In this document: positions 1 through 64,000 of the stretch, piece after piece | Layout: every line of letters starts with the position of its first letter | Numbering within the stretch: the first letter of the stretch is position 1 | Position numbers and translations under genes: made by a program | Virus record (IMG/VR): IMGVR_UViG_3300031851_000014 | Location: 1-64,000 of that record | Direction: 5' to 3' (one strand) | From: a virus | Length of the DNA stretch: 64,000 nucleotides | The notes under the pieces: generated by a model | The model's database searches: none | The model's input: the letters and a program-made list of their open reading frames with translations, nothing else | Told to the model about the DNA's origin: nothing

Positions 1-510
1 AACTGGAGTAAAGAACTTGTCAGTGTTGGCGAACTGACTCCAGAAACTAGAGAATCTATTAAACAAAAAACTGGGTTCAATGACGCTATGATTAATGATT
101 TTGTATTTGCACAAAAAGCTAAACAGAAAGAAGCTTTTGGCATTGCAGCTCAGACGGTCGGCGGCACGGAACGATTATCAGGAATGCTAGAGTGGGCAGC
201 AAATAACCTTTCTAAAGAGAAGCAGATGGTTCTTAATGAAAGGCTTGCTGGACCTGATTATGATATCACCCTCCAAGGCATTGCCTCGATGTATGACAAG
301 GCTATGGCAAATGCACCTCGTGCGCAGGAGCCGGTTCCTCAGCCAAATCAAGTTCCAAACCCAGCGGGTAGGCCCGTCGTAGAAGGTTTTGCTTCCTACG
401 GTGAATTTACCCAAGCACGATCAGACCCACGATACATGCAAGATGCTAAGTATCGGAGTGCTGTAGAGGAACGAATGGTGAAGACTAACTGGCAGAGTCT
501 TCCACGTTAA
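1..510 (+). CDS. Capsid assembly scaffolding protein, C-terminal part (T7 gp9-like)
   Basis: The reading frame is open from base 1, so the gene starts upstream of the window and only its last 169 residues are seen. The visible part is hydrophilic and helical, with a proline-rich linker (PRAQEPVPQPNQVPNPAGRP) and a basic C-terminal helix containing YGEFTQARSDPRYMQDAKYR. Such a C-terminal helix is typical of T7-like scaffolds, which bind the inside of the capsid shell during assembly and then leave. Its place directly before the major capsid gene is the T7 gene 9-gene 10 order. An internal ATG at 88 exists, but no ribosome binding site supports it. The identification rests mostly on synteny and the C-terminal motif. 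Confidence 0.8.
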   Translation, partial: NWSKELVSVGELTPETRESIKQKTGFNDAMINDFVFAQKAKQKEAFGIAAQTVGGTERLSGMLEWAANNLSKEKQMVLNERLAGPDYDITLQGIASMYDKAMANAPRAQEPVPQPNQVPNPAGRPVVEGFASYGEFTQARSDPRYMQDAKYRSAVEERMVKTNWQSLPR

Positions 511-656
511 GAAAACAACTAGATTAAACAGAGATGTTTATGATATTTGTTGGATTAACAAGCTTACGTTAAACCCGAAAGGATAATTTAACCGTGACTA
601 TTGCTGTAATTTTATTTTATTATTAAACAATTACACAATTCTCAAGGAGAATTATT
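511..656 (+). promoter_or_regulatory. Leader region upstream of the major capsid gene
   Basis: This is a 146-bp AT-rich gap ending in the strong Shine-Dalgarno AAGGAG at 643-648. Around 570-588 it contains TAAACCCGAAAGGATAAT, a loose match to the motif AAAAACCCA-N3-TATAAC found elsewhere in the window. It could be a degenerate late promoter; T7 places strong promoters here too. A GTG-initiated 10-codon open frame (594-626) follows a GAAAGGA sequence and could be a leader peptide or chance. No hairpin stands out. Confidence 0.3.
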
Positions 657-2018
657 ATGACTTATAATGGTGGAACTAACTCTTTTAAAGGTGTCGGTAA
701 TCTAGGTACTGCTGCTGATAATGCTACGTTTGCTGGAGGAGCTTTCCGTACTACTATGGACGGTGCTACCTCTGGTGGTTCAGCCGGTGATAACAAACTC
801 TGGCTTCCTATTTGGTCTGGCGAAGTGATGTACGCTTACGATCAGTACCGTGTTTTTGAACCCCTCGTCGAGTCACGAACTATTGCTTCGGGCCGATCAA
901 TGGAGTTCCCAATCATGGGTACTGTGAATCTTAAGCCTGCTTGGTTTGCTGGTGAAGAACTGATCGGTAATACTGATGCTCACGCTAGTAAAACCTTTGC
1001 AGTTAATCTTGATGCTCGTCCTATTGCTTCTTATTTTGAAGTTGATAACGTCGATCTTATGATTACGCAGTGGCAGTATCGTCAGGAACTGGCCCGTCAG
1101 GCTGGTCAGACGCTTGCTAACGCTCGTGACCTTCAAGTTGCTTCTTACATTATCCGTGCTGGTATGGAATCAGTTATTGCAAACGATCCCCGCTTAAATA
1201 CTGGTACTGATGATTGGAACAAAACCCTTAAAGAAGGACCAATTTATGGATCAGCTTTTAGTACTAAATTAGAGTACTTATCTGGTAATGCTGCCGATGC
1301 TAGTGATGCTAACCGTGCCGATGGTGCGCTTGCGTTGCTTGCTGCTATTGAAGACTTTATGGTTCACTTGCAGGAAATTAACGCTGACACCTCTAATGTT
1401 TACTGCGCTGTTCCCCCGCAGACCTTCCACGATATTCGTGCGCTTGGTGTTGCTCGGGACACTGGTGACCTTGGTGGTGGTGCTGGCCGTCCGTTCTTCG
1501 GTGGTGTGGCTGATGCTGGTGGACTTGGTGCTGGTCTTCGTGATGGTATGATGGCTCTTCAGGACTCGCTTGAGTACATGAGTTGTCGTATTATCAAGAC
1601 TAACCATCTTCCGCAGTGGAACGCTTACACGACTGGAGCGGCTGCTTCAGCGTTTGATAAGGGTAACATCGGTGAAGCTCGTTACAACCTTGACTTTACG
1701 TTAGGTAATGACACAGCTACTGGTGCTGTTGTCGCAAACGCAGGTACTGGAGGTACTTCTGGAATCAAGGCTGTGATTTGGCAGGCCAAGTCTGTGGCTG
1801 CTCTGTCGCTTCAGGGCATGAAGGTTGATACCGTTGAAGATATCCGTCGTAACACTAACTTTACTGTTGCTTCGATGATGGCTGGTACAGGCGTTCTGCG
1901 TCCTGAGTGTGCTGCTATTGTTTGTGGTGGTTACAAGACGGGTACTACGAAGCTGGAACGATCCGATGCTCTTGGATTCGCTAAGGCAACTGCTGAGTAC
2001 GTTAATACTCCGGCTTAA
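657..2018 (+). CDS. Major capsid protein (T7 gp10A-like)
   Basis: This 453-aa protein forms the shell of the icosahedral head. Its features fit the HK97-fold major capsid proteins of T7-like phages: a Gly/Ala/Ser-rich N-terminal arm, then WSGEVMYAYDQYRVFEPLVE, the segment RTIASGRSMEFPIMGTV near residue 80, and a long spine-helix region around residues 135-170 with QWQYRQELARQAGQTLANA. It is longer than T7 gp10A (about 345 aa), mainly through Gly/Ala-rich insertions near residues 275-300 and 340-375. The start has AAGGAG eight bases upstream. It follows the scaffold gene and is followed by a terminator, as in T7. I see no convincing gp10B-type frameshift product. Confidence 0.93.
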   Translation: MTYNGGTNSFKGVGNLGTAADNATFAGGAFRTTMDGATSGGSAGDNKLWLPIWSGEVMYAYDQYRVFEPLVESRTIASGRSMEFPIMGTVNLKPAWFAGEELIGNTDAHASKTFAVNLDARPIASYFEVDNVDLMITQWQYRQELARQAGQTLANARDLQVASYIIRAGMESVIANDPRLNTGTDDWNKTLKEGPIYGSAFSTKLEYLSGNAADASDANRADGALALLAAIEDFMVHLQEINADTSNVYCAVPPQTFHDIRALGVARDTGDLGGGAGRPFFGGVADAGGLGAGLRDGMMALQDSLEYMSCRIIKTNHLPQWNAYTTGAAASAFDKGNIGEARYNLDFTLGNDTATGAVVANAGTGGTSGIKAVIWQAKSVAALSLQGMKVDTVEDIRRNTNFTVASMMAGTGVLRPECAAIVCGGYKTGTTKLERSDALGFAKATAEYVNTPA

Positions 2019-2048
2019 TCGTTATAGGATCTATTGGAGGATATTTTT

Positions 2049-2069
2049 ATGTCTTACATACTCTATTGA
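2049..2069 (+). other. Six-codon micro-ORF with good Shine-Dalgarno after the capsid gene
   Basis: GGAGG at 2036-2040 precedes ATG TCT TAC ATA CTC TAT TGA (peptide MSYILY) by eight bases. The ribosome binding site is as good as those of real genes here, but the product is only six residues. It may be the relic of a deleted gene between the capsid gene and its terminator, or a translated leader. No function can be assigned. Confidence 0.25.
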
Positions 2070-2121
2070 AAGAGGTGATCCTATCTCGGCAGCAGGAGTT
2101 GTCGTTACCTGCAAAATTTAT

Positions 2122-2160
2122 CGCCGTGGCCCCCGAAGGGGGGCTGCGGTGTTTTTTTCT
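2122..2160 (+). terminator. Rho-independent terminator after the capsid gene (T-phi position)
   Basis: An 11-bp GC-rich stem, CCGTGGCCCCC (2124-2134) paired with GGGGGCTGCGG (2139-2149, two G-U pairs) around a GAAG loop, is followed by TGTTTTTTTCT. This is a textbook intrinsic terminator. It sits just after the capsid gene, where T7 has T-phi, so it probably boosts capsid mRNA relative to the downstream tail genes. Confidence 0.88.
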
Positions 2161-2174
2161 AAGGAGGAAAAACT

Positions 2175-2810
2175 ATGGGTTATATGACTAGATTAGATGC
2201 TATTAATAAAATGTTAATTGCATCAGGAGAAAACATTGTAAGTGATTTAGAAAACCAAAGCGGTGTAGATACAAGCATTGCTGAGTTTATGTTAGATCAA
2301 AAAGTTATTGACTACCAGATGCGTGGTTTAGCTAACAACCAGCTTAATCGCTCCTATACACCGGGAGCTAACAGTGAAATTGAATTACCATTAAACACGT
2401 TAAGCGGTTGGCTTACATCATCACATACAAATAAAGATGGAGAACAAATCAGAGGAGTTATTAAAGGAAATCCTCCTTACCTTTTTAACTTTACTGATGA
2501 CACATCTTTGTGGGAAAATAATTGTGAGTATCATGTTTATCTTGTTCTTAAATTAGAATGGGAAGATATGGATACCTCTGTGCAGCAAGCTATTATTATG
2601 CAGGCAGCTAGAGAATACCAAATGATGTCACAAGGTGATGGAGATGTTGATAGTTACTTAGCTCAGTTGAGTCTTTACTATGAGGCAGCAGCTAAGGGTC
2701 AAGATAACTCACAGAAACGATACAACATTCTTAACGGACCAGAAAATTCTATCTCCAATGCTGTTAACAGGCAGATCTTTAACAGAAATGCTCGCTTCCC
2801 AAGGGGATAA
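2175..2810 (+). CDS. Tail tubular protein A (T7 gp11-like, head-tail adaptor)
   Basis: This 211-aa protein is close in length to T7 gp11 (196 aa). It forms the ring joining portal to nozzle in the short tail. The N-terminus (TRLDAINKMLIASGENIVSD) and the region LEWEDMDTSVQQAIIMQAAR with the following helix are typical of gp11 homologues. The start is supported by AAGGAGG eight bases upstream, just downstream of the capsid terminator. The tail tubular protein B gene follows after 3 bp, as in T7. Confidence 0.88.
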   Translation: MGYMTRLDAINKMLIASGENIVSDLENQSGVDTSIAEFMLDQKVIDYQMRGLANNQLNRSYTPGANSEIELPLNTLSGWLTSSHTNKDGEQIRGVIKGNPPYLFNFTDDTSLWENNCEYHVYLVLKLEWEDMDTSVQQAIIMQAAREYQMMSQGDGDVDSYLAQLSLYYEAAAKGQDNSQKRYNILNGPENSISNAVNRQIFNRNARFPRG

Positions 2811-2813
2811 ACT

Positions 2814-5800
2814 ATGCCACCATATGACCGTCGTGCCCGACAAAAAGGGTTTAATACTCGTATTCCTATTAACACCCTTAGCGGTGGCGTAGGTAGACAG
2901 GCTCCTTCTAAAAGATTGATTTCAGAATCTCAGGTAGTTGAAAATGCTTTACCTACTTTAGAAAAATCTATTGAAAAACGACCGGGTAGTAAACAACTTG
3001 TTACTGGAGTATCTGGTGGACAAAATCAAGAATATGGATCATTAGATTTACCTAACAACTTTGGTGCTATCGCTTCTTTGAAATTAAACACTCCTACAAT
3101 TCAAGTAGGGTCTACTAACTTTACTTTTAAAGATGATATTATCCCTAATTCTTATATTAATTTAATTTCTACTGATGCTACTAGTATAACTTATTTAGCT
3201 AATAATAATACAAATTCTGGTTATGAAACAGAAGCAATTACTACTTTGCAGTTTAATGCTACTCCTCTTAAGGGAGGGGAAATAACTTTAATTTCTGGTG
3301 ATTCTACTTCTGTAACTTATACAGCATTAGACTCAACTACAGGAACTATTGTAGGCGGTAAAACAGTATTTAATCCCGGTCAGTTTATTAGCCAAACAGT
3401 ATCTGCTTTACAAGAAGCTATTTATAGTTCAAACGGACACAATGCAACTGCTCGTTGGGATGTAGAATTCTTAGGCGCTATGACAGTAGATGAAACTATT
3501 ACACTAACTTCTACTGATGGTACTACTAAAACATATATTTGTAAAAACATAGGAGCTAATGGTGATTCAGATGGTACTAATGTTGTTTTCTTAGCAGGAG
3601 CAAACGGAAGACAAACAGCTCAAAACATTGCAGCAGCTATAGCATCAACACCACATGGGCACGGAGCTGCTAGACTTGTAGGAACTAATACAGGCGGCGG
3701 TAATTTAAAAATTGAACAACAAGTAGACGGAGTTGGTTCTACTTCACGAGTAGAAGTTTCAGATGGATGGCTTAATTCTTGCGTGTCAATTCCTAAACCA
3801 CGCTTTGGTAAAATTCATTGTGTTGTTAATACAGACGGAACTGTTTATTTTGAACAGTGTACCGCTGGTTCCGCAGGAAATACTGGTGTTGCTACAACTG
3901 CTAAACTAAATAACGCACTTGAAATAGTCCCAGCTAATTTTGCAAGAGCTATTGATGCTGTTTATTTTAGGTCAGAAGAAACAAAAGAAGCTTCAGCAGC
4001 TTCTCTTAAAGCCGCCATTGACTCTTTAAACGGACACACATCGTCTAAACTTACAGTTGTTTCAGCTAGTGGTACAGTAACCATTACTCAAGTAACAGCA
4101 GGAACCCAAGGTAATACAGATGTAACTACTACTACAAGCTTTGATAACTCTGTAGTTAAACCTGTTCGTCCTTTTACAGGCGGTACAGATATTAACAACG
4201 AGTTTGATGCAGAAACAGTTACTTTAGAAGATCCTATTAATGGAGTAATTAGATCATTTAATTTTAACAGTAATTTATTACCTTCTGATAATCAAGCTTC
4301 TGTTGTAGGTACTAAAGGTTTAACTACGTCAGCTTTAATTGCACAACAATTAGCTAAAGTAATTAGATTAAATCAGATTGAAATTGCAGCTACTTACGAT
4401 GTTACAGACGATCTTATTAGATTACAAATGGAAAAATCAGGCGGTAATGGAAATTATATTACTTCGTCGAACGTAACTTTATTTACGCCCTCGGAATTTA
4501 GAGGCGGCGTAGAAGGAGAACGTAAGTTTTTTTATTACTGGTTTTCAGTCAGTGAAATTCTTAGGTATTTAGTTGTTATTGATTATTCAGCTAGAGGTCC
4601 AGCAGATAATTTGTTTTACATTTATTTAATTGATACTGTAAACGAGACTGTTTTAAATCAGACACCAGAAATTAACGAAACTGTGCAAGATATTTATGAC
4701 TATATTACATACGGTAATGATGCCTACGAAGCTGATGAAGCATTAGATGCTGTTACTATTGGTACTAATATTTTCTTTGTAAACAAATTTGTTAAGGCAG
4801 GCTTTAGTTCTAACAAAGATGGCTACAAGTTTGACTTGTCAGGTAATGTCACAGAAGAGATTGACTATGAGGGGCAGGAAATTACTTACTACACCAGTTC
4901 TGTTGTTGATCCTGATGGTACAGCATTACTGTATGTTCCTAATAAAGCTTACGTTGGTGGTACAGAAGTATATAATCAGTACGGTGTTTGGAAAGCTTTG
5001 GCTGACATTAGGTCAGAATCTACAGCACAATTTGCAACTGACGATACCGAAGAAACTGTTATTGCTGCTGACCCCGGTCCACCCGAATACTATACTTCTA
5101 AAGTTGCTTCAGATTTAGATGCTAACATTTGGTATCCTTGGGAAGTTAATCAAGCTCTTGTAGATTTAGAAGGAAACAGAAGAACCAACGTTGGTCCTCT
5201 TCCAAAAGCATCTGTTTGGGCCGAAGGTATGACTCCTTCTGTTCAAATTGGTGCTACGGTTGAAAGAAAATGGAAAGCCAGTGTTGAAGATTCTAGCGGT
5301 ATTGTTACTGAACAGGGTGATATTGTATACGACATTGCTCACTCTAGGTTGACTTGTGACTCTACCATATCGACATCAGATTGTAATACAAGCGGTCATA
5401 GTAGGTACATTGCTCTGTGGCAGTACGTTAGAGCCGTTGAACAAATTCCGGTAGAAGATAACCGTTACGTTGACAGAACTAAGCAGTACTTAGGGCAGGC
5501 TTACAGTGACTTATCTAATGTTAAGTTACCCCCTCATCCTACAGATCCCAATGATATTATTGACTTAGCTGTGTTAGGTTCTATCCCCGATGGTATTCCT
5601 AACTACTCTACTAACCTTGTAGGTGAAGCAGCTATTTCTATGGGGTTGTTATACGAAGGAAAAGAATTAACGGACTATACTGATATTATTAATAACACAG
5701 GTAGCCCAGCTTTAACTACGCATGAGTATGGTTTAGGTAAGATTCTTTATGTAGAGAACGCTTATGCTGACGCTCTTCCGGGCTACTACAGAGTACAGTC

Positions 5801-7322
5801 TGATACAGAAAAACCTTTCTTAAACAAAGTACGTACACCTCATCCATTTAGTATGTTTGATAAAGCACGTATGCCTCACCAGTTAAGTTTTAATGCACCT
5901 GATGACAGTAACCCATTAGGGCGATGGTCGTTTTCTACTATTAATTGGAACTTACGGACAACAGGTACTGACACAAGTAATCCCGGTCCTAAGTTGTTTG
6001 AAGATGGTAAGCAGTCTGAGATTAAAGCTCTAGGTTATTTTAGAAACAGGTTGTGGATGGCTGGAGAAGATAAGGTATTCTCATCTAAGTTAAACGATAT
6101 TACTAATTTCTTCTTAGATGACGCAGCGTCCATTACCGATGAGGATCCTATTGATGTTACTTGTTCATATAATAAGTACACAGAAGTAATTAATCTTACT
6201 CCGTTTGAAAATAACTTATTTGTTAATACGGGGTCAGACGTTCAGTTTACTATCTCTGGATCAGATAACCTTATCTCCCCGTTCACAGCAGAAGTATCTC
6301 CCTCGTCGTTCTATTCTACAGCTCCTCTTATTAAACCCATACTCTTAGGATCACAGATTTATTTCTTTGATAGTAAACGATTGTATGTATATTTTAATGA
6401 CAAAACGGTGTCTATGAATAACGCGGTTGAAGTCAGCTATCATTGTCCTGACTTTTTACCTGAAAAATACTCAACCTCAACTGTTGTGCCTTCCTTTGAT
6501 ACAATTTTATTTAACAATAGGCAAAACAAAAAAGAAGTTTTCTGTTACACAAACAGGTACTCTGGTGAACAAGTAATTCAAAACGCTTTCTTTAAGTATG
6601 TATACGATAGAGATGTGGTGGCTATGAATAGCTACGATTCTAATATTTATTTTGTTACAGTAACTTCAGATGAAAGCCGAACGATTCACCATATTCAAAA
6701 ACAACTGTTCCAAGAAAAAGATTTTTCTGTTCCTTTGTTAGATAACAGCTTTACTAAATTTAGTTCTGCTGTATACTCACCTGCGGATGATAGTACACAG
6801 TTTACTTTTGATGGATATTACAATCCTACTATTGATACTATTGTCGTAGACGGGGAGTCTTTAGCGATTCAATCGTTTGGAACAGGAGTTACAGCTTCTA
6901 CAGTAACAGTCCAAGGTAAATATGATACGGCTAATTCAGTTTATGTGGGTACTAAATACACAACTAGAATTCAGTTGTCTCCTATTTTCTATAGAGACCA
7001 AGGTGGTAACGTTATTGACGGTATCCTATCATTGCGTACCATGCACCTCCGTCACCATAATACTGGTAACTATAGGATTGAAGTAGATAATAGAAATAGG
7101 GTTACTACTCCTATTGAGTTTTCATCCAAAGAAATTTCAACACGAAGCGATCTAATGCCTTTAGATAACTTTGTTGTTGATGGGGAAACAGTCTCTAAGA
7201 TCTTTGGATACGGAGACGAAGTAAGCATTAGCATTCTGTCGGATTATATATCTCCGATGAATATCACAAATATTGAAATTAAAGGACGGTTTAACACTAC
7301 CTATAGCTCTTGGGTAAGATAA
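2814..7322 (+). CDS. Tail tubular protein B (T7 gp12-like nozzle), greatly enlarged
   Basis: This 1502-aa protein occupies the gp12 position; T7 gp12 is 794 aa. The N-terminus, with TRIPINTLSGGVGRQAPSKR and then NALPTLEKSIEKRPGSK, is the signature beta-structured start of gp12-type nozzle proteins, which form the distal tail tube and carry fibre-binding sites. Extra length between about residues 110 and 480 comes from several related beta-rich modules of 60-75 residues with the pattern I-T-L-x-S-x-D-x-T-S-x-T-Y. Clear copies lie at about 154-216 and 226-287, with weaker ones around 112-146, 345-400 and 400-460. The C-terminal half (FRNRLWMAGEDKVFSSKLND near residue 1075, then SDVQFTISG) matches the conserved body of the family. 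Confidence 0.88.
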   Translation: MPPYDRRARQKGFNTRIPINTLSGGVGRQAPSKRLISESQVVENALPTLEKSIEKRPGSKQLVTGVSGGQNQEYGSLDLPNNFGAIASLKLNTPTIQVGSTNFTFKDDIIPNSYINLISTDATSITYLANNNTNSGYETEAITTLQFNATPLKGGEITLISGDSTSVTYTALDSTTGTIVGGKTVFNPGQFISQTVSALQEAIYSSNGHNATARWDVEFLGAMTVDETITLTSTDGTTKTYICKNIGANGDSDGTNVVFLAGANGRQTAQNIAAAIASTPHGHGAARLVGTNTGGGNLKIEQQVDGVGSTSRVEVSDGWLNSCVSIPKPRFGKIHCVVNTDGTVYFEQCTAGSAGNTGVATTAKLNNALEIVPANFARAIDAVYFRSEETKEASAASLKAAIDSLNGHTSSKLTVVSASGTVTITQVTAGTQGNTDVTTTTSFDNSVVKPVRPFTGGTDINNEFDAETVTLEDPINGVIRSFNFNSNLLPSDNQASVVGTKGLTTSALIAQQLAKVIRLNQIEIAATYDVTDDLIRLQMEKSGGNGNYITSSNVTLFTPSEFRGGVEGERKFFYYWFSVSEILRYLVVIDYSARGPADNLFYIYLIDTVNETVLNQTPEINETVQDIYDYITYGNDAYEADEALDAVTIGTNIFFVNKFVKAGFSSNKDGYKFDLSGNVTEEIDYEGQEITYYTSSVVDPDGTALLYVPNKAYVGGTEVYNQYGVWKALADIRSESTAQFATDDTEETVIAADPGPPEYYTSKVASDLDANIWYPWEVNQALVDLEGNRRTNVGPLPKASVWAEGMTPSVQIGATVERKWKASVEDSSGIVTEQGDIVYDIAHSRLTCDSTISTSDCNTSGHSRYIALWQYVRAVEQIPVEDNRYVDRTKQYLGQAYSDLSNVKLPPHPTDPNDIIDLAVLGSIPDGIPNYSTNLVGEAAISMGLLYEGKELTDYTDIINNTGSPALTTHEYGLGKILYVENAYADALPGYYRVQSDTEKPFLNKVRTPHPFSMFDKARMPHQLSFNAPDDSNPLGRWSFSTINWNLRTTGTDTSNPGPKLFEDGKQSEIKALGYFRNRLWMAGEDKVFSSKLNDITNFFLDDAASITDEDPIDVTCSYNKYTEVINLTPFENNLFVNTGSDVQFTISGSDNLISPFTAEVSPSSFYSTAPLIKPILLGSQIYFFDSKRLYVYFNDKTVSMNNAVEVSYHCPDFLPEKYSTSTVVPSFDTILFNNRQNKKEVFCYTNRYSGEQVIQNAFFKYVYDRDVVAMNSYDSNIYFVTVTSDESRTIHHIQKQLFQEKDFSVPLLDNSFTKFSSAVYSPADDSTQFTFDGYYNPTIDTIVVDGESLAIQSFGTGVTASTVTVQGKYDTANSVYVGTKYTTRIQLSPIFYRDQGGNVIDGILSLRTMHLRHHNTGNYRIEVDNRNRVTTPIEFSSKEISTRSDLMPLDNFVVDGETVSKIFGYGDEVSISILSDYISPMNITNIEIKGRFNTTYSSWVR

Positions 7323-7332
7323 CCGTTCTCCG

Positions 7333-7367
7333 GGTCGGTGTGGCTTTCGGGCCACATCGGCCTTTCT
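7333..7367 (+). terminator. Strong hairpin after tail tubular protein B gene (probable terminator)
   Basis: A 12-bp stem, GGTCGGTGTGGC (7333-7344) pairing with GCCACATCGGCC (7351-7362) with two G-U pairs, is followed by TTTCT. The U tract is short, so termination may be partial, or the hairpin may stabilise mRNA ends. It sits in the 59-bp gap before the fibre gene, whose Shine-Dalgarno (AAAGGAG) starts right after it. Confidence 0.6.
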
Positions 7368-7381
7368 AAAGGAGATTAGAA

Positions 7382-9490
7382 ATGGCATTTGATAACACAA
7401 ATTTTAGACAGTGTTCTTATAACTACAACAGTGCAGTAGGTAATACAGGTACAACTACAGATGATTCAAAGTATTTTAATACTGTGTCAAAAGATATCGG
7501 TAACACAGGAGGAGCAGAATCGTGTATTCAGATTGAATTAACTCCTGTTCAAACGGTGTTTAAAGAAAACGTGAGTATTACACAGCAGGTAGAAGTCTTT
7601 TTTCAAGCAAGAAAAAACTACGCTGGTGTTGATATTCTTAGTATTTACCCTGTAGAACAACGTCAAGGTTTATTTAGATTACCTCAAACAGATACTAACG
7701 GTAATATTGTTTATATTGCAGAACAATCTGGAAATGATTCTAAATACTATGTTTATCTTTCTGAGGCTACGGTTACTCAATTAGAAAAAACTAAAAAGCC
7801 AGATGGATCAGCATTGTTAAATTACTCTGCTACTCCTGAGACATTAGTTTTCCCCGCTCCTTTAGCAACAGATGAATATACTATTAAACGTCTTACTCAT
7901 TCGATTACAGATTTTGTCACGTACCAGCCCGGTGGACAGTTAACGTCTAATCTCCTTAACTTCCAAAAGGGTCAGGAAATGTTTTTGATTCAAGAGCTTC
8001 TGTGGACTATCGAAATGGATATGATTACCTTCTCTGATTTGTCAGGTAACGGTAAGATTGTTACTACTGGTGCAGATGGATATATCCCTGTTGAAGACAT
8101 TAACTTATCTATTTTTGATCTTAATGATGTTGATGCTGATACGAATGCTTCTAGGGCTGTGTTGTATCGTGACGGTACAAACTTTAAGACACAATCAGTT
8201 TTTGACCTTATTAATATTTCAGATATTATCAATGTTTCAAATAATACTCCCGCATCAAATAATGTATTAGCTTACAACGAGTCATCTGGTTTTTGGGAAC
8301 CTAAATCAGTAAGCGAAGCAGCAGGTAATTGTAGTGGTATTTTAGCATCTACTCTTAACTTTTGTTCAGGGAGCCATACAGATATTAATTTAACTGATAT
8401 CTTTATTAGTACTTCTTCACCAGCTTTTGATGATACTAGTAATACAAGAGTGATGACAGAAAGTGGTTTAACTAAGGTTCCTTTAAACACGCTATCAAAT
8501 GTTGATGACTCTGGAATTACTGATGGTTTTTTACTTAAATATCAAAGTTCAAATCAAACTTATATTCCAATTAATCCTGCTAGTTTAGGTACTGCTGGTG
8601 ATGCCGGTGGTAATACGTTTGAGTATACTTTTACTGCTACTACTCCGGGCAACGGACAAATTTTATTAAGCGATTCTTTAGAAGCTACTACACAAATTTT
8701 TGTAAACAATACAAACGCTGATGGTGCTGATGTAAAAAACTGGTTTACTTCTTTTAGTGTCGGATCTAATGATTTTGTTAAAGTGTTTAAAAAAGGTGCC
8801 CCCGAGAATTTTGCTGTTTATAAATTAACAGGGGTTACAAATAACGGTACAATAGCTACGTTAACTGTCGATAATGTAGCATTTGCTGGAACCATTAGTG
8901 CTACCAACGCTGTTTACTTAACTCACATCCCTTCAGGTGCTGCTGGAGCTGCTGGCGCACCGGGCGCACAGGGTGACGCAGGATCCCAAGGAGATACTGG
9001 TCCCGCTGGAGCTGCAATCACATCGGGAACTGTTGCTGTAGATAGTGCTAACTTAGTATTTAATTTTGTAGATAACCAATCACCAGCAAGTGATTTTACT
9101 GTTACTTTATCTAACTGGCTTAGTATTGTAGACGCTACTTGGTATTATGTAGTAAGTTCAACAGTAGATTCTAGTGCCTATGGTCAATATACGTATGTGC
9201 TTAATACAGATTCTGATTTATCATCTGGTACTACTCTTACTGGTGCAGTTAACTTAGCAGAAAATGGTAACTCCGGTACAGACGCTAGTAGTGACAGAAC
9301 TTTCCAAGGTATTGTGTATGGGCCTCCTACTTCTATTAGCTCGAATCAAGAAGTACACGGAAAGAATTTAGTTAACGGTGACGTAATTAAATTAGCTCCC
9401 ATTGCTATTGGTACTGGGGTAATGGTAAAAAATACTAATGAATTTAGTACACAAAATGTTATTCAACTAATTGAATGTGCGTCAGCTTAA
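7382..9490 (+). CDS. Tail fibre protein (T7 gp17-type N-terminal attachment domain)
   Basis: This 702-aa protein has a T7 gp17-like attachment domain at about residues 55-205: VTQQVEVFFQARKNYAGVDILS-type strands, then EYTIKRLTHSITDFVTYQPG and a helix LTSNLLNFQKGQEMFLIQEL. In T7 this domain docks the fibre to the nozzle. Residues 519-545 form a short collagen-like Gly-X-Y run (GAPGAQGDAGSQGDTGPAGA), often used as a rigid trimeric spacer. The C-terminal 150 residues are beta-rich and probably form a tip or chaperone-like domain. The start follows AAAGGAG by seven bases. The huge Cys-rich fibre gene begins 9 bp downstream and may encode a second fibre or tip that binds this one. Confidence 0.82.
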   Translation: MAFDNTNFRQCSYNYNSAVGNTGTTTDDSKYFNTVSKDIGNTGGAESCIQIELTPVQTVFKENVSITQQVEVFFQARKNYAGVDILSIYPVEQRQGLFRLPQTDTNGNIVYIAEQSGNDSKYYVYLSEATVTQLEKTKKPDGSALLNYSATPETLVFPAPLATDEYTIKRLTHSITDFVTYQPGGQLTSNLLNFQKGQEMFLIQELLWTIEMDMITFSDLSGNGKIVTTGADGYIPVEDINLSIFDLNDVDADTNASRAVLYRDGTNFKTQSVFDLINISDIINVSNNTPASNNVLAYNESSGFWEPKSVSEAAGNCSGILASTLNFCSGSHTDINLTDIFISTSSPAFDDTSNTRVMTESGLTKVPLNTLSNVDDSGITDGFLLKYQSSNQTYIPINPASLGTAGDAGGNTFEYTFTATTPGNGQILLSDSLEATTQIFVNNTNADGADVKNWFTSFSVGSNDFVKVFKKGAPENFAVYKLTGVTNNGTIATLTVDNVAFAGTISATNAVYLTHIPSGAAGAAGAPGAQGDAGSQGDTGPAGAAITSGTVAVDSANLVFNFVDNQSPASDFTVTLSNWLSIVDATWYYVVSSTVDSSAYGQYTYVLNTDSDLSSGTTLTGAVNLAENGNSGTDASSDRTFQGIVYGPPTSISSNQEVHGKNLVNGDVIKLAPIAIGTGVMVKNTNEFSTQNVIQLIECASA

Positions 9491-9499
9491 GGAGAACAC

Positions 9500-12400
9500 A
9501 TGACTACACCACCTTCATTTGATACTGATTGCGGCTGCGTTGGCGGTCCTTGTAACCCTATAGGTAGATGCTGCTTTGGCACTGTCGATAATGACCCCGG
9601 AGATAACAATAGTTGTTCAGAAGAAAACACAGGTATTTTAAGCAGCTATCAATGGCCTAGCACTAATTGGTATGCTACTTTATCAGAAGGTAATAGTGAT
9701 CCAAATAATATTGTTTATGCTAAGTTTGGTTATAATTTTAATTTGTTTGAAAATCAACAGTGTTCTGATAGTATACACGACATTGATGAAACAGATGGTG
9801 TTACAAAATATAATACTATAGCTACTGCTCAGAATAATTTTTGTAGTAATAACCCTGAAGGTTTTTTAACAGGTCAGTATTTAACAACTTTTAGAAGTAT
9901 GGTTATTAGAAATAATAACGTTAACTGGGATGCTTCAAATGCTACAGCCACAATTCAAATAAGATATCCCAGTTTAAATGAGTTTGCTGAAGATTTAGAT
10001 TTTATGCAAAACACTTCTTATGAGGCTTTAATTTTAAAAATAAGAGTTAAAGATCAAAGTACTATTAGACGGCGTTTTACTCCTACTTCGTTTATCCCTG
10101 TAGATACAGATGGTAGTAGTACTGGAGTTCCTCGTTTAGCACCCGGAGTTGAAGTAGGTGATGTATATACTTATAGATTTCCTATTCAATCAGATCCCGA
10201 AAAAGAAATTATTGGTTTAAAAGAACTTTGGGAAGATGAGACAAATAGTGGTGGGGAAGTTATTCTTAATATACGAACTAGAGATTCTTTAGATCAAGAT
10301 TGTTCTAGTGAGTGGCCTGCTTTTAATTGGAAATTAGGAAGCTTTGATAATCAGATTATTAAAGCTTTCACCAATGAAACTATTACTCCTCAAGAAAACT
10401 ATGAAAATAATTTATGGGGTATTGAAGTAGAGTACTGGTTTTACTTTGAAGGATCTTTAGAACCCGGAGGACAAGGCATTCAAGGAGATTGCTCAAACTT
10501 TGGCTCGTCTAATGTAGGAACATGCGACGGTAAGGGAGGAACTTTAGGAGATGCTGTTCCGGGTGCTTTTGATGGATTCGCTTGTACATCAGAGTGTGAA
10601 GGCGTTGGAACTATAGATGAAAGTTTTTGTGTTTGCGATATTTGCGATTGTCTTTCAGATTGGAGCGGTTGTTTTAGTTCGGATGAACAAACGCAACTTA
10701 ACAAAATCTGTGCTTGTTGCCAAGGAGTAGGCGGAACATTTGGGGGACAAAGCTGTCCTGACGATTGCGATGAATGTGGTGGTTTTGATATTAGTTGTCA
10801 AACATGTGGCGATAATTGTTGTACTGATTGCGATAGAGGTAGTATAAGTTTTGGTACTTTTGATGAGTGTATGACTAAAATTGACGATGGTAATGCTATT
10901 TGTTGGTCGCCTGTTTCAACTACTATTTGCCCTTGTTTATCAGAAATTGTAATTGACGAATGTGGTTGTTTTCTTACTACCGGATGTGAAGACAACAGCG
11001 TTGGCGGTTGTTTAAACGGAGGGTGTAGAGCTTATATCCCATCGTCGTGCGGCGGCGGGGAAGTCACTAAAGACTTTTTCTTTTTAGCTTACAATAAAGA
11101 CGGCAATATTCAAGACGGTATTACATTCAGTTTAAGCGCCCCTTATAATCAACAGATTGAATATGGGTATTGTGGTGAACCATCTAATTCTGAAGCTGGT
11201 TTAGAAAGTTCTGAGTGGGAAGCATCAATGGACAGCGGGGAATATCAAATCTTAGGTAATATGCCGATTACATTTGATAGAGACCGAGCTTGTATGATTA
11301 AAAGTAATACTGTAGATGGTAGTTTACTTCGAGAACCTGTTTTAGAAACTATTAAAATTAAAAACATTCAATTATGTAATTATAAAACAAACGGTTCTTG
11401 TGGGCAGTGTAATAATAGGAGCATTGTTGGTGGCTTTAATCCCCCTACTATAGGTAAAGGCGTGTACACTACTCTTAAACTTACAAACACCGACCTTAAA
11501 TTTAAACGTACTAATCAATTTAATAAGCTTATTGCTTTTAATAACAGCGACGGTGCTGCTAGTATTGCTACTACTAACGATAATTATACTATTTCAGCCT
11601 CAGGAGATACACAAAACTTATTAAATTTAGGTTTTGATCAAACTGAAATTTCTCAGGCAATGAAAAACACTACAGAACGAGATAAGGTGAAAGCAGATTT
11701 TACTAAATTAGATTCTACGTGGTATGCAGCCACATACTGTAAGAGTGAACTTCTTCAAAACACTGAGTTTAATAATAGTGCTTACGCTTTTTTAACGGAT
11801 ACTAACTCAGGGTGGTGGTCGGGTAATCCGGATAACACTACTTATTTACGTGTGTGGTCTACACAAGTTAGATCTGTTTATAAATTTTGTTATCCTTTTA
11901 GTACATCCGCGAGCGTCGATGATGCAACTTGTACAGAAAATGTAGATGATAATTTTTCTAATTGTTACTTTAGACTTGACCACAAGTATGCTAAAGACTC
12001 ACAAACTGAAAGAGGTATTGTTAAATCTAGTATTGACGATACCGGGGTTTACAAACAACTTAACGCAAACTGTGAAGATACTAATACTTGTGTATTTTGT
12101 AACACTTGGACATCAGCAGATGACCCAACGAATAAAGGATGTAACAGTTATATCGACGTTTCCGGTAATTTCGTAGCAGAAACAGAAGGAGCTATGTTAA
12201 TGCCGTCTCGTCCTCATACCTATCAAGTTGAAGTGTGGTATGTTACTGAAGCAGGCGGCCCTTGTAGCAGCTATGTTCAAGATTATCCTACTGATTTTAA
12301 ATTAGCTGGTATTGTTCAAAGTGTTCCTAATTGTCTTCTTGCAGCAGAACAATTAGAAGATACCATTAAACAATATGGGACTTCACCTACTATCTCTTAT

Positions 12401-15400
12401 AACATTTATTACGATAGTTGCGGGTCTTTCTTTTGGCAATTTAAAGAACGTGAAGACGAACTTAAAAGTATTATTTTAAATACTAGCTACGACGAAGATT
12501 TTGACGATCTTATTGAAGGCGTTGAGTCAGCTACGATTACTCGTAAGATTGATTTAATTCCCGATCCGCAAGGCACTACTAGCTCTTACGTAGATAGAAA
12601 TTCAGAGGCTAATGACATTCCTACTATTAAAGCTGTAACAAGTCAGAACTGGAATGAGGATGTCTGGTATCATACCGATCCCAAGCATGACTTTAACTTA
12701 GTTGCTAAGGGTAAGCCACAGGTTATGGCTAGATGGACTGAGATTCCGTTTAAGAACTACGCTAATGAGTATTTAGATTTAGATAAGACTCAATTAGGTT
12801 TTTATTTAACCGTGTCGGCTGCTCACATGGATGGTATTAACTCTGTTAAATTCTATCTTGACGGAGCTACTGCTGGCAATGGTGTGGCTTCTATTAATAA
12901 AGAATATGCTCACCCGTTAGAAACTTCTGTTGCTCGTGTCAAACGAGACGATAGCGGTAATCTTCTTAATAGCTTAGAAGAGTATACCGTTAGGCTTGAA
13001 ACTAGCGGTCTTACTACAGGTGTTCATGAAGTACGAGCCAGAGTTACAGCTAACTCACGTAATGATGGTTTAGGTGTAGGTACGTCTAGACTTCTGTACG
13101 GAGAACCACCTACGGGTAATGCTGAAGTTCTTATTACTGGTGAAGTAGCTGGCGATAGAACTCCCGGTGATTATAAAAACTGGGGTCCAATTGCTGGACA
13201 GAACTGGCCTTTAAGTAATGCTAAGTGGCCTAGAAGTGTTCCTGATGGCCCTGAGCTGTTAAAGGGAGCTAGTGGATTAAACTATAAGAATAGTTTTCCA
13301 GCTATTGGTTCTACTAATAAATGGAATCTTGCTGCTAATGGGTTTAGTTATTATACCTCAGGTGGAGCCAAGACTTTTTATTACGATAATCGTTATATCT
13401 TTGGTGCAACCAGTCAACAGAACATTCTGTTTAATGGTTATGAGTCATTCTGGTTTAACTATAATCCAGCTCCTGTGCAAGTTACAGTGGGTAATGCTTC
13501 TGAAGTAAGTGCTGGTACAGCCGATGTGACTACAGTTGCAGCAGCCTTTACCTTACTTAATACAGGTAGCGTTGAAGCAGCAAGGCATGACGCTGAGATC
13601 ATTCTTAATCCCGGTACAGATACTACTCCTCGTGAGTACCACTGGCCCAACCTTAAGGACTCAGAATCTCTGACGTATGCTGAGGGTGCTAACTGGTGTC
13701 GAAATGCTCTACAGAAAAAGAGTTTAGTTATTAAATCAAAAAACCCAGATAGTAAGAGTAAGACTATCTTATGGTTCCCACCGGGACAAGATAAGGTAGA
13801 TATGGCTTGGAATTCCTTTGCGTTGCACGTTAAGGATCTTACTGTCCACACCTCACTGACCGGATCCTCTGTAAACCAGTGTTTGAAATCTACGGGTACT
13901 AACTGTAGGCTTCTCATTGAGAACGTTGACTTCGCATCGGTCTGTGTGGACGCTGTAAAGGCTTCTACGCTTGTAGACGGCTCTGGTGACATTATCTGTG
14001 GAGACAGCCTTACGCGGGCTTCTAACGGTACTGTGGCGGGTCAAATTCAGTATAATAAATGTAGAAAGATCAGGGACGGAGAAGAAGACTACCAGTGTTC
14101 TGAGGATGCCACTGTGTGTGGTGTCAACTGTTGCGGTATCTTAGCTAATGGTACTGGATGTGCTGACTGTGCTACTACAGCCTGTAACTATTGTAGATCT
14201 AACTGTACGTGTCGTATGACTGAAGTACAGTGGTGGCCCTTCTTCTCATCTAATACTGTTAATTTATCTGCATCTAATGGTACTAATATTGCTGCTGAGA
14301 TCGCTTGCAGTGGGACTTACCCGTGTACTAACAGCGCACTTAGTGCCTGTAAGGGTATCTTTGGGACTGACTTAGTACACACATCAACGTCGTTCTGTCT
14401 TGGTACAGAACCCGGACAGTGTGTTATCCTTGGTCTTTATAACCACGATCTCATGGAGTTGGCTGATAATGACTCTTGGACTATGGGTATTTATGCTAAG
14501 TCTATTACCAGTAGTGCTGTACCGGGACCAGTAGTTAAGAACCCCGTCATGGTCAAACACTTTACAGTGGACAACATGACGGATAACTTAATCTGCGATG
14601 AAGGTCACAGTCTTATTATTGATTTATGGGTCAAGAATATTGATAACTACAGCGATCCTGACAAGAAGGATACTGATATCGTGAAGTGGTCTTTAGATAA
14701 CTATAATACTAAATACGGTATTAAAGTTCAAGACGATTACAACCCAGTTATCGGTAGTCCTAATCCTCGTGGGGTCTATAACTTTAACTCATTTATTGAA
14801 AATAGGATGATGATCAACATTAAGGTTGATAACTGTCACTCTAGAATTATCAATATGCCCGGACCTTCGTTTACTGTTAGAGATATCTTAGGATCCTTTA
14901 ACGGTGCTTACGCTGGTGTGGCTGGACACAAAGAAAACTTTGGTACTTGGACGTTTAGAAACTTCTTATTTAAGGATTTCCACTTAGACGAAAAAGCTAA
15001 CTCTCAGCAGATCTTTGGTCACAATGCTATTAATCATTTATACTTTGATAACTTTGTGGTTTCTTCTAATGTCCAGAAGTATTGCTTATCTACAGATGCT
15101 ACTACGGATGCTTGTAAGAATATTCCAGAAGGTCCACTGTTCCCGTTAACTGATGGGGCTGTGTCGTCTCTGTCCACTAAGTATCTACACTATGGTCGTA
15201 AACAGATTCAGAACTTGTTTATTCGAGATTCTGTATTCCACAACCTTAGTACTAGCCCCTTGTTGTTACAGGAATTTTATCCATCATCTATTGATTATGG
15301 TATGGCAGCTCCTAACTTTATCGGTAGTAACTTCTCTGTTAATCGTAACAGGTACTACTGGACTGGCTCTCATGGTGTTAAGATCAGAGGGCTTCGACAG

Positions 15401-16165
15401 GTTAAGAACGATTATACTAACACTGCTAGGATCCCTGATCTAACTAATAGTAGCCAAGGTAGTACGTTTGGGCCTGTATTACATTATAGGTCATCGCCTC
15501 CAGTAGGTAGAACATCAGTTGCTAATACTATTAATAGTAACCCATTCGGGTCTTCTTCACAGTGGCTTGCTGATTCACCTTCACCTAAACAGGTAGCTAT
15601 CTTTGGTACAGATACTACAAATAGGATTACACTAAGTACACCTACTATCTGTGCTACCTTTATTCAAGGTAATGTCTTTAAAACTGCCGATGGTAAAGAT
15701 GCTTGCTATGACACAACTAATGGTACTTGTTCAGGAGAATCGGATCCCTTTCAGTTCCCCTCAGAAGCTCATAGTTCCTTTGTTGCTGCCATTGAGGCGT
15801 TGTCTAGCGGTAACTTACTTAACTACGGTGTACCTAATGTAGGCGGTATGAAGCTTAGTTTTGCTAATACTAAAAATTATTATCACGACATTTGTAACTA
15901 CGACGCATTTAAGTGTACACGTTCTGGGTCTTTAGACGCTAGAACAAACCAAGATGAACCCCTTACAGTTATCTCTTATGATTCTGGTGCGGGTACGTAT
16001 TCTTGGATTTCTAACACTAAGGCAGAATGTAGCGGCAATTGTTTAAATATTAGAGACCACTATTTTGTGGACTCAATTAACTATCCGGTTGACCTTTCGT
16101 GGATTCCGGTTGTAGATGAGTGTACGTGCTGTGATATTGACAGTACCTGTACACCCGTTTCTTAA
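9500..16165 (+). CDS. Giant cysteine-rich, beta-helical tail fibre or receptor-binding protein
   Basis: A 2221-aa virion-type protein with no close family that I recognise. The N-terminus starts with dense cysteines (DCGCVGGPCNPIGRCCFG). Residues about 330-520 form a strongly Cys-rich block with many CxC, CC and CxxC pairs (for example CVCDICDCLSDWSGC). A second Cys-rich patch lies at about 1517-1575, and the C-terminus ends in ECTCCDIDSTCTPVS. Residues about 1360-1930 read as a right-handed beta-helix (repeated I-x-N-V or L-x-V-x-x-L turns), as in depolymerase-type fibres. Position after the gp17-like fibre and GGAGAA at -9 support a translated fibre gene. The cysteines may bind metal or form disulfides after release. 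Function is inferred from position and composition. Confidence 0.65.
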   Translation: MTTPPSFDTDCGCVGGPCNPIGRCCFGTVDNDPGDNNSCSEENTGILSSYQWPSTNWYATLSEGNSDPNNIVYAKFGYNFNLFENQQCSDSIHDIDETDGVTKYNTIATAQNNFCSNNPEGFLTGQYLTTFRSMVIRNNNVNWDASNATATIQIRYPSLNEFAEDLDFMQNTSYEALILKIRVKDQSTIRRRFTPTSFIPVDTDGSSTGVPRLAPGVEVGDVYTYRFPIQSDPEKEIIGLKELWEDETNSGGEVILNIRTRDSLDQDCSSEWPAFNWKLGSFDNQIIKAFTNETITPQENYENNLWGIEVEYWFYFEGSLEPGGQGIQGDCSNFGSSNVGTCDGKGGTLGDAVPGAFDGFACTSECEGVGTIDESFCVCDICDCLSDWSGCFSSDEQTQLNKICACCQGVGGTFGGQSCPDDCDECGGFDISCQTCGDNCCTDCDRGSISFGTFDECMTKIDDGNAICWSPVSTTICPCLSEIVIDECGCFLTTGCEDNSVGGCLNGGCRAYIPSSCGGGEVTKDFFFLAYNKDGNIQDGITFSLSAPYNQQIEYGYCGEPSNSEAGLESSEWEASMDSGEYQILGNMPITFDRDRACMIKSNTVDGSLLREPVLETIKIKNIQLCNYKTNGSCGQCNNRSIVGGFNPPTIGKGVYTTLKLTNTDLKFKRTNQFNKLIAFNNSDGAASIATTNDNYTISASGDTQNLLNLGFDQTEISQAMKNTTERDKVKADFTKLDSTWYAATYCKSELLQNTEFNNSAYAFLTDTNSGWWSGNPDNTTYLRVWSTQVRSVYKFCYPFSTSASVDDATCTENVDDNFSNCYFRLDHKYAKDSQTERGIVKSSIDDTGVYKQLNANCEDTNTCVFCNTWTSADDPTNKGCNSYIDVSGNFVAETEGAMLMPSRPHTYQVEVWYVTEAGGPCSSYVQDYPTDFKLAGIVQSVPNCLLAAEQLEDTIKQYGTSPTISYNIYYDSCGSFFWQFKEREDELKSIILNTSYDEDFDDLIEGVESATITRKIDLIPDPQGTTSSYVDRNSEANDIPTIKAVTSQNWNEDVWYHTDPKHDFNLVAKGKPQVMARWTEIPFKNYANEYLDLDKTQLGFYLTVSAAHMDGINSVKFYLDGATAGNGVASINKEYAHPLETSVARVKRDDSGNLLNSLEEYTVRLETSGLTTGVHEVRARVTANSRNDGLGVGTSRLLYGEPPTGNAEVLITGEVAGDRTPGDYKNWGPIAGQNWPLSNAKWPRSVPDGPELLKGASGLNYKNSFPAIGSTNKWNLAANGFSYYTSGGAKTFYYDNRYIFGATSQQNILFNGYESFWFNYNPAPVQVTVGNASEVSAGTADVTTVAAAFTLLNTGSVEAARHDAEIILNPGTDTTPREYHWPNLKDSESLTYAEGANWCRNALQKKSLVIKSKNPDSKSKTILWFPPGQDKVDMAWNSFALHVKDLTVHTSLTGSSVNQCLKSTGTNCRLLIENVDFASVCVDAVKASTLVDGSGDIICGDSLTRASNGTVAGQIQYNKCRKIRDGEEDYQCSEDATVCGVNCCGILANGTGCADCATTACNYCRSNCTCRMTEVQWWPFFSSNTVNLSASNGTNIAAEIACSGTYPCTNSALSACKGIFGTDLVHTSTSFCLGTEPGQCVILGLYNHDLMELADNDSWTMGIYAKSITSSAVPGPVVKNPVMVKHFTVDNMTDNLICDEGHSLIIDLWVKNIDNYSDPDKKDTDIVKWSLDNYNTKYGIKVQDDYNPVIGSPNPRGVYNFNSFIENRMMINIKVDNCHSRIINMPGPSFTVRDILGSFNGAYAGVAGHKENFGTWTFRNFLFKDFHLDEKANSQQIFGHNAINHLYFDNFVVSSNVQKYCLSTDATTDACKNIPEGPLFPLTDGAVSSLSTKYLHYGRKQIQNLFIRDSVFHNLSTSPLLLQEFYPSSIDYGMAAPNFIGSNFSVNRNRYYWTGSHGVKIRGLRQVKNDYTNTARIPDLTNSSQGSTFGPVLHYRSSPPVGRTSVANTINSNPFGSSSQWLADSPSPKQVAIFGTDTTNRITLSTPTICATFIQGNVFKTADGKDACYDTTNGTCSGESDPFQFPSEAHSSFVAAIEALSSGNLLNYGVPNVGGMKLSFANTKNYYHDICNYDAFKCTRSGSLDARTNQDEPLTVISYDSGAGTYSWISNTKAECSGNCLNIRDHYFVDSINYPVDLSWIPVVDECTCCDIDSTCTPVS

Positions 16166-16174
16166 GGAGAACTT

Positions 16175-16423
16175 ATGTCTTGTATTCATTTAGGTAAACT
16201 TGCAGATGAACGTATTTGCACTATTAACAAATTTGGCGGTAAGCCTACGGAAGCTAACTGCATGGAATGTAAAGACTACGATGGCCCTTCTAGGGGCATT
16301 GGAGATACTGTTAAGAATGTTATCAGTAAAGCCACAGCAGGTAAAGTTAAACCTTGCGGAGGTTGTCAAAAACGAAGAGAAGCTCTTAATAAAATGATGG
16401 GCTATAAAAAGAAAGAGGAATAA
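16175..16423 (+). CDS. Small zinc-ribbon-like protein of the fibre region
   Basis: An 82-aa protein with CIHL and CTINKFGG near the N-terminus, CMECKDY in the middle, and CGGCQKRREALNKMM near the C-terminus. The pairs of cysteines suggest one or two small zinc-binding knuckles. The CGGCxKRxEALN motif recurs in small proteins beside tail genes of environmental phages, but I know of no assigned role. AAGGAG lies nine bases upstream, and the gene ends in a Lys/Glu tail two bases before the next start. Host-derived or virion-associated roles are both possible. Confidence 0.6.
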   Translation: MSCIHLGKLADERICTINKFGGKPTEANCMECKDYDGPSRGIGDTVKNVISKATAGKVKPCGGCQKRREALNKMMGYKKKEE

Positions 16424-16424
16424 C

Positions 16425-17255
16425 ATGGCTTTAAATACAAGTTCAACAGGCGGTCTTCTTGGAGGTCATACTTGGCGATATGGAACTCAAACAGGAATAG
16501 CAACTTTTAGTGAGATTTATTCAACCCTTACAGAATTTAATGCGTTTCAATGTACAGGAGATAGTTTTGAAATTAAAGGTTACTCTTATGACGCTGGTAC
16601 TTATATTACCGAAAGAATTATTTTATGTAGGTCTACTGCCAATGGTGATGATCCTGCCTATGCCGGATCTACAGGAGATTTAGTTAATATTGGAGATAAC
16701 ATTGGTCAAGGAAGAACAGCTACAGTTCAAGGTATTGCATGTAGTATGCCTCCCGGTGAAAGCAGTAAAGAAATTGTAACTGAACTTGCTGAAGCTTTTG
16801 GTTCTTCTAATGTTCAAATTCCTCAGTTACAAGTAGAAGTAGAAGACTTTACCGCAGAAAACCAATTAAAGTTATTCTTATCAAACAAAATACAAGATAA
16901 TACTAATGTTTTATATTTTGATGCGGGATCATCTACTCCTTTAAGTGAGCCGCCTTTATTACAAAAATTAGCGGGGAACGGCCAGCCATCCGTAGGTTAT
17001 GACGGTGTTACTGCACCAATTAAAAAATTCTCTGGAGGACAAATTTTAGGGCCATTTGATAATCTTTACGATGAGTTAGTTTTTGGTGGTAAGTTTGTTA
17101 ATCTTATTGCTGGATCTAATGAAAAAGCAGGATTAACTAGAGTTAATAATAGTACGCCCCTTGATTCTCCTGCTACAACTAATAACGAGTCAAACGACAC
17201 AAAAGCAAAAATTCTTGCAAGAGCTTATCTTGCATACAAAAAGAAAAAGAAATGA
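16425..17255 (+). CDS. Hypothetical virion-region protein with poly-Lys tail (276 aa)
   Basis: No recognised family. The protein is soluble and beta-rich in its first half (GGHTWRYGTQTG; TERIILCRSTANGDDPAYAG), so a virion accessory or fibre-associated part is likely from its place between fibre and lysis genes. The last residues are AYLAYKKKKK, and the A-rich end of the gene runs straight into the next ribosome binding site. It shares MALN at the start and the Lys tail with the next gene, suggesting a common expression arrangement rather than clear homology. Confidence 0.6.
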   Translation: MALNTSSTGGLLGGHTWRYGTQTGIATFSEIYSTLTEFNAFQCTGDSFEIKGYSYDAGTYITERIILCRSTANGDDPAYAGSTGDLVNIGDNIGQGRTATVQGIACSMPPGESSKEIVTELAEAFGSSNVQIPQLQVEVEDFTAENQLKLFLSNKIQDNTNVLYFDAGSSTPLSEPPLLQKLAGNGQPSVGYDGVTAPIKKFSGGQILGPFDNLYDELVFGGKFVNLIAGSNEKAGLTRVNNSTPLDSPATTNNESNDTKAKILARAYLAYKKKKK

Positions 17256-17264
17256 GGTGCTGTC

Positions 17265-17498
17265 ATGGCATTAAATGTAACTCCCGCTACTCAATTGAGT
17301 AACATCGGCTTAAGAACTTGGAATATTGCCGATGATTTTTTAGCCCTTCCTTTAGGGATTGACGGTTATACTAACTTCCTCGGAGGTTTAAATGCTGTCG
17401 CATCGCCTGCTACTTGGGATAATAACCCCGGAACAGATCAGGCTGATTTAAGAAAAGATGCTGTTATTTTTAACGCATATTTAAAGAAAAAGAAATGA
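17265..17498 (+). CDS. Hypothetical small protein with poly-Lys tail (77 aa)
   Basis: A small acidic-to-neutral protein beginning MALNVTPATQLSNIGLRTWN and ending AYLKKKK. No known motif. It is preceded by GAAATGAGGT, where the stop codon of the previous gene forms part of the purine-rich ribosome binding site. Its own end repeats this DNA arrangement (AAGAAAAAGAAATGAGG) before the next small gene. A structural or host-interaction role cannot be told from sequence. Confidence 0.55.
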   Translation: MALNVTPATQLSNIGLRTWNIADDFLALPLGIDGYTNFLGGLNAVASPATWDNNPGTDQADLRKDAVIFNAYLKKKK

Positions 17499-17505
17499 GG
17501 CTATC

Positions 17506-17595
17506 ATGAAAGCTATTTACAAAACCTTTATCAATTTCTTTAAAGGATTTTGGGAAGCACTGAAGGTCTTTGGTAAGACCGTTTGGGAGGGTTAA
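17506..17595 (+). CDS. 29-aa amphipathic membrane-active-like peptide
   Basis: ATGAGG lies just upstream, and the frame encodes 29 residues rich in Phe, Trp, Ile and Lys, starting MKAIYKTFINFFKGFWEAL. On a helical wheel the aromatic residues would fall largely on one face and the lysines on the other, as in membrane-active peptides. It ends three bases before the holin-like gene. A lysis accessory (antiholin or pinholin-like) role is plausible from context only. Confidence 0.5.
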   Translation: MKAIYKTFINFFKGFWEALKVFGKTVWEG

Positions 17596-17598
17596 ACC

Positions 17599-18009
17599 AT
17601 GCCCATCGAACTGCTGTCCCTTATTGGCGGAGGTCTCTCCGGTTTTATCTTTAAATTAATTGGCTCTATGGTAGAACGACAAGCGGCTCTTGCAGAGTTG
17701 GCTATTAAGACCCAAGCTGCTGCTGATGACTCCGCTGACCGTGCTGACGCACGAGGTGGCTCAGGCGGTACGTGGGTAAGACGAGTTATTGTTATTACAG
17801 TGCTATTTGCAATGGTAGGTGCCCCTTTTATTCTTTCATTCTTTGGTATCCCTACGTGGGTCGAGGGTGAGTTTGGTGGCATCTTTGGTTTGTTTACAGA
17901 ACAGTTTCATGAAGTAAAAGGATTTCTTCTTGTTACCGAATTGCGTACAGCGTTGATTGCTATTATTGGTTTTTATTTTGGGCAGTCTGCTGTCAGTGCA
18001 AGGAGATAA
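17599..18009 (+). CDS. Holin-like membrane protein (136 aa)
   Basis: The protein has an N-terminal hydrophobic segment (LLSLIGGGLSGFIFKLIGSM), a charged helical linker (about residues 25-60), then two further hydrophobic segments (VIVITVLFAMVGAPFILSFF at 63-82 and LIAIIGFYFGQSAV near the end). This topology fits the three-TM holin family described from gene-transfer-agent and marine phage clusters (GTA holin type). Holins form inner-membrane lesions that time lysis. T7 has its holin (17.5) between the fibre and terminase genes, the same place as here. The start has GGGAGG nearby. Confidence 0.65.
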   Translation: MPIELLSLIGGGLSGFIFKLIGSMVERQAALAELAIKTQAAADDSADRADARGGSGGTWVRRVIVITVLFAMVGAPFILSFFGIPTWVEGEFGGIFGLFTEQFHEVKGFLLVTELRTALIAIIGFYFGQSAVSARR

Positions 18010-18011
18010 TC

Positions 18012-18185
18012 ATGAATTCTTTACAAATGATTCCTGTTATTGAAATTATTATTGGCGGAGGTATTGTAAGTATGTTATGGAAAATGAACTGTCAGTTGGC
18101 AGCGCTTTCTGAGCAGCTTAAAACTTTCGCAAAAAGAACAGAAGACCACGAAGTGCGTCTTAGAGATTTAGAAAAAGGAAATTAA
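18012..18185 (+). CDS. Small membrane protein with coiled coil, spanin- or XhlA-like (57 aa)
   Basis: One TM segment (VIEIIIGGGIVSMLW) is followed by a charged amphipathic helix (QLKTFAKRTEDHEVRLRDLE). A short TM anchor plus coiled coil next to a holin gene suggests an accessory lysis protein such as an inner-membrane spanin or a hemolysin XhlA-like protein. GGAGA precedes the start by five bases, and the gene starts two bases after the holin stop. Assignment is by architecture and context only. Confidence 0.5.
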   Translation: MNSLQMIPVIEIIIGGGIVSMLWKMNCQLAALSEQLKTFAKRTEDHEVRLRDLEKGN

Positions 18186-18187
18186 TT

Positions 18188-18307
18188 ATGCCTAATTTTA
18201 AAGGACAAAAAACAGGTAAAGCTAAAATGAAAAAAGGCGCTGCTATGAAAATGGCGACTACCAAGAAAAAAGACGATAAAAAGAAAAAGAATTATAAAGG
18301 GAAATAA
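18188..18307 (+). CDS. 39-aa Lys-rich basic peptide
   Basis: The gene begins two bases after the spanin-like gene, with AAAGGAAAT upstream, and encodes a peptide of roughly 45 percent lysine (KMKKGAAMKMATTKKKDDKK). It ends two bases before the next start. Very basic short peptides like this recur further down (19442, 20432-21431). Nucleic-acid or capsid-interior binding is possible but unproven. Confidence 0.5.
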   Translation: MPNFKGQKTGKAKMKKGAAMKMATTKKKDDKKKKNYKGK

Positions 18308-18309
18308 TA

Positions 18310-19425
18310 ATGCCTACAACATCAGGAAGAAAACCTCATACTGCTTACGGTGACGTAGGAATTATGACATTAACTATTGATGGTCCTATTAACGCAGAGA
18401 ACCGAGGTATCACAAACGAAAACGAAAAACAATGTTCTTTAAAACAAAACCAAAATCTCATTCTTGGTAGAGGCAGCGAAGAATATATTTTATCGTTACG
18501 AGAAGGAACTCTTGAAGCGTCTACTGTTAACTGGATTATCCCACAGCCGTGGGACAGAGAATGGAGCTTTCAAAGAGGCGGGGTTTTTTCTCCTACACAA
18601 TGTGAAATTGCTGACTGTAAAGTAGCTTTAATTTCTGAGACTATGCAACGTCCTGCTGATGGTACTGCTAAAGCGTCTAGTTGGGGAGATTTCTCAGATA
18701 ATAATTTTGAGTTTACGGCTGAAGCCAGTACTGAGCCTACTTTAGAAGCAGATACTACTAAAAAATTTTTTAATAACGTAACTGGGAGTTCTTCTAACGA
18801 TCTTTCTTTAATTACTAATTACGCAGCAGTTGGAGATAATCTTAATATAGATGTTTCTGCAAATAACTTTGCTGTTGTCTTTTTTATTAAAACAGACTCT
18901 GCGACTAGTGGTGAACAATGTATATTAAGTTTTGGGAAAGGCAATACACAAGGTTGTTTTCAAGTAAGTACCAGAAATGGAAGTACACTTAGAATTAGAT
19001 CTAAAGGAACTGGATCTCTTAATACAGTTGATTCTTCGTCTGTGTTAAGCACTAACAGTTATTATACTATTGTTGTAGGAACAACAAATGGTTTAGGTAC
19101 TGCGTTTGCTAGAGTAAATGGAACGGATGTTGGATTAAGCGGTACAATTGATGATGTTACTCTTTCGTCAAGTATGCCGCAAATTAATCTTTTATGCAGA
19201 GAAAACTCTGGTAGCTATGGTCAAAACTTTAATGGTGATTTATATGAATTTTATTGGTTAAAATCATCTACTGTTGACAACTCGTTTTTGTCTGAAATTG
19301 AAAAAATTGAAGGTGGTCTAGCTCAAAAGTATGACACCTTGGGTGATTTACCTGCTGATCACACTTATAAAACAAAAGTCCCTCATGGGTCTCCTATTAA
19401 ACACGCACCGGATAGATTCGGTTAA
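18310..19425 (+). CDS. LamG/concanavalin-like fold virion protein
   Basis: A 371-aa protein. Residues about 120-315 show the strand pattern of a LamG or laminin-G-like lectin domain: FAVVFFIKTDSATSGEQCIL, then GCFQVSTRNGSTLRIRSKG, YYTIVVGTTNG, and NGDLYEFYWLKSSTVDNSFL. Such domains in phage virions usually decorate capsids or tails and bind sugars. The N-terminal 100 residues (INAENRGITNENEKQCSLKQ; REGTLEASTVNWIIPQPWDR) form a separate unknown domain that may attach it to the particle. The previous gene's stop and this start are two bases apart. Carbohydrate binding is inferred from fold only. Confidence 0.6.
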   Translation: MPTTSGRKPHTAYGDVGIMTLTIDGPINAENRGITNENEKQCSLKQNQNLILGRGSEEYILSLREGTLEASTVNWIIPQPWDREWSFQRGGVFSPTQCEIADCKVALISETMQRPADGTAKASSWGDFSDNNFEFTAEASTEPTLEADTTKKFFNNVTGSSSNDLSLITNYAAVGDNLNIDVSANNFAVVFFIKTDSATSGEQCILSFGKGNTQGCFQVSTRNGSTLRIRSKGTGSLNTVDSSSVLSTNSYYTIVVGTTNGLGTAFARVNGTDVGLSGTIDDVTLSSSMPQINLLCRENSGSYGQNFNGDLYEFYWLKSSTVDNSFLSEIEKIEGGLAQKYDTLGDLPADHTYKTKVPHGSPIKHAPDRFG

Positions 19426-19441
19426 ACGAAAGGAATTTAAC

Positions 19442-19681
19442 ATGGCAATGTCAGAAGAACAAAAAAAGAAAGCTGCTGCTAAAGCAGGAAAAGCTAAAGC
19501 ATCACGAGCATCTAAAGGTGGCCGTAAAGCTAAACGAGCTGGTCGTTCAGTAACTCCTCCTAGTGATAGAAAAGGTGGCCTTGGTGGCCGAAAAAATAAA
19601 AGCAGGAAACGAAAAACTGCTGTTACTCGTACTCGTGTTGCTAAAGGTGGTGGCTTTGGTGGAGGAGGAGGAAGACCATGA
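19442..19681 (+). CDS. Highly basic Lys/Arg/Gly-rich protein (79 aa)
   Basis: I take ATG 19442 as the start because AAAGGAAT lies just upstream; the frame is open further 5' but would overlap the LamG gene. The protein is histone-like in composition, with KKAAAKAGKAKASRASKGGR followed by a glycine-rich C-terminus GGGFGGGGGRP. It likely binds DNA or RNA or neutralises charge in the particle, by composition only. It overlaps the next gene by 4 bp (ATGA), indicating translational coupling. Confidence 0.55.
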   Translation: MAMSEEQKKKAAAKAGKAKASRASKGGRKAKRAGRSVTPPSDRKGGLGGRKNKSRKRKTAVTRTRVAKGGGFGGGGGRP

Positions 19682-20130
19682 GTACAACCATTGTACCGGC
19701 TACACTTACTGTAACTCATACTGAGGCTATTACACTTAACGGGGTTAATCGTGGAGTAACTAACACATTAACTATTGCTTCTATTAATGAAGTCAGTCAC
19801 AGGATTGTTACTATTGATACTGCTGCTGCTAGAACTCTACTTACGTTAGGTACTACAGCAGGAGCTGGAGCTTTTATTAAAACGGATATTCGATATATTC
19901 GTATTACAAACAAAGACAGTGCAAACTACATTACTCTGGGTATGTTAGACACAAGTGGTGATACCGCTTATGTTAAACTAGAAGCTGGACAAACATTTTG
20001 TATGTACAACGATGACCTAGAAGCTAACACAAGTGGAGCGGCTTTCTCAGCTTTCTCTGAGATTGACACGTTCAACGCTCAGGCTAATACCGCTAGTGTT
20101 GATTTAGAAGTGTTTGTCGCATCTATCTAA
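19678..20130 (+). CDS. Hypothetical beta-rich virion protein (150 aa)
   Basis: A soluble protein rich in Thr, Ala and beta-branched residues: TLTVTHTEAITLNGVNRGVT; IRYIRITNKDSANYITLGM; EAGQTFCMYNDDLEANTSG. Similar small beta-sandwich proteins are common among structural genes of aquatic podoviruses, and a head-decoration or tail-accessory role is plausible. It is translationally coupled to the upstream basic protein by an ATGA overlap. I do not recognise a named family. Confidence 0.55.
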   Translation: MSTTIVPATLTVTHTEAITLNGVNRGVTNTLTIASINEVSHRIVTIDTAAARTLLTLGTTAGAGAFIKTDIRYIRITNKDSANYITLGMLDTSGDTAYVKLEAGQTFCMYNDDLEANTSGAAFSAFSEIDTFNAQANTASVDLEVFVASI

Positions 20131-20138
20131 GGAATACA

Positions 20139-20339
20139 ATGAGTGATATCTCAACGTTAAAAGATAAATTAGTTAGTAGGTTATCAGAAGATCTTGATGA
20201 CCCTTCAAAATGCACACCCGGCCTGTATCAGGTTGTGTGTCGTGTGATCGTGGATCACAGAGATGAGTTAGATATGGAAGGACTTGAGTCTACCATTGAT
20301 AAAATGAATCTTGATCCGCCGTTTAAATTCGGGACTTAA
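20139..20339 (+). CDS. Probable small terminase subunit (T7 gp18-like)
   Basis: A 66-aa acidic helical protein. The central part, LSEDLDDPSKCTPGLYQVVC followed by VDHRDEL, parallels the T7 gp18 region with S-P-x-L-Y and D-R-H before an acidic C-terminus. Small terminases recognise concatemeric DNA and regulate the packaging motor. At 66 aa it is shorter than T7 gp18 (89 aa), and five small genes separate it from the large subunit. The start has AAGGAAT upstream. The evidence is motif-level similarity plus position. Confidence 0.45.
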   Translation: MSDISTLKDKLVSRLSEDLDDPSKCTPGLYQVVCRVIVDHRDELDMEGLESTIDKMNLDPPFKFGT

Positions 20340-20387
20340 TTGTTCGCTACCTTGGTTCTGTTGAACTTACCTTCAGGGCCAGTCAGA

Positions 20388-20415
20388 CCCACCTTGGGGT
20401 AAAATCCAAGGTGGG
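20388..20415 (+). terminator. Perfect 10-bp hairpin upstream of the Lys-rich gene ladder
   Basis: CCCACCTTGG (20388-20397) and CCAAGGTGGG (20406-20415) are exact inverted repeats around an 8-base loop. No U tract follows, so this is more likely an RNA processing or stability hairpin, or a protein-binding site, than a classical terminator. It lies in the 92-bp gap between the putative small terminase gene and the next ribosome binding site. Confidence 0.6.
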
Positions 20416-20431
20416 CATTCAAGGAGATACT

Positions 20432-20686
20432 ATGCCATCAGGTAAAAAGAATTCTAAATATTATTATGATAAAAATCCACAATCTAAAGCTAAGAAAAAC
20501 AAGTATAATACTTCTTATCATAGTACACCTGAACGCAGAAAGTATCGTGCTAAATTAAACGCCGCTAACCGTAAGGCAGGTACTTACGGTAACGGTGACG
20601 GTAAAGACATGTCGCACACTAAAGCTGGGCGTATTGTTAAAGAAAAAGCCTCTCGTAATCGGGCTAGGAATAGGGGTCGTAAATGA
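20432..20686 (+). CDS. Conserved small basic protein of the terminase region (84 aa)
   Basis: ATG 20432 is preferred over the in-frame GTG at 20411 because AAGGAG lies six bases before it and the GTG is buried in the hairpin. The protein is basic (KKNSKYYYDKNPQSKAKKNK) with the motif KAGTYGNGDGKDMSHTKAGR near residues 50-70. I recall very similar proteins beside the terminase of cyanophage-like and other aquatic podoviruses, all without assigned function. It overlaps the next gene by 4 bp. Packaging or nucleoid interaction is a guess from charge and place. Confidence 0.6.
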   Translation: MPSGKKNSKYYYDKNPQSKAKKNKYNTSYHSTPERRKYRAKLNAANRKAGTYGNGDGKDMSHTKAGRIVKEKASRNRARNRGRK

Positions 20687-20796
20687 AAAGTAAATTTAAA
20701 TGTGCGTGTGGCACCACTACTAGAAATACCGGCAAAGATGTTAAGAAACTATTAGCACCACGTAAGGAGAAGTCCTATGGCAAAAAGAAAAAGTAA
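20683..20796 (+). CDS. 37-aa CxC basic peptide
   Basis: The gene overlaps its neighbour upstream (ATGA) and the next gene by 20 bp. It encodes KSKFKCACGTTTRNTGKDVK and ends SYGKKKK. A single CAC pair is too little for a full zinc site unless it dimerises. The tight overlap on both sides supports translation in the ladder of coupled small genes, but the product is short and unrecognised. Confidence 0.45.
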   Translation: MKSKFKCACGTTTRNTGKDVKKLLAPRKEKSYGKKKK

Positions 20797-21040
20797 AGGG
20801 GCCATGAAAGGCTGTGGTATTAAAAACGGCTGTAAAAGTAAAAAAGGCGGTTTAACTGCAAAAGGCCGTCGAATGATTAATAGTAAGACTGGTTCTAAGC
20901 TTAAAGCTCCTCAGCCGGGTGGTGGTTCTCGTAAGAAAAGTTACTGCGCTAGGTCTGCCGGTCAGATGAAAAAGTTCCCTAAGGCTGCTAAAGATCCTAA
21001 CAGTCGTTTACGAAAAGCAAGGCGAAGGTGGAAATGCTAA
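20777..21040 (+). CDS. Conserved Lys/Gly-rich small protein (87 aa)
   Basis: Contains GLTAKGRRMINSKTGSKLKA, then PQPGGGSRKKSYCARSAGQM and a C-terminal RRRWKC. The PQPGGG-(S/P)RKKS(Y/F)CARS motif is a recurrent signature of tiny proteins in T7-like aquatic phages and some large algal viruses; I believe it corresponds to a Pfam DUF but cannot confirm which. AAGGAGAAGTCCT supplies the ribosome binding site. The stop overlaps the next start (TAATG). Function unknown; the conserved cysteine and high charge suggest nucleic-acid binding. Confidence 0.6.
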   Translation: MAKRKSKGAMKGCGIKNGCKSKKGGLTAKGRRMINSKTGSKLKAPQPGGGSRKKSYCARSAGQMKKFPKAAKDPNSRLRKARRRWKC

Positions 21041-21204
21041 TGGCTAAGAAAAAGAAAAAAGCAAGTGACGCTTGTACTAAAAAAGTTAAATCACGCTACA
21101 CCAAATGGCCCTCTGCCTATGCGTCTGGTGCGCTAGTTAAATGCCGTAAAGTCGGTGCTAAAAACTGGGGTACTGGGGGTAAGAAAAAACGGAAGAAGAA
21201 GTAA
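21040..21204 (+). CDS. Conserved small protein with KVKSRYTKWPSAYASGALVK motif (54 aa)
   Basis: The peptide has Lys-rich ends around DACTKKVKSRY and KWPSAYASGALVKCRKVGAK, a strongly conserved block found in small proteins of many aquatic phages beside structural or terminase genes. Start and stop both overlap neighbours by one base (TAATG twice). The two cysteines and the aromatic PSAYASGALV core suggest a compact fold. No biochemical role is known to me. Confidence 0.6.
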   Translation: MAKKKKKASDACTKKVKSRYTKWPSAYASGALVKCRKVGAKNWGTGGKKKRKKK

Positions 21205-21431
21205 TGGCTAAGAAAAAAAGCGAAGGCTTAAAAAAATGGTTTAGTAGAAATAATGGTAAGGGCTGGATTGATTGTAAAACAGGTAAACCCTGTGGTCGTA
21301 AATCTGCCAAGGGTAAAAGCAAAAGAGCTTACCCCGCTTGCCGTCCTACTAAGTCTCAGTGCAATTCTAAAGCCAAGACTAAAAAGGGACCAGCACGTAT
21401 CTCGTGGAAGAAAGGTAAAAAGAAAAAATGA
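21204..21431 (+). CDS. Conserved small protein with GWIDCKTGKPCGRK motif (75 aa)
   Basis: Residues 18-31 read GKGWIDCKTGKPCGRK, followed by YPACRPTKSQC and a poly-Lys C-terminus. Four cysteines could form a zinc ribbon. This motif also recurs in tiny phage proteins and in some nucleocytoplasmic virus proteins, without known function. It overlaps the large terminase start by 4 bp (ATGA), so its translation may set terminase expression. Confidence 0.6.
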   Translation: MAKKKSEGLKKWFSRNNGKGWIDCKTGKPCGRKSAKGKSKRAYPACRPTKSQCNSKAKTKKGPARISWKKGKKKK

Positions 21432-23122
21432 ATATACCCCAAGAAATGCTTGATGACTTCAGGAATCATTTGTGGGCCTGCTTCAAGTATCTAGGCTTGG
21501 GGGAGCCTACACCACTACAATACGCTATGGCAGAGAAGCTACAGAACGGCCCTGAGGGCTTTCAGCTTCAAGCCGGTCGAGGTGCTGGTAAGTCTGTCCT
21601 GACGGCTTGCTTTGCATCGTGGCTACTGTTAAGGGATTCTAATACTACGGTAATGGTTATGTCAGCTACGGCCAATAAGTCTACGGAGTTCATCTCCATG
21701 ACACGCCGTATTCTGTCCCTTGTCCCGTACTGTCAGCACATGGAACCCGGCCCAAATACCAAGGATAATGCCTTTGGATTTAACGTCGAAAACAGGACAT
21801 CTCACGGGCAGGATTTAAGCTGCTTCGCACGAGGCGTTACAGGGCAGATAACGGGGTCTCACGCCGATTGGGTGATCTTGGATGATGTGGAGATCGAAAA
21901 GAACTCGGAGACCGCAGAGAGCCGTGAGCGGCTTCTCACGAAGGTCTGGGAGATCGAACAAATTCGTAACCCCGGAGAGGGCGGTGTACGCATCCTAGGT
22001 ACGCCTCAGACCTCTGAGTCCATTTACCGTAAGATGGCCGATGGGTATCCAATCCACAAGTTTCCAGCCCTGATGCCAGATCCTGACAGCCCCGGTCAGA
22101 TTGACCATTGTGCTGATTATATATTAGAATTAGATCTCCAACCCGGAGAGTCTACCCAGCCTGAGAGGTTCGATCTAGAGCTTCTCATGGAGCGTAAAGC
22201 CAAGGTTGGACCTAAGTTATTCTCATTGCACTACCACCTAGATACCTCACTGGCTGACGCTGACAGGTATCCCCTTAGGTTGGCTGATTTAATTGTACTT
22301 GATTGTGATTATACAGTAGCCCCTGAAAAGATTGTTTGGGCATCTAAATTTGTTAATAAAAAATTACCATCCTTTGGATTAAGTGGAGACGTACTGTATG
22401 AACCTATGTGGGTTTCGCAAAATTATGAGGACTATGTACATAAAGTTATGCACATTGACCCCAGTGGTCGAGGAGCAGATGAAACCGCTGTCTGTGTTAG
22501 CGGATATCTTAATGGTTATGTTTTTATTCTTGAGCTGGATGGTTTACAGGGTGGGTACTCTGAGCGGACACTTGAGAAAATCGTTACGATGGCTATGGAA
22601 ACAGAAGTAGATATTATTAGGTTTGAGTCTAACTTTGGTGATGCTATGTTTGGTCAAATCCTGTTACCCGTCATGCGGCGTATGGGATGCAACGCAGGTA
22701 TTGAAGAGTTTAGAGTTTCTGGTAATAAAAGTAAAAGAATTATTGGAACACTTGAACCAGCTATGTCAGCTCATAGACTTGTTGTAGATCCTAAGGTAAT
22801 TAAACAAGAAGAGACTCAACGTCAGCTTACCCGTATTACAGAGATGAAGGGTTCGCTTAAACATGACGACAGAGTAGATGTTCTTGCGTCCAGTGTATCA
22901 TACTGGGAAGATTCTTTAGGGATCAATGTAGACGATAAAGTTGCAGAAGCTGAATATATGAGGAATGAAGCTATCATCCAGAACTGGGAAAACGACGATA
23001 GAAGAATTAGAAGTATCGGTTACGATAGAACTATAGGTAATGTCCAAGTAAACGGACAGGATCTTCAGATGAAAAGACCAAGTTATTTTAAAAATAGACT
23101 TCTAAGGAAATTTAATCAATGA
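21428..23122 (+). CDS. Terminase large subunit (T7 gp19-like)
   Basis: This 564-aa protein is the ATP-driven packaging motor and nuclease. Walker A is GRGAGKS at residues 50-56, after LQA; Walker B is WVILDDVEIE near residue 150, with the adjacent coupling region. The C-terminal RNase H-like nuclease shows HIDPSGRGADETAV (first Asp), RFESNFGDAMFG and HDDRVDVLASSVSYWEDSLG. Length and motif order match T7 gp19 (586 aa). It overlaps the preceding small gene and the next gene by 4 bp each. In T7 it follows the internal core genes; here it precedes them. Confidence 0.95.
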   Translation: MNIPQEMLDDFRNHLWACFKYLGLGEPTPLQYAMAEKLQNGPEGFQLQAGRGAGKSVLTACFASWLLLRDSNTTVMVMSATANKSTEFISMTRRILSLVPYCQHMEPGPNTKDNAFGFNVENRTSHGQDLSCFARGVTGQITGSHADWVILDDVEIEKNSETAESRERLLTKVWEIEQIRNPGEGGVRILGTPQTSESIYRKMADGYPIHKFPALMPDPDSPGQIDHCADYILELDLQPGESTQPERFDLELLMERKAKVGPKLFSLHYHLDTSLADADRYPLRLADLIVLDCDYTVAPEKIVWASKFVNKKLPSFGLSGDVLYEPMWVSQNYEDYVHKVMHIDPSGRGADETAVCVSGYLNGYVFILELDGLQGGYSERTLEKIVTMAMETEVDIIRFESNFGDAMFGQILLPVMRRMGCNAGIEEFRVSGNKSKRIIGTLEPAMSAHRLVVDPKVIKQEETQRQLTRITEMKGSLKHDDRVDVLASSVSYWEDSLGINVDDKVAEAEYMRNEAIIQNWENDDRRIRSIGYDRTIGNVQVNGQDLQMKRPSYFKNRLLRKFNQ

Positions 23123-23610
23123 GAATAGTTACTGGAATAGGACCACGAGTTGGAACCTCATTCACAATGAATTTTTTACGAGAGAACGGATTACCTATTG
23201 CTGGTAAGAAGTTTAACTACTATACCCCTAAGGATGAAAACCCCAAGGGATTCTGGGAGATTGACCCTCACATTGCTGAAGAGGGAGTTAAAGATCACAT
23301 TTGGAAAAACATGTGTGTAAAGGTTTGGCCTGCCCTACTTTTAAAAACCCCAGTGTATAACATAGACAGGCTTATTATATTAGAACGTAAAGACAAAGAA
23401 AGACAATTAGCAAGTGTAAATAGAATTTATAAAAAAGAAAAAGAAATAATTGACTTTGAATCTCCTTTTAATCCACCTACAGACATCATTGATTGGTCTA
23501 GATGGTGTCTTACTAGGGCTTTAGAAGAAGCTAATTATTCGATTATGCACGTATATACAGAAGATATAGATAAACACTTAGATAAAATACTTTCTTTTAT
23601 GGAGGATTGA
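23119..23610 (+). CDS. Sulfotransferase-like P-loop protein (163 aa)
   Basis: The N-terminus TGIGPRVGTSFTMNFLRENG resembles the PAPS-binding loop of sulfotransferases (G-x-P-R-S-G-T-S), and DENPKGFWEID resembles the N-P-K-G-(Y/F)-W-E motif of bacterial sulfotransferase-family proteins. The next strand, IDRLIILERKDKERQLASV, fits the R-D-P-R-E position. It is shorter than typical enzymes (250-300 aa). It lies between the terminase and the core genes, overlapping terminase by 4 bp. It might modify host surface glycans or a virion protein; substrate unknown. It also contains an internal promoter-like sequence at 23343. Confidence 0.55.
   Translation: MRIVTGIGPRVGTSFTMNFLRENGLPIAGKKFNYYTPKDENPKGFWEIDPHIAEEGVKDHIWKNMCVKVWPALLLKTPVYNIDRLIILERKDKERQLASVNRIYKKEKEIIDFESPFNPPTDIIDWSRWCLTRALEEANYSIMHVYTEDIDKHLDKILSFMED
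23343..23365 (+). promoter_or_regulatory. Internal copy of the putative phage promoter (weak)
   Basis: AAAAACCCCAGTGTATAACA resembles the intergenic motif AAAAACCCA-N3-TATAAC but has one extra base between ACCC and TATAAC. It lies inside the sulfotransferase-like gene, about 250 bp before the gp14-like gene, where T7-like phages often place a class III promoter. It may be chance, since it is coding sequence. Confidence 0.3.
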
Positions 23611-23611
23611 T

Positions 23612-24259
23612 ATGGGCTACATACTGGCCGGTACGATGATTGCAGGAAGCGTCTTAGGAGGAATTGGAGGGCGGCAAGCTGCAAAAGATAAACGAGCAAT
23701 GGAAGTTGCTCAGTATAATGATAGAACAATTAAAGAAGCTTGGAACTCAGGTAAACAGATCTTTGGAGTCGCTAATGCTAATGCAATGAAGCGATTACAG
23801 AACCAAATGAATGCTGAACAAATGGCTAGGAATTATGCTAGAGGCCGTATGAATCTTCAAACAACTACAGAAGATAGACGGCAGGCTATGTCAGAAAACC
23901 AACGATTAACTGTTGCTGCTAATAATATTAGAATTACTCAGAAAATGGGTACTAACTCAGGTACAGCAGAACGTATTCGTGAGCAAATGAAACACAAGGG
24001 AGCTAAGAACTGGGAGACAGAGTTCTTTAATAATCTTGATGCAGAAGAAACTATTAAAAAACAGTATCGGAATAATCTTAATCAAATTGATGACTCTATG
24101 CAGCAAGCAGATGGTTATGTACCCGGTCTACGGCCATCAGATCCTAATACAACATGGGCAATAATTAATGGCGCTCTGGGCGGAGCTGTAACGGGCGCAC
24201 AATTAGGATCCTCTGCGGGTGGTTCTTTTAAACAAAGCGAAGGTATCACCGGATGGTAA
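23612..24259 (+). CDS. Internal virion protein B (T7 gp14-like)
   Basis: This 215-aa protein (T7 gp14 is 196 aa) starts with a glycine-rich hydrophobic segment, ILAGTMIAGSVLGGIGGRQA, followed by a long charged helix (AKDKRAMEVAQYNDRTIKEA, AMKRLQNQMNAEQMARNYAR), and ends with another Gly-rich hydrophobic stretch, INGALGGAVTGAQLGSSAGG. This fits gp14, which is ejected first and inserts in the outer membrane as part of the DNA-ejection channel. It is followed by the gp15- and gp16-like genes, keeping the T7 core-gene order. GGAGG lies eight bases before the start. Confidence 0.8.
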   Translation: MGYILAGTMIAGSVLGGIGGRQAAKDKRAMEVAQYNDRTIKEAWNSGKQIFGVANANAMKRLQNQMNAEQMARNYARGRMNLQTTTEDRRQAMSENQRLTVAANNIRITQKMGTNSGTAERIREQMKHKGAKNWETEFFNNLDAEETIKKQYRNNLNQIDDSMQQADGYVPGLRPSDPNTTWAIINGALGGAVTGAQLGSSAGGSFKQSEGITGW

Positions 24260-24291
24260 CTAATACATATTGCGATATAAGGAGATAAACT

Positions 24292-27200
24292 ATGCCACCA
24301 AGGCCGACACAAAACGATCAAAGACAACAGATGGGTCGCATTCCGGGCCAGCTTGACCGGGTTCAAAGACAAACCGGTGAAATATATGATACTCCCGAAA
24401 CACTTGATGTATCTCAACAAGGCCAAACACAGTTTAGTCAAAACGCTAGATCAGCTTTTGACACTGGACCTAATATGGCGTTAGAGTTATTAAACGCTAT
24501 GGGAAAAACCTCTGAAATTTTTAACGAAATTAACAAAGCTAAAGATAAAGGAGATAGAGAAGTAGCAGAAGACTTACAAATAGCTTCTGATAAAATTATT
24601 GCTAACCCCGATTTTGATGAAAAAGCTAAATTAACGCGTATAAATGCTATTTACTCTATGGCAAAACCGTTAACAAAAAGATTTGAAGCAGTTTTTAGTA
24701 ATCAAGCGGCTGGCGCACAGGCTAAAATTAACGCATTAAATGACGAAGATTTTTTAATGGATTGGGTTATAAAAACTGAAAAAGAAACTTTAGGTTATCC
24801 TGTTGTATCAACAAATCCTGATATCCCTAGCCAAGCAGAATTTAGAGAAGAAGCTGCAAGTGACGCTATAAAACGTTTTCCTAGATTAGGGAGTCAAATT
24901 AGTAACTGGCAAAAAGGAACAGAATTAAAAAGTTTAAAAGATCAGTTTAAAGTTATTTCTGATTTTACTGTTATGAACGCTACTATGGCATTAAATGAAA
25001 TGGCGGCGGCTAACCCCGACTATTTTACTGGTCCTGAGGGAGGGGTAAGGTCTACAACTTTAGGTGTTATTCTAGATAGAGCAGCAGAAAATGGTATTCC
25101 TGCTAATCTTATTACTGATAGTCCCGCTATTATGCAAAACTTAGATGCTTTAGTAAAAAATAAAACAATAGAAGTACAACAAATTGAAACTCTTAAATCT
25201 AATATAGGTACAGCACAAGCATCTCAAGAAAATATGTTTAACGGTGTTATGCCTTTTACAGATGCAGCAGGAACATCGGATTTATCTCCATCTCAAATGT
25301 TTGCTGCTTGGTCAAACGGAAGAAAAATTAACCCTGCTTTAGCACCCGGTCAATTAGCAGAAAATCTTTATACTATTTCTACAGGTATTGATAATATTAG
25401 AAATATGCAGTTTGATGTTAAAGGTTCTGATGGGATGTTAACAGCTATTATGTCTTATCATCCTTTACAGTACCAAGGAAAAAACGTACAGAATTTAGTA
25501 AAGAAACTTAAAGAAGATCCTTCTTTATTAGATGTACAATTTAGAGCAGAAAACTCCGCTCTTATTCAGCAAACACTGGAGCAAACCTCAAATTTGTATC
25601 AAAACGATTTTAGAAGAAGTTTATCTCCAGCAGAAGCAGAAGCGTTAACTTTAAAGATTGGTAGTGTCCAATCAATGTTAGACCGTCCTGTACGCCCTCC
25701 CTCATCTAATGATCTTCCAGATGTAAGAGAAACTTATATTGAGCTAGCATTAACTACTGCTAACCCAGATGATAATGCAATGCAAACAATGAATAATATT
25801 AGTACTTTAGTCCAAGCGGAAATTAAAACTAGGCTTAAAGAAGATAAAAAAGGTAATGTTACTTCTGTAGAAACAAAAGAACTTATTGATCTACAGAAAA
25901 AAGCTAACTGGTCATCTACAGAAACACCTACTGAAGAAGAAAAAAAAGCTAGGCTTATCCTTAATTCAGATCCTAGATTTAAAAGCAAGTATTCAACTGC
26001 TACTGAAATGAATGACGATATTGCGTCTAATGCTAAAATTATGGGAAACCTTAACACAGGAGTTGATTTAACAACAGATCCATTAGGAGGAGACTTTGCG
26101 ATAGCTCTTGATCTTATTGCACAACGCTTTGAACCTAAAGATGTTTATAATCCTCTTCAAGAATTTTTTGAAGGTAAAGATATTAACAAAGAAATGTGGA
26201 ATGAGTTTTGGAAAGCACCAAAAGATAGTTACGATTCAACTGCTGTTACTGCTCCTATTCAATCTACTGTTAGAGATCTTGATAATTTACTTTTAGATTA
26301 TCCTCAAGAAACGCAATTTAGAGATATAGTAGATGAGTATAATAACTCGGATCCTAACACCGATAGAGAAAGTCATTTCTTGAGAGAGTTTGATGATTTA
26401 ATTACAAAGCTTGATGACCCTAAAGCTGACGATGAGCTTAGTCCTTTAGTGTCTCAATTAAAAGGTATACGTCGTAATATGATTAAGACCATATCTCAAA
26501 ACATTGCTAACTCTTCTAGCCTGTTTACTATTGATCCAGATACTTCAAAACTTACGTTATCTAAAGATAATAATGTAGTACTCCCATTTCTTTTAGCTGA
26601 TACAGGCAATCAAGTGGCTGCTGCTGGTAGAGTTAACGGAGACTCAGCATCGTTAATAGTTACAAGAATGGAACAAGTTACTGATGAATTAAAAAACGTA
26701 AAACCAGAAGAAAGAGAGCAGTGGTTTACAGATAATCAAAGAACTGTAGCTACATTACAAACTTTATCTTCTCTTAATAACTCTCCTTTAATGGCAGACC
26801 AATCTGTTAGAAGATCTGTATGGAAGTTTACGGGGGCTATGTTAAATTTAAATGATACAACTGTAAAAATTCTTAGTGACTCAACAAGTCCAAGAGACAT
26901 GGCAATTTCTGGTGGTTTACAAGACAGCTTAGAGTGGATTTTAACTGAAGGGCAAACAGAATCAGGTTCTCAAAATATCGGTAATTATATTACTAGAGTA
27001 ACTAATTTTGTTTCTAATTTAGGTGATACAGGTGTTGTATCTGAAATTACCCCTACTCCTATGGTTGATCTTACAAACCCTTTGGTTAGAACTGTAGATC
27101 CAAGTCAAAGGTCTGGACCAATTATGAGAAATGTCCTTAGGCAATTTTCTCAAGTTACTCCTTGGGCCGACGAAGAAGTACATCAAGTTGATCCTGTTGT

Positions 27201-28518
27201 AACTCAATTGGGTGGTTCTGTGGATAATTTAAACGAAGCTGAATTAAAGGAATTTCAGGCAGTACATCTTGATACATATTACGATGTTCTTTCTAGTTAT
27301 AGCAATGGAAATTTACTTAATAAGGCTATAAAATCTGGTGAATTATCAACCGCAGTTCAAAACGGTTTATTAGCTTCTAATACAGACCAACGTGATGCTC
27401 CTTCTCCAACGGCTGATTTTATAACTAAACAAGCACAAACCGAAGGAGTCGGAGTCGTTATGGCTGCGTTGCCTACTGATATTGAAGATACAACTGTTAC
27501 TAGTGCTGTACCTACACCGATGATAGATGGAACGGAAGCTAATAATAATCTTATGGGTATTCCTTTAAGATTAGCTCCATATAAACCGGGTGCTGGATTA
27601 CCTCCTACTGCTACTAATATTAAAGTTAATAACCATTATTGGAACCGCATAAATACAACTTTAACTGACAGCACTAACGGCACTATTACAAGACAGCAAG
27701 TTAATCAAGCTTCTATTCTTGGTTCTGTTAACGCTGCGTCTAATACGCAAGAAAGTCTTTTACAACGTACTAATGAATGGAAAAGCCTTAATGATGAGTC
27801 ATTACCAAGAGAGACTATAACAAGATTAGACAGAATTTTAGATAAAACTTTATACGAAAGAGGAGACGGAGTAATTCCTGTTACACAAATTAAAACAACA
27901 AGAGGAGATACCTCTCCTACTATGTTTGATAAACAAGTAGGTGTTAGCTATGAAGATGGACCATCTATGTTAGGTCTTCATACTTCGGCTGCTGTTCTTT
28001 CTTATTTAGAACATGCTTATGCTACCCAATCACCCGATGATTTTAGTGCTACTATTAGAGACGTTGAAAAAAGACTTGAGCAACCTGAAACGGCAGAAGG
28101 AAATAAGATGATGGGTTACTCTAGTTATAATCAACAAAACGGTGAATACGAGTTTTATTTATTCGGTGTAAGTGGTCAAGAGCAAAATAGAATTATAAAA
28201 CAAAGCAATGAGACGTTTGGACCTATGGAATACGTTGATTACGCTACTGATAGAGGTATTAGATCTTTTCGTAATTTTACACAAGAACAAGTAGGAGAAG
28301 GCAGTTCTTGGGGAAGAACAAGTAGATCACCTTTTGAATTTGATGTAAAAAAAGGATCAATGACAACCCAATATGCAACTAAGGCAGAAGAGATTCAAGG
28401 ACGTAATCTTAAAGAAGTAAAAACAACCGTAAATACCGCTATAGTCGATGCAAAAGATCGTGACCCTAATAAAAATTATCCCTTCCCCACCCCTGATTTA
28501 CCCCCTAACACACAATAA
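24292..28518 (+). CDS. Internal virion protein C (T7 gp15-like), enlarged
   Basis: A 1408-aa protein at the gp15 position; T7 gp15 is 747 aa. The N-terminus is hydrophilic and flexible (MPPRPTQNDQRQQMGRIPGQ), followed by predominantly helical sequence throughout (for example DNLLLDYPQETQFRDIVDEY), consistent with gp15, which builds the periplasmic ejection tube. No enzyme motif is visible. It is A/T-rich with heavy TTA and AAA codon use, like the next gene. AAGGAG lies upstream. Identification is by synteny and overall character. Confidence 0.75.
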   Translation: MPPRPTQNDQRQQMGRIPGQLDRVQRQTGEIYDTPETLDVSQQGQTQFSQNARSAFDTGPNMALELLNAMGKTSEIFNEINKAKDKGDREVAEDLQIASDKIIANPDFDEKAKLTRINAIYSMAKPLTKRFEAVFSNQAAGAQAKINALNDEDFLMDWVIKTEKETLGYPVVSTNPDIPSQAEFREEAASDAIKRFPRLGSQISNWQKGTELKSLKDQFKVISDFTVMNATMALNEMAAANPDYFTGPEGGVRSTTLGVILDRAAENGIPANLITDSPAIMQNLDALVKNKTIEVQQIETLKSNIGTAQASQENMFNGVMPFTDAAGTSDLSPSQMFAAWSNGRKINPALAPGQLAENLYTISTGIDNIRNMQFDVKGSDGMLTAIMSYHPLQYQGKNVQNLVKKLKEDPSLLDVQFRAENSALIQQTLEQTSNLYQNDFRRSLSPAEAEALTLKIGSVQSMLDRPVRPPSSNDLPDVRETYIELALTTANPDDNAMQTMNNISTLVQAEIKTRLKEDKKGNVTSVETKELIDLQKKANWSSTETPTEEEKKARLILNSDPRFKSKYSTATEMNDDIASNAKIMGNLNTGVDLTTDPLGGDFAIALDLIAQRFEPKDVYNPLQEFFEGKDINKEMWNEFWKAPKDSYDSTAVTAPIQSTVRDLDNLLLDYPQETQFRDIVDEYNNSDPNTDRESHFLREFDDLITKLDDPKADDELSPLVSQLKGIRRNMIKTISQNIANSSSLFTIDPDTSKLTLSKDNNVVLPFLLADTGNQVAAAGRVNGDSASLIVTRMEQVTDELKNVKPEEREQWFTDNQRTVATLQTLSSLNNSPLMADQSVRRSVWKFTGAMLNLNDTTVKILSDSTSPRDMAISGGLQDSLEWILTEGQTESGSQNIGNYITRVTNFVSNLGDTGVVSEITPTPMVDLTNPLVRTVDPSQRSGPIMRNVLRQFSQVTPWADEEVHQVDPVVTQLGGSVDNLNEAELKEFQAVHLDTYYDVLSSYSNGNLLNKAIKSGELSTAVQNGLLASNTDQRDAPSPTADFITKQAQTEGVGVVMAALPTDIEDTTVTSAVPTPMIDGTEANNNLMGIPLRLAPYKPGAGLPPTATNIKVNNHYWNRINTTLTDSTNGTITRQQVNQASILGSVNAASNTQESLLQRTNEWKSLNDESLPRETITRLDRILDKTLYERGDGVIPVTQIKTTRGDTSPTMFDKQVGVSYEDGPSMLGLHTSAAVLSYLEHAYATQSPDDFSATIRDVEKRLEQPETAEGNKMMGYSSYNQQNGEYEFYLFGVSGQEQNRIIKQSNETFGPMEYVDYATDRGIRSFRNFTQEQVGEGSSWGRTSRSPFEFDVKKGSMTTQYATKAEEIQGRNLKEVKTTVNTAIVDAKDRDPNKNYPFPTPDLPPNTQ

Positions 28519-28529
28519 AGGAAAAAAAT

Positions 28530-31500
28530 ATGCCTATTAATTTCAGTAGTGAGAACTACTCTAAAAACGCAGTTGATTTTTATAACTCTGTTCAACAAGA
28601 AAAAATGAACGAGATTTTTAAAACACCAAAACTTTCCGATATTACGGAACAATACGAACAAAGAGTTAAAAACACTTCCTTTGCACTTCAATATGGAATG
28701 GCCGCTGAAGCAGCTTTAGATGAAGAAGAAGCAAAAACGGTATCAGAAGAATACGACAATATTATGTACAATTCTTTTGCCCCATTTCGGTTAGATCCTA
28801 AGGAAGTTAACGAACGTATTGCTAGGGATAATAGAGAATCTTTAAGAATGATTAAAGTTGCTAACGAAGCGGGAATTGAAAATCTTCGTTTTGAAGGCGG
28901 AGAAGAGTTTAAAAAAACGATTCAATATGCTATGGCTTTCCCTTTAACAGCCCCTAATGTAATGAATAACCGTTTAATTGGATACGTACCTGATAACTTA
29001 GGAGGTACTTTCTATGACTTAAGCGAGTCGTGGTCTGAGGCTTCTTATACAAACGCTATTAATGCACATAAAGTAATGTCTATGTTTGGTCAAGTACCTG
29101 AGTCTGTATCACGAGGGGCTAGTATGACAATAGCCGACGATCAGACAAAGGGATCTATTAAGATGCTTCTTGATATGATTAAAAAAGAAAACGCAACCTT
29201 TGATCCTAGTTACGATGAAAACTTTGTGTTAAGGCAATCAGAAGCAATGGCTTTAGAAGACAGTGTTTCTTGGAATAAAAACGCCGGATTTTTTGAAGGA
29301 GCGGGAAGGTTTCTTGTATCGAGTTTTGATACTTTAGGAGGAGCATTTACTAACTTTGGAGATGATGGTCCTGTTTTAGATTTTCTTGGGTATAAAGATA
29401 AAATTTGGATGGGGGATAAAGAGACAGAAGGAATTAGAGATCTTCTTTTAAACGCCATTGAAACATCAGATAACTTGGATCCTAAAATTAAAGATTGGTT
29501 ATCTAATAACCCCGATGTTCTTGATCTCTTAAAGAACTCATCAAACGGTGCTGCTTTTACTGCTGGTTTAAATGAAAAACGTTTTCAATATAAAGCAGCG
29601 GTATTAGAACAAGAAACACAAGGTAACAAAACATTTGGAGCTTACGCAAAAATCTTTGGTCATGGCTTTATGTTAGATCCTACTTTAGGTCTTGACATTG
29701 CTGCTACTATTGGAACAGGTGGTTTAAAAGCAGGTGGTATGATTACTAGAGGGGGTCTTAGAGCAACAGGAAGGTTACTTTCTTTAGGTACTTCAAAACA
29801 GCTTGCGTCAAGAACTGGTTTATTAACCCGATTAAATAGGCAGTCTATTGCTGCTCTTACTAGAGAATCTAAATTTTTTAGGTTATCTAATTTTTTAAAA
29901 AAAGGTACAGACCAACTTAGTTTGTTACAGAAAGTTATGCCTACTCAGATTTTATCTGAATTATTAGTACCCCTTAGTAGACGATTACTTACTTCAGGTA
30001 AAGACGAGGGTGTTGATTTACTTACTTATTTAAAAGGTAATGACTACCTGCCTAAATCGGTAACAGGTAAAGCTATGTACAGAGCTATTGCCGGATCGGT
30101 TGAAGGATTAGTTTGGGGAAGAATTGAATATTCTTATGCGGCTGCTTATGAAGATTCTTTAAATGTTGCTATGTTTGGTCAAGAACAAGCTGATGTTTTA
30201 TCGTATATGAGAAACCAATCGGGAGCAATGACCCAATCTATGTTAATGGGCGGTGTCATGGGCGGTCTTTTAGGACCAGCTATTGGTGGAACGTTTGATG
30301 CTGCTGGTGCAAGTGTTACAGGAACAGCTAATCTTATTAATAAGTGGTCAGAAGTAAGCCCTGATAACTGGCTTAATAAAACAACAGCATTTGCTGAAAA
30401 GAACTTTAACGAAAGAATCGCAAAAACATCTTGGTGGAATGTAACTAAATCTATTATTAATGTAGCTACAGAAAATAATATGACAGCAGACGCACGACTT
30501 AGTGTAAATAAAGCTATTCCTAAAATTGAGTTTGGTCAAACTGATGAATCCGCATCTAATAGTGCTAGAACGTTAGAAGAAAAATTATATCAATTATCAG
30601 AAAAATCACATAACTCAGGAGCTGTTAATTTTCAAAAAGCCGTTGATGAAGTAGTTAATAGTATTCCCGAAGGTGAAACTGTTAGTGCTGAAGCTTTTAC
30701 TATTAGAGTAGAAAACGCTTTAGTAAATCAAGTCCAAGATAGAGCAATAAGATTAGGTTTGCGTTATACTCTAGTTACAGGAACTGTTAAAACACTTACT
30801 GATTTTGAGAGTGACGCAAAAAGAAATGAACTGACTAACGATGGTAAGCCAGCAGAACCAGTAACAAAAACTGAAGGTAATGAATTTTCAGTAGAAGCTG
30901 AAAGATTAGCTGAAGTAAAGAAAACAAAAGAAACAGAATTAGCAGCCGAAGAAGAAAAAATTGAAAAATTAAGAGAAGCTTTAGCCGCTAAAAGAGAAGC
31001 CAACAAAAATAACCCAGACGAAGCAGATACTGAAGGTGTTGCTAAATTAGAAGAAGAAATTAAAGAAGCTTCTACTACTATTGAAAATATGGATAAAGAT
31101 ATTAAAGAAGTAGGACTTCAAGTAGCTCAAGCAGCAGCAAACTATGCAGCTACTAATAAAGAAAGCGTTATTACAAACCAAGCAGTTTTTAATAAACTAC
31201 TTAAAGAAAAACTGTTAGACGATATCAATAAACAAGAAGATATGCATCCAATTGCTGCTATGATGCTCTTTGGTATGGATGAAACTTTAGTAAGAAAAAT
31301 GAAAAACGGAGCTACTCTAGAACAAAAAGCAGTGTTAGATAAACTACTTGCTTTAAACCCTGATGATGCTCCATTAGATTCTAATGAGATTGCTTCTCTT
31401 AAAGATGTTATTGAAGATAATTTCTTAGAAGAAATCGGCAAAGGAGATGAAGTAGTTCCTCATACTTTATTTGATCAATTAATTAAAGAAGGTATTTCAA

Positions 31501-34500
31501 CAGAGTCAGCCTTTAATGAAGCATATAACTTCTCGTTTGAAGAACTTGCTGCCGATGACGCTAGAAGAGGACAAGCTATTCTTGTAGACGAAGAAGGTAA
31601 TTCACTACTTACTAAAGAACAGCAGACATCACTAAATGAAGCTATTGCAAAAGTAGCTGCTATTAGAGATAAAATTAATGAGGGTAATGTTGAAGATTTA
31701 AACTTTAATAAAGCAGTTCTTAATGAGTTAGCTGAAGCTTTGGGTATTGAAAAGCCTAATAAGATTAAAGATAAAACAAAACTTGCTGCTAAAATTAAAG
31801 AAGCTTGGGACAATGCAACTCAAGAACAACGAGATGCGTATGACAATATTATTATTGATAGAAACTTTACAGATGATATCTTTAAAAGTAAAGCGACTCA
31901 AAACATTGAAGCAGTCATTAGAGAAGCCGTTGAAGAACAAGCTGATGATTTAGTTACACGAGAACAACAAAAAGCACGAGATGAAAGCGACGAGTATCAG
32001 AATACAACAGATGAAATTGACGAAGCTTTAGCACCGTTCAGGGAACAGAAAAGAAATGCAGAAACTGCGCCTAATGCAGATAGGGCAAGATCTAATGAAG
32101 CAAGTACTAATTTGATATTACTCGGTTTAGTAGAAGCTAATAAAATAAACGATATGCGTACACAAAAGTTTATTAATCTTCTATCAGAAGGACAATTTGG
32201 AGCAGCTCTTGAAATGCTTGTGGTGCGTGAAAGCGATGATCCACAGCAAATAAAAAACAATAAGTGGGCTATGGCTATGGAGAAAGGCATTGGAACGTCA
32301 CTTTCTGTTAAAGAGATGATGGCAAGGGCTAGGGATGGTAAAGATCCTAACGCAGCCCAGTATCTTCGGAGTGAACTTCCTAGAGCGTGGAGAGAAAGAG
32401 GCGATGGTCTTAAGATTAATACTATCGAAGTAGATGAACAAATTAAGTCCGCTAGAGACTATTTAGCGGAGAACGGAACAGATCAACAGAAGAAACATTT
32501 CGCTGCTTTAGAGAAAAAACAAAAGAGCCAAAGAGAAGCTATTGATCGTATTATTGAAAGTAGAAGACAAGATATTATCGATAGAAAAGTTAGGCTTGCT
32601 GCTGAACGTGTTATAGCTGAGTCTAGACCAGCTATTGGATTTGTTAAACCTATCTTAAAAGCATTGCAGTCTATTAACGGCCATATTATTAGAGCTAAGA
32701 ACAGCCCTAAAAATGTTACCGGTAGTATTGAAACTGAGTTTTCTTACGATATTTCAATCAATAAAGAAGAACTTATTGGTGTTCTTAAAGCTAATAACTT
32801 ATTGGGATTAATGCTACGAATTGATACTGAATCTGGGGCATTAAATAAAAAAGTGGATTCTTACGATTCTAAAATTGTTATGAATGCTCTCCAAGATAAA
32901 TTAGTCTCAGTAGCACCCGCTTTAAGGGATACTTTTATTCCCGGTTTACAACGAATTTACGATAATATGTATAACAATAAGATTGATGGAACAGGTCTCT
33001 ATAAAGGAGATGGATCAATACGAAACTTATTAGATTCCATGGAAGACGTATTAGATGAAGAAGCAAGTTTCTATACTACACAGTTTAATAATAACGGAGG
33101 TAGGTATTACGATAATAATAATGCTTATACTTTAGATGCTGATTCTTGGGATAGTGATTTTACTAGAGCTATTAATAGATTAGATTTTGGCGATTACTTT
33201 AATGATACTCCGTCAATTACCCCAGAACAAAAAGCAGCTCGTGTTTTAAATGATTTAAATGATAGTTTAGGGAATAGAAAACTTACTCGTCCTAACGAAT
33301 TAGGATCAACAAGAGCAGCGTTAGGCCCAAAGAGAGCAGCACGAGCCGTTAGAAGCGCACTGTTAGGGGAAAAGGCTACTACATCTTCTGTGTCTGAAAC
33401 GTCTCTCGTGGTCACAGGTGGACGCAGAGAGGCAAAGAGAACCTTGGGTGCTAATAGAGCAACAGGTATTCAAAAAGAAACTGATAGCCAGCTTATTAAT
33501 ATGTTTGATGAGTACGTTGTTCAAAAACGTCAAGGATATTTCTTAGATGATGATCTTACTGATGAAGACTTAGATGTATTAGAAAATTGGTTAGAGAACT
33601 TAAAAGTCAAAGATATTCCAAATAGAGTTAGAGCAGAAAACAGTTTGTTACCTACCCCTGTTATTAGATCTTTGACTGAAAAACTTCCTCAAAACATTAA
33701 AGAACGGGTTGAGCAAAATAAGATTAATATGCTTAGAAGCGATCCAGCTTTTATGTCTACAGTTCATGATGCTATTTTCCCTATGTTATCTTCTGAGATT
33801 AGTACAAGCGGACAACATTTTGCTTGGAACTTCTCAAAACAAGATAAAGATGGGAATACTTTTTATCCCTTTAGGGGATTAGGATTTGGTTTCCCTATTG
33901 CAGATGCTAGGCCAGATACAATTAATGCTGCCTTAGCTGCTGCTACTGAAATTACCTTTAATTACGAAAACTTAATTTCTACTGCTTTTGAAACATGGAA
34001 AAGCGGAAAGTGGCGTAGTAAACTTAAGCCAGAAACACGAGAAAACGTCCCCGAAGATATGTCATTTGGTGAATTTTTCTTTGGTGGTGAAATTGAAAAG
34101 TTATCTGTAGAAGAACAAAAAGCTATTTCAGAAGAGTTGTTCCCTACTATTGGAGAATTCGATGCTGATGCTTCTGGTAATAACGTCATGGTTTCAATTG
34201 TTAATGGCGTTGAAGGAGCAGGAGCTACTAGAGATTTCTTATCTGAATTAGTAAAAGAAGTAGATGCGGGTCGATTAGATGAGTTTTTAGAATCTAACTA
34301 TAAAACATCTTATGAAAGAACTAAAGAAATTGTTCAAAATGATTTAAACGATCCTACTACTAGAGAAGCAGTTAAAAAGGCAGCTTCCAGAGGAGAGGCT
34401 AGTCCTGATCTTGATGAGGCTATTGAAATTTCAGCTAAAATCTTTAATTACGCTGATGCAGACGGTAATCCTTTATTAGATCTTAAAGCAATTATGAAAA

Positions 34501-37500
34501 ATCCTAGTATGACCCAGCCTTACGGGGCGGGAGTAGGATCTATGGCTAAGGCTATTTATGAAAACTTCTTTGTGACATACAGAGATAAACTTATTAGTGA
34601 TAATGAGATTCCCCTTACTACATCTAACTTTGAACGTATGGCTAGAACAGCTTCTCAGTTATTAGCAAACGGTTTTCATGAAAGCTCTGCTAAAGAAGGA
34701 TTATCTTGGGTTAATACTAACTTGTTTGGTAAAGGCTCAAATATGAATAACGAAAAGCTTAGAACCGTATTAACTAAGTTTAGAAGCGTTAGGAAAAGCC
34801 TTACAGGAGCTTCTACTCTTAGAGGATCAGGGGATGCAATTAAAGATCCTACTGGTCTTAGAGCAATGGTTGCTGATAACGAATCAAAACAACAGGAACT
34901 TAATTCTATTATTGACGGTAATAGACCCATTGAGTTGTCTGAAGCTGATTCGTTTAATAACCTTCTTCGTCAAATGATGGGTCAGGCTGTTGTTCTTACT
35001 GACAACGGATTTGCTAAAAACAACACTGAGTCAGCAAACGGAATTAGAAAACTTATTATGAATATGGTAAGAGATGCTGAAGGAAATACAGATCTTCAAG
35101 ATGCCATTAAAAATAAGAATTATCCTGAAGCCCGTAGATTATGGAAAGATATTACAGATCAAGATGAGATTAATAATATCAAATTATCGTCTTTAAACAG
35201 TTATATTCGTCAGGCACATAAATTCGATTTAGAGAAATTTAAATCATTGCTTACATCTTTAGGATTAGAAGAAGAGTTTGCTATGCAAATTTTCGATAAT
35301 TTATCTCCTATGGGTAGAAAAGCATTTGTTCAAAACTTCTTTAGGGAATTAGCTATTGGTCCTGATCACGGACGTATCTATACTAAAACTACCGAAGGAC
35401 CAGATTTATTAATTGAAAAGTTAGTGCGTCCTGATGAAACCGCCGCTTTTTCAATTGCTGGTATGAAGCCAGATAATCTTTCTCGTGATCCTGAGGTGTT
35501 TGACGCTGAAATTAGAAGATTGACTTTACTTGACTTGGCTAAAAAAGCATCTTCTTTTGTTGAAGACGAAGATATGCCTGTTCTTTCTAAAGGTAAGTTT
35601 GAGTCTTCTACTCACGGAGGATTTTTAAACGAGTGGAAAAACCATAGTGAATTGTCACGTAAATTAAGAAAAAACGCTAAAGATCAAATTAGACGTATTG
35701 ATAATCTTTTATTTGAAGATATGGATAACGGACAAAAAGAAAAATTAGATGTCCTTAGAAAAATGCTGTCTAAAATTGTTGATAGCGGTACTGATGCAAG
35801 AGACGGAACTATTGATGATCTTATGGTAGGTATTACTGGAAGTGAAATGCAACAGCAGGTTAATGCGCTTCCTAGTGCTTTAGGTTATTTACCTAAAACT
35901 TTCTTATCTGACTTTAACGATGCTCCTGCTACTATTCTTCGTAAGGCTCAGTTAGAGCGAACACAAAACGTTAAAACAATGCGATCTTTAGAGAAACAAA
36001 TTAAAGACAAAAGAGTTACTGTGCAGCAAGATCCTTTCACAATAGAAGAATTAGCTTATGTTAAAACATTAGATAATATTGATGATATCAAACCTATTGC
36101 TTTTAAATCAATGTTACCTACCTCTGTTTTTGATACAGTAGCATTAAACATTTCAGATTCTCCTTCATTAAGAACAACTAGAGCTGTACTTCAAACAGAA
36201 TTAGACAACTTTGTAGATAACGTAAAAAACTTAGGAGGAAACAAAGTATTAGAAGAAGCAGCATCAAAGGGTAAGTATGATGTTGTATTATTACATTACT
36301 TTGCTACATTAGCTAATAAAGAAGCTATGAAGACAAGGCAAGACATTGCTTTAGCTTCTTCTGCTTTTGAAAAACAAAAAAGAGATTTTGTTGACTCTTT
36401 AGAAGAAACAGACCCAGATAAAATTATTAACGCTATTAAAAACAATAGATCATTACAAGATATGGAGAAAAAATTAAATCTTCTTATCGAAGCTTCTCTT
36501 TTAGAAGAAGAAAGTACATTACGTAGTTTAACGCAATGGGGATTTGACGCAAAAAGAAATATTACGGATTTATATGATCTTAGGGGAGAATCGGTTGATT
36601 CTGTTTTCCCCGGTCAAACCATTGAAGAAGCTATTCAAAATACTATTGTTAATAACGATGTTACAGCCGGTAACTTATTAGCGTGGTTGGCTAACGATGC
36701 TGAGTTTTTAGGGCAGGTCTTATTAGACGATCCTAATTCTAGATATGTAGATAGCTACGGTGGTGATAACCCTGAACGCGCTTTAAATGCTCTTGGTGTT
36801 TTCTCTACTGGTGACTCTCCTTCTTTATACTTAAGTGCTTACGCTCAAAACTACGCTAAGAGGTATACTGTTTCTGCTATTTTAGGTAAATCACAAGATA
36901 AAATTACATCAGCAGAAATTCAAGCTTATAGAATTTGGAAAGATGCTAAGTATAAGTTAGATTCTGAAACTATGGATCGAATTAAAACAGACTTTCCTGA
37001 ATTAGTAGAAGCATTAGAAAAACCAGAAAATTTAAAAAACATTCTTACATTAGAAGCAGAAGGACTTAAGCAAGCTACTAAAGCTTTTGATAATACTGCT
37101 TTGTTGTCTGAAATTACTAGAAACATTCCTTTAACAGAATCAGTTGCTGCCGACCTTTTAGAAAGGTATCCTAATATTGAAACAATAATTGGTAAAGTTA
37201 GCCCCGATATGACTCTTGAACGATTACTGTCTAGTAAGTCTGAAAACTTACTTGGTGGAAAGCATAAAGCTTTAGTCAATCAGTTTGGAGACGTTACAGC
37301 TCCTCATAGAATTATCGGTAATGCTAAAATTAAACTAATGGCGGGTGAAAAATTAAATACTGTAAACTCAATTGGTAGTAAAGATATGATTGACGCTATA
37401 AGGTTTACTTCAACTCTTAGTTTAGAGTCTCTTCCTTTTGGAAAAAGTTTAGGAGATAACATTACCGGCCATGACCCATTTACTAAATTTGGATCATCTA

Positions 37501-40500
37501 TTAGTAAAACTCGTAGACAAGCCGCAATTCTTAGTGAGGCTATTAAAGGTTTAGTTAAAGGTAAACCAGAAGCTGAGTTTGTTGTAGACAAACGAAATAG
37601 TTTTATTTCAGAAGGTAAAGCAAAACAAGCAGAGTTTGTTACTTACAGTAATGCTCAAATTGAAGCTGCTCTTTCATCAGCAGAACAAACTATGGCACAG
37701 GGTATTTTAAGAGATTTAAACTTAACTCCGGTAGAATTAGATAAAATCTTTAATACAGACGATAACGTAGCTAGAAATAAAAACGATGTTTACAGAGCTG
37801 CTAGACTTGTCCCGTTTTTATCTGAAAATAGCTCTGAATATAATATCTTTAAAAAACAACAAGCCATTAAAGACAGTTTAAAAGGAAAACGAGCTGTTAA
37901 TGATTTAGATGCGTTTAACGATTTTAAAGATAATGTTCTTCCTATTTTAACAGAAATTAAAAAAGCTATTCAAACTAAAAAACAAAATGCAATTAAAAAC
38001 GATCCAGATTTTAAAAGCAATGATATTAACAGTGTTGATCTTGTTGATGATTGGTTTACTAGTACTATTAGAAGTGCCGATATAGCTGATGATAACAACA
38101 CTCCTGTTGTTAACGGTAATCAAGTGTATGACAGTCAATCTGTTGAATCTGCAAAAGTAGGAGCGGTAGCTAAAGCAGAACAAACTTCTCTTTTAGATAG
38201 AACAGACGGCAGTGAAGCTATGAAGGGAGTTAATACGGTAGACTTTGCGTTTAGCGATAAACAGTTTATTGATAATGGTCCCGAACACCTTAGATTTATT
38301 GAAGCTATTAACCCTCTTGTAACAAGAGGCGTTTTAACTAACGATGATAAATTACTTCTTAAGATTGTTTTTAATGATAGGTCTAACAATACAATGTTAA
38401 AGCAGTTGTTTGATGAAGATGATTCTGTTACTATGGTAGCTAACGACGCTAATGTCAGTTTATCAGATACAAGTGCAGCAACACTTAGAACAAGAATTGA
38501 AGTAGCTAACAATTTAGCTAAACAATTTGATAAAATCGGTAAGTTAGGTGCTGCTGGGGTTGTACTAGAAGAGTTAGGCCACGCTATTGGTAAACGAATG
38601 AGTAAAGACGGAATGCAATCGTTTATCATTAGAGCAAAGCAGTTATTAAAAGATGAAGACGGTTTTAATGCTTTTATAGCTCTTGAAAAAGAATTATTTG
38701 GTGCTGAAACTAGAGTAGATTATAGTAACAGAGTTGAACACATTCGTAAATTTATTGATGAAGAAGACATTAAAGCGGTACGTAGTAATGAAACTTTTGG
38801 TATTTTATTCGCTATTACTTCTATTTTAGGGAAAGATACACGAGCTTTACTTAATGAGGATACTGATATACTTGCTAAATTGTATAGTGATTCTAATCAT
38901 TATATTTCTCGTTTGCGTTCTTATTATAGTGTAGCCGAATCTTCTCCTGTAAGTATTGATGATCTTACTCACCCTATGAATATTGAGGCTAATTTACATA
39001 AAGTTGTTTATAATAATCCAGACGAGATTTCAAGCGAGATGATTGGAGGTGACCCTCGTCCAGATTTTAAACCCAACCATTTATATAATAGAGCCACAGA
39101 AGTAGGAACACTTCCAGAACAAAGAGAAGCATATTTAGATGAAAACATTAAAGCTGCTACTATAGCAGATGGTAGGTTTAATCCTAATTTATTAGATAAT
39201 AATACACAAAATAAATTAAGAGCTGTCACAAAACATTTAGATAGTTTCGTTAAAGATGCTAGTAAAGGCACTCTTATTGATAGTCCTATGTTTACTCTAA
39301 TGGCTAATGCTTCTATGGGATTAATGTCAAGACAAACTGTTGAAAAACTTATGCTTAATTTAGCGCAGCCATTTGGGGCAAGACGATTTGCGTTTTTAGC
39401 TAACAATAAAGATGGGCAGTCTGGTATTTCTTTACTGTTATTAGGAATGGTCGATACAAAAAATCTTGTGTCTACATCATCTTTTAATACCGCTCTTCCT
39501 ACTATGCAAGGACTTCAAGTTCATTTAGATGGTGTTTTTGAACCTCTTATGAAACCTTTGTTAGATCTTAAAAGAATTAACTCTACTAGAGGTATGACAG
39601 GCGTTGCTTCTTATCAAGCCTTTACAGGACTCTTTTGGAAAATGGTTATGAACAGAGACGGCGATTCAGGAGCAATTACAGGATGGGCCGGTAAAACTAA
39701 AGCTAAACAAATCGGTATTGCTGAATTAGATAAAATCTATAAAAAAGCAAACGAAGAACTTCCTTTTGATCCAGAAACAGGCAAAATTACTGATCCTGAA
39801 TTAGATCATACATTAGATATCTTAGTTGAAACCGCAAGAGCTTGGGCTGATCCTAAAGATGGTGTATATCAACAAATTTTAACGGCTCAAGTTGATAACG
39901 GTAGGTTTGATTCTACCTTTGCAGCGGAAGCTATTATGAGTGGTGTTGTCCCTATTAAATTTGCTGATGAATTATTTACAAGAGGTGAAATGGCTAATAA
40001 TCCTGATCTAAGAGAAACATTTAGAAAAGCCTTTGCTGATCATTTATACAGCACAATGACAGACAGAAACAATAAATTTATCCACGAAGATTTATTTTCT
40101 TTAGTTTTTGCTGATAGGCTAGAAGGAGATATTGATGCTCCTACTCGTATTACCGGAATGGATTTAGCTAGTGGTGTTTACCAGAAGTATTTAGACGAAG
40201 CTTCAACACCCGCTGATGCGTGGGCTAACTTTACAAATGATATAAAACAAGGTAAACTGAGCAAATATGATTTATTAAGCGGAGAAGAGTTACAATATTT
40301 TTACGAGTCGATTAACCAAGAAAATATTACCGTATCAGAAAAACAGAATAAAATGATGAATAATATCGAAAATAGGCTTGATAGTAAGACACCTAGATCT
40401 GGTAAAAAATCATCTTCTAGTGCTAACAAAGAAAGACTTATTGAGTTTGTAGCAGAAGAGTATGCTTTAACATCTGGTTCTTCTGCCTATAGTTTCATAA

Positions 40501-42515
40501 ACGATAGGTTTGTAGATAACGCTAGACTTTTAGATGATCCTAACATTGAGAGGTTTCTTAATGTTGACCCGCTTGAAGTTTTTGATGCTGTCAAACGAGG
40601 TCAAGCAGGACAAGCCTTTGATAGGCAAATTGTTGGTAATGCTTTAGGTATGCAAGGATTTGGCGTAGGTGATTTAATTAGATTACTTCGATACGCTAAT
40701 GAAGACTCTACTTTTAAACCTGAACATGTTATTGTAAACTCTAATTTACAGGGTTATGAAAAGAGAACTTTAGGTAAAACAGAGCAACAAAAATATTCTA
40801 AAGTTTTAGAGTATTTAGAAGATGCCTACCATATGGCTATGGGTAATTTGTCTTACGATAAGACAGATAAAAGTTCTATTGGTTTTATTAGTATGCTTAC
40901 TACTATTGCTGACGCTGGTACAGCTTTAAGTGTTGGCCCTCGTTTAGGCATGGCGGCATTACTTGAAGAAACCCCTATGGCTATTATCGGTGAACTTAAA
41001 TCATCCTTAGATTCTATTAGACAAGAAGGGCGTGAATCTATTGGCTTCTTTAAAAACTTAGGAAACAGAGAAGCTCTTCAACAGTGGATCCAAGGAATGG
41101 GACATATTACCAGAGATTTACAACGAGAGTCTAGTACTCTTATGTTAAAGATGGGTATCGACCCTAAGCAAATTAGTCAAAACAGAGCAGACAAAGCTGT
41201 CCAACGAATGTATAAAGTTTCATCTACAGGATTAGATTATCAAACAGCCATTAACCGCGCCCGTGGTGTTAGGAAATGGATTAATGAATTAAACTCTATG
41301 TTTGTAAATGAGGCTAATGCAGATATTTCATTTACTCATTCGGATGGTCATACTGTTTCTGTTTCTTCTCGAAACCTTAAAAGTAACGCATCCTTTGATA
41401 CGGTTTACGAAGTTGTGCAAGGAATGGGAGATCTTACTCGTTATACATCTACTGAAATTAAAGATAATTTAAAACAACTTAAACTTTCTGCTGAAACATT
41501 AGATGCTGTTATTGACATGATGAGAAATGGTTTATTCTCAGAAGAGTTAGCTCCTATCTTTAAAAAACTTTGGTTAGAAAACTACAATACCATAATTAAA
41601 CAAGGAATCCCATTTGAAGAAATGATGAAAACAATTAACTTTGATTATAATTCTTCAGCTAAAGAAAGAGCGCAAACATCTCAGGTTATCATGGCTCTTA
41701 GAGAAATTGCCTTTAATGCGTCAACCAGATACGCTAAACAGCCTACTCTTTCAGAGAATGCTGCTTTAGGTTCTAGAAGACTTGGTGCTTTCTCTAGGTT
41801 AGTTACTCAATTAACAAACTATGCCTCATCTGTGTTTGGGTCATTGAGAAAAGCGCAAACTGTAAGCCCAGCGTTATTTGCCTCAGCTTTCTTAGGTCAC
41901 GCTATATCGGGATACATGTATTATAAGTTAGTTCAAATGCAAAACTCTAAGACTTTTGAAGAAATTCTAAAAGAATGGGAAAAAGACCCTATGTCAGAAA
42001 TTAGAGATGCCCTAATGTCAGTTCCTTTCTTTGGTATGAATCAAATGCCTATTGTGGCTCTTACACAGGTGTTGCGAGGAGAAAGACCTCAAAACACCCA
42101 GATATTTAACTTTGCTTCGTTGGCTATGATTAATAAGATTCTTCAGTTACCCGCTAAAACAATGAAAAGCGTTGGTGATATTCAAGAGGGTAATATCTCA
42201 CGCGGCGCAGCTAACATGTCATCTACTGTTCCCTTACCGTTTATGCCTATTGTGTCACTCGGGTTAAGGTCTTGGGATACTAAGATGCCTTTGTTTGGAT
42301 TTAAAGATAATTCTAAGAAAATACAAAGACCTAAAAATCCTCCAAAGATTACTAAGTCTACGCCTGCTACAACTTCTGCAACGGAACCAAATGTAGATGC
42401 AATGAGACAGCGTAAACCTGAGACGACACCACGTCAGGAATTAGACAGTCTTAATACGACTCCTGAGAGTCTAACAGAAGCTCTTAATCAAAGGTTTATA
42501 CCAAAGCCATATTAA
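28530..42515 (+). CDS. Giant internal virion protein D (gp16 position), 4661 aa
   Basis: One uninterrupted 14-kb frame in the gp16 position; T7 gp16 is 1318 aa. It is mainly helical. Landmarks: Gly-rich hydrophobic stretches at about residues 378-424 (LGLDIAATIGTGGLKAGGMI) and 564-600 (MLMGGVMGGLLGPAIGGTFD), which could enter membrane; a charged coiled coil at about 783-870; a degenerate metallopeptidase motif EELGH at 3347-3351 (an HExxH with the first His replaced by Glu); and a C-terminal hydrophobic segment, ALFASAFLGHAISGYMYYKL, at 4448-4467. I see no lytic transglycosylase signature and no polymerase motifs. By position it should be ejected into the host and complete the DNA-ejection channel; it may also carry host-takeover domains. 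It ends abutting promoter motif 1. Confidence 0.75.
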   Translation: MPINFSSENYSKNAVDFYNSVQQEKMNEIFKTPKLSDITEQYEQRVKNTSFALQYGMAAEAALDEEEAKTVSEEYDNIMYNSFAPFRLDPKEVNERIARDNRESLRMIKVANEAGIENLRFEGGEEFKKTIQYAMAFPLTAPNVMNNRLIGYVPDNLGGTFYDLSESWSEASYTNAINAHKVMSMFGQVPESVSRGASMTIADDQTKGSIKMLLDMIKKENATFDPSYDENFVLRQSEAMALEDSVSWNKNAGFFEGAGRFLVSSFDTLGGAFTNFGDDGPVLDFLGYKDKIWMGDKETEGIRDLLLNAIETSDNLDPKIKDWLSNNPDVLDLLKNSSNGAAFTAGLNEKRFQYKAAVLEQETQGNKTFGAYAKIFGHGFMLDPTLGLDIAATIGTGGLKAGGMITRGGLRATGRLLSLGTSKQLASRTGLLTRLNRQSIAALTRESKFFRLSNFLKKGTDQLSLLQKVMPTQILSELLVPLSRRLLTSGKDEGVDLLTYLKGNDYLPKSVTGKAMYRAIAGSVEGLVWGRIEYSYAAAYEDSLNVAMFGQEQADVLSYMRNQSGAMTQSMLMGGVMGGLLGPAIGGTFDAAGASVTGTANLINKWSEVSPDNWLNKTTAFAEKNFNERIAKTSWWNVTKSIINVATENNMTADARLSVNKAIPKIEFGQTDESASNSARTLEEKLYQLSEKSHNSGAVNFQKAVDEVVNSIPEGETVSAEAFTIRVENALVNQVQDRAIRLGLRYTLVTGTVKTLTDFESDAKRNELTNDGKPAEPVTKTEGNEFSVEAERLAEVKKTKETELAAEEEKIEKLREALAAKREANKNNPDEADTEGVAKLEEEIKEASTTIENMDKDIKEVGLQVAQAAANYAATNKESVITNQAVFNKLLKEKLLDDINKQEDMHPIAAMMLFGMDETLVRKMKNGATLEQKAVLDKLLALNPDDAPLDSNEIASLKDVIEDNFLEEIGKGDEVVPHTLFDQLIKEGISTESAFNEAYNFSFEELAADDARRGQAILVDEEGNSLLTKEQQTSLNEAIAKVAAIRDKINEGNVEDLNFNKAVLNELAEALGIEKPNKIKDKTKLAAKIKEAWDNATQEQRDAYDNIIIDRNFTDDIFKSKATQNIEAVIREAVEEQADDLVTREQQKARDESDEYQNTTDEIDEALAPFREQKRNAETAPNADRARSNEASTNLILLGLVEANKINDMRTQKFINLLSEGQFGAALEMLVVRESDDPQQIKNNKWAMAMEKGIGTSLSVKEMMARARDGKDPNAAQYLRSELPRAWRERGDGLKINTIEVDEQIKSARDYLAENGTDQQKKHFAALEKKQKSQREAIDRIIESRRQDIIDRKVRLAAERVIAESRPAIGFVKPILKALQSINGHIIRAKNSPKNVTGSIETEFSYDISINKEELIGVLKANNLLGLMLRIDTESGALNKKVDSYDSKIVMNALQDKLVSVAPALRDTFIPGLQRIYDNMYNNKIDGTGLYKGDGSIRNLLDSMEDVLDEEASFYTTQFNNNGGRYYDNNNAYTLDADSWDSDFTRAINRLDFGDYFNDTPSITPEQKAARVLNDLNDSLGNRKLTRPNELGSTRAALGPKRAARAVRSALLGEKATTSSVSETSLVVTGGRREAKRTLGANRATGIQKETDSQLINMFDEYVVQKRQGYFLDDDLTDEDLDVLENWLENLKVKDIPNRVRAENSLLPTPVIRSLTEKLPQNIKERVEQNKINMLRSDPAFMSTVHDAIFPMLSSEISTSGQHFAWNFSKQDKDGNTFYPFRGLGFGFPIADARPDTINAALAAATEITFNYENLISTAFETWKSGKWRSKLKPETRENVPEDMSFGEFFFGGEIEKLSVEEQKAISEELFPTIGEFDADASGNNVMVSIVNGVEGAGATRDFLSELVKEVDAGRLDEFLESNYKTSYERTKEIVQNDLNDPTTREAVKKAASRGEASPDLDEAIEISAKIFNYADADGNPLLDLKAIMKNPSMTQPYGAGVGSMAKAIYENFFVTYRDKLISDNEIPLTTSNFERMARTASQLLANGFHESSAKEGLSWVNTNLFGKGSNMNNEKLRTVLTKFRSVRKSLTGASTLRGSGDAIKDPTGLRAMVADNESKQQELNSIIDGNRPIELSEADSFNNLLRQMMGQAVVLTDNGFAKNNTESANGIRKLIMNMVRDAEGNTDLQDAIKNKNYPEARRLWKDITDQDEINNIKLSSLNSYIRQAHKFDLEKFKSLLTSLGLEEEFAMQIFDNLSPMGRKAFVQNFFRELAIGPDHGRIYTKTTEGPDLLIEKLVRPDETAAFSIAGMKPDNLSRDPEVFDAEIRRLTLLDLAKKASSFVEDEDMPVLSKGKFESSTHGGFLNEWKNHSELSRKLRKNAKDQIRRIDNLLFEDMDNGQKEKLDVLRKMLSKIVDSGTDARDGTIDDLMVGITGSEMQQQVNALPSALGYLPKTFLSDFNDAPATILRKAQLERTQNVKTMRSLEKQIKDKRVTVQQDPFTIEELAYVKTLDNIDDIKPIAFKSMLPTSVFDTVALNISDSPSLRTTRAVLQTELDNFVDNVKNLGGNKVLEEAASKGKYDVVLLHYFATLANKEAMKTRQDIALASSAFEKQKRDFVDSLEETDPDKIINAIKNNRSLQDMEKKLNLLIEASLLEEESTLRSLTQWGFDAKRNITDLYDLRGESVDSVFPGQTIEEAIQNTIVNNDVTAGNLLAWLANDAEFLGQVLLDDPNSRYVDSYGGDNPERALNALGVFSTGDSPSLYLSAYAQNYAKRYTVSAILGKSQDKITSAEIQAYRIWKDAKYKLDSETMDRIKTDFPELVEALEKPENLKNILTLEAEGLKQATKAFDNTALLSEITRNIPLTESVAADLLERYPNIETIIGKVSPDMTLERLLSSKSENLLGGKHKALVNQFGDVTAPHRIIGNAKIKLMAGEKLNTVNSIGSKDMIDAIRFTSTLSLESLPFGKSLGDNITGHDPFTKFGSSISKTRRQAAILSEAIKGLVKGKPEAEFVVDKRNSFISEGKAKQAEFVTYSNAQIEAALSSAEQTMAQGILRDLNLTPVELDKIFNTDDNVARNKNDVYRAARLVPFLSENSSEYNIFKKQQAIKDSLKGKRAVNDLDAFNDFKDNVLPILTEIKKAIQTKKQNAIKNDPDFKSNDINSVDLVDDWFTSTIRSADIADDNNTPVVNGNQVYDSQSVESAKVGAVAKAEQTSLLDRTDGSEAMKGVNTVDFAFSDKQFIDNGPEHLRFIEAINPLVTRGVLTNDDKLLLKIVFNDRSNNTMLKQLFDEDDSVTMVANDANVSLSDTSAATLRTRIEVANNLAKQFDKIGKLGAAGVVLEELGHAIGKRMSKDGMQSFIIRAKQLLKDEDGFNAFIALEKELFGAETRVDYSNRVEHIRKFIDEEDIKAVRSNETFGILFAITSILGKDTRALLNEDTDILAKLYSDSNHYISRLRSYYSVAESSPVSIDDLTHPMNIEANLHKVVYNNPDEISSEMIGGDPRPDFKPNHLYNRATEVGTLPEQREAYLDENIKAATIADGRFNPNLLDNNTQNKLRAVTKHLDSFVKDASKGTLIDSPMFTLMANASMGLMSRQTVEKLMLNLAQPFGARRFAFLANNKDGQSGISLLLLGMVDTKNLVSTSSFNTALPTMQGLQVHLDGVFEPLMKPLLDLKRINSTRGMTGVASYQAFTGLFWKMVMNRDGDSGAITGWAGKTKAKQIGIAELDKIYKKANEELPFDPETGKITDPELDHTLDILVETARAWADPKDGVYQQILTAQVDNGRFDSTFAAEAIMSGVVPIKFADELFTRGEMANNPDLRETFRKAFADHLYSTMTDRNNKFIHEDLFSLVFADRLEGDIDAPTRITGMDLASGVYQKYLDEASTPADAWANFTNDIKQGKLSKYDLLSGEELQYFYESINQENITVSEKQNKMMNNIENRLDSKTPRSGKKSSSSANKERLIEFVAEEYALTSGSSAYSFINDRFVDNARLLDDPNIERFLNVDPLEVFDAVKRGQAGQAFDRQIVGNALGMQGFGVGDLIRLLRYANEDSTFKPEHVIVNSNLQGYEKRTLGKTEQQKYSKVLEYLEDAYHMAMGNLSYDKTDKSSIGFISMLTTIADAGTALSVGPRLGMAALLEETPMAIIGELKSSLDSIRQEGRESIGFFKNLGNREALQQWIQGMGHITRDLQRESSTLMLKMGIDPKQISQNRADKAVQRMYKVSSTGLDYQTAINRARGVRKWINELNSMFVNEANADISFTHSDGHTVSVSSRNLKSNASFDTVYEVVQGMGDLTRYTSTEIKDNLKQLKLSAETLDAVIDMMRNGLFSEELAPIFKKLWLENYNTIIKQGIPFEEMMKTINFDYNSSAKERAQTSQVIMALREIAFNASTRYAKQPTLSENAALGSRRLGAFSRLVTQLTNYASSVFGSLRKAQTVSPALFASAFLGHAISGYMYYKLVQMQNSKTFEEILKEWEKDPMSEIRDALMSVPFFGMNQMPIVALTQVLRGERPQNTQIFNFASLAMINKILQLPAKTMKSVGDIQEGNISRGAANMSSTVPLPFMPIVSLGLRSWDTKMPLFGFKDNSKKIQRPKNPPKITKSTPATTSATEPNVDAMRQRKPETTPRQELDSLNTTPESLTEALNQRFIPKPY

Positions 42516-42533
42516 AAAACCCACAGTATAACA
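42514..42533 (+). promoter_or_regulatory. Putative phage RNA polymerase promoter, copy 1
   Basis: AAAAAACCCACAGTATAACA overlaps the TAA stop of the giant core gene. The same block occurs at 47785 and 56490 and, weaker, at 62978, always at a boundary between gene groups and in the gene direction. It resembles the CACTATA core of T7-type promoters in having CNC before TATAA. Assignment to the phage polymerase is inference; a -10 element for host polymerase is the alternative. Confidence 0.55.
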
Positions 42534-42542
42534 AAAGAGAGT

Positions 42543-42580
42543 GGGAGTCTATAGATTTCTTTCTATAGACTCCCTCTATT
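42543..42580 (+). terminator. Perfect 13-bp hairpin just downstream of promoter copy 1
   Basis: GGGAGTCTATAGA (42543-42555) and TCTATAGACTCCC (42562-42574) are exact inverted repeats with loop TTTCTT, followed by TCTATTATACC. It could terminate the late transcript of the core genes. If promoter copy 1 is real, it would also be the 5' hairpin of the new transcript, starting about 10 nt downstream of TATAAC. Confidence 0.65.
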
Positions 42581-42621
42581 ATACCTATATATTATATAAC
42601 TAAGTACCCCTATTGATTACC

Positions 42622-42657
42622 GGGGGGATTACTCAAAGTTCACTGCGGCTATGCCGC
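42622..42657 (+). repeat. G6-element copy 1 with small hairpin
   Basis: A 24-base element starting GGGGGGAT and ending TTCACTG (42622-42645) matches a second copy at 43228-43251 at about 19 of 24 positions. Each is followed directly by a short hairpin, here GCGGC-TAT-GCCGC (42645-42657), shortly before a gene with a good ribosome binding site. It looks like a repeated 5'-UTR or operator element. Confidence 0.5.
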
Positions 42658-42672
42658 TCTTTGGAGTCTGAC

Positions 42673-43209
42673 ATGTTAAATTATTTGATTCTGGCTACAC
42701 TCCCGTTGTTACCTTTAGATGATACTAATAATGATAATTCAGTAATGGACTATCAGATCTACACAGATGGACCACGTACGGTGTACGAAGGCGCAGCCAA
42801 ACTCAAGTGGGACGAGAACGTAACTGCTTGTGTTACCTACACTTTCGATCTTGTACCGGGACGCTTGGCGGGATCTCCGGTCTCTTCGCAACCGGGTGAA
42901 CCCATGCTTCCCTATGATGAAGTTATAATCTCAGATAACGAGATCTACGTTAGCTGGGAGCGGAACCGCACTGACTTATGGCCTACCCCTACGGAGTGCC
43001 ACCGTAGGTTTCACTTCTTTGTTATTAAAACACAATTTGATGCTGATGACCTCAGCGCACTCTTAAGTGACTGGGGACCACCTTATGTTATTGACCTTCC
43101 GTGGCCTCAGAAGGACTACACCTATATGTCCCCTTGGGATCTTAACTTAGACACTGTGGTAGACGGTAAGGACTTGGCAATCCTTTTGGCGGGTTGGAAA
43201 ATCGACTAG
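42673..43209 (+). CDS. Exported protein with dockerin-like repeats (178 aa)
   Basis: ATG 42673 is chosen because TTGGAG lies six bases upstream; the frame is open 60 bases further without a better start. Residues 1-15 (MLNYLILATLPLLPL) look like a short signal peptide or membrane anchor. The body (about 25-118) is an unknown beta-rich domain. The C-terminus carries two dockerin-like, Ca-binding-type segments: FDADDLSALLSDWG (122-135) and WDLNLDTVVDGKDLAILLAG (155-174). The D-L-N-x-D-x-V-V-D-G-x-D-L-A-x-L-L-x-x-W pattern is a hallmark of planctomycete extracellular proteins. Role unknown; the protein may have been acquired from the host and act at the host surface. Confidence 0.65.
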   Translation: MLNYLILATLPLLPLDDTNNDNSVMDYQIYTDGPRTVYEGAAKLKWDENVTACVTYTFDLVPGRLAGSPVSSQPGEPMLPYDEVIISDNEIYVSWERNRTDLWPTPTECHRRFHFFVIKTQFDADDLSALLSDWGPPYVIDLPWPQKDYTYMSPWDLNLDTVVDGKDLAILLAGWKID

Positions 43210-43227
43210 GGGGTCAGGAATTTACAT

Positions 43228-43266
43228 GGGGGGATAATCAAAATTTCACTGGGAAAGTCCCCCAGT
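43228..43266 (+). repeat. G6-element copy 2 with hairpin
   Basis: The second copy of the 24-base element (GGGGGGAT to TTTCACTG, 43228-43251) is followed by ACTGGG-N7-CCCAGT (43248-43266), a six-base-pair hairpin. It lies in the 88-bp gap between the dockerin-like gene and the next gene, in the same relative place as copy 1. Confidence 0.5.
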
Positions 43267-43297
43267 ACCCCCCCTTAGCTCTTGAAAGGAGCCAACC

Positions 43298-43855
43298 ATG
43301 ACTAACGTCACCACTACCGCTATCACCTCCCTCAAAAAAATGTACGAAGTTACCCGACGCTTTATTAGCGACTGCGAGTTTGTTTACCGAACAGAAGGTA
43401 CGGAAGGAGCTAAGATGATGGCTGATGATTATAGGAAGGATATCGAGAAGATTGAAGGAGAGATTCTTGATATCATGCTGTCAACAGATGCCTACATGAC
43501 TCCTAAGAATTGGAAAGATGCCCGCGAAGCTAACGACTCGTTGACATGGTTTGACGAGGAACTTACTCAGAAGTGGACTGAGCCTTCGGATACTATTGGT
43601 TCAGGTGTGCGACAAATGGGTTCAGTTGAAGTGGTTGTAGGTGGAGTGACGTACACGTTCTCTACTGTCCTGATGTTCGATCTCGGTGAAGATTCGGCAT
43701 TTTATTATCACACAGTTGTTTGGGCGAACGGTGAGTCCGTTGACGAAAGTTCGCGAGAAAGTAGTAACTATCAAGAGGCTGCTAACTATGGTGAAATTCT
43801 GATGGAAATCGTCTGCGAAGAAGACGATGATTCTGACGATCCCTCACAGGGCTAA
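43298..43855 (+). CDS. Hypothetical acidic protein (185 aa)
   Basis: No recognised family. The N-terminal 90 residues are helical and charged (SLKKMYEVTRRFISDCEFVY; DDYRKDIEKIEGEILDIMLS). The middle is beta-like (VEVVVGGVTYTFSTVLMFDL), and the C-terminus is strongly acidic (CEEDDDSDDPSQG). Acidic tails of this type can mimic DNA, but that is speculation. GAAAGGAG lies eight bases upstream. It is followed by an intrinsic terminator, so it closes a short transcript with the dockerin-like gene. Confidence 0.6.
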   Translation: MTNVTTTAITSLKKMYEVTRRFISDCEFVYRTEGTEGAKMMADDYRKDIEKIEGEILDIMLSTDAYMTPKNWKDAREANDSLTWFDEELTQKWTEPSDTIGSGVRQMGSVEVVVGGVTYTFSTVLMFDLGEDSAFYYHTVVWANGESVDESSRESSNYQEAANYGEILMEIVCEEDDDSDDPSQG

Positions 43856-43869
43856 TCGCCCGGCCCTGC

Positions 43870-43908
43870 ACAAGCCCACCCTCTACCGAGGGTGTCGCTT
43901 GTTTTCTT
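43870..43908 (+). terminator. Rho-independent terminator after the 185-aa gene
   Basis: A two-part stem, ACAAGC/GCTTGT outside and ACCCTC/GAGGGT inside with a TACC loop, is followed by TTTCTT. It is a convincing intrinsic terminator ending the first accessory transcript. Its T-rich end runs into the first TTCCACTATCA repeat (43907). Confidence 0.75.
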
Positions 43909-43917
43909 CCACTATCA
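43907..43917 (+). repeat. TTCCACTATCA motif copy 1
   Basis: The exact 11-mer TTCCACTATCA also occurs at 44391 and 45050, and with one mismatch at 44695. Copies 1 and 2 lie 22-25 bases before a start codon and just before a GAAAGG ribosome binding site. It may be an operator, promoter or RNA signal specific to this block. Confidence 0.5.
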
Positions 43918-43938
43918 CGTGTCTCGAAAGGACATACA

Positions 43939-44022
43939 ATGATTAATATTATTGCTCTGATTGTGCTTATTGTTGTTTGTGCTGTTATGACTTTTCTTCC
44001 TCTTATTGATACTGACGACTGA
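43939..44022 (+). CDS. 27-aa single-TM peptide
   Basis: GAAAGGACATACA precedes ATG 43939. The peptide is almost entirely hydrophobic (MINIIALIVLIVVCAVMTFL) with an acidic end, IDTDD. It would span the membrane once. The good ribosome binding site and position after a terminator and the TTCCACTATCA motif support expression. Function unknown; small membrane peptides in early phage regions often alter host membrane proteins. Confidence 0.5.
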   Translation: MINIIALIVLIVVCAVMTFLPLIDTDD

Positions 44023-44033
44023 AGGAGGTGTAC

Positions 44034-44249
44034 ATGATGTATGCCCTCAAGCAGTGTGTGTTGGCCTTGGTGGCCTTCCTTTCTTTTTCGGTGGGTTTCG
44101 GTATGATTCTCTTTCTGGCGTCGTTCAGAGAGACTGCCGAGTATGGTGTCGTGAGCATGCTTATGCTCGGGTACGCCCTCATCTTCGTGATGAGTGGCCT
44201 GCTGCTCGGAAGAGCCGTCATCCTTAGATTGGAGGCTGACAAGAGCTGA
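44034..44249 (+). CDS. Small membrane protein with two TM segments (71 aa)
   Basis: GAAGGAGGT at 44021-44029 is an excellent ribosome binding site; ATG 44034 or ATG 44037 is the start. Two hydrophobic helices (CVLALVAFLSFSVGFGMILF and MLMLGYALIFVMSGLLLGRA) flank a short charged loop. The C-terminus is basic. It is unrelated to known holins as far as I can see and lies in the early or accessory block, so a host membrane-modifying role is possible. Confidence 0.55.
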   Translation: MMYALKQCVLALVAFLSFSVGFGMILFLASFRETAEYGVVSMLMLGYALIFVMSGLLLGRAVILRLEADKS

Positions 44250-44259
44250 TAGCGTAACT

Positions 44260-44290
44260 CTGCTCCCCTAACGGGGGGCGGGGTTATTTC
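44260..44290 (+). terminator. GC hairpin after the two-TM gene
   Basis: CTGCTCCCC (44260-44268) pairs with GGGGGGCGG (44273-44281) through nine pairs including two G-U, around TAAC, followed by GGTTATTTC. The TTATTTC tail then leads into GAAAGGAG, the next ribosome binding site. This terminator-like hairpin plus Shine-Dalgarno layout recurs in this block. Confidence 0.55.
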
Positions 44291-44306
44291 AGAAAGGAGA
44301 TCAAGG

Positions 44307-44384
44307 ATGATCTCAGACACGGATGTCACTTTCACTCTGTTTTACTTTTGGTTTCATTGGATCACGCATCGTGCGTGGCTCTAA
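44307..44384 (+). CDS. 25-aa aromatic micro-peptide
   Basis: GAAAGGAG sits seven bases before ATG 44307, and the frame encodes 25 residues with a Phe/Tyr/Trp-rich core (TFTLFYFWFHWITHRAWL). It is too short for family recognition, but the ribosome binding site is one of the best in the block. It may act at the membrane or be a translated leader for the downstream gene; the second TTCCACTATCA motif follows its stop. Confidence 0.35.
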   Translation: MISDTDVTFTLFYFWFHWITHRAWL

Positions 44385-44390
44385 TGTGCC

Positions 44391-44401
44391 TTCCACTATC
44401 A
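44391..44401 (+). repeat. TTCCACTATCA motif copy 2
   Basis: TTCCACTATCATCCCCAATG is followed by GGAAAGG, so that the flanking TTCC and GGAA could pair. Copy 3 at 45050 shares this longer context (TTCCACTATCATCC and TTGGGAAGG). The motif lies 25 bases before ATG 44426 and just after a CACGCA-TCG-TGCGTG hairpin. Confidence 0.5.
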
Positions 44402-44425
44402 TCCCCAATGGGAAAGGTTTTTACT

Positions 44426-44977
44426 ATGTTTCACCCGAACTCAAACGCAACTATCACTTGGAAGAAGAATGCCAAAGAGTACGATGTTATTCGTTACTCG
44501 ATTGGCGATCAGGACGCATTCAGTCAGCGTTGGAAGTTTGATGACTGCCGCAATGAGTGGCGACCCCACTATCACATGGTTCGTTACATGTGTCTCAAGG
44601 AGCTGGAAGCCAGCCTCTGGAGTTTGATGACAAATGGAAACAAGAAGTTCAGGGACCACGTTCACACGGTTTCGTCCACTCCTCACGATCATCCCTCCAC
44701 TATCAGGGAGCTTCGGCTCAAGGCTGTGCGGACGGATCATCATGTCACTGATCTGGGCATTCGGACCACAGGTGAGCCTGCGCTGATCTATGCCCGCAAG
44801 GTGTTGGCGGGTATGAGCAAGAGAATTAAGCATGTCACCGCTGTGGCGACTGACAAGCACGGCAACAAGGCGCACTTCAACGCCTACCGTGACTTTGAGC
44901 GGTCATCACACATGCTGTTTGTCGATAAGTTCGGCAACCGTGTGTCCCGTCACAACATTTCTACCATTGTCGGCTAA
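44426..44977 (+). CDS. Hypothetical basic protein (183 aa)
   Basis: ATG 44426 follows GGGAAAGG. The frame is open further upstream but without a ribosome binding site. The protein is basic and His-rich, with TITWKKNAKEYDVIRYSIGD, WRPHYHMVRYMCLKELEASL and a C-terminal THVTAVATDKHGNKAHF-like segment. Its codons are clearly GC-richer than those of the virion genes. I do not recognise the family. The sequence around 44695 inside it repeats CTCCACTATCA. Confidence 0.55.
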   Translation: MFHPNSNATITWKKNAKEYDVIRYSIGDQDAFSQRWKFDDCRNEWRPHYHMVRYMCLKELEASLWSLMTNGNKKFRDHVHTVSSTPHDHPSTIRELRLKAVRTDHHVTDLGIRTTGEPALIYARKVLAGMSKRIKHVTAVATDKHGNKAHFNAYRDFERSSHMLFVDKFGNRVSRHNISTIVG

Positions 44978-45265
44978 TATGACGGACCTCCCCCAAGAGT
45001 TCCGCTCAAGACCCCTCAAGACCACCCGCACCAAGACCCCTTGCGGCTGTTCCACTATCATCCTCCTTGGGAAGGTCTCGCACAATCCCCCGTGGGAAGG
45101 CCAAGCCGTAGGATCCTCCCTAAGACCCCCGACCATCAAGTGGGGTCTCGGGTCATCTTTATCATTCAAAGCCCTCAGGCGGCCTCTCCGGGCCTCTGTA
45201 GGGATTCTTGGGACTGCCTTGCGTAAGGTGGCCCCTGCTTATTTCTTTCCGAAAGGTTATCTCCA
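44978..45265 (+). ncRNA. 288-bp non-coding structured stretch with TTCCACTATCA copy 3
   Basis: I find no gene with a ribosome binding site here. A frame from ATG 44979 runs to 45392, but it has no Shine-Dalgarno, an unlike composition, and overlaps the next real gene. The stretch is pyrimidine-rich and contains TTCCACTATCA (45050-45060), AGACCCC/GGGGTCT inverted repeats (45123-45129 and 45142-45148) and CCTT/AAGG near 45218-45230, ending in TTATTTC before GAAAGG. It may be a small RNA or a long structured leader. The RNA call is inference. Confidence 0.3.
45050..45060 (+). repeat. TTCCACTATCA motif copy 3
   Basis: An exact third copy, followed by TCCTCCTTGGGAAGG, resembling the context of copy 2. 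Unlike copies 1 and 2 it is about 205 bases from the next start codon, inside the non-coding stretch. Confidence 0.5.
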
Positions 45266-45523
45266 ATGTACGAATGCAGTGATATCGATCTTCTTATCGT
45301 CCGTCGTATGCTTGCGGCTTCCACTGAGGACTGGGTGTCTGCTTCGATTCGGCAGATCAATGGTGTCTCGGTGGTCTTCACTGGTTGTGTGAAGAATCCC
45401 GATTTTCCTGAGGAACCTGATTTCCTCGGCGGCGTGGATTTGTTCTCTCTTCGGGAGAGCTTGGAACCCGGTGAGTTTGATCTGTTGATTCAGAAGATGG
45501 ACGAGTTCGAGGTATCCAATTAA
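45266..45523 (+). CDS. Hypothetical acidic protein (85 aa)
   Basis: GAAAGG lies upstream of ATG 45266. The product is acidic (EEPDFLGGVDLFSLRESLEP; FDLLIQKMDEFEVSN) with a central beta hairpin (SIRQINGVSVVFTGCVKNPD). No known family. It is followed by TTTCTTAGAAAGGAAAC, which carries the ribosome binding site of the next gene. Confidence 0.55.
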   Translation: MYECSDIDLLIVRRMLAASTEDWVSASIRQINGVSVVFTGCVKNPDFPEEPDFLGGVDLFSLRESLEPGEFDLLIQKMDEFEVSN

Positions 45524-45548
45524 CCCTGTTTCTTAGAAAGGAAACACA

Positions 45549-45932
45549 ATGCGTGACCATACTAGAAAATTGGCGCAGACCCGCAATCGCGTCGGTTCAA
45601 CAATCAAGTCTCTTGAAGAGACACAAAAAGAGATCAAAGACAATTTGATCAGACTCAGAAGCATCCTGAATGAGACCCAAGGCTACGACTACGATGATGT
45701 GGTCGAATTCAGATTGCCTGTGGGAATCCTCCGTGATATGTCGGACAGGATGCTCCGAAAGCTCACGGATCGTCGAGAGGAGATCGGCCCAGAGATTCAG
45801 GAAGCTAAGGAAACTTGGGGTCAACTGGACGAGCGTCTTGAAAAAGAGATCACCAAAGAACTTAAGACTAAAGGGATTTCACCAGCAGAAATTGAATTTA
45901 TTCATGACTTTATAACAGGAGGTAAACAATGA
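45549..45932 (+). CDS. Hypothetical coiled-coil protein (127 aa)
   Basis: Long heptad-like helices make up most of the protein: TIKSLEETQKEIKDNLIRLR (about 17-36), LRDMSDRMLRKLTDRREEIG and WGQLDERLEKEITKELKTKG. No enzyme motif. AGAAAGGAAA precedes the start. It overlaps the next gene by 4 bp, and genes 45549 to 46413 form a tightly coupled group. Confidence 0.6.
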   Translation: MRDHTRKLAQTRNRVGSTIKSLEETQKEIKDNLIRLRSILNETQGYDYDDVVEFRLPVGILRDMSDRMLRKLTDRREEIGPEIQEAKETWGQLDERLEKEITKELKTKGISPAEIEFIHDFITGGKQ

Positions 45933-46156
45933 ATCAGAACACGGGCGACACTTGGGTTTACTCAGACAGCAAGAAAGAGTTCCCTGATTCTCACAGGTGG
46001 TGGGGGGAATTGCTTTGGTATCTTAGTGAACAAATTCACTGGAAAGTAGGTCCACCGACTCCCAAGTTTGTCAACAGAATCAAGGAGTATGGGGACAAGT
46101 GTCCTTATAATGATATTAAACGAGACATTCTAAAACTTTTGAAAGGAATCCAATGA
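45929..46156 (+). CDS. Hypothetical Trp-rich protein (75 aa)
   Basis: Residues 23-40 contain HRWWGELLWYLSEQIHWKVG, an aromatic amphipathic stretch; the rest is charged (NDIKRDILKLLKGIQ). No family recognised. AGGAGGT lies six bases before the start. It overlaps both neighbours by 4 bp, implying coupled translation. Confidence 0.55.
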   Translation: MNQNTGDTWVYSDSKKEFPDSHRWWGELLWYLSEQIHWKVGPPTPKFVNRIKEYGDKCPYNDIKRDILKLLKGIQ

Positions 46157-46413
46157 GAGATAAAAGAATGGTTGTCAATCCCAATCCCCGGAGCGGTATC
46201 GAGGTGAAGGATGCTGAGAAGATCCGAGAGAGGATCTTTGAGATCAACAAGCAGCGAGAAGCATGGTGGCGGAAGGAGCGGAAGAGGCACCAGCTTAGTG
46301 GCCGCAAGTGTAAGCTGAGTCAGTCTTACATTACCCACAATCTGGATGATTTGTGGAGAGATCACGGTGTCTGTGATCTAGAGTCTTTTGAACGAGTTGC
46401 TAAATTCCTTTGA
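46153..46413 (+). CDS. Hypothetical basic helical protein (86 aa)
   Basis: The protein has a strongly charged helix, DAEKIRERIFEINKQREAWW followed by RKERKRHQLSGRK, and ends LDDLWRDHGVCDLESFERVA. The basic helix could contact nucleic acid. It overlaps the previous gene by 4 bp (ATGA) with GAAAGGA upstream. Not recognised. Confidence 0.55.
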   Translation: MRDKRMVVNPNPRSGIEVKDAEKIRERIFEINKQREAWWRKERKRHQLSGRKCKLSQSYITHNLDDLWRDHGVCDLESFERVAKFL

Positions 46414-46424
46414 AAGGGAAACTA

Positions 46425-46691
46425 ATGGAACTTAACGAAGAGTTTCGTGTCTTTGTTTATGATGATTTGTGTAAGAATGCCGAGGGTTTCTGTGCTATCC
46501 GAGTATGGAAATTTGAGAGAGAAGAGGATGCCCTCAAGATAGCCAAGGATCTATGCGAAAGATTCAACAGCGAAAAAGATTACATGAAGAATCTCCTTCG
46601 GTACTCTGTAAGAGTCCACCGATTTCACGGCTATGACCTACAGTACAGGTCAGGCCAACCACTGTTTGATTCAATCAAGGAATACCCATGA
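46425..46691 (+). CDS. Hypothetical protein (88 aa)
   Basis: ATG 46425 is preferred to the in-frame TTG at 46410 because GAAAGGGA sits between them at proper distance. The small alpha-beta protein includes FRVFVYDDLCKNAEGFCAIR, then EEDALKIAKDLCERFNSEKD. No known family. It overlaps the next gene by 4 bp. Confidence 0.55.
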   Translation: MELNEEFRVFVYDDLCKNAEGFCAIRVWKFEREEDALKIAKDLCERFNSEKDYMKNLLRYSVRVHRFHGYDLQYRSGQPLFDSIKEYP

Positions 46692-46909
46692 ATCAGAATG
46701 CAATTGATACGTACAAGAGGTCTCAAGCCTCTTTCATACGCCCTCATTTCACTACAGATAGTTCTAAGTTGATGCAGTTGTGTGTCAGGCTTAGGACTAT
46801 TGTCCCTGTAGTGGAGGGTCTCATGGCTGATGTAAAGGAGATCTCTGAGGAGATGGACGCTATCCGTAAGAGAATGGAATACGGCCCTGATTATAAGGAG
46901 ACTAAATAA
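46688..46909 (+). CDS. Hypothetical helical protein (73 aa)
   Basis: Starts at an ATGA overlap. The C-terminal half is a probable coiled coil (LMADVKEISEEMDAIRKRME). Its stop overlaps the next start (TAATG). Function unknown. Confidence 0.55.
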   Translation: MNQNAIDTYKRSQASFIRPHFTTDSSKLMQLCVRLRTIVPVVEGLMADVKEISEEMDAIRKRMEYGPDYKETK

Positions 46910-47208
46910 TGATCGAAGAAGAGTACGATTACCTTGATCACCATGTGGTGGTTGATATCGAGGTCATGGAAGACAACCAAAAGATTTGGTACGATGTGAC
47001 CTGTCCTGATGGGCTGGTAAGAGGCCCAGATGTCTCCCCTTACGGTAATCAAAATGATTGCGTAAAGAAATGGATTGAGATATTCATGAAGTTTGGCAGA
47101 TACCCTGAACGTGTCGGGGTTGGTCCCTTGACTATGCACGATCTTTGTTTGATTGAAATGGGATATGATGCCGAAGCTGCACAAAAGAGTCCTAGAGATT
47201 TTAAATGA
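46909..47208 (+). CDS. Hypothetical acidic protein (99 aa)
   Basis: ATAAGGAG precedes the start, which overlaps the upstream stop by one base. The protein has alternating strands and an acidic N-terminus: MIEEEYDYLDHHVVVDIEVM, then KIWYDVTCPDGLVRGPDVSP. It is the last gene before an intrinsic terminator at 47215, so the coupled group from 45549 likely ends here. No family recognised. Confidence 0.55.
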   Translation: MIEEEYDYLDHHVVVDIEVMEDNQKIWYDVTCPDGLVRGPDVSPYGNQNDCVKKWIEIFMKFGRYPERVGVGPLTMHDLCLIEMGYDAEAAQKSPRDFK

Positions 47209-47214
47209 TTACCT

Positions 47215-47248
47215 GAGGTCTGCCAATGTGGCGGGCCTCTGTTTATTT
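47215..47248 (+). terminator. Rho-independent terminator after the 45.5-47.2 kb gene group
   Basis: GAGGTCTGCC (47215-47224) pairs with GGCGGGCCTC (47230-47239) over ten base pairs including two G-U, followed by TGTTTATTT. A small TGCCC-TAA-GGGCA hairpin follows just before the next ribosome binding site. Confidence 0.75.
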
Positions 47249-47275
47249 CCATGCCCTAAGGGCAGAAAGACTATT

Positions 47276-47608
47276 ATGTCTAACTACAACACTAGCGTTT
47301 CCTCACCCGTCCGTGGCAACATCACCCGCAAGGACGGTAAGCCGTTCACTGCAAAGGTGACCTTCTGGATCAACAAGACAGATCCAACGGCCAAGAAAAC
47401 TTGGGAAGTGGACCTGAAGAGGGACACCATTCTTGAACTGATTCATGAAGTTAGGGAGATCGAGAAGAATTACAAAGCCAAGCACGGTATCAAGTGTACT
47501 GTGTGGAAGGTTAACTTTGGTCCCAACTTGTTCATCGACCGCATTGCGGACATGAAGAAGTCCCGACGTGAGTGGGCTGTCGCTCAGGCCGCCGGAGGTG
47601 TGCGTTGA
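47276..47608 (+). CDS. Hypothetical protein (110 aa)
   Basis: ATG 47276 is chosen over an upstream in-frame ATG at 47153, which would overlap the previous gene and the terminator. The protein is basic and alpha-beta: SSPVRGNITRKDGKPFTAKV, FWINKTDPTAKKTWEVDLKR, then helices ending DMKKSRREWAVAQAAGGVR. A nucleic-acid-binding small domain is possible. It is translationally coupled to the next gene through a TTGA overlap. Confidence 0.55.
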   Translation: MSNYNTSVSSPVRGNITRKDGKPFTAKVTFWINKTDPTAKKTWEVDLKRDTILELIHEVREIEKNYKAKHGIKCTVWKVNFGPNLFIDRIADMKKSRREWAVAQAAGGVR

Positions 47609-47760
47609 GCGGTTGCTCGACACTAGAGGTATCCCGAGTCCCCTCTGAGGCAAGCGTCTCAGAGGGGGTCTCAGGATCCCAGATAGATTTCATTACTGCT
47701 GTACTCATTCTTTGTGTAGTTGCACTTATATGTTACAATTGCCTAAAGAAATCTGATTGA
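47605..47760 (+). CDS. Small single-TM protein, TTG start (51 aa)
   Basis: The likely start is TTG 47605, overlapping the upstream stop (TTGA), with CGGAGG six bases before it. The product has a Ser/Glu-rich N-terminus and one TM helix, ITAVLILCVVALICYNCLKK, at the end. A perfect 10-bp inverted repeat (47640-47667) lies inside the coding sequence. The gene ends shortly before promoter copy 2. The start is uncertain. Confidence 0.45.
   Translation: MSGCSTLEVSRVPSEASVSEGVSGSQIDFITAVLILCVVALICYNCLKKSD
47640..47667 (+). repeat. Perfect inverted repeat inside the 51-aa gene
   Basis: CCCCTCTGAG (47640-47649) and CTCAGAGGGG (47658-47667) are exact inverted repeats with an 8-base loop. No U tract follows. 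It could be an mRNA processing or stability hairpin, or a protein-binding site, and it constrains the coding sequence it overlaps. Confidence 0.6.
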
Positions 47761-47784
47761 ATCCCCGATAGGAAAGTAGCGTTT

Positions 47785-47804
47785 AAAAAACCCACGTTAT
47801 AATA
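47785..47804 (+). promoter_or_regulatory. Putative phage promoter, copy 2
   Basis: AAAAAACCCACGTTATAATA matches copy 1 at 16 of 20 positions, including the ACCCA block and TATAA with the same spacing. It lies in the 65-bp gap before the gene at 47826, 25 bases after the previous stop, and would start transcription of the thyX and DUF932 group. Confidence 0.6.
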
Positions 47805-47825
47805 ACTACTTTCCAAGGAGATAAT

Positions 47826-48197
47826 ATGCGTAAGCTAGTTGATCGTGATGGGTTCGTTGTTGCAGGTTGTTGGAAGAAAGCTACTAACCTAGTAGTGAAG
47901 GACAAGTTGTATCTAATTGTAGATAGAACTAAACAAAACAAGAACCTTAATGAAGTGCAACAGTTGCATAATGATGGTGAGTTAAATGTACATGATCCAG
48001 TATGGTATCATTTCCCTGCTAGTAAGGACCAGCCTCAAGGTATCTTGAAGGTGTTCCCTAGTATTGCACAGCAGTGGAAGAACTATATGAATAAGAAGTA
48101 TATTAAACCTCACTCACATAAGTTGGATAACATTGACTCGTCTAAGTTTGATGTTATCTTGTCTAAGTACCGTTATGAATTTTCACAAGGAAAATAA
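47826..48197 (+). CDS. Hypothetical protein (123 aa), first gene after promoter copy 2
   Basis: CAAGGAGAT precedes the start. The protein is basic, with a small beta-barrel-like N-terminus (DGFVVAGCWKKATNLVVKDK, LYLIVD) and a C-terminal helical part (AQQWKNYMNKKYIKPHSHK). As the first gene after a putative phage promoter it is probably expressed early or strongly. Family unknown. Confidence 0.55.
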   Translation: MRKLVDRDGFVVAGCWKKATNLVVKDKLYLIVDRTKQNKNLNEVQQLHNDGELNVHDPVWYHFPASKDQPQGILKVFPSIAQQWKNYMNKKYIKPHSHKLDNIDSSKFDVILSKYRYEFSQGK

Positions 48198-48198
48198 A

Positions 48199-48351
48199 AT
48201 GATTTGGGAAATTGTTAAGAGTAACTCTTGGTTCTGTGTCTGTCGTATTACAGATGGAGAGATTGAAGATGGCTTTACTAACGAAGAGGATGCCGAACGT
48301 TTCAAGGCACACCTCGAAGCTGAAGACGGAAAGGATGTCGCCAATGGATGA
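48199..48351 (+). CDS. Hypothetical small protein (50 aa)
   Basis: ATG 48199 follows CACAAGGAAAAT. The protein reads MIWEIVKSNSWFCVCRITDG and then an acidic helix, NEEDAERFKAHLEAEDGK. It resembles a short beta-beta-alpha domain. It overlaps the next gene by 8 bp. Confidence 0.5.
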   Translation: MIWEIVKSNSWFCVCRITDGEIEDGFTNEEDAERFKAHLEAEDGKDVANG

Positions 48352-48547
48352 CAGAATTGTTGATGACTTGCAGACTATATCAAACAAGGCTTTCATTACT
48401 CTACAGTATTACAGCTATGAGTTTAATGAAGAGCCTGACATTAAGAAGGTTGTCCTTCGTGATGTGTCTAAGATTGAATGGTTGGTTAATGAACTTAAAG
48501 CTTATCTACTTAAGGAGACAGCACCATGTGCGCTTACGGAAAAGTAA
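48344..48547 (+). CDS. Hypothetical small helical protein (67 aa)
   Basis: GGAAAGGA lies upstream of ATG 48344, which overlaps the previous gene by 8 bp. Mostly helical and acidic: DDRIVDDLQTISNKAFITLQ, then KIEWLVNELKAYLLKETAPC. Overlaps the following gene by 22 bp. Not recognised. Confidence 0.5.
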   Translation: MDDRIVDDLQTISNKAFITLQYYSYEFNEEPDIKKVVLRDVSKIEWLVNELKAYLLKETAPCALTEK

Positions 48548-48768
48548 TGGTAAAGATTGAATACCGTGGACAGTTAATGGAAGACATGCAGTTCCATTCA
48601 TATGAAGAAGAACTGTCGGAGCGTCACAAGCAAGACATCCGACACCACATCGAACAGCACTACCCCAATGAGTTAGATCATGTTCGTATCCTTCACCGTC
48701 TTGAAGATATATCCTCAGAAATTATGGGAGAACCCGATGAGTTTGTTTCTAGTACCAATGAAGATTGA
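48526..48768 (+). CDS. Hypothetical small protein (80 aa)
   Basis: AAGGAGACAGCACC precedes the start. It has a beta N-terminus (YGKVMVKIEYRGQLMEDMQF) and a His/Glu-rich helix (ERHKQDIRHHIEQHYPNELD). It overlaps thyX by 32 bp. Function unknown. Confidence 0.5.
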   Translation: MCAYGKVMVKIEYRGQLMEDMQFHSYEEELSERHKQDIRHHIEQHYPNELDHVRILHRLEDISSEIMGEPDEFVSSTNED

Positions 48769-49414
48769 TTATGTAGATAGCATGGGTGGAGACTTGACTG
48801 TTGTTAATTCAGCCCGTGTATCGTTCGGTAAACATGCCAATAAACTTTCTGAACATGACTTAAAACTAATTAAGTTCCTTGCCAGAAAGGATCACTTCAC
48901 TCCGTTTACTCATAGTACTATAACTTTTAGAGCGAAGGTTCCTATCTTCATTGCTCGTCAGTGGTTTAAACATACGGTAGGATTTTCATACAATGAAATG
49001 TCTCGTCGTTATATCGACAGTGACCCTGAACTATATGATATCCTAGACACATGGAGAAAGAGACCTGACAAGTCAATCAAGCAGGGATCTTCAAAAGAAT
49101 ATGTTGACCTAGAATCAGATGAGACACAAGATGATATCTTGACTCATATGCTGGGCGGTATTGATATGTATAATTATTTAATTGAATCAGGTGTATGCCC
49201 TGAACAAGCACGATCTGTCTTGCCCCAGAATGTAATGACTGAGTTCATTGTATCTGGTAGCTTGTCGGCATGGGCTAGGTTCTACAAGCTACGCTCTGAC
49301 TCACATGCACAAGAGGAGATTCGTTGGTGTGCCCATCAGATTGATAAGGAGATCAGCAACCTACCGCAATTCACCCATTCTTGGGTCGCGCTTAAGGAGA
49401 ACAACAATGGCTAA
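48737..49414 (+). CDS. thyX: Flavin-dependent thymidylate synthase ThyX
   Basis: A 225-aa protein that would methylate dUMP to dTMP using FAD, NADPH and methylene-tetrahydrofolate, feeding phage DNA synthesis. The ThyX signature lies in the region RQWFKHTVGFSYNEMSRRY: the S-x-N-E-x-S-x-R-Y half is intact, while the usual R-H-R start is KHT, as in several phage ThyX proteins. The downstream region PEQARSVLPQNVMTEFIVSG matches the conserved (Q/E)ARxxLP motif. ATG 48737 has GGGAG seven bases upstream; ATG 48758 is an alternative. It pairs functionally with the class II RNR at the window's end. Confidence 0.9.
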   Translation: MSLFLVPMKIDYVDSMGGDLTVVNSARVSFGKHANKLSEHDLKLIKFLARKDHFTPFTHSTITFRAKVPIFIARQWFKHTVGFSYNEMSRRYIDSDPELYDILDTWRKRPDKSIKQGSSKEYVDLESDETQDDILTHMLGGIDMYNYLIESGVCPEQARSVLPQNVMTEFIVSGSLSAWARFYKLRSDSHAQEEIRWCAHQIDKEISNLPQFTHSWVALKENNNG

Positions 49415-49517
49415 AGGTCTAAGGATTGTAAAAGATTTTAAAGGTAAAACGTCTGGTCGTCCCCGACGTTCAAAGAAAAACAAGTATGGCCTCAGGAAAA
49501 GAGGAAGGAAAAACTAA
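49407..49517 (+). CDS. 36-aa Arg/Lys-rich peptide
   Basis: AAGGAGAACAACA precedes ATG 49407, which overlaps thyX by 8 bp. The peptide is very basic (TSGRPRRSKKNKYGLRKRGR). Possibly nucleic-acid binding by charge; no family. The DNA end GGAAGGAAAAA serves the next gene. Confidence 0.45.
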   Translation: MAKGLRIVKDFKGKTSGRPRRSKKNKYGLRKRGRKN

Positions 49518-49518
49518 C

Positions 49519-49719
49519 GTGTCCCCGAAGAATAACAATGACTTTAGAAAACTTGATCGAGCAAAGGATAAGATCAAGATGCCTAAGAAAAAAGAAAGAC
49601 AAGATTGGTCTAGCTCTGCTAGTGATAACTTAAATATACAAGATGATTCAGTCGATGTACACCCAGATGATTGGCTTAACTTTGATGATAATTCAAATGA
49701 AAGTGAAGGTGCCGATTGA
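49519..49719 (+). CDS. Hypothetical charged protein (66 aa), start uncertain
   Basis: I favour GTG 49519 because AGGAAGG lies about ten bases upstream and it avoids a 32-bp overlap; ATG 49486 in the same frame has no clear ribosome binding site. The product has a basic N-terminal half (DRAKDKIKMPKKKERQDW) and an acidic C-terminal half (DDSVDVHPDDWLNFDDNSNE), suggesting a disordered protein. Not recognised. Confidence 0.45.
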   Translation: MSPKNNNDFRKLDRAKDKIKMPKKKERQDWSSSASDNLNIQDDSVDVHPDDWLNFDDNSNESEGAD

Positions 49720-49832
49720 CTGGAGCTGATGGCTTGTTAATATATCAGATGGGTTGTTTTGATTACTTCATTGCTTTAGGAATTACCGGGCTTGCGTTAA
49801 GCTTGGTTATGAAACTTTTTGATAGAGATTAA
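49716..49832 (+). CDS. Small single-TM protein (38 aa, TTG start)
   Basis: TTG 49716 overlaps the upstream stop (TTGA) after GAAGGT, the same arrangement as at 47605. An ATG at 49749 in frame would give 27 residues. Either form contains the TM helix FDYFIALGITGLALSLVMKL. The gene lies just before the DUF932 gene. Function unknown. Confidence 0.4.
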   Translation: MTGADGLLIYQMGCFDYFIALGITGLALSLVMKLFDRD

Positions 49833-49844
49833 GGAATTATAATT

Positions 49845-50825
49845 ATGTCACACGAAATTACTGCTACCGACTCCGCCGTCTTTCAGGGAACCAAGGCTTG
49901 GCACGGACTGGGCTACGTTGTTGAAGAAGAGATGTCACCAGAAAGAGCAGTTGAAGCTGCTGGACTTGAGTGGTACGTTCACAAGACTGATGGTGTGTTC
50001 GGTTACACCGATAAGGGTACAACTGTAATGGATCACAAGAGGTGCATGACATACCGTGAAGATACTAAAGAAGTACTTGGTTATGTGTCTCAAGATTACA
50101 ACGTCCTTCAAAACTGTGAGCTTGCTCAACTTGCTTACTCTGTTTCAGAGCTTGCTCATGTTGAGTCTGCTTTCTCTATGATGGGAGGTAAGCGTATTGT
50201 TCTGCTACTCAAGGGTGGCAGTATTGAAGTCGGTAATCAGAATGATGTTCTTGACGATTACTTCTGTCTTGTTAATGGTCACGATGGTAAGTTCTCTCTT
50301 CGTGCATTCGGTACGTCAGTGCGAGTGGTGTGTAACAACACGCTTCAGCTTGCGTTGTCGCAAGCCAGAGGACAGACTTACTCGATCAGTCACAACGGTG
50401 ACTTCCAGACTAAGCTTACTGACATGCGCCGAGCGTTGGGTCAGTACAGCAAGTCACGCGATTGGTTTGCTACTACTGTCAACGAACTTGCAAAGAAAGA
50501 AGTTAGTACTAGTATGCTTGAAACGTTCTGGATGGAATCATTCGCAATGACTGTGGGTGATGATGTCCTTAAGGATCGTGACCGTTCGATCAAGGAGTCC
50601 ATCAGGTTCCTTGAGAATGTCAAGGTTACATTTGAACAGGAACGTGACGCACTGAATGTGCCTGCTTCTATGTGGCTTGCTGCTAACGCAGTGACCAACT
50701 ACGTGCAGCACAAGACGGCTGACCGTGGACGCAAGGCTTCTTACGAGAGTCGTGCTGGTGATGTGCTTATGGGCAAGAGAGCCGATCTCTCCCGTAAGGT
50801 GATGAAGCACGCCATGACCGTCTAA
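49845..50825 (+). CDS. DUF932 / phage-plasmid-like protein (326 aa)
   Basis: The sequence matches the DUF932 or phage/plasmid-like family: N-terminal TKAWHGLGYVVEEEMSPERA, then YVSQDYNVLQNCELAQLAYS, a central GKRIVLLLKGGSIEVG strand region, and GTSVRVVCNNTLQLAL, which is characteristic. Length is typical for the family (300-350 aa). The function of the family is not established; members occur on phages and plasmids near replication genes. It is GC-richer than late genes. AAGGAATTATAATT precedes the start. A UUCG-capped hairpin follows the stop directly. Confidence 0.8.
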   Translation: MSHEITATDSAVFQGTKAWHGLGYVVEEEMSPERAVEAAGLEWYVHKTDGVFGYTDKGTTVMDHKRCMTYREDTKEVLGYVSQDYNVLQNCELAQLAYSVSELAHVESAFSMMGGKRIVLLLKGGSIEVGNQNDVLDDYFCLVNGHDGKFSLRAFGTSVRVVCNNTLQLALSQARGQTYSISHNGDFQTKLTDMRRALGQYSKSRDWFATTVNELAKKEVSTSMLETFWMESFAMTVGDDVLKDRDRSIKESIRFLENVKVTFEQERDALNVPASMWLAANAVTNYVQHKTADRGRKASYESRAGDVLMGKRADLSRKVMKHAMTV

Positions 50826-50831
50826 TCCCCC

Positions 50832-50847
50832 GCCCCCTTCGGGGGGC
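50832..50847 (+). terminator. UUCG-capped hairpin between DUF932 gene and tRNA-Lys
   Basis: GCCCCC-TTCG-GGGGGC is a perfect 6-bp stem with the very stable UUCG tetraloop, seven bases after the DUF932 stop and five before the tRNA. There is no U tract. It may be an RNA end-stabiliser or a processing boundary for the tRNA. Confidence 0.65.
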
Positions 50848-50851
50848 ACCC

Positions 50852-50924
50852 GCCCTCGTAGCTCAGTTGGTAGAGCATTCGGCTTTTAACCGATCGGTCG
50901 CAGGTTCAAGTCCTGCCGAGGGCA
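50852..50924 (+). tRNA. tRNA-Lys (anticodon UUU)
   Basis: The cloverleaf is clear: acceptor GCCCTCG pairs with CGAGGGC, D-arm GCTC-AGTTGGTA-GAGC, anticodon loop CTTTTAA with anticodon TTT, T-arm GCAGG-TTCAAGT-CCTGC, discriminator A. The anticodon stem has a U-U mismatch at its top pair. CCA is not encoded. It reads AAA and AAG, both abundant in the late genes. Confidence 0.93.
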
Positions 50925-50941
50925 TTGAAAGGTAAGAGTAT

Positions 50942-51475
50942 ATGAACGATTATAACTTAGAAGATGAATTAATTAAAGTACATGGTAAGTTAGCACAAAG
51001 AAACAATGCTAGTTCTAATACTATTATTAACTCAGCACAGTTAGGTAAAGATTTTTTTACTGCTGTTGCTTCAGCTCTACTTACACTAGGAGAAACACAT
51101 GGACCTCTTACACAAACATCAAATTTGTTTTCACATCCTAATCCAGTTGACTATGTTTTAAGTCTACTCGATAATAACTTTCTTATACCGGGTTGGGGTA
51201 GTAGCTTTGTTAAAGGTGAGGAAGACCCTGCGTTTGATACCATTAAAAATATTTTACAGGAGAAACATGAAGATGTATACAAAGTAATTGGAGATGTAAC
51301 AGCGGCACTTCATCTAGAAGGAAAGAAATTATTTCCTAATGCTGCTTGTTATACTATAGCTAGTATGTTTGCGTTAGATCTTGACCCAAGAATATCCTTT
51401 AAACTATTTATTACTAGTAGGATTGATTGGTGGCATCATGTGTACATGTGTTACTATCGTCCCGGCCCTATTTAA
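50942..51475 (+). CDS. Citrate synthase / citryl-CoA lyase-like protein, probably non-catalytic (177 aa)
   Basis: The order of motifs follows the C-terminal catalytic half of citrate synthase-fold proteins: a helix then LLTLGETHGPLTQTSNLF (the HGG active-site segment), IPGWGSSFVKGEEDPAFDTI (the P-G-(F/Y)-G-H-x-x-x-K-x-x-D-P motif), KKLFPNAACYTIASMFALDL (the P-N-V-D segment) and ISFKLFITSRIDWWHHVYMC (the final helix). But the second catalytic His is Ser (GWGS) and the catalytic Asp of PNVD is Ala (PNAA). The protein is also half the usual length. It is likely a repurposed or inactive fold. The similarity is by eye and needs a profile search. Confidence 0.45.
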   Translation: MNDYNLEDELIKVHGKLAQRNNASSNTIINSAQLGKDFFTAVASALLTLGETHGPLTQTSNLFSHPNPVDYVLSLLDNNFLIPGWGSSFVKGEEDPAFDTIKNILQEKHEDVYKVIGDVTAALHLEGKKLFPNAACYTIASMFALDLDPRISFKLFITSRIDWWHHVYMCYYRPGPI

Positions 51476-51488
51476 GAAAGAAATTACA

Positions 51489-51719
51489 ATGAAGAAAACT
51501 TATGAGATTGCCGTTGAGATTAGTACTTCTACTTCCTATACTGCTTATGTCATTGTAGAAGCTGATGATATTGACGAGGCTATTGATCATGTAAATAATT
51601 GGCCTAATTCAACCCTTGAGTTTGAAGGCATGGCAGAAGAAGATCAAATTATTAATAACGTTCAAGCCGATGAAGATAGTAGTCGATGTATTGATTGTCC
51701 CGATGATTGTGAGCTGTAA
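51489..51719 (+). CDS. Hypothetical acidic protein (76 aa)
   Basis: AAGAAATTACA precedes ATG 51489; the frame is open upstream but would overlap the citrate-synthase-like gene. A ferredoxin-like beta-alpha-beta start (MKKTYEIAVEISTSTSYTAY, IVEADDIDEAIDHVNN) is followed by an acidic end with CIDCPDDCEL, a possible metal site. Similar small phage proteins exist, without known function. Confidence 0.5.
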   Translation: MKKTYEIAVEISTSTSYTAYVIVEADDIDEAIDHVNNWPNSTLEFEGMAEEDQIINNVQADEDSSRCIDCPDDCEL

Positions 51720-51727
51720 GGAATACT

Positions 51728-51820
51728 ATGATTATTACAAACCCTAATTGTCCTGTTTGCAAGGGTACTGGAACAGATACCCGTGGTCCTATCGCAGAGG
51801 AGTGTGGTACTTGTAAATAA
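51728..51820 (+). CDS. 30-aa DnaJ-type zinc-finger peptide
   Basis: AAGGAAT lies upstream. The peptide contains CPVCKGTGTDTRG and ends ECGTCK: one CxxCxGxG repeat of the DnaJ Cys-rich type followed by CxxC, so it could bind one zinc ion on its own. It ends five bases before tRNA-Leu. Similar mini zinc fingers occur in phages, role unknown. Confidence 0.5.
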   Translation: MIITNPNCPVCKGTGTDTRGPIAEECGTCK

Positions 51821-51825
51821 ACTAC

Positions 51826-51910
51826 GGCTCTGTGGCGGAATTGGCAGACGCAACGGACTTAAAATCCGTCGAGGGTAAACCTCATGGGGGTTCGAGTCCC
51901 CCCGGAGCTA
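51826..51910 (+). tRNA. tRNA-Leu (anticodon UAA)
   Basis: A class II tRNA of 85 nt: acceptor GGCTCTG with CGGAGCT (G-U at the first pair), anticodon arm ACGGA-CTTAAAA-TCCGT with anticodon TAA, long variable arm (GAGG-GTAAA-CCTC), T-arm GGGGG-TTCGAGT-CCCCC and discriminator A. CCA is not encoded. It reads TTA and TTG; TTA is very common in the virion genes. Confidence 0.92.
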
Positions 51911-52066
51911 TTAGGCTATAAGAATAAACTTATTCAACCTAACTTAAAGAAAGTAATGTGATCTTACAAACTTGAAAAAGACCGGAAGAATATCTACGTA
52001 AAGTTTATTACGCCTCATCCCCTGTTCTCTAAGGTGAGAGCAGGAGGATTTAGAAAGGAGGTACTT
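51911..52066 (+). other. 156-bp gap with a degenerate upstream coding frame
   Basis: Between tRNA-Leu and the next ribosome binding site, the frame of the downstream gene is open from 51963 onward and reads protein-like (YKLEKDRKNIYVKFITPHPL). Directly before it, AAAGAAAGTA precedes ATG TGA at 51957-51962, so a start codon is followed at once by a stop. This looks like the remains of a longer N-terminus, or a recoding site. No hairpin stands out. Confidence 0.35.
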
Positions 52067-52222
52067 ATGTACGGTAAAGGAGATAAGTATAGAGATGTCG
52101 ATAAGAAAAAATACGATAAAGAGTACGATAAAATTTTCGGTAAGAAAAAGTTAAACAATATAGAAAGTAATTCTAAATGCAAACATGGAAAGACCACACG
52201 AAAGAAGAACAAACGAGGCTGA
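52067..52222 (+). CDS. Hypothetical Lys-rich protein (51 aa)
   Basis: GAAAGGAGGT just upstream makes ATG 52067 the best start; GTG 52034 in frame is an alternative. The peptide is rich in Lys, Asp and Tyr (KYRDVDKKKYDKEYDKIFGK) and ends CKHGKTTRKKNKRG. It overlaps the RNA polymerase start by 46 bp, so it may couple polymerase translation. The open frame upstream suggests the gene was once longer. Confidence 0.5.
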   Translation: MYGKGDKYRDVDKKKYDKEYDKIFGKKKLNNIESNSKCKHGKTTRKKNKRG

Positions 52223-54723
52223 TTAATCTTCAGCTATCGAATGAAGATCGTGCTGCTAACCAATCAATTAGTAAGTACCTTCATAACGTTAACCATAGCC
52301 CTTCGTCTTCTCCTCGTGAGAAGGAATTTGTATTTGATTACAGCGAGTACTTAGCTAACTACTTAGAGTGGACAGAAGAACAATACAAAGACATTAAGAA
52401 GAAACCTTATTGGCTTACCATTGCGCAACTGCTTGGACCTGAGCGTTGTGCTTGTATTGTTGTAAAGGTATTGTTAGATAGTTGCTTGTCATCTAGGTTG
52501 ATTCAAACTGCTGATGGTATTAAGTACGACAGTAATAACTTAGGTGACTTCAAGGGACAGACTAAACAAAGTGTACTCAGTCGCATCGCCCGTGAGTTGT
52601 GGCTTGCCATTGGTATTAGAACAGCTAAAGAACATTACTCTGAAGATTTCTTTAGACAATCACATTACTTTAAGAACTGGAATAAGAAACGTATGAAAGC
52701 GTTTGCTAAGAAATGCCAGACGTTACCTGAATGGGATAACAAAAAAAGAAATGTAGTTGCACTGTCGTTCTATGCCCTTATGGTAGGTGACCAAGATAGT
52801 GTGATGCCTTTTGTTGATGATACTATTACTATTGTTAAGAACAATCAGATTAAGAAGTATACTATTGTAACTCTTCGTGATGAGTTTACTAAGAACTTTG
52901 AAGAGTTCCATGCGTTCTATCAATACTACAAGTGGTTGTATTACCCTATGGTATCACCTCCTATCCCACACCAATGGCCTTGTAGTACACCAGATCAATA
53001 CGGTGGCTCATTAAACATCGAGTATAGAAAGTCTTCTATCCATAACTCTCGTGCTGGTAGTTACCATAAGAATAACTCACAGCATTCCAAATCTTCAGCA
53101 GAAACGTTGAACAACTTGCAACAAACAGAGTGGCGAGTAAACAAACGTGTGCTAAAAGTACTAGAAAACCTGTATAAATCTAACAACCTAGTATGTAACT
53201 TACCACCCTTCGAGTTGGATGAATTTGTTTTCTCTGATCCTTATCCTGAAGAAGGAACTAAAGAGGAAGTAGGCAAGTGGAAACAAAAGAGAACAGAGAG
53301 CTGGGGTGAATGGGAGAAATCAAAACAAAAGAGAATGCAAATGGAAATGCGTTTGCTTATTGCTAATGACTTAGGTGATTTAAACTTCTATCATGCTTAC
53401 TCATGTGACTTTCGGGGTCGTGCTTACACACAGTCAACCATCTTATCACCTCAGAGTGGTGACTTTGATGCGGCACTGATTGAGTTCTCTAACCCAACAA
53501 GAGTAACCGATAAAGGTTTGTATTGGATTAAAGTTAATGTAGCTAACCTATGGGATCAAGATAAGATACCATTCGATGATCGCGTTAAGTGGGTAGATGA
53601 TAACATAGACATGTTAAGTCAAGTAGCACAGTTTCCAGAAGAAACAGTAAGGTTGTGGGAAGATGACAAGAAGAAAAAAAATGTATCTTTTCGTAGACTT
53701 GCTGCTACTTTTGATTTGTTCTACGCTATTAATCTTAAACTATCTTATATACCAGTTCATTTGGACGGCACTTGTAACGGCATTCAGCACTGGGTTGCTG
53801 CTATGCTTGATGAAGCCTTGGCACCTTACGTAAATGTATGTGATACACCCAAGCCCGGTGACATGTACAACTTTATTGCTGAGATGTCAACAAACAAAAT
53901 GCTTGCTGAACGAACAGAAAATGATTACTTTGAGTTGTTCTTAACGCACTGGCAAGAAACTACTGACGACGAAAAGATGCCTCGTAACCTACCTAAGCGC
54001 ACAGTTATGTGCGACCCTTACGGAGTTACATACTACTCAGCACGTCAGTACATACGATCAGAGGGGCACCTTGACTGGTGTCGTGAGATGCTTGAGCCAA
54101 GAGGGTTGAGCTGGCAAGGAGCTATTGTTGAGTGTACCTCAGTCATCTGGGAATCATTACAAGAAGCTTTGATTAAACCTAACCTAGCCAAGGAGTATAT
54201 TAAAAGTTGTGTTGAGTTATGTTATAATGATGACGAAAGAAAAAAGAAACCACTTGAATGGGTGACACCTAATGGTTTTAAAGTTAGACAGTACTACACT
54301 GAACACATTGAGTATATTACTGATATAGCTTTATTACTTAAGAACGATGTACGCATTCGACACACAGCAGAGATGTGGCAGTTCACTGATGAAATGAATC
54401 CACGAAAGATGATGACTGCAATCCCACCTAACTGGGTGCATTCATTAGACGCAGCCCACATGAGCATGGTAGTCAATTACCTGTCTCGTGCAGGATGTAA
54501 AAACTTTTCTATGATTCACGATAGCTTTGGTGTTACTTGTGACTTTGCTGAACAACTGTGTGAAGTAGTAAGGATAATGTTTTATGAGATACATAAAGAG
54601 AACCAACTCGTTAAATTCAAACAAAGTATTGAAAACTTTGTGGAACACCCAGTCCCCGATCCTCCCGAAAGAGGCAGACTTGACGCAGAAGAAATCCTTA
54701 GATCCACCTATCTCTTCAACTGA
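52177..54723 (+). CDS. T7-type single-subunit DNA-dependent RNA polymerase
   Basis: 848 aa (T7: 883). The catalytic set is complete: DFRGRAYTQS at 411-420 (T/DxxGR motif), motif A in HLDGTCNGIQHWVA with Asp530 (T7 Asp537), motif B with Arg603, Lys607 and Tyr615 (T7 Arg627, Lys631, Tyr639, same spacing) and motif C in FSMIHDSFGVTCDF with Asp782 (T7 Asp812). It should transcribe the middle and late phage genes from its own promoters. The start at ATG 52177 has only a weak ribosome binding site and lies inside the previous gene; the N-terminus (EEQTRLINLQLSNEDRA) is plausible. The putative promoter motif described at 42514, 47785, 56490 and 62978 is its likely target. Confidence 0.96.
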   Translation: MQTWKDHTKEEQTRLINLQLSNEDRAANQSISKYLHNVNHSPSSSPREKEFVFDYSEYLANYLEWTEEQYKDIKKKPYWLTIAQLLGPERCACIVVKVLLDSCLSSRLIQTADGIKYDSNNLGDFKGQTKQSVLSRIARELWLAIGIRTAKEHYSEDFFRQSHYFKNWNKKRMKAFAKKCQTLPEWDNKKRNVVALSFYALMVGDQDSVMPFVDDTITIVKNNQIKKYTIVTLRDEFTKNFEEFHAFYQYYKWLYYPMVSPPIPHQWPCSTPDQYGGSLNIEYRKSSIHNSRAGSYHKNNSQHSKSSAETLNNLQQTEWRVNKRVLKVLENLYKSNNLVCNLPPFELDEFVFSDPYPEEGTKEEVGKWKQKRTESWGEWEKSKQKRMQMEMRLLIANDLGDLNFYHAYSCDFRGRAYTQSTILSPQSGDFDAALIEFSNPTRVTDKGLYWIKVNVANLWDQDKIPFDDRVKWVDDNIDMLSQVAQFPEETVRLWEDDKKKKNVSFRRLAATFDLFYAINLKLSYIPVHLDGTCNGIQHWVAAMLDEALAPYVNVCDTPKPGDMYNFIAEMSTNKMLAERTENDYFELFLTHWQETTDDEKMPRNLPKRTVMCDPYGVTYYSARQYIRSEGHLDWCREMLEPRGLSWQGAIVECTSVIWESLQEALIKPNLAKEYIKSCVELCYNDDERKKKPLEWVTPNGFKVRQYYTEHIEYITDIALLLKNDVRIRHTAEMWQFTDEMNPRKMMTAIPPNWVHSLDAAHMSMVVNYLSRAGCKNFSMIHDSFGVTCDFAEQLCEVVRIMFYEIHKENQLVKFKQSIENFVEHPVPDPPERGRLDAEEILRSTYLFN

Positions 54724-55033
54724 TTGGTTAAAAGATATTGTAGACTCTGGTACAATGGTACGTATTGATTGGGTCGATGCTCAGACCTCAGGTGGACCCG
54801 GGTGGGTTGACGCTGAAGACATGCAGCAGTGGGCCTACGATAAATGTGTATTTGTTACTACTATAGGTTTTGTTTTAAATGAAGGAGATAACGCTATATC
54901 ACTAACAGATGCCATCCAGCATGACGGATCAGCAGGAGGAGCAGTACATACTATCCCTAAAGAAATGATTAGAACTGTACACGAACTTGGTATTATTATG
55001 GAGACAGAAGATGATGACAATTCCACCACATGA
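54680..55033 (+). CDS. Conserved phage hypothetical protein (117 aa with TTG start)
   Basis: The frame overlaps the end of the polymerase gene. TTG 54680 follows GAAAGAGG at usable distance; ATG 54755 is the first ATG but has no ribosome binding site. The core RIDWVDAQTSGGPGWVDAED, VTTIGFVLNEGDNAISLTDA and VHTIPKEMIRTVHEL form a small beta domain I recognise as recurrent in phage and plasmid hypothetical proteins (an S-G-x-W-x-D motif followed by TxGFVLxE). No function is known. The start is uncertain. Confidence 0.55.
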   Translation: MTQKKSLDPPISSTDWLKDIVDSGTMVRIDWVDAQTSGGPGWVDAEDMQQWAYDKCVFVTTIGFVLNEGDNAISLTDAIQHDGSAGGAVHTIPKEMIRTVHELGIIMETEDDDNSTT

Positions 55034-55280
55034 TGTTATGATACTTGGTGAGAAAGATATGGAAGATGTTTTGGATATGATTGAAGACAATCTTAAGGAC
55101 AACGAGAAGTCTACATTTAATATCTACCTCCCATCTATTAAATGGGTAAACATTATTCTTGATAATGTAAACACCATTGGAGAAAAAGTACTCGACCCTG
55201 AAAACGTAAACAGTGATCTTTTAACTATTGAATTTATTATCGAAGGAGTTGAATATGACGACGAGCCAGACTACGGGTGA
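55011..55280 (+). CDS. Hypothetical acidic protein (89 aa)
   Basis: ATGGAG precedes ATG 55011 by seven bases. The protein is acidic and helical (DMEDVLDMIEDNLKDNEKST; PENVNSDLLTIEFIIEGVEY). It overlaps both neighbours: 23 bp with the gene before and 26 bp with the sigma-like gene, suggesting coupled translation. Not recognised. Confidence 0.5.
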   Translation: MMTIPPHDVMILGEKDMEDVLDMIEDNLKDNEKSTFNIYLPSIKWVNIILDNVNTIGEKVLDPENVNSDLLTIEFIIEGVEYDDEPDYG

Positions 55281-55836
55281 TCTTGATCCTTTCAACGAAG
55301 AGGACTTCATTACTTGTATTACTATTGTTGTACGTACTATCAGGCGTAAAGGCCGGTGGTCTAACTGGGAAGAAGAAGAGTGCATTAGTGAAGGGTACAT
55401 CTATGCTCTTCGCATTCGTGAGCTTTGGAATCCTGAAGCAGGTCCATTTATGAAGTACTTGTTTTCTACTTTACCTTTTAGAATATCTGATGCTATGCGT
55501 ACTGGTATGGGTCATAAAAGAAACCAAAGAAAAAACCGTGCTACTAATGCTCGTTTTATTAGTAAAGAGTTTCAAGTAACGAGTAACGAAGAGTACGATG
55601 CAATTGTAAATCTTCCGGCAAAAGAAGAAAAGTTACATGACCACGACTGGGAAGATAACTTTGATTGGTTTGCTTTGACGCCTAAAGAAATTGAATGTGT
55701 TAATATGAGAGCAAGAGGAATACCACAAAAAGAAATTGGTTACTCCCTTGGTGTATGCGAGTCTAGAGTATGTCAGATTCTTAAACAAGTAAAAAACAAA
55801 TGGTCACACCATGACCCGGAGAACAACAATGAGTAA
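55255..55836 (+). CDS. Sigma-70-family-like factor (193 aa)
   Basis: AAGGAG six bases upstream supports ATG 55255. The N-terminal half has sigma region 2-like helices (EEECISEGYIYALRIRELWN, then FMKYLFSTLPFRISDAMRTG). The C-terminal half is a clear helix-turn-helix of sigma region 4 type: LTPKEIECVNMRARGIPQKE followed by IGYSLGVCESRVCQILKQVK. The size fits small ECF-like sigma factors. It could redirect host RNA polymerase to phage promoters or act as a DNA-binding regulator. It lies just downstream of the phage's own polymerase gene, and its end overlaps the phosphoesterase start by 8 bp. Confidence 0.65.
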   Translation: MTTSQTTGDLDPFNEEDFITCITIVVRTIRRKGRWSNWEEEECISEGYIYALRIRELWNPEAGPFMKYLFSTLPFRISDAMRTGMGHKRNQRKNRATNARFISKEFQVTSNEEYDAIVNLPAKEEKLHDHDWEDNFDWFALTPKEIECVNMRARGIPQKEIGYSLGVCESRVCQILKQVKNKWSHHDPENNNE

Positions 55837-56491
55837 AGTATTAGTAATTGGGGATCTCCATGCCCCTGCAACACACCCGGATTATTTTGAGTTTGTTAGA
55901 TCTATCCGGCGTAAGCACCGTACCGACCAGACTGTATTCATTGGTGATGTCATTGATCACCATGCTATCTCGTTTCACAAGGCTCACCCTGAGTCTACTG
56001 ACGCGTTGACTGAATACAATAAAGCTTTTGAAACAGTTAAGAAATGGTACAAGGCGTACCCCAATGCGTACGTTACCATTGGCAATCATGACGAACGCGT
56101 CCATCGGCTTGCTGCGGACGCTGGTGTACCCTCAGTGTACCTTAAGGACTACAGTGAACTGTACAAAACTAAGAATTGGGAGTGGGTGAACAATGTTGAA
56201 ATTGACGATGTTTATTATTACCACGGAACTGGTTCTTCTTCTGCTTATCCTGCATTTAATGCGGCAAAACTCAGAAACCAATCGGTTGTCATGGGACACT
56301 ACCATACTAAGGCTGCAATTAATTGGATGTGCGGCCCTAAGTCACATAGGATTTTTGGTATGTCCGTTGGATGTGGAATAGACGCGAAACATCTTGCCAT
56401 GAAGTATGGTGAAAATTATCTTGTAAAACCTATGCTTTCATGTGCAGTTGTACATGATGGTTACCCGATACTAGAAGTAATGCGGAACTAA
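55829..56491 (+). CDS. Calcineurin-like metallophosphoesterase (220 aa)
   Basis: All motifs of the metallophosphoesterase fold are present: GDLHAP at 8-13, GDVIDHH near 42-48, GNHDERVHRL near 91, and GHYHTKAAI near 158 (the G-H-x-H metal site). Such enzymes hydrolyse phosphoester bonds in nucleotides, nucleic acids or phosphoproteins with two metal ions; phage members are often near replication genes. ATG 55829, with CCGGAG upstream, is better supported than ATG 55811. The stop codon abuts promoter copy 3. Confidence 0.82.
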   Translation: MSKVLVIGDLHAPATHPDYFEFVRSIRRKHRTDQTVFIGDVIDHHAISFHKAHPESTDALTEYNKAFETVKKWYKAYPNAYVTIGNHDERVHRLAADAGVPSVYLKDYSELYKTKNWEWVNNVEIDDVYYYHGTGSSSAYPAFNAAKLRNQSVVMGHYHTKAAINWMCGPKSHRIFGMSVGCGIDAKHLAMKYGENYLVKPMLSCAVVHDGYPILEVMRN

Positions 56492-56509
56492 AAACCCATG
56501 CTATAACAA
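56490..56509 (+). promoter_or_regulatory. Putative phage promoter, copy 3
   Basis: AAAAACCCATGCTATAACAA overlaps the TAA stop of the phosphoesterase gene and shares the block AAAAACCCA-N3-TATAAC with copy 1. It stands 31 bases before the first gene of the replication block (SSB, RusA, primase-helicase, polymerase), as expected of a promoter for that block. Confidence 0.6.
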
Positions 56510-56539
56510 ACTACGGCAACGTAGGGAAAGGAGAACATA

Positions 56540-56752
56540 ATGTCAGAAGAAACTACTACAACTGAAGAAATGAATGTAACTGAAGATACTACAACTAATG
56601 AACAGCCCGTTGGCGTTCAGGCTAAAATTGTTGTGTCTTATCTAGAAGAAATCTATGGTGCCCTCACCATGCTTGCTTCAAACATTAACAATCAAACTAA
56701 TCAACTTAAAGAACTTATTGAGAACTCTGCAAAGGAAACTAACAATGGCTGA
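56540..56752 (+). CDS. Hypothetical acidic protein (70 aa)
   Basis: GAAAGGAGAACATA precedes the start. The N-terminal 25 residues are almost only Glu and Thr (SEETTTTEEMNVTEDTTTNE), followed by a helix (IVVSYLEEIYGALTMLASNI) with a coiled-coil end. It overlaps the SSB gene by 8 bp and is first in the replication transcript after promoter copy 3. Unknown function; the acidic tail may mimic nucleic acid. Confidence 0.55.
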   Translation: MSEETTTTEEMNVTEDTTTNEQPVGVQAKIVVSYLEEIYGALTMLASNINNQTNQLKELIENSAKETNNG

Positions 56753-57281
56753 TCGAATTACTGCGTCCCTTAAAACTGATGACCTCACTGTCAAGTACTC
56801 CCACGTCTCCAAGCCTGATACTAAGTATAATGCTGAAGGAGAATACAAGGTTACTGTCGAACATAACGAAGCACTTGAAACTACTCTTCAAGAGTACGCT
56901 ACCAAGTGGAAGGTTGACCAACCCTTCGTTAAGACTGGCAAGGATGGATCACAGTTCATTACTTTTAAATCTAAGTATCAACCCAAGATGTTCACCACTG
57001 AAGGTGTCGAAGCGCGTACTCCGGGCTTCTGTTGGAAGGGCGATACAGTAAACATCAACTCCGTCATCTACCCGGTTGAGGTCATGGGTAAAACCTACCT
57101 CAGTCTGAAGTTCAATGCGGTTCTACTTAAGGAAGTTGCTACTGACAATGGCTCTTCATCTTCTAACTCTAACCCGTTTGGTACAGGCAATGCCGTTAGT
57201 TCTTCAGAGGTTACCTCCTCCGAAGGAGAGCAGCCCGACGAACCAACGACAGTCATGACCGACGAAGTTCCGTTCGGTTAA
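56745..57281 (+). CDS. Single-stranded DNA-binding protein (T7 gp2.5-like)
   Basis: A 178-aa protein. The beta-rich body (ITASLKTDDLTVKYSHVSKP, EGEYKVTVEHNEALETTLQE, TVNINSVIYPVEVMGKTYLS) fits the OB-fold SSB of T7-like phages. The C-terminus is Ser-rich and then acidic, ending TDEVPFG, matching the acidic tail with terminal Phe through which gp2.5 contacts polymerase and helicase. ATG 56745 follows AAAGGAAACTAACA. It lies two genes before the primase-helicase gene, an early replication position as in T7. Confidence 0.85.
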   Translation: MADRITASLKTDDLTVKYSHVSKPDTKYNAEGEYKVTVEHNEALETTLQEYATKWKVDQPFVKTGKDGSQFITFKSKYQPKMFTTEGVEARTPGFCWKGDTVNINSVIYPVEVMGKTYLSLKFNAVLLKEVATDNGSSSSNSNPFGTGNAVSSSEVTSSEGEQPDEPTTVMTDEVPFG

Positions 57282-57291
57282 AGGAGGCGAC

Positions 57292-57672
57292 ATGAAGTGG
57301 CGATTTGATATTAACCCAGTCGCTGCTAGTCGTCCGAGAGTGTCTAAATATGGACATGCTTACTTTACTGGACCTTACAAAGAGTTTAGAAAAAGCATGG
57401 TTAAATTAGCTGAAGCGGTCCTTGGGGAGCATAAGCCTTTCCAAGGGCCGCTTTCAGTTATGCTAGACATATACGTTATTAAACCTAAGACAACTAAGTT
57501 GCGATCACCTCGTGGTGACGTAGACAACTACGCAAAGGCTTGCCTTGACGCATTGAATACTGTAATGTGGGAAGACGATAAACAAATAGAAAACTTATGT
57601 ATTAGTAAACGTTGGACCGATGGTCCTGAACAAGACGGCTGGTTTGAAATTGAGGTACAAGAAATTGATTGA
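57292..57672 (+). CDS. RusA-like Holliday junction resolvase (126 aa)
   Basis: The RusA signature is intact: RGDVDNYAKACLDALNTVMW followed by EDDKQIENL, giving the metal-binding aspartates. The N-terminus PVAASRPRVSKYGHAYFT fits the family's substrate-binding strand. Length (about 120 aa) matches RusA. It would resolve branched replication intermediates before packaging, in place of the unrelated endonuclease I (gp3) used by T7. The start has AAAGGAGG upstream; the primase-helicase gene follows 13 bp later. Confidence 0.88.
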   Translation: MKWRFDINPVAASRPRVSKYGHAYFTGPYKEFRKSMVKLAEAVLGEHKPFQGPLSVMLDIYVIKPKTTKLRSPRGDVDNYAKACLDALNTVMWEDDKQIENLCISKRWTDGPEQDGWFEIEVQEID

Positions 57673-57685
57673 AGAAGAAAGTTAT

Positions 57686-59437
57686 ATGGTTGACCGAGAG
57701 CAGTGTCCTAAGTGTGCTGATGACGGTCATGACAGATCAGGTGACAACATGGTTGTCTACTCTGATGGACACAAGTATTGTTTTAGATGTGAGACGTATG
57801 TCCACGGAAACTCTAACACCCCTAAGGAACCTACCCCTATGAAAACAACTGAATTTACTAAGTACTCTGGCTCTTGCATTGACATTCAGGATAGAAAGGT
57901 TGATCACAAAACGTGTCGTAAGTATAACTATCAAATTGCAAACATCGGTGGTAAAGAGGTACACATCTCTAACTACTATCGTAATGGCGAGGTGGTTGCC
58001 CAGCACTTGCGTGGCCCCGACAAGCAGTTCAAGTGGACTGGTACACCCAGAGGATGCGAGCTGTACGGTCAGCATCTGTTCAAGTCTAACGGTGGCAAGA
58101 AGCTGGTGATCACAGAGGGCGAAATCGACTGCCTTACTGTGAGTCAGTTGCTTGGTACGTGGCCTGTTGTGAGTCTTCCTAACGGCGCAGCATCAGCAGT
58201 CAAGAGTGTCAAAGAGAACTTGGAGTTTATTAATTCCTATGAAGAAGTTGTTCTTATGTTTGACATGGATGAACCCGGCAAAGAAGCAGCACGCAAGGTT
58301 GCTGAACTATTGCCACCCGGACGCGCTAAGATCGCTACTCTGCCGTACAAGGACGCGAATGAGTGTGTCATCAAGGGTAACTCTAAGGCTGTTGTCACGG
58401 CCTTCTGGGAGGCACAGGCGTACAGCCCTGATGAGATCCTCCATGTCAGTGACATCCAAGACAGCGAAGACGAGAAGGAAGCTGAAGTGTGGGCTTTCCC
58501 TTGGGATAAAATGTCAGAGTTCTTTATCGGCCAGCGCAGCGGAGAAATTACTCTCTGGACCTCAGGCACTGGCTCAGGTAAGTCAACTATTCTTAGAGAA
58601 CTTATTCATCACCACCTGAGTGATGGCCGTTCTGTTGGTGCTATCATGTTGGAAGAGTCACCTAAAGAAACTATTGATGACATGATCTCTCTCATTCTCA
58701 ACAAGCCTGTGCGTGCTATCCGTGCGTCACGTATGATGAATGACCTTAGACTTAAGATGGGTAAAGATCCTATTGACATTAATGTTATTGATGATCTCTC
58801 CGATGAAGAATACGCTAAGGCTAAGAAGGATCTGTCTTCGACTAAGTTCTATGTGTATGATCACCTTGGTAACAATGCGATGGCTAACCTCCTTGCTCGC
58901 ATGGAGTTCATGGCTATCTCATTAGGAGTTGAAGTTATTGTTCTTGACCACATCACTGCGGCTGCGGCTGGACTGATGGGGTTCACAGGCAAGGACGTTG
59001 ACGGTGGTAGCAGTGAGCGTATCATCATCGACACCTTGATGAAGGAACTCAGGTCGCTGTGTGCGCGTACTGGTGTACACGTTGATATTGTTTCACAACT
59101 TAAGAAGACGGACAAAGCGTACGAAGAAGGTAACAGAATTACACTTCAAGACCTTAGAGGCTCAGGTGCGTTGTCATCTGTGCCGAATACTGTAGTGGCC
59201 CTCGAAAGAAACAGGCAGGATCCAGATCCCGTGATTAGTAATACAACTATCGTTAGAGTACTTAAGAACAGACTTACGGGTCGCTGTGGAGTTGCATCTG
59301 CTCTCTACTACGATCACACTACATCCAGATTGCTTGAGAAGGACTTTGCATTTGGAGATAATGGTGAAGTAATGTTTGATGAATCAGCTAACGCCAATCC
59401 ATTTGGCGAAGGAACGTCCATTCAGGAGGATAAGTGA
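57686..59437 (+). CDS. DNA primase-helicase fusion (T7 gp4-like)
   Basis: 583 aa (T7 gp4A: 566). Domains in order: zinc-binding CPKCADDGHDRS ... CFRC at 8-36; TOPRIM primase core with ITEGEIDCLTVSQLLG and VVLMFDMDEPGKEA; then a RecA-type hexameric helicase with Walker A SGTGSGKST and Walker B VEVIVLDHI, followed by arginine-finger and sensor regions. It unwinds the fork and lays RNA primers for the T7-type polymerase encoded next. ATG 57686 is chosen since it begins just before the zinc module; an upstream open frame overlaps rusA. AAGAAGAAAG is a moderate ribosome binding site. Confidence 0.95.
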   Translation: MVDREQCPKCADDGHDRSGDNMVVYSDGHKYCFRCETYVHGNSNTPKEPTPMKTTEFTKYSGSCIDIQDRKVDHKTCRKYNYQIANIGGKEVHISNYYRNGEVVAQHLRGPDKQFKWTGTPRGCELYGQHLFKSNGGKKLVITEGEIDCLTVSQLLGTWPVVSLPNGAASAVKSVKENLEFINSYEEVVLMFDMDEPGKEAARKVAELLPPGRAKIATLPYKDANECVIKGNSKAVVTAFWEAQAYSPDEILHVSDIQDSEDEKEAEVWAFPWDKMSEFFIGQRSGEITLWTSGTGSGKSTILRELIHHHLSDGRSVGAIMLEESPKETIDDMISLILNKPVRAIRASRMMNDLRLKMGKDPIDINVIDDLSDEEYAKAKKDLSSTKFYVYDHLGNNAMANLLARMEFMAISLGVEVIVLDHITAAAAGLMGFTGKDVDGGSSERIIIDTLMKELRSLCARTGVHVDIVSQLKKTDKAYEEGNRITLQDLRGSGALSSVPNTVVALERNRQDPDPVISNTTIVRVLKNRLTGRCGVASALYYDHTTSRLLEKDFAFGDNGEVMFDESANANPFGEGTSIQEDK

Positions 59438-59438
59438 C

Positions 59439-61151
59439 TTGGAACTCATTTGGGACATCGAAGCAAACGGTCTCGCGTACACAACAATCAACAAAAAAGG
59501 ACAAGCAATCCCCGCGGCTACCAGAGTTTGGTGCATCGTGGCAAGAGAGGCAGGCACAGAGAGAGTCTACACGTACGGCCCCAACGACATCGAGCGGGGT
59601 ATTGAACTGCTTAATGGCGCTTCTCTGTGGGTTGGTCATAATCTTATCGGGTACGACATCCCCGTTCTTTCTAGATTTGGCCTTACTCGTAGCTGCCCTG
59701 TTCTTGATACTCTCGTTGTTTCTCGACTGATGTATCCTGACAAGAAAGATGTGAAGTTCCCTCTTCATAATAAGAAGGGGGTTCATTCACATTCTTTGGA
59801 GGCATGGGGTCGCAAGCTTGGTGAAGACAAGCAGGACTACGAAGGTGGCTGGGAAGCGTACTCCGAAGAGATGCTTGACTACTGTGTGCAAGACGTAGAA
59901 GTTAATAATAAAATTTATGATTACCAAAAGCCTTGGGTTGAAAAGAACAGGAAGGTTGTTCAGTTTGAACATCTTGTCGGACATGTGTGTGCTGACATGA
60001 CTAAGCAAGGCTTTGGCTTTGACACCAAGAACGGTACTGAACTACAGTATGAGCTACTTGGAGAGAAAGCAGAAATCGAGGATAACCTTCAAAAAATTTT
60101 TCCCACTATTACAGAGGAACGTTGGTCAGAAAAGACCGGAAAACAATTGAAGTCTAAGGTTACAGTATTTAATCCTGCCTCTACTAAACAAATTGCTCAT
60201 AGATTTAATGAGAAGTATAGTTGGAACGCACCCGTCAGTGATAAGGGTAACCCTAACTGCGATACTTCAGTTCTTAAAGGACTTAAGTTTCCAGAAGCTA
60301 AAGAGATTCTCCGTTACAGAGATATCCAAAAGCTTCTTGGCATGGTAGAGGATTGGATTATTAGAGCTGAGTCAGCAAGTGACAACAGGATTCATGGTAA
60401 CTTCAACCATCAAGGTGCTGCTACTGGTCGTGCTACTCACTCGCAACCTAATGTCGCTCAGGTAGATAAGAACCCAAGAGCTAGAGGATTGTGGAAACCA
60501 CACGATGGTGACGTACAAGTCGGCTCTGACCTTAGCGGCCTTGAGTTGCGTATGCTTGCACACCAGATGGCTGAGTACGATGGTGGTGACTACGCTAAAC
60601 AAATCCTTGAGGGTGACATTCATGACACTAACATGAAGGCTGCTGGCTTGACTAACAGAGATCAAGCTAAAACATTTATCTACGGCTTCCTATATGGTGC
60701 CGGATCAGAAAAGATCGGTAAGATTGTCGGCGGTAACGCCCGTGATGGTCAACAACTTAAAGATCAATTCCTAAGGCAATTGCCTGCACTCAAGAAAGTA
60801 ATTCAGAATGTCCAGTTTCAATCGGCGAAGCATGGTAGTGTTGAATTGTTGGATGGTCGTCGTGTTCCTGTACGGAGTGATCACGCAGCTCTTAACACTT
60901 TACTACAGGGAAATGGCGCAGTTATATCTAAGCTCTGGCTCGTACTGGCCCACCGTAAAATGGTAGATAAAGGTGTAAAGTTTATGGGCTGGATACACGA
61001 TGAGATACAAGTGTCTTGTAAAAAAGATATTGCTAAAAGAGTTGGCATTACATTGGTTGACTGTGCAAAAGAAGCAGGAGAAATGCTTAAGGTTAAAATG
61101 CCAGTGGATGCTGAGTATGTGATCGGAGAGTCATGGGCAGATACCCATTAA
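59439..61151 (+). CDS. DNA polymerase, family A (T7 gp5-like), TTG start
   Basis: 570 aa (T7: 704). TTG 59439 is preferred because CAGGAGG lies nine bases upstream and it places MELIWDIEANGL, the exonuclease I motif, at the N-terminus as in T7. Exonuclease II (HNLIGYDIPVL) and III (YCVQDVEVN) are present, so proofreading should work. Polymerase motif A is SDLSGLELRMLAHQMAEYDG, motif B RDQAKTFIYGFLYGAG with Tyr415 equivalent to T7 Tyr526, and motif C WIHDEIQVSC. It is shorter than T7, perhaps lacking part of the thioredoxin-binding insertion, so another processivity factor may be used. Confidence 0.95.
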   Translation: MELIWDIEANGLAYTTINKKGQAIPAATRVWCIVAREAGTERVYTYGPNDIERGIELLNGASLWVGHNLIGYDIPVLSRFGLTRSCPVLDTLVVSRLMYPDKKDVKFPLHNKKGVHSHSLEAWGRKLGEDKQDYEGGWEAYSEEMLDYCVQDVEVNNKIYDYQKPWVEKNRKVVQFEHLVGHVCADMTKQGFGFDTKNGTELQYELLGEKAEIEDNLQKIFPTITEERWSEKTGKQLKSKVTVFNPASTKQIAHRFNEKYSWNAPVSDKGNPNCDTSVLKGLKFPEAKEILRYRDIQKLLGMVEDWIIRAESASDNRIHGNFNHQGAATGRATHSQPNVAQVDKNPRARGLWKPHDGDVQVGSDLSGLELRMLAHQMAEYDGGDYAKQILEGDIHDTNMKAAGLTNRDQAKTFIYGFLYGAGSEKIGKIVGGNARDGQQLKDQFLRQLPALKKVIQNVQFQSAKHGSVELLDGRRVPVRSDHAALNTLLQGNGAVISKLWLVLAHRKMVDKGVKFMGWIHDEIQVSCKKDIAKRVGITLVDCAKEAGEMLKVKMPVDAEYVIGESWADTH

Positions 61152-61624
61152 AAATTTATTTATACAAACCGGACCACAGCAGATGGCAACATAGGTTGCT
61201 AACAATAGTTTCAAGAGTACAGTGGGGACACATAGCATTAGCTGTTGGTCCCGCTCTTTATTACATGGATCATAAAAAAGGTATGAGGATATGCAGCGAG
61301 AAAGCTGTACATAAACTTATGCACTGGGATGAATGTTTATTCTTAGAAGAACTAATCATTAACGATCCTAAAGTCTTAGACAATTTAAACAACACAGAAT
61401 ATAAACAGTCGTCTACATTGTACACGACCTTATGGTATTACGTAGGTAAGTTACTAAAGCTACCTATACCTAGCTTATGTTCTACAGAAACGTGTGTTAT
61501 ATTACAAAAACTTAAGTTTGATATTCCTAAATATTTAACAGCAGAAGAAATTAAGGAGTGGTTATATGAAAATGATTGCATTCGCGGGTCGCGCAGGCGT
61601 TGGCAAAACGACGATTGTTCGTGA
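61133..61624 (+). CDS. Permuted NlpC/P60-like papain-fold protein (163 aa)
   Basis: The core shows WGHIALAVGPALYYMD (His motif first) and later SLCSTETCVILQKLKFDIPK (Cys on a helix start). His before Cys is the order of circularly permuted papain-fold families (YiiX/DUF830 or LRAT-like NlpC/P60). Such enzymes cleave or form amide bonds on peptidoglycan, lipids or proteins. The gene starts inside the end of the polymerase gene (19 bp) with GGAGAG upstream. A lysis role is possible, since no other endolysin is visible in the window, but the replication-block position also fits a host-takeover role. Confidence 0.5.
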   Translation: MGRYPLKIYLYKPDHSRWQHRLLTIVSRVQWGHIALAVGPALYYMDHKKGMRICSEKAVHKLMHWDECLFLEELIINDPKVLDNLNNTEYKQSSTLYTTLWYYVGKLLKLPIPSLCSTETCVILQKLKFDIPKYLTAEEIKEWLYENDCIRGSRRRWQNDDCS

Positions 61625-62309
61625 ACTAATGAGGTTGTTGTACGAAGCTAAGTACTCACCGATCTATATTCCTTTTGCTAAAGAATTAAAAGAAGAAGCT
61701 AAGGCATTAGGTTACGACAAAGAAACTAATCCCAAGCAGTACCGTAAGCATTGCCAAGAGTTAGGCGCAGCTAAAAGAAAAGAGAACCCCGACTACTGGC
61801 TTGAAAGGTGGGAAGAACATGTTGAGAAAGCCTTGCTTGAAGAAGACACCAGTGACTCATCTTACGAAAGAGTTATCCTTGTCGATGATTGCAGATATCT
61901 TAATGAAACAGAAAGAATTAAATCAAGAGGCGGAAAAGTTATCTTTGTTTCTGGAGGAGATAGAACTCTTGTTGATGAAACAGGGGAGTGGAGAACCCAC
62001 GAGTCAGAAGCCCTAGCTAACCTGACAGATAGAACTCTACAATATAAACACGACATGATCTCCCCGTTCTGCGAGTACTATTGGAACACCGAAAGTCTTG
62101 AAGAATTAGAAGAAGATGTTAGTCTAATTTTTGAGGAATGGCTAGAGGAATTCCCTTGTACATGCGAACTATGTGTAGCGAGGCGACAAAATCGTAGGGT
62201 AGATACAGATAAAGTTATGAATGAGATTAAAGACATATTGTTATCAGAAGATATTGACGTTAATGAGATTTTTAAAGATGATTCAACAACCGAAAGTGGC
62301 AGCGATTGA
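61566..62309 (+). CDS. P-loop deoxynucleoside monophosphate kinase-like protein (247 aa)
   Basis: The N-terminus MKMIAFAGRAGVGKTTIVRE carries a Walker A loop. Lid-like charged helices and VILVDDCRYLNETERIKSRG follow, as in phage dNMP kinases (T4 gp1-type). It would phosphorylate dNMPs from host DNA breakdown for reuse. The last 55 residues are acidic with CTCELC, a possible zinc site, and are unusual for the family. TTAAGGAG precedes ATG 61566; it overlaps the papain-like gene by 59 bp and the exonuclease gene by 32 bp. Confidence 0.65.
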   Translation: MKMIAFAGRAGVGKTTIVRELMRLLYEAKYSPIYIPFAKELKEEAKALGYDKETNPKQYRKHCQELGAAKRKENPDYWLERWEEHVEKALLEEDTSDSSYERVILVDDCRYLNETERIKSRGGKVIFVSGGDRTLVDETGEWRTHESEALANLTDRTLQYKHDMISPFCEYYWNTESLEELEEDVSLIFEEWLEEFPCTCELCVARRQNRRVDTDKVMNEIKDILLSEDIDVNEIFKDDSTTESGSD

Positions 62310-62979
62310 CGGAGATATTATTGCTTATCGTTTAGCTTGCAAGGTTGACATATACGGTGATCAGTATCTCATTCAGAACATTCAAGAGTATGTAGCTGAG
62401 TGGACACCGGGTGATGTTAACCATGTTATTTTAACGTTTAGTTGTAACCGAGCAGATAATTTTAGAAAGATATACTGGCCTTTGTATAAGGAACACCGGA
62501 ATGTCGTAGCTAAACCTGACTCGATGTCGTATGTTATTGATGCTATGAGTGAGATCTACGAGAGCTTTAAGAAAGATATTATAGAAGCAGATGACATTAT
62601 GGGCAAGCTTGCATCAGCAGGTAAGGCTATAGCTGTTACTATTGATAAGGATCTTAGAGGCGTACCCGGATGGCACTGGAACCCTGATAAGGAATGGGAA
62701 CCTAGATACGTGACCTACGATCAAGCAGACAGATTCTTCTGTAAGCAGTGGATCATGGGTGACAGCACAGATAAAGTTCCCGGTATCCCTAAGGTGGGTC
62801 CGGTCAAAGCGGAGCGTCTACTCGATACTGTAGAGCCTCACAACAGAGAGCAATTAATTCTAGCAGAGTATGAAAAAAAGGGGCTATCAGAAGAATATGC
62901 CCTTGGTCAAGCTACTGCAATTCGTATTTTAAGGATTGGCGAAAAGCCCGTTCTTTGGCAACCAAGCTGGTATGTCTAA
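62278..62979 (+). CDS. 5'-3' exonuclease (T7 gp6-like, FEN/PIN fold)
   Basis: 233 aa (T7 gp6: 300). Metal-binding acidic residues are at AAIDGDIIAYRL (residues about 9-20), EADDIMGKLASAG and VTIDKDLRGVPGW, and the helix-3-turn-helix DNA-binding motif is GDSTDKVPGIPKVGPVKAER. It degrades RNA primers and host DNA and helps form concatemers. The start at ATG 62278 overlaps the kinase-like gene by 32 bp. The stop abuts promoter copy 4. Confidence 0.88.
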   Translation: MIQQPKVAAIDGDIIAYRLACKVDIYGDQYLIQNIQEYVAEWTPGDVNHVILTFSCNRADNFRKIYWPLYKEHRNVVAKPDSMSYVIDAMSEIYESFKKDIIEADDIMGKLASAGKAIAVTIDKDLRGVPGWHWNPDKEWEPRYVTYDQADRFFCKQWIMGDSTDKVPGIPKVGPVKAERLLDTVEPHNREQLILAEYEKKGLSEEYALGQATAIRILRIGEKPVLWQPSWYV

Positions 62980-63000
62980 AAAACCCAGCTATTAGCTACA
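62978..63000 (+). promoter_or_regulatory. Putative phage promoter, copy 4 (weaker)
   Basis: AAAAAACCCAGCTATTAGCT overlaps the exonuclease stop codon. The AAAAAACCCA block is intact, but TATTAG replaces TATAAC and the spacing differs by one base. It lies just before the RNR ribosome binding site AAAGGAG (63001). Confidence 0.45.
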
Positions 63001-63013
63001 AAAGGAGAAGCAC

Positions 63014-64000
63014 ATGGATTTTTTTGGTAACTTTATTCACCAGTCTCGTTACGCTAGATGGAACTCAAGCGCAGAGAGACGTGAAACTTGGGAAGAAACT
63101 GTTGACAGATACTGGTTGTGGATGTCAGAAAAGTTTCCCAAACTCAGCGAAAGGCCCGACATTAGAGAGGCCATCGTTAATAAAAATATTATGCCAAGTA
63201 TGAGGGCACTTATGACTGCTGGAGAAGCAGCAGATAGGGACAACACATGTACCTATAATTGTTCTTACTTGTGCCTGAATGGCCCTGAAGAAATGGGTGA
63301 ATTAACTTATATTCTTATGAACGGAACCGGAGTCGGATTTTCTGTTGAGGAAGACGTGGCCCATAAGTGGCCTACTCTGCCAGAAGAAATCATTAGAACA
63401 GATCAAGTCATTACTGTAGAAGATTCAAAAGAGGGATGGGCTAATGCCGTGACTGAATTGATTACTAATCTACTTGATGGCAAGCACCTTACTTGGGACA
63501 TGTCCAAGGTAAGACCAGCAGGCGAAAGATTGAAGGTCTTCGGGGGACGAGCCAGTGGACCCCAACCATTGGAAGACGTATTTAGATTTATTACGAATTT
63601 ATTCTACAACAAACGTGGCTCTAGGCTCCGACCCGTTGATCTTCATGACATCGCTTGCTGTATTGGTAAAGCTATTGTTGTTGGTGGCGTACGCCGTTCA
63701 GCAATGATTTCATTGAGCGATCTCTCAGATATTGAGATGGCTAAGTGTAAGTCCGGTAACTGGTGGGACACAAATGGACAGAGAGCCTTGGCTAATAACT
63801 CTGCCGTGTACAACCACAAGCCCAGCATGACCGAATTCTTGGTTGAATGGGCTAACCTCTACGAGTCACACTCAGGTGAGCGTGGTATCTTTAATCGGTA
63901 CGGGGCCAAGGAAGCTATGGCTAAAACTGGTATGAGAGACAACTCTCAGCAGTTTGGTACTAACCCATGTGGTGAGATTACCCTGCGGCATAAGCAGTTC
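63014..64000 (+). CDS. Ribonucleoside-triphosphate reductase, class II (B12-dependent), N-terminal part
   Basis: The frame runs open off the window end; 329 residues are seen. Motifs of monomeric class II RNR: CTYNCSYLCLNGPEEM near residue 80, ELTYILMNGTGVGFSVEED, VFGGRASGPQPLEDVFRF, VGGVRRSAMISLSDLSDIEM and TNPCGEITL near the end, the active-site loop with its Cys. It reduces ribonucleotides to deoxyribonucleotides using adenosylcobalamin, common in phages of aquatic bacteria, and pairs with ThyX. ATG 63014 has AAAGGAG six bases upstream and is the first gene after promoter copy 4. Confidence 0.92.
   Translation, partial: MDFFGNFIHQSRYARWNSSAERRETWEETVDRYWLWMSEKFPKLSERPDIREAIVNKNIMPSMRALMTAGEAADRDNTCTYNCSYLCLNGPEEMGELTYILMNGTGVGFSVEEDVAHKWPTLPEEIIRTDQVITVEDSKEGWANAVTELITNLLDGKHLTWDMSKVRPAGERLKVFGGRASGPQPLEDVFRFITNLFYNKRGSRLRPVDLHDIACCIGKAIVVGGVRRSAMISLSDLSDIEMAKCKSGNWWDTNGQRALANNSAVYNHKPSMTEFLVEWANLYESHSGERGIFNRYGAKEAMAKTGMRDNSQQFGTNPCGEITLRHKQF

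Follow-up and report, generated by a model that had tools for sequence, protein, structure and literature searches.

A short motif, repeated in gene direction at the starts of gene blocks in this phage, very probably represents a set of promoters for the phage's own single-subunit RNA polymerase (RNAP), comprising four intergenic sites and perhaps also a fifth at 23344. Recognition of the set by the phage RNAP is strongly supported by comparative sequence evidence: strand specificity, position at block starts, a footprint-like pattern of conservation, a specificity loop that is the same among close relatives, and a different motif accompanied by a different loop in a sister group of phages, termed clade 3. 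The motif is a new promoter set within a known class, the promoters of single-subunit phage RNAPs, and supplies predicted promoters for a deeply diverged RNAP group. A brief literature search on the specificity loop and on phages with both a sigma factor and an RNAP did not find it reported among the papers listed.

A repeated motif at gene-block starts

The window, which is the whole stretch of 64,000 nucleotides analysed here, comes from a virus record of 68,145 bases, in which almost all genes lie on the + strand. The motif is a contiguous sequence of approximately 17-20 bases. Exact copies of AAAAACCCA-N3-TATAA(C/T) start at 42515, 47786 and 56490, and the sites are as follows.

42515-42532, + strand: site A, AAAAACCCACAGTATAAC, start of the accessory-gene block
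47786-47803, + strand: site B, AAAAACCCACGTTATAAT, start of the thyX/DUF932/RNAP block
56490-56507, + strand: site C, AAAAACCCATGCTATAAC, start of the replication block
62978-62996, + strand: site D, AAAAAACCCAGCTATTAGC, start of the RNR block
23344-23361, + strand: possible fifth site, AAAACCCCAGTGTATAAC, within the ORF at 23119-23610, directly after the terminase gene

The first-pass annotation, made from the letters alone, had proposed such a motif, and its observation is confirmed as a whole with one-base corrections: the start at 56490 was right, while those given as 42514 and 47785 were each one base low. The weaker fourth copy that it placed at 62978 is present, but with three bases between ACCC and TAT instead of the four of the exact copies; its set of four is real, although the copy inside a gene at 23344 was missed. 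At sites A, C and D the motif overlaps the upstream gene's stop codon, which for site A belongs to a 4661-aa ORF, and site B starts 26 bases past the stop; three of the four copies therefore lie at an upstream stop codon, as had been noted. The block after A consists of accessory genes and that after B of thyX, DUF932 and the RNAP gene; C is followed by RusA, primase/helicase and DNA polymerase, and D by RNR, with Pfam matches to the RNR barrel and the class II insertion domain, in a block that continues towards the head genes. Each copy opens a functional block with the content described earlier.

Occurrence on the other strand had been named in advance as evidence that would count against promoters. 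In the whole 68,145-base record, four matches to AAAACCCANNNTATAA were found with at most one mismatch, namely sites A, B and C and the copy at 23344, all of them on the coding strand; the minus strand contained none, and a reversed control pattern gave none in the same record at the same threshold. Under a second-order Markov model, the three exact copies on the + strand compare with 0.002 expected, a figure that overstates the case since the pattern was taken post hoc from the same sites. When gapped words in intergenic DNA were counted without guidance, ACCCAnnnTATAA came first after the words of ribosome-binding sites and start codons.

Conservation of the sites in related phages

Searches with the RNAP and the primase yielded three groups of phages (clades 1 to 3) with similar gene order. 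Clade 1, which contains the window and its relatives, has RNAPs that are 67-93% identical and is split into lineage I, in which the motif carries TATAA (TATAG in one case), and lineage II, in which it carries TATTG or TATTA; the RNAPs of the two lineages are about 70% identical. A comparison of the window with G004 or G007 shows 98% identity in the core of the four sites, whereas the flanks are only 42-47% identical upstream and 47-50% downstream. All four intergenic sites lie at the same gene boundaries in the relatives: site A in G004, G007, G019, G020 and G021; site B in G002, G004, G007 and G020; site C in G001-G007; and site D in G001, G002, G004, G007, G021 and G022. Furthermore, the base before the putative start differs between the lineages at A, B and C in concert, the pattern expected from one shared trans-acting reader. 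Such a concerted change across dispersed sites would be a small natural example of the co-evolution of promoters and polymerase.

The sites can also be recovered across lineages by matrix scans, which had been suggested as a check. A matrix built from lineage II sites A-C only gave C, B, A and D as the best four in the window genome; a lineage I matrix assigned the first five ranks in both G004 and G007 to the counterparts of A, B, C, D and the 23344 site, and the highest scores on the minus strand of these two genomes were 3.0 and 0.4. The sites thus head the rankings, with few if any hits on the minus strand. Individual matrix scores are not extreme: among 60 shuffled genomes, one gave a single score of 19.5, above some true sites, and some coding matches in real sequence reach a similar score. 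These coding matches, the A runs that overlap stop codons at three sites, and the choice of the pattern after the sequence had been read would all agree with A-rich stop-codon junctions resembling one another by accident. Such an accident is nonetheless extremely improbable, as it would have to produce a core conserved while its flanks diverged, a shared change before the start at three dispersed sites, and the same ranking with matrices from the other lineage.

At the 23344 site, five of six motif codons are identical between the lineages, compared with 45-54% elsewhere at matching residues, and the sixth varies only in a free N3 position, which suggests a constraint on the sequence beyond that of the protein. 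This stretch, however, is also conserved at the protein level, and it retains TATAAC in lineage II, unlike the changed sites A-C; for both reasons it is left as a possible site.

The phage polymerase, its specificity loop and a sigma-like protein

Two products encoded between sites B and C have been weighed as readers of the motif.

52177-54723, + strand: T7-type single-subunit RNA polymerase, 848 aa (PHROG 414, E=2e-148; PF00940; T7 RNAP match in PDB)
55228-55836, + strand: sigma-factor-like protein, 202 aa (PHROG 351, E=4e-9; Sigma70_r4 below cut-off)

The 848-aa RNAP is the proposed reader. The earlier statement that the phage encodes a T7-type polymerase agrees with its PHROG and Pfam matches and with the conservation of all the T7 catalytic residues D537, K631, Y639 and D812. 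The enzyme is nevertheless distant, being about a quarter identical to T7-like enzymes over the aligned part; the best match in the phage collection searched was 26% identical, no close named relative of the RNAP group was found in that collection, and no additional RNAP relatives came up when the clade 1 alignment or the clade 3 RNAP served as query. The core of the specificity loop does not change throughout clade 1. A contact code for the window's own enzyme is suggestive only: the loop is longer than that of T7, two alignments give different registers, and the loop region of the predicted structure has a pLDDT below 50 and is not usable for placing the loop.

Clade 3, consisting of G009 and fragments with an RNAP about 34% identical, carries a motif of its own. 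This motif, TAACGCCTGAGTCTAAGAGA, is 20 bases long; of its four copies, one differs at two positions. The first precedes the RNAP gene, the second lies at the exonuclease/RNR boundary, where the window has site D, the third precedes the terminase gene, and the fourth, at the end of the giant gene, occupies the boundary of site A. When IMG/VR was scanned for exact matches, the motif turned up in 18 stretches, and every contig examined has clade 3 genes. The two motifs are alike in architecture, with two of the four clade 3 copies at boundaries shared with the window, but they differ in sequence and are paired with different specificity loops. In T7 RNAP, N748 contacts -10/-11, R756 contacts -9 and Q758 contacts -8 (PMC5937735). 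T3 has D748, R756 and Q758 together with C-10, C-9 and T-8. The clade 3 RNAP aligns D, R and Q at T7 positions 748, 756 and 758, as T3 does, and its motif would present C-10, C-9 and T-8 if TCTA is placed at -4 to -1, so that the motif appears to fit the T7/T3 contact code. With a second natural pair of RNAP and promoter, found in sister phages and different from that of the window, the pairing becomes directly testable and the specificity-loop code of T7 can be tested far outside the T7 family; the two may also serve as a source of orthogonal RNAP/promoter pairs.

Clade 2 phages have RNAPs about 36-38% identical and a third loop type. No convincing promoter set emerged in them from comparisons of repeated words, of self-similarity and of the pre-RNAP region, which instead contains a conserved hairpin with a T run behind it. 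The clade 1 matrix found nothing over shuffle level in the clade 2 and clade 3 genomes. The motif therefore tracks the RNAP loop, being constant in clade 1 with a constant loop and different in clade 3 with a different one, and since clade 2 yielded no motif, the rule of a new loop with a new motif rests on two groups.

The sigma-like protein was absent from the first-pass annotation. It was found in every clade 1 genome checked, and TATAAC or TATAAT looks like a -10 element, so that host RNA polymerase with this protein could use the sites, reading TATAAC as the -10 and the preceding ACCCA as an extended element. This is unlikely: the protein is only 41-57% identical within lineage I and is undetectable by BLAST in lineage II, whereas the motif core stays constant; an analogous set of motifs exists in clade 3, whose genome gave no PF04545 or PHROG 351 hit at E up to 0.1; and in a scan confined to the sigma-70 class, no match places a -10 on A, B or C. 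Filing the motif as a phage sigma promoter is therefore disfavoured. The phage resembles phages of the phiEco32 and 7-11 type, which have their own sigma factor (PMC8948821), in encoding a sigma-like protein, but unlike them it also has a single-subunit RNAP, which the motif tracks; this comparison is one of gene content. Dual use of the sites, with TATAAC serving early as a -10-like element for host RNAP and the sigma-like protein and the phage RNAP taking over later, is likewise improbable, but if true, it would mean that one promoter is handed over between two transcription machines.

Proposed promoter architecture and neighbouring elements

With the phage RNAP as the reader, we infer its binding, melting, exact start base and timing as follows. 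The RNAP would be produced early from other promoters and would then bind the A run at about -16 to -12 (T7 numbering) together with CCCA at -11 to -8, the latter being read in the major groove by the specificity loop. N3 would occupy -7 to -5, TATA (TATT in lineage II) at -4 to -1 would melt, and RNA would begin at the following purine, A or G. The +1 would accordingly fall at 42531, 47802 and 56506 for sites A, B and C, and near 62995 for site D, which has ATTA at -4 to -1. Each site would start one gene block, with D also serving the head genes downstream. As to the early promoters, none was identified, sigma-70-like matches in 42.4-57 kb numbering 29 against 28.8 in shuffles, and in clade 1 no site was found ahead of the capsid gene or the RNAP gene, which, like the deviant spacing and the ATTA of site D, counts against this reading.

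In overall layout the motif resembles the promoters of T7, T3 and other single-subunit phage RNAPs. The closest sequence likeness of the aligned motif is to the T3 promoter (NC_003298: CATTAACCCTCACTAACGGGAGA), as both have AACCC at -13 to -9 as well as TA at -4/-3, a register match that assumes TATA at -4 to -1 in the window motif. T3 promoters are likewise multi-copy, in gene direction and at gene boundaries, but the window motif has A instead of T at -8, a free N3 where T3 has CAC at -7 to -5, and a start at A or G without the GGG of T3. With T7 promoters (phi1.1A: AATACGACTCACTATAGAGG) it shares a length of about 17 bases upstream of the start, an AT-rich upstream part, a recognition core, and TATA at -4 to -1; the core itself is CCCA, compared with GACT in T7 at -11 to -8. 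A core CACTATAG is reported to be common to T7, T3 and SP6 (PMC13029058). It is not present at -7 to +1 of the window motif, where N3 at -7 to -5 reads CAG, CGT or TGC and only TAT(A/T) is retained from this region, and for the lack of this core the motif is not filed under the T7/T3/SP6 type. The first-pass remark that the motif differs from T7, SP6 and marine podovirus promoters needs refinement: it is not entirely dissimilar to known promoters, as AACCC matches T3 in register.

Several hairpins lie in the neighbourhood of the motif and elsewhere.

42543-42574, + strand: 13-bp hairpin, 12 bases past the putative start at site A
56511-56524, + strand: hairpin CTACG-GCAA-CGTAG, just past the putative start at site C
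2128-2158, + strand: terminator-like hairpin and T run, 3' of the capsid gene

In lineage II, both arms of the hairpin at C are replaced (GGCAC...GTGCC), and site A is followed by a different, weaker hairpin. The hairpins past A and C may function in the protection or processing of 5' ends. Since they come after these two sites, and since inverted repeats flank B in several genomes, the motif could be imagined as a conserved element other than a promoter, either the binding site of another phage protein or a signal for mRNA 5' processing near hairpins. This is very unlikely, because no hairpins follow B and D and the hairpins vary freely while the motif does not; moreover, a promoter function agrees with the position ahead of gene blocks, with the register shared with T3 and with the parallel set in clade 3.

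Two further candidates were rejected. The region upstream of the capsid gene (AACCCGAAAGGATAATT) is strongly conserved, but it does not match the spacing of the motif. An N4-type virion RNAP within the 4661-aa protein was also considered; this protein matched no PHROG family at E up to 0.001 and no RNAP family, its one Pfam match being a weak one to GST_C_3 below cut-off (E=0.026). At the terminator-like hairpin 3' of the capsid gene, stem and loop are identical in G004 and G007.

Inverted repeats, pre-capsid DNA and a hairpin

Site B, the candidate phage-RNAP promoter before the thyX/DUF932/RNAP block, has inverted repeats on both sides in the window (47770-47820, GGAAAGTAG...CTACTTTCC) and is bordered by TATGTAGC...GCTACATA in lineage II of clade 1, while around site B of G020 such repeats are not present. 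Strong conservation between the lineages was also found in the intergenic DNA upstream of the capsid gene (window 511-656; AACCCGAAAGGATAATT and more), which was considered as a copy of the repeated motif and rejected for lack of fit, and which may contain another regulatory element. In clade 2, a conserved hairpin followed by TTTTT, looking like an intrinsic terminator, lies directly upstream of the RNAP gene:

L034 3830-3975 and equivalents, GAATACTAC...GTAGTATTC, then TTTTT

A second, short RNAP-like gene

Genomes of clades 2 and 3 carry a short second RNAP-like gene, whose protein seems to lack the specificity loop:

Short second RNAP-like genes (coding-strand coordinates)
G009 2933-4387, clade 3, 485 aa
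G008 36305-37531, clade 2
G010 22859-24085, clade 2
G012 802-2028, clade 2

By tblastn, no counterpart other than the main RNAP was found in clade 1, which has the sigma-like gene in its place.

Other genes of the window

The structural genes end in a giant ORF, for which neither Pfam nor PHROG gave a significant family and whose G009 version has 5014 aa. Upstream of the RNAP gene lie two tRNA genes and a citrate-synthase-like ORF, the ORF alone being kept at 35-37% in G004 and G007 of lineage II.

28530-42515, 4661-aa ORF
50852-50924, tRNA-Lys (TTT)
50942-51475, 177-aa ORF, Pfam citrate synthase C-terminal domain (E=7.6e-9)
51826-51910, tRNA-Leu (TAA)
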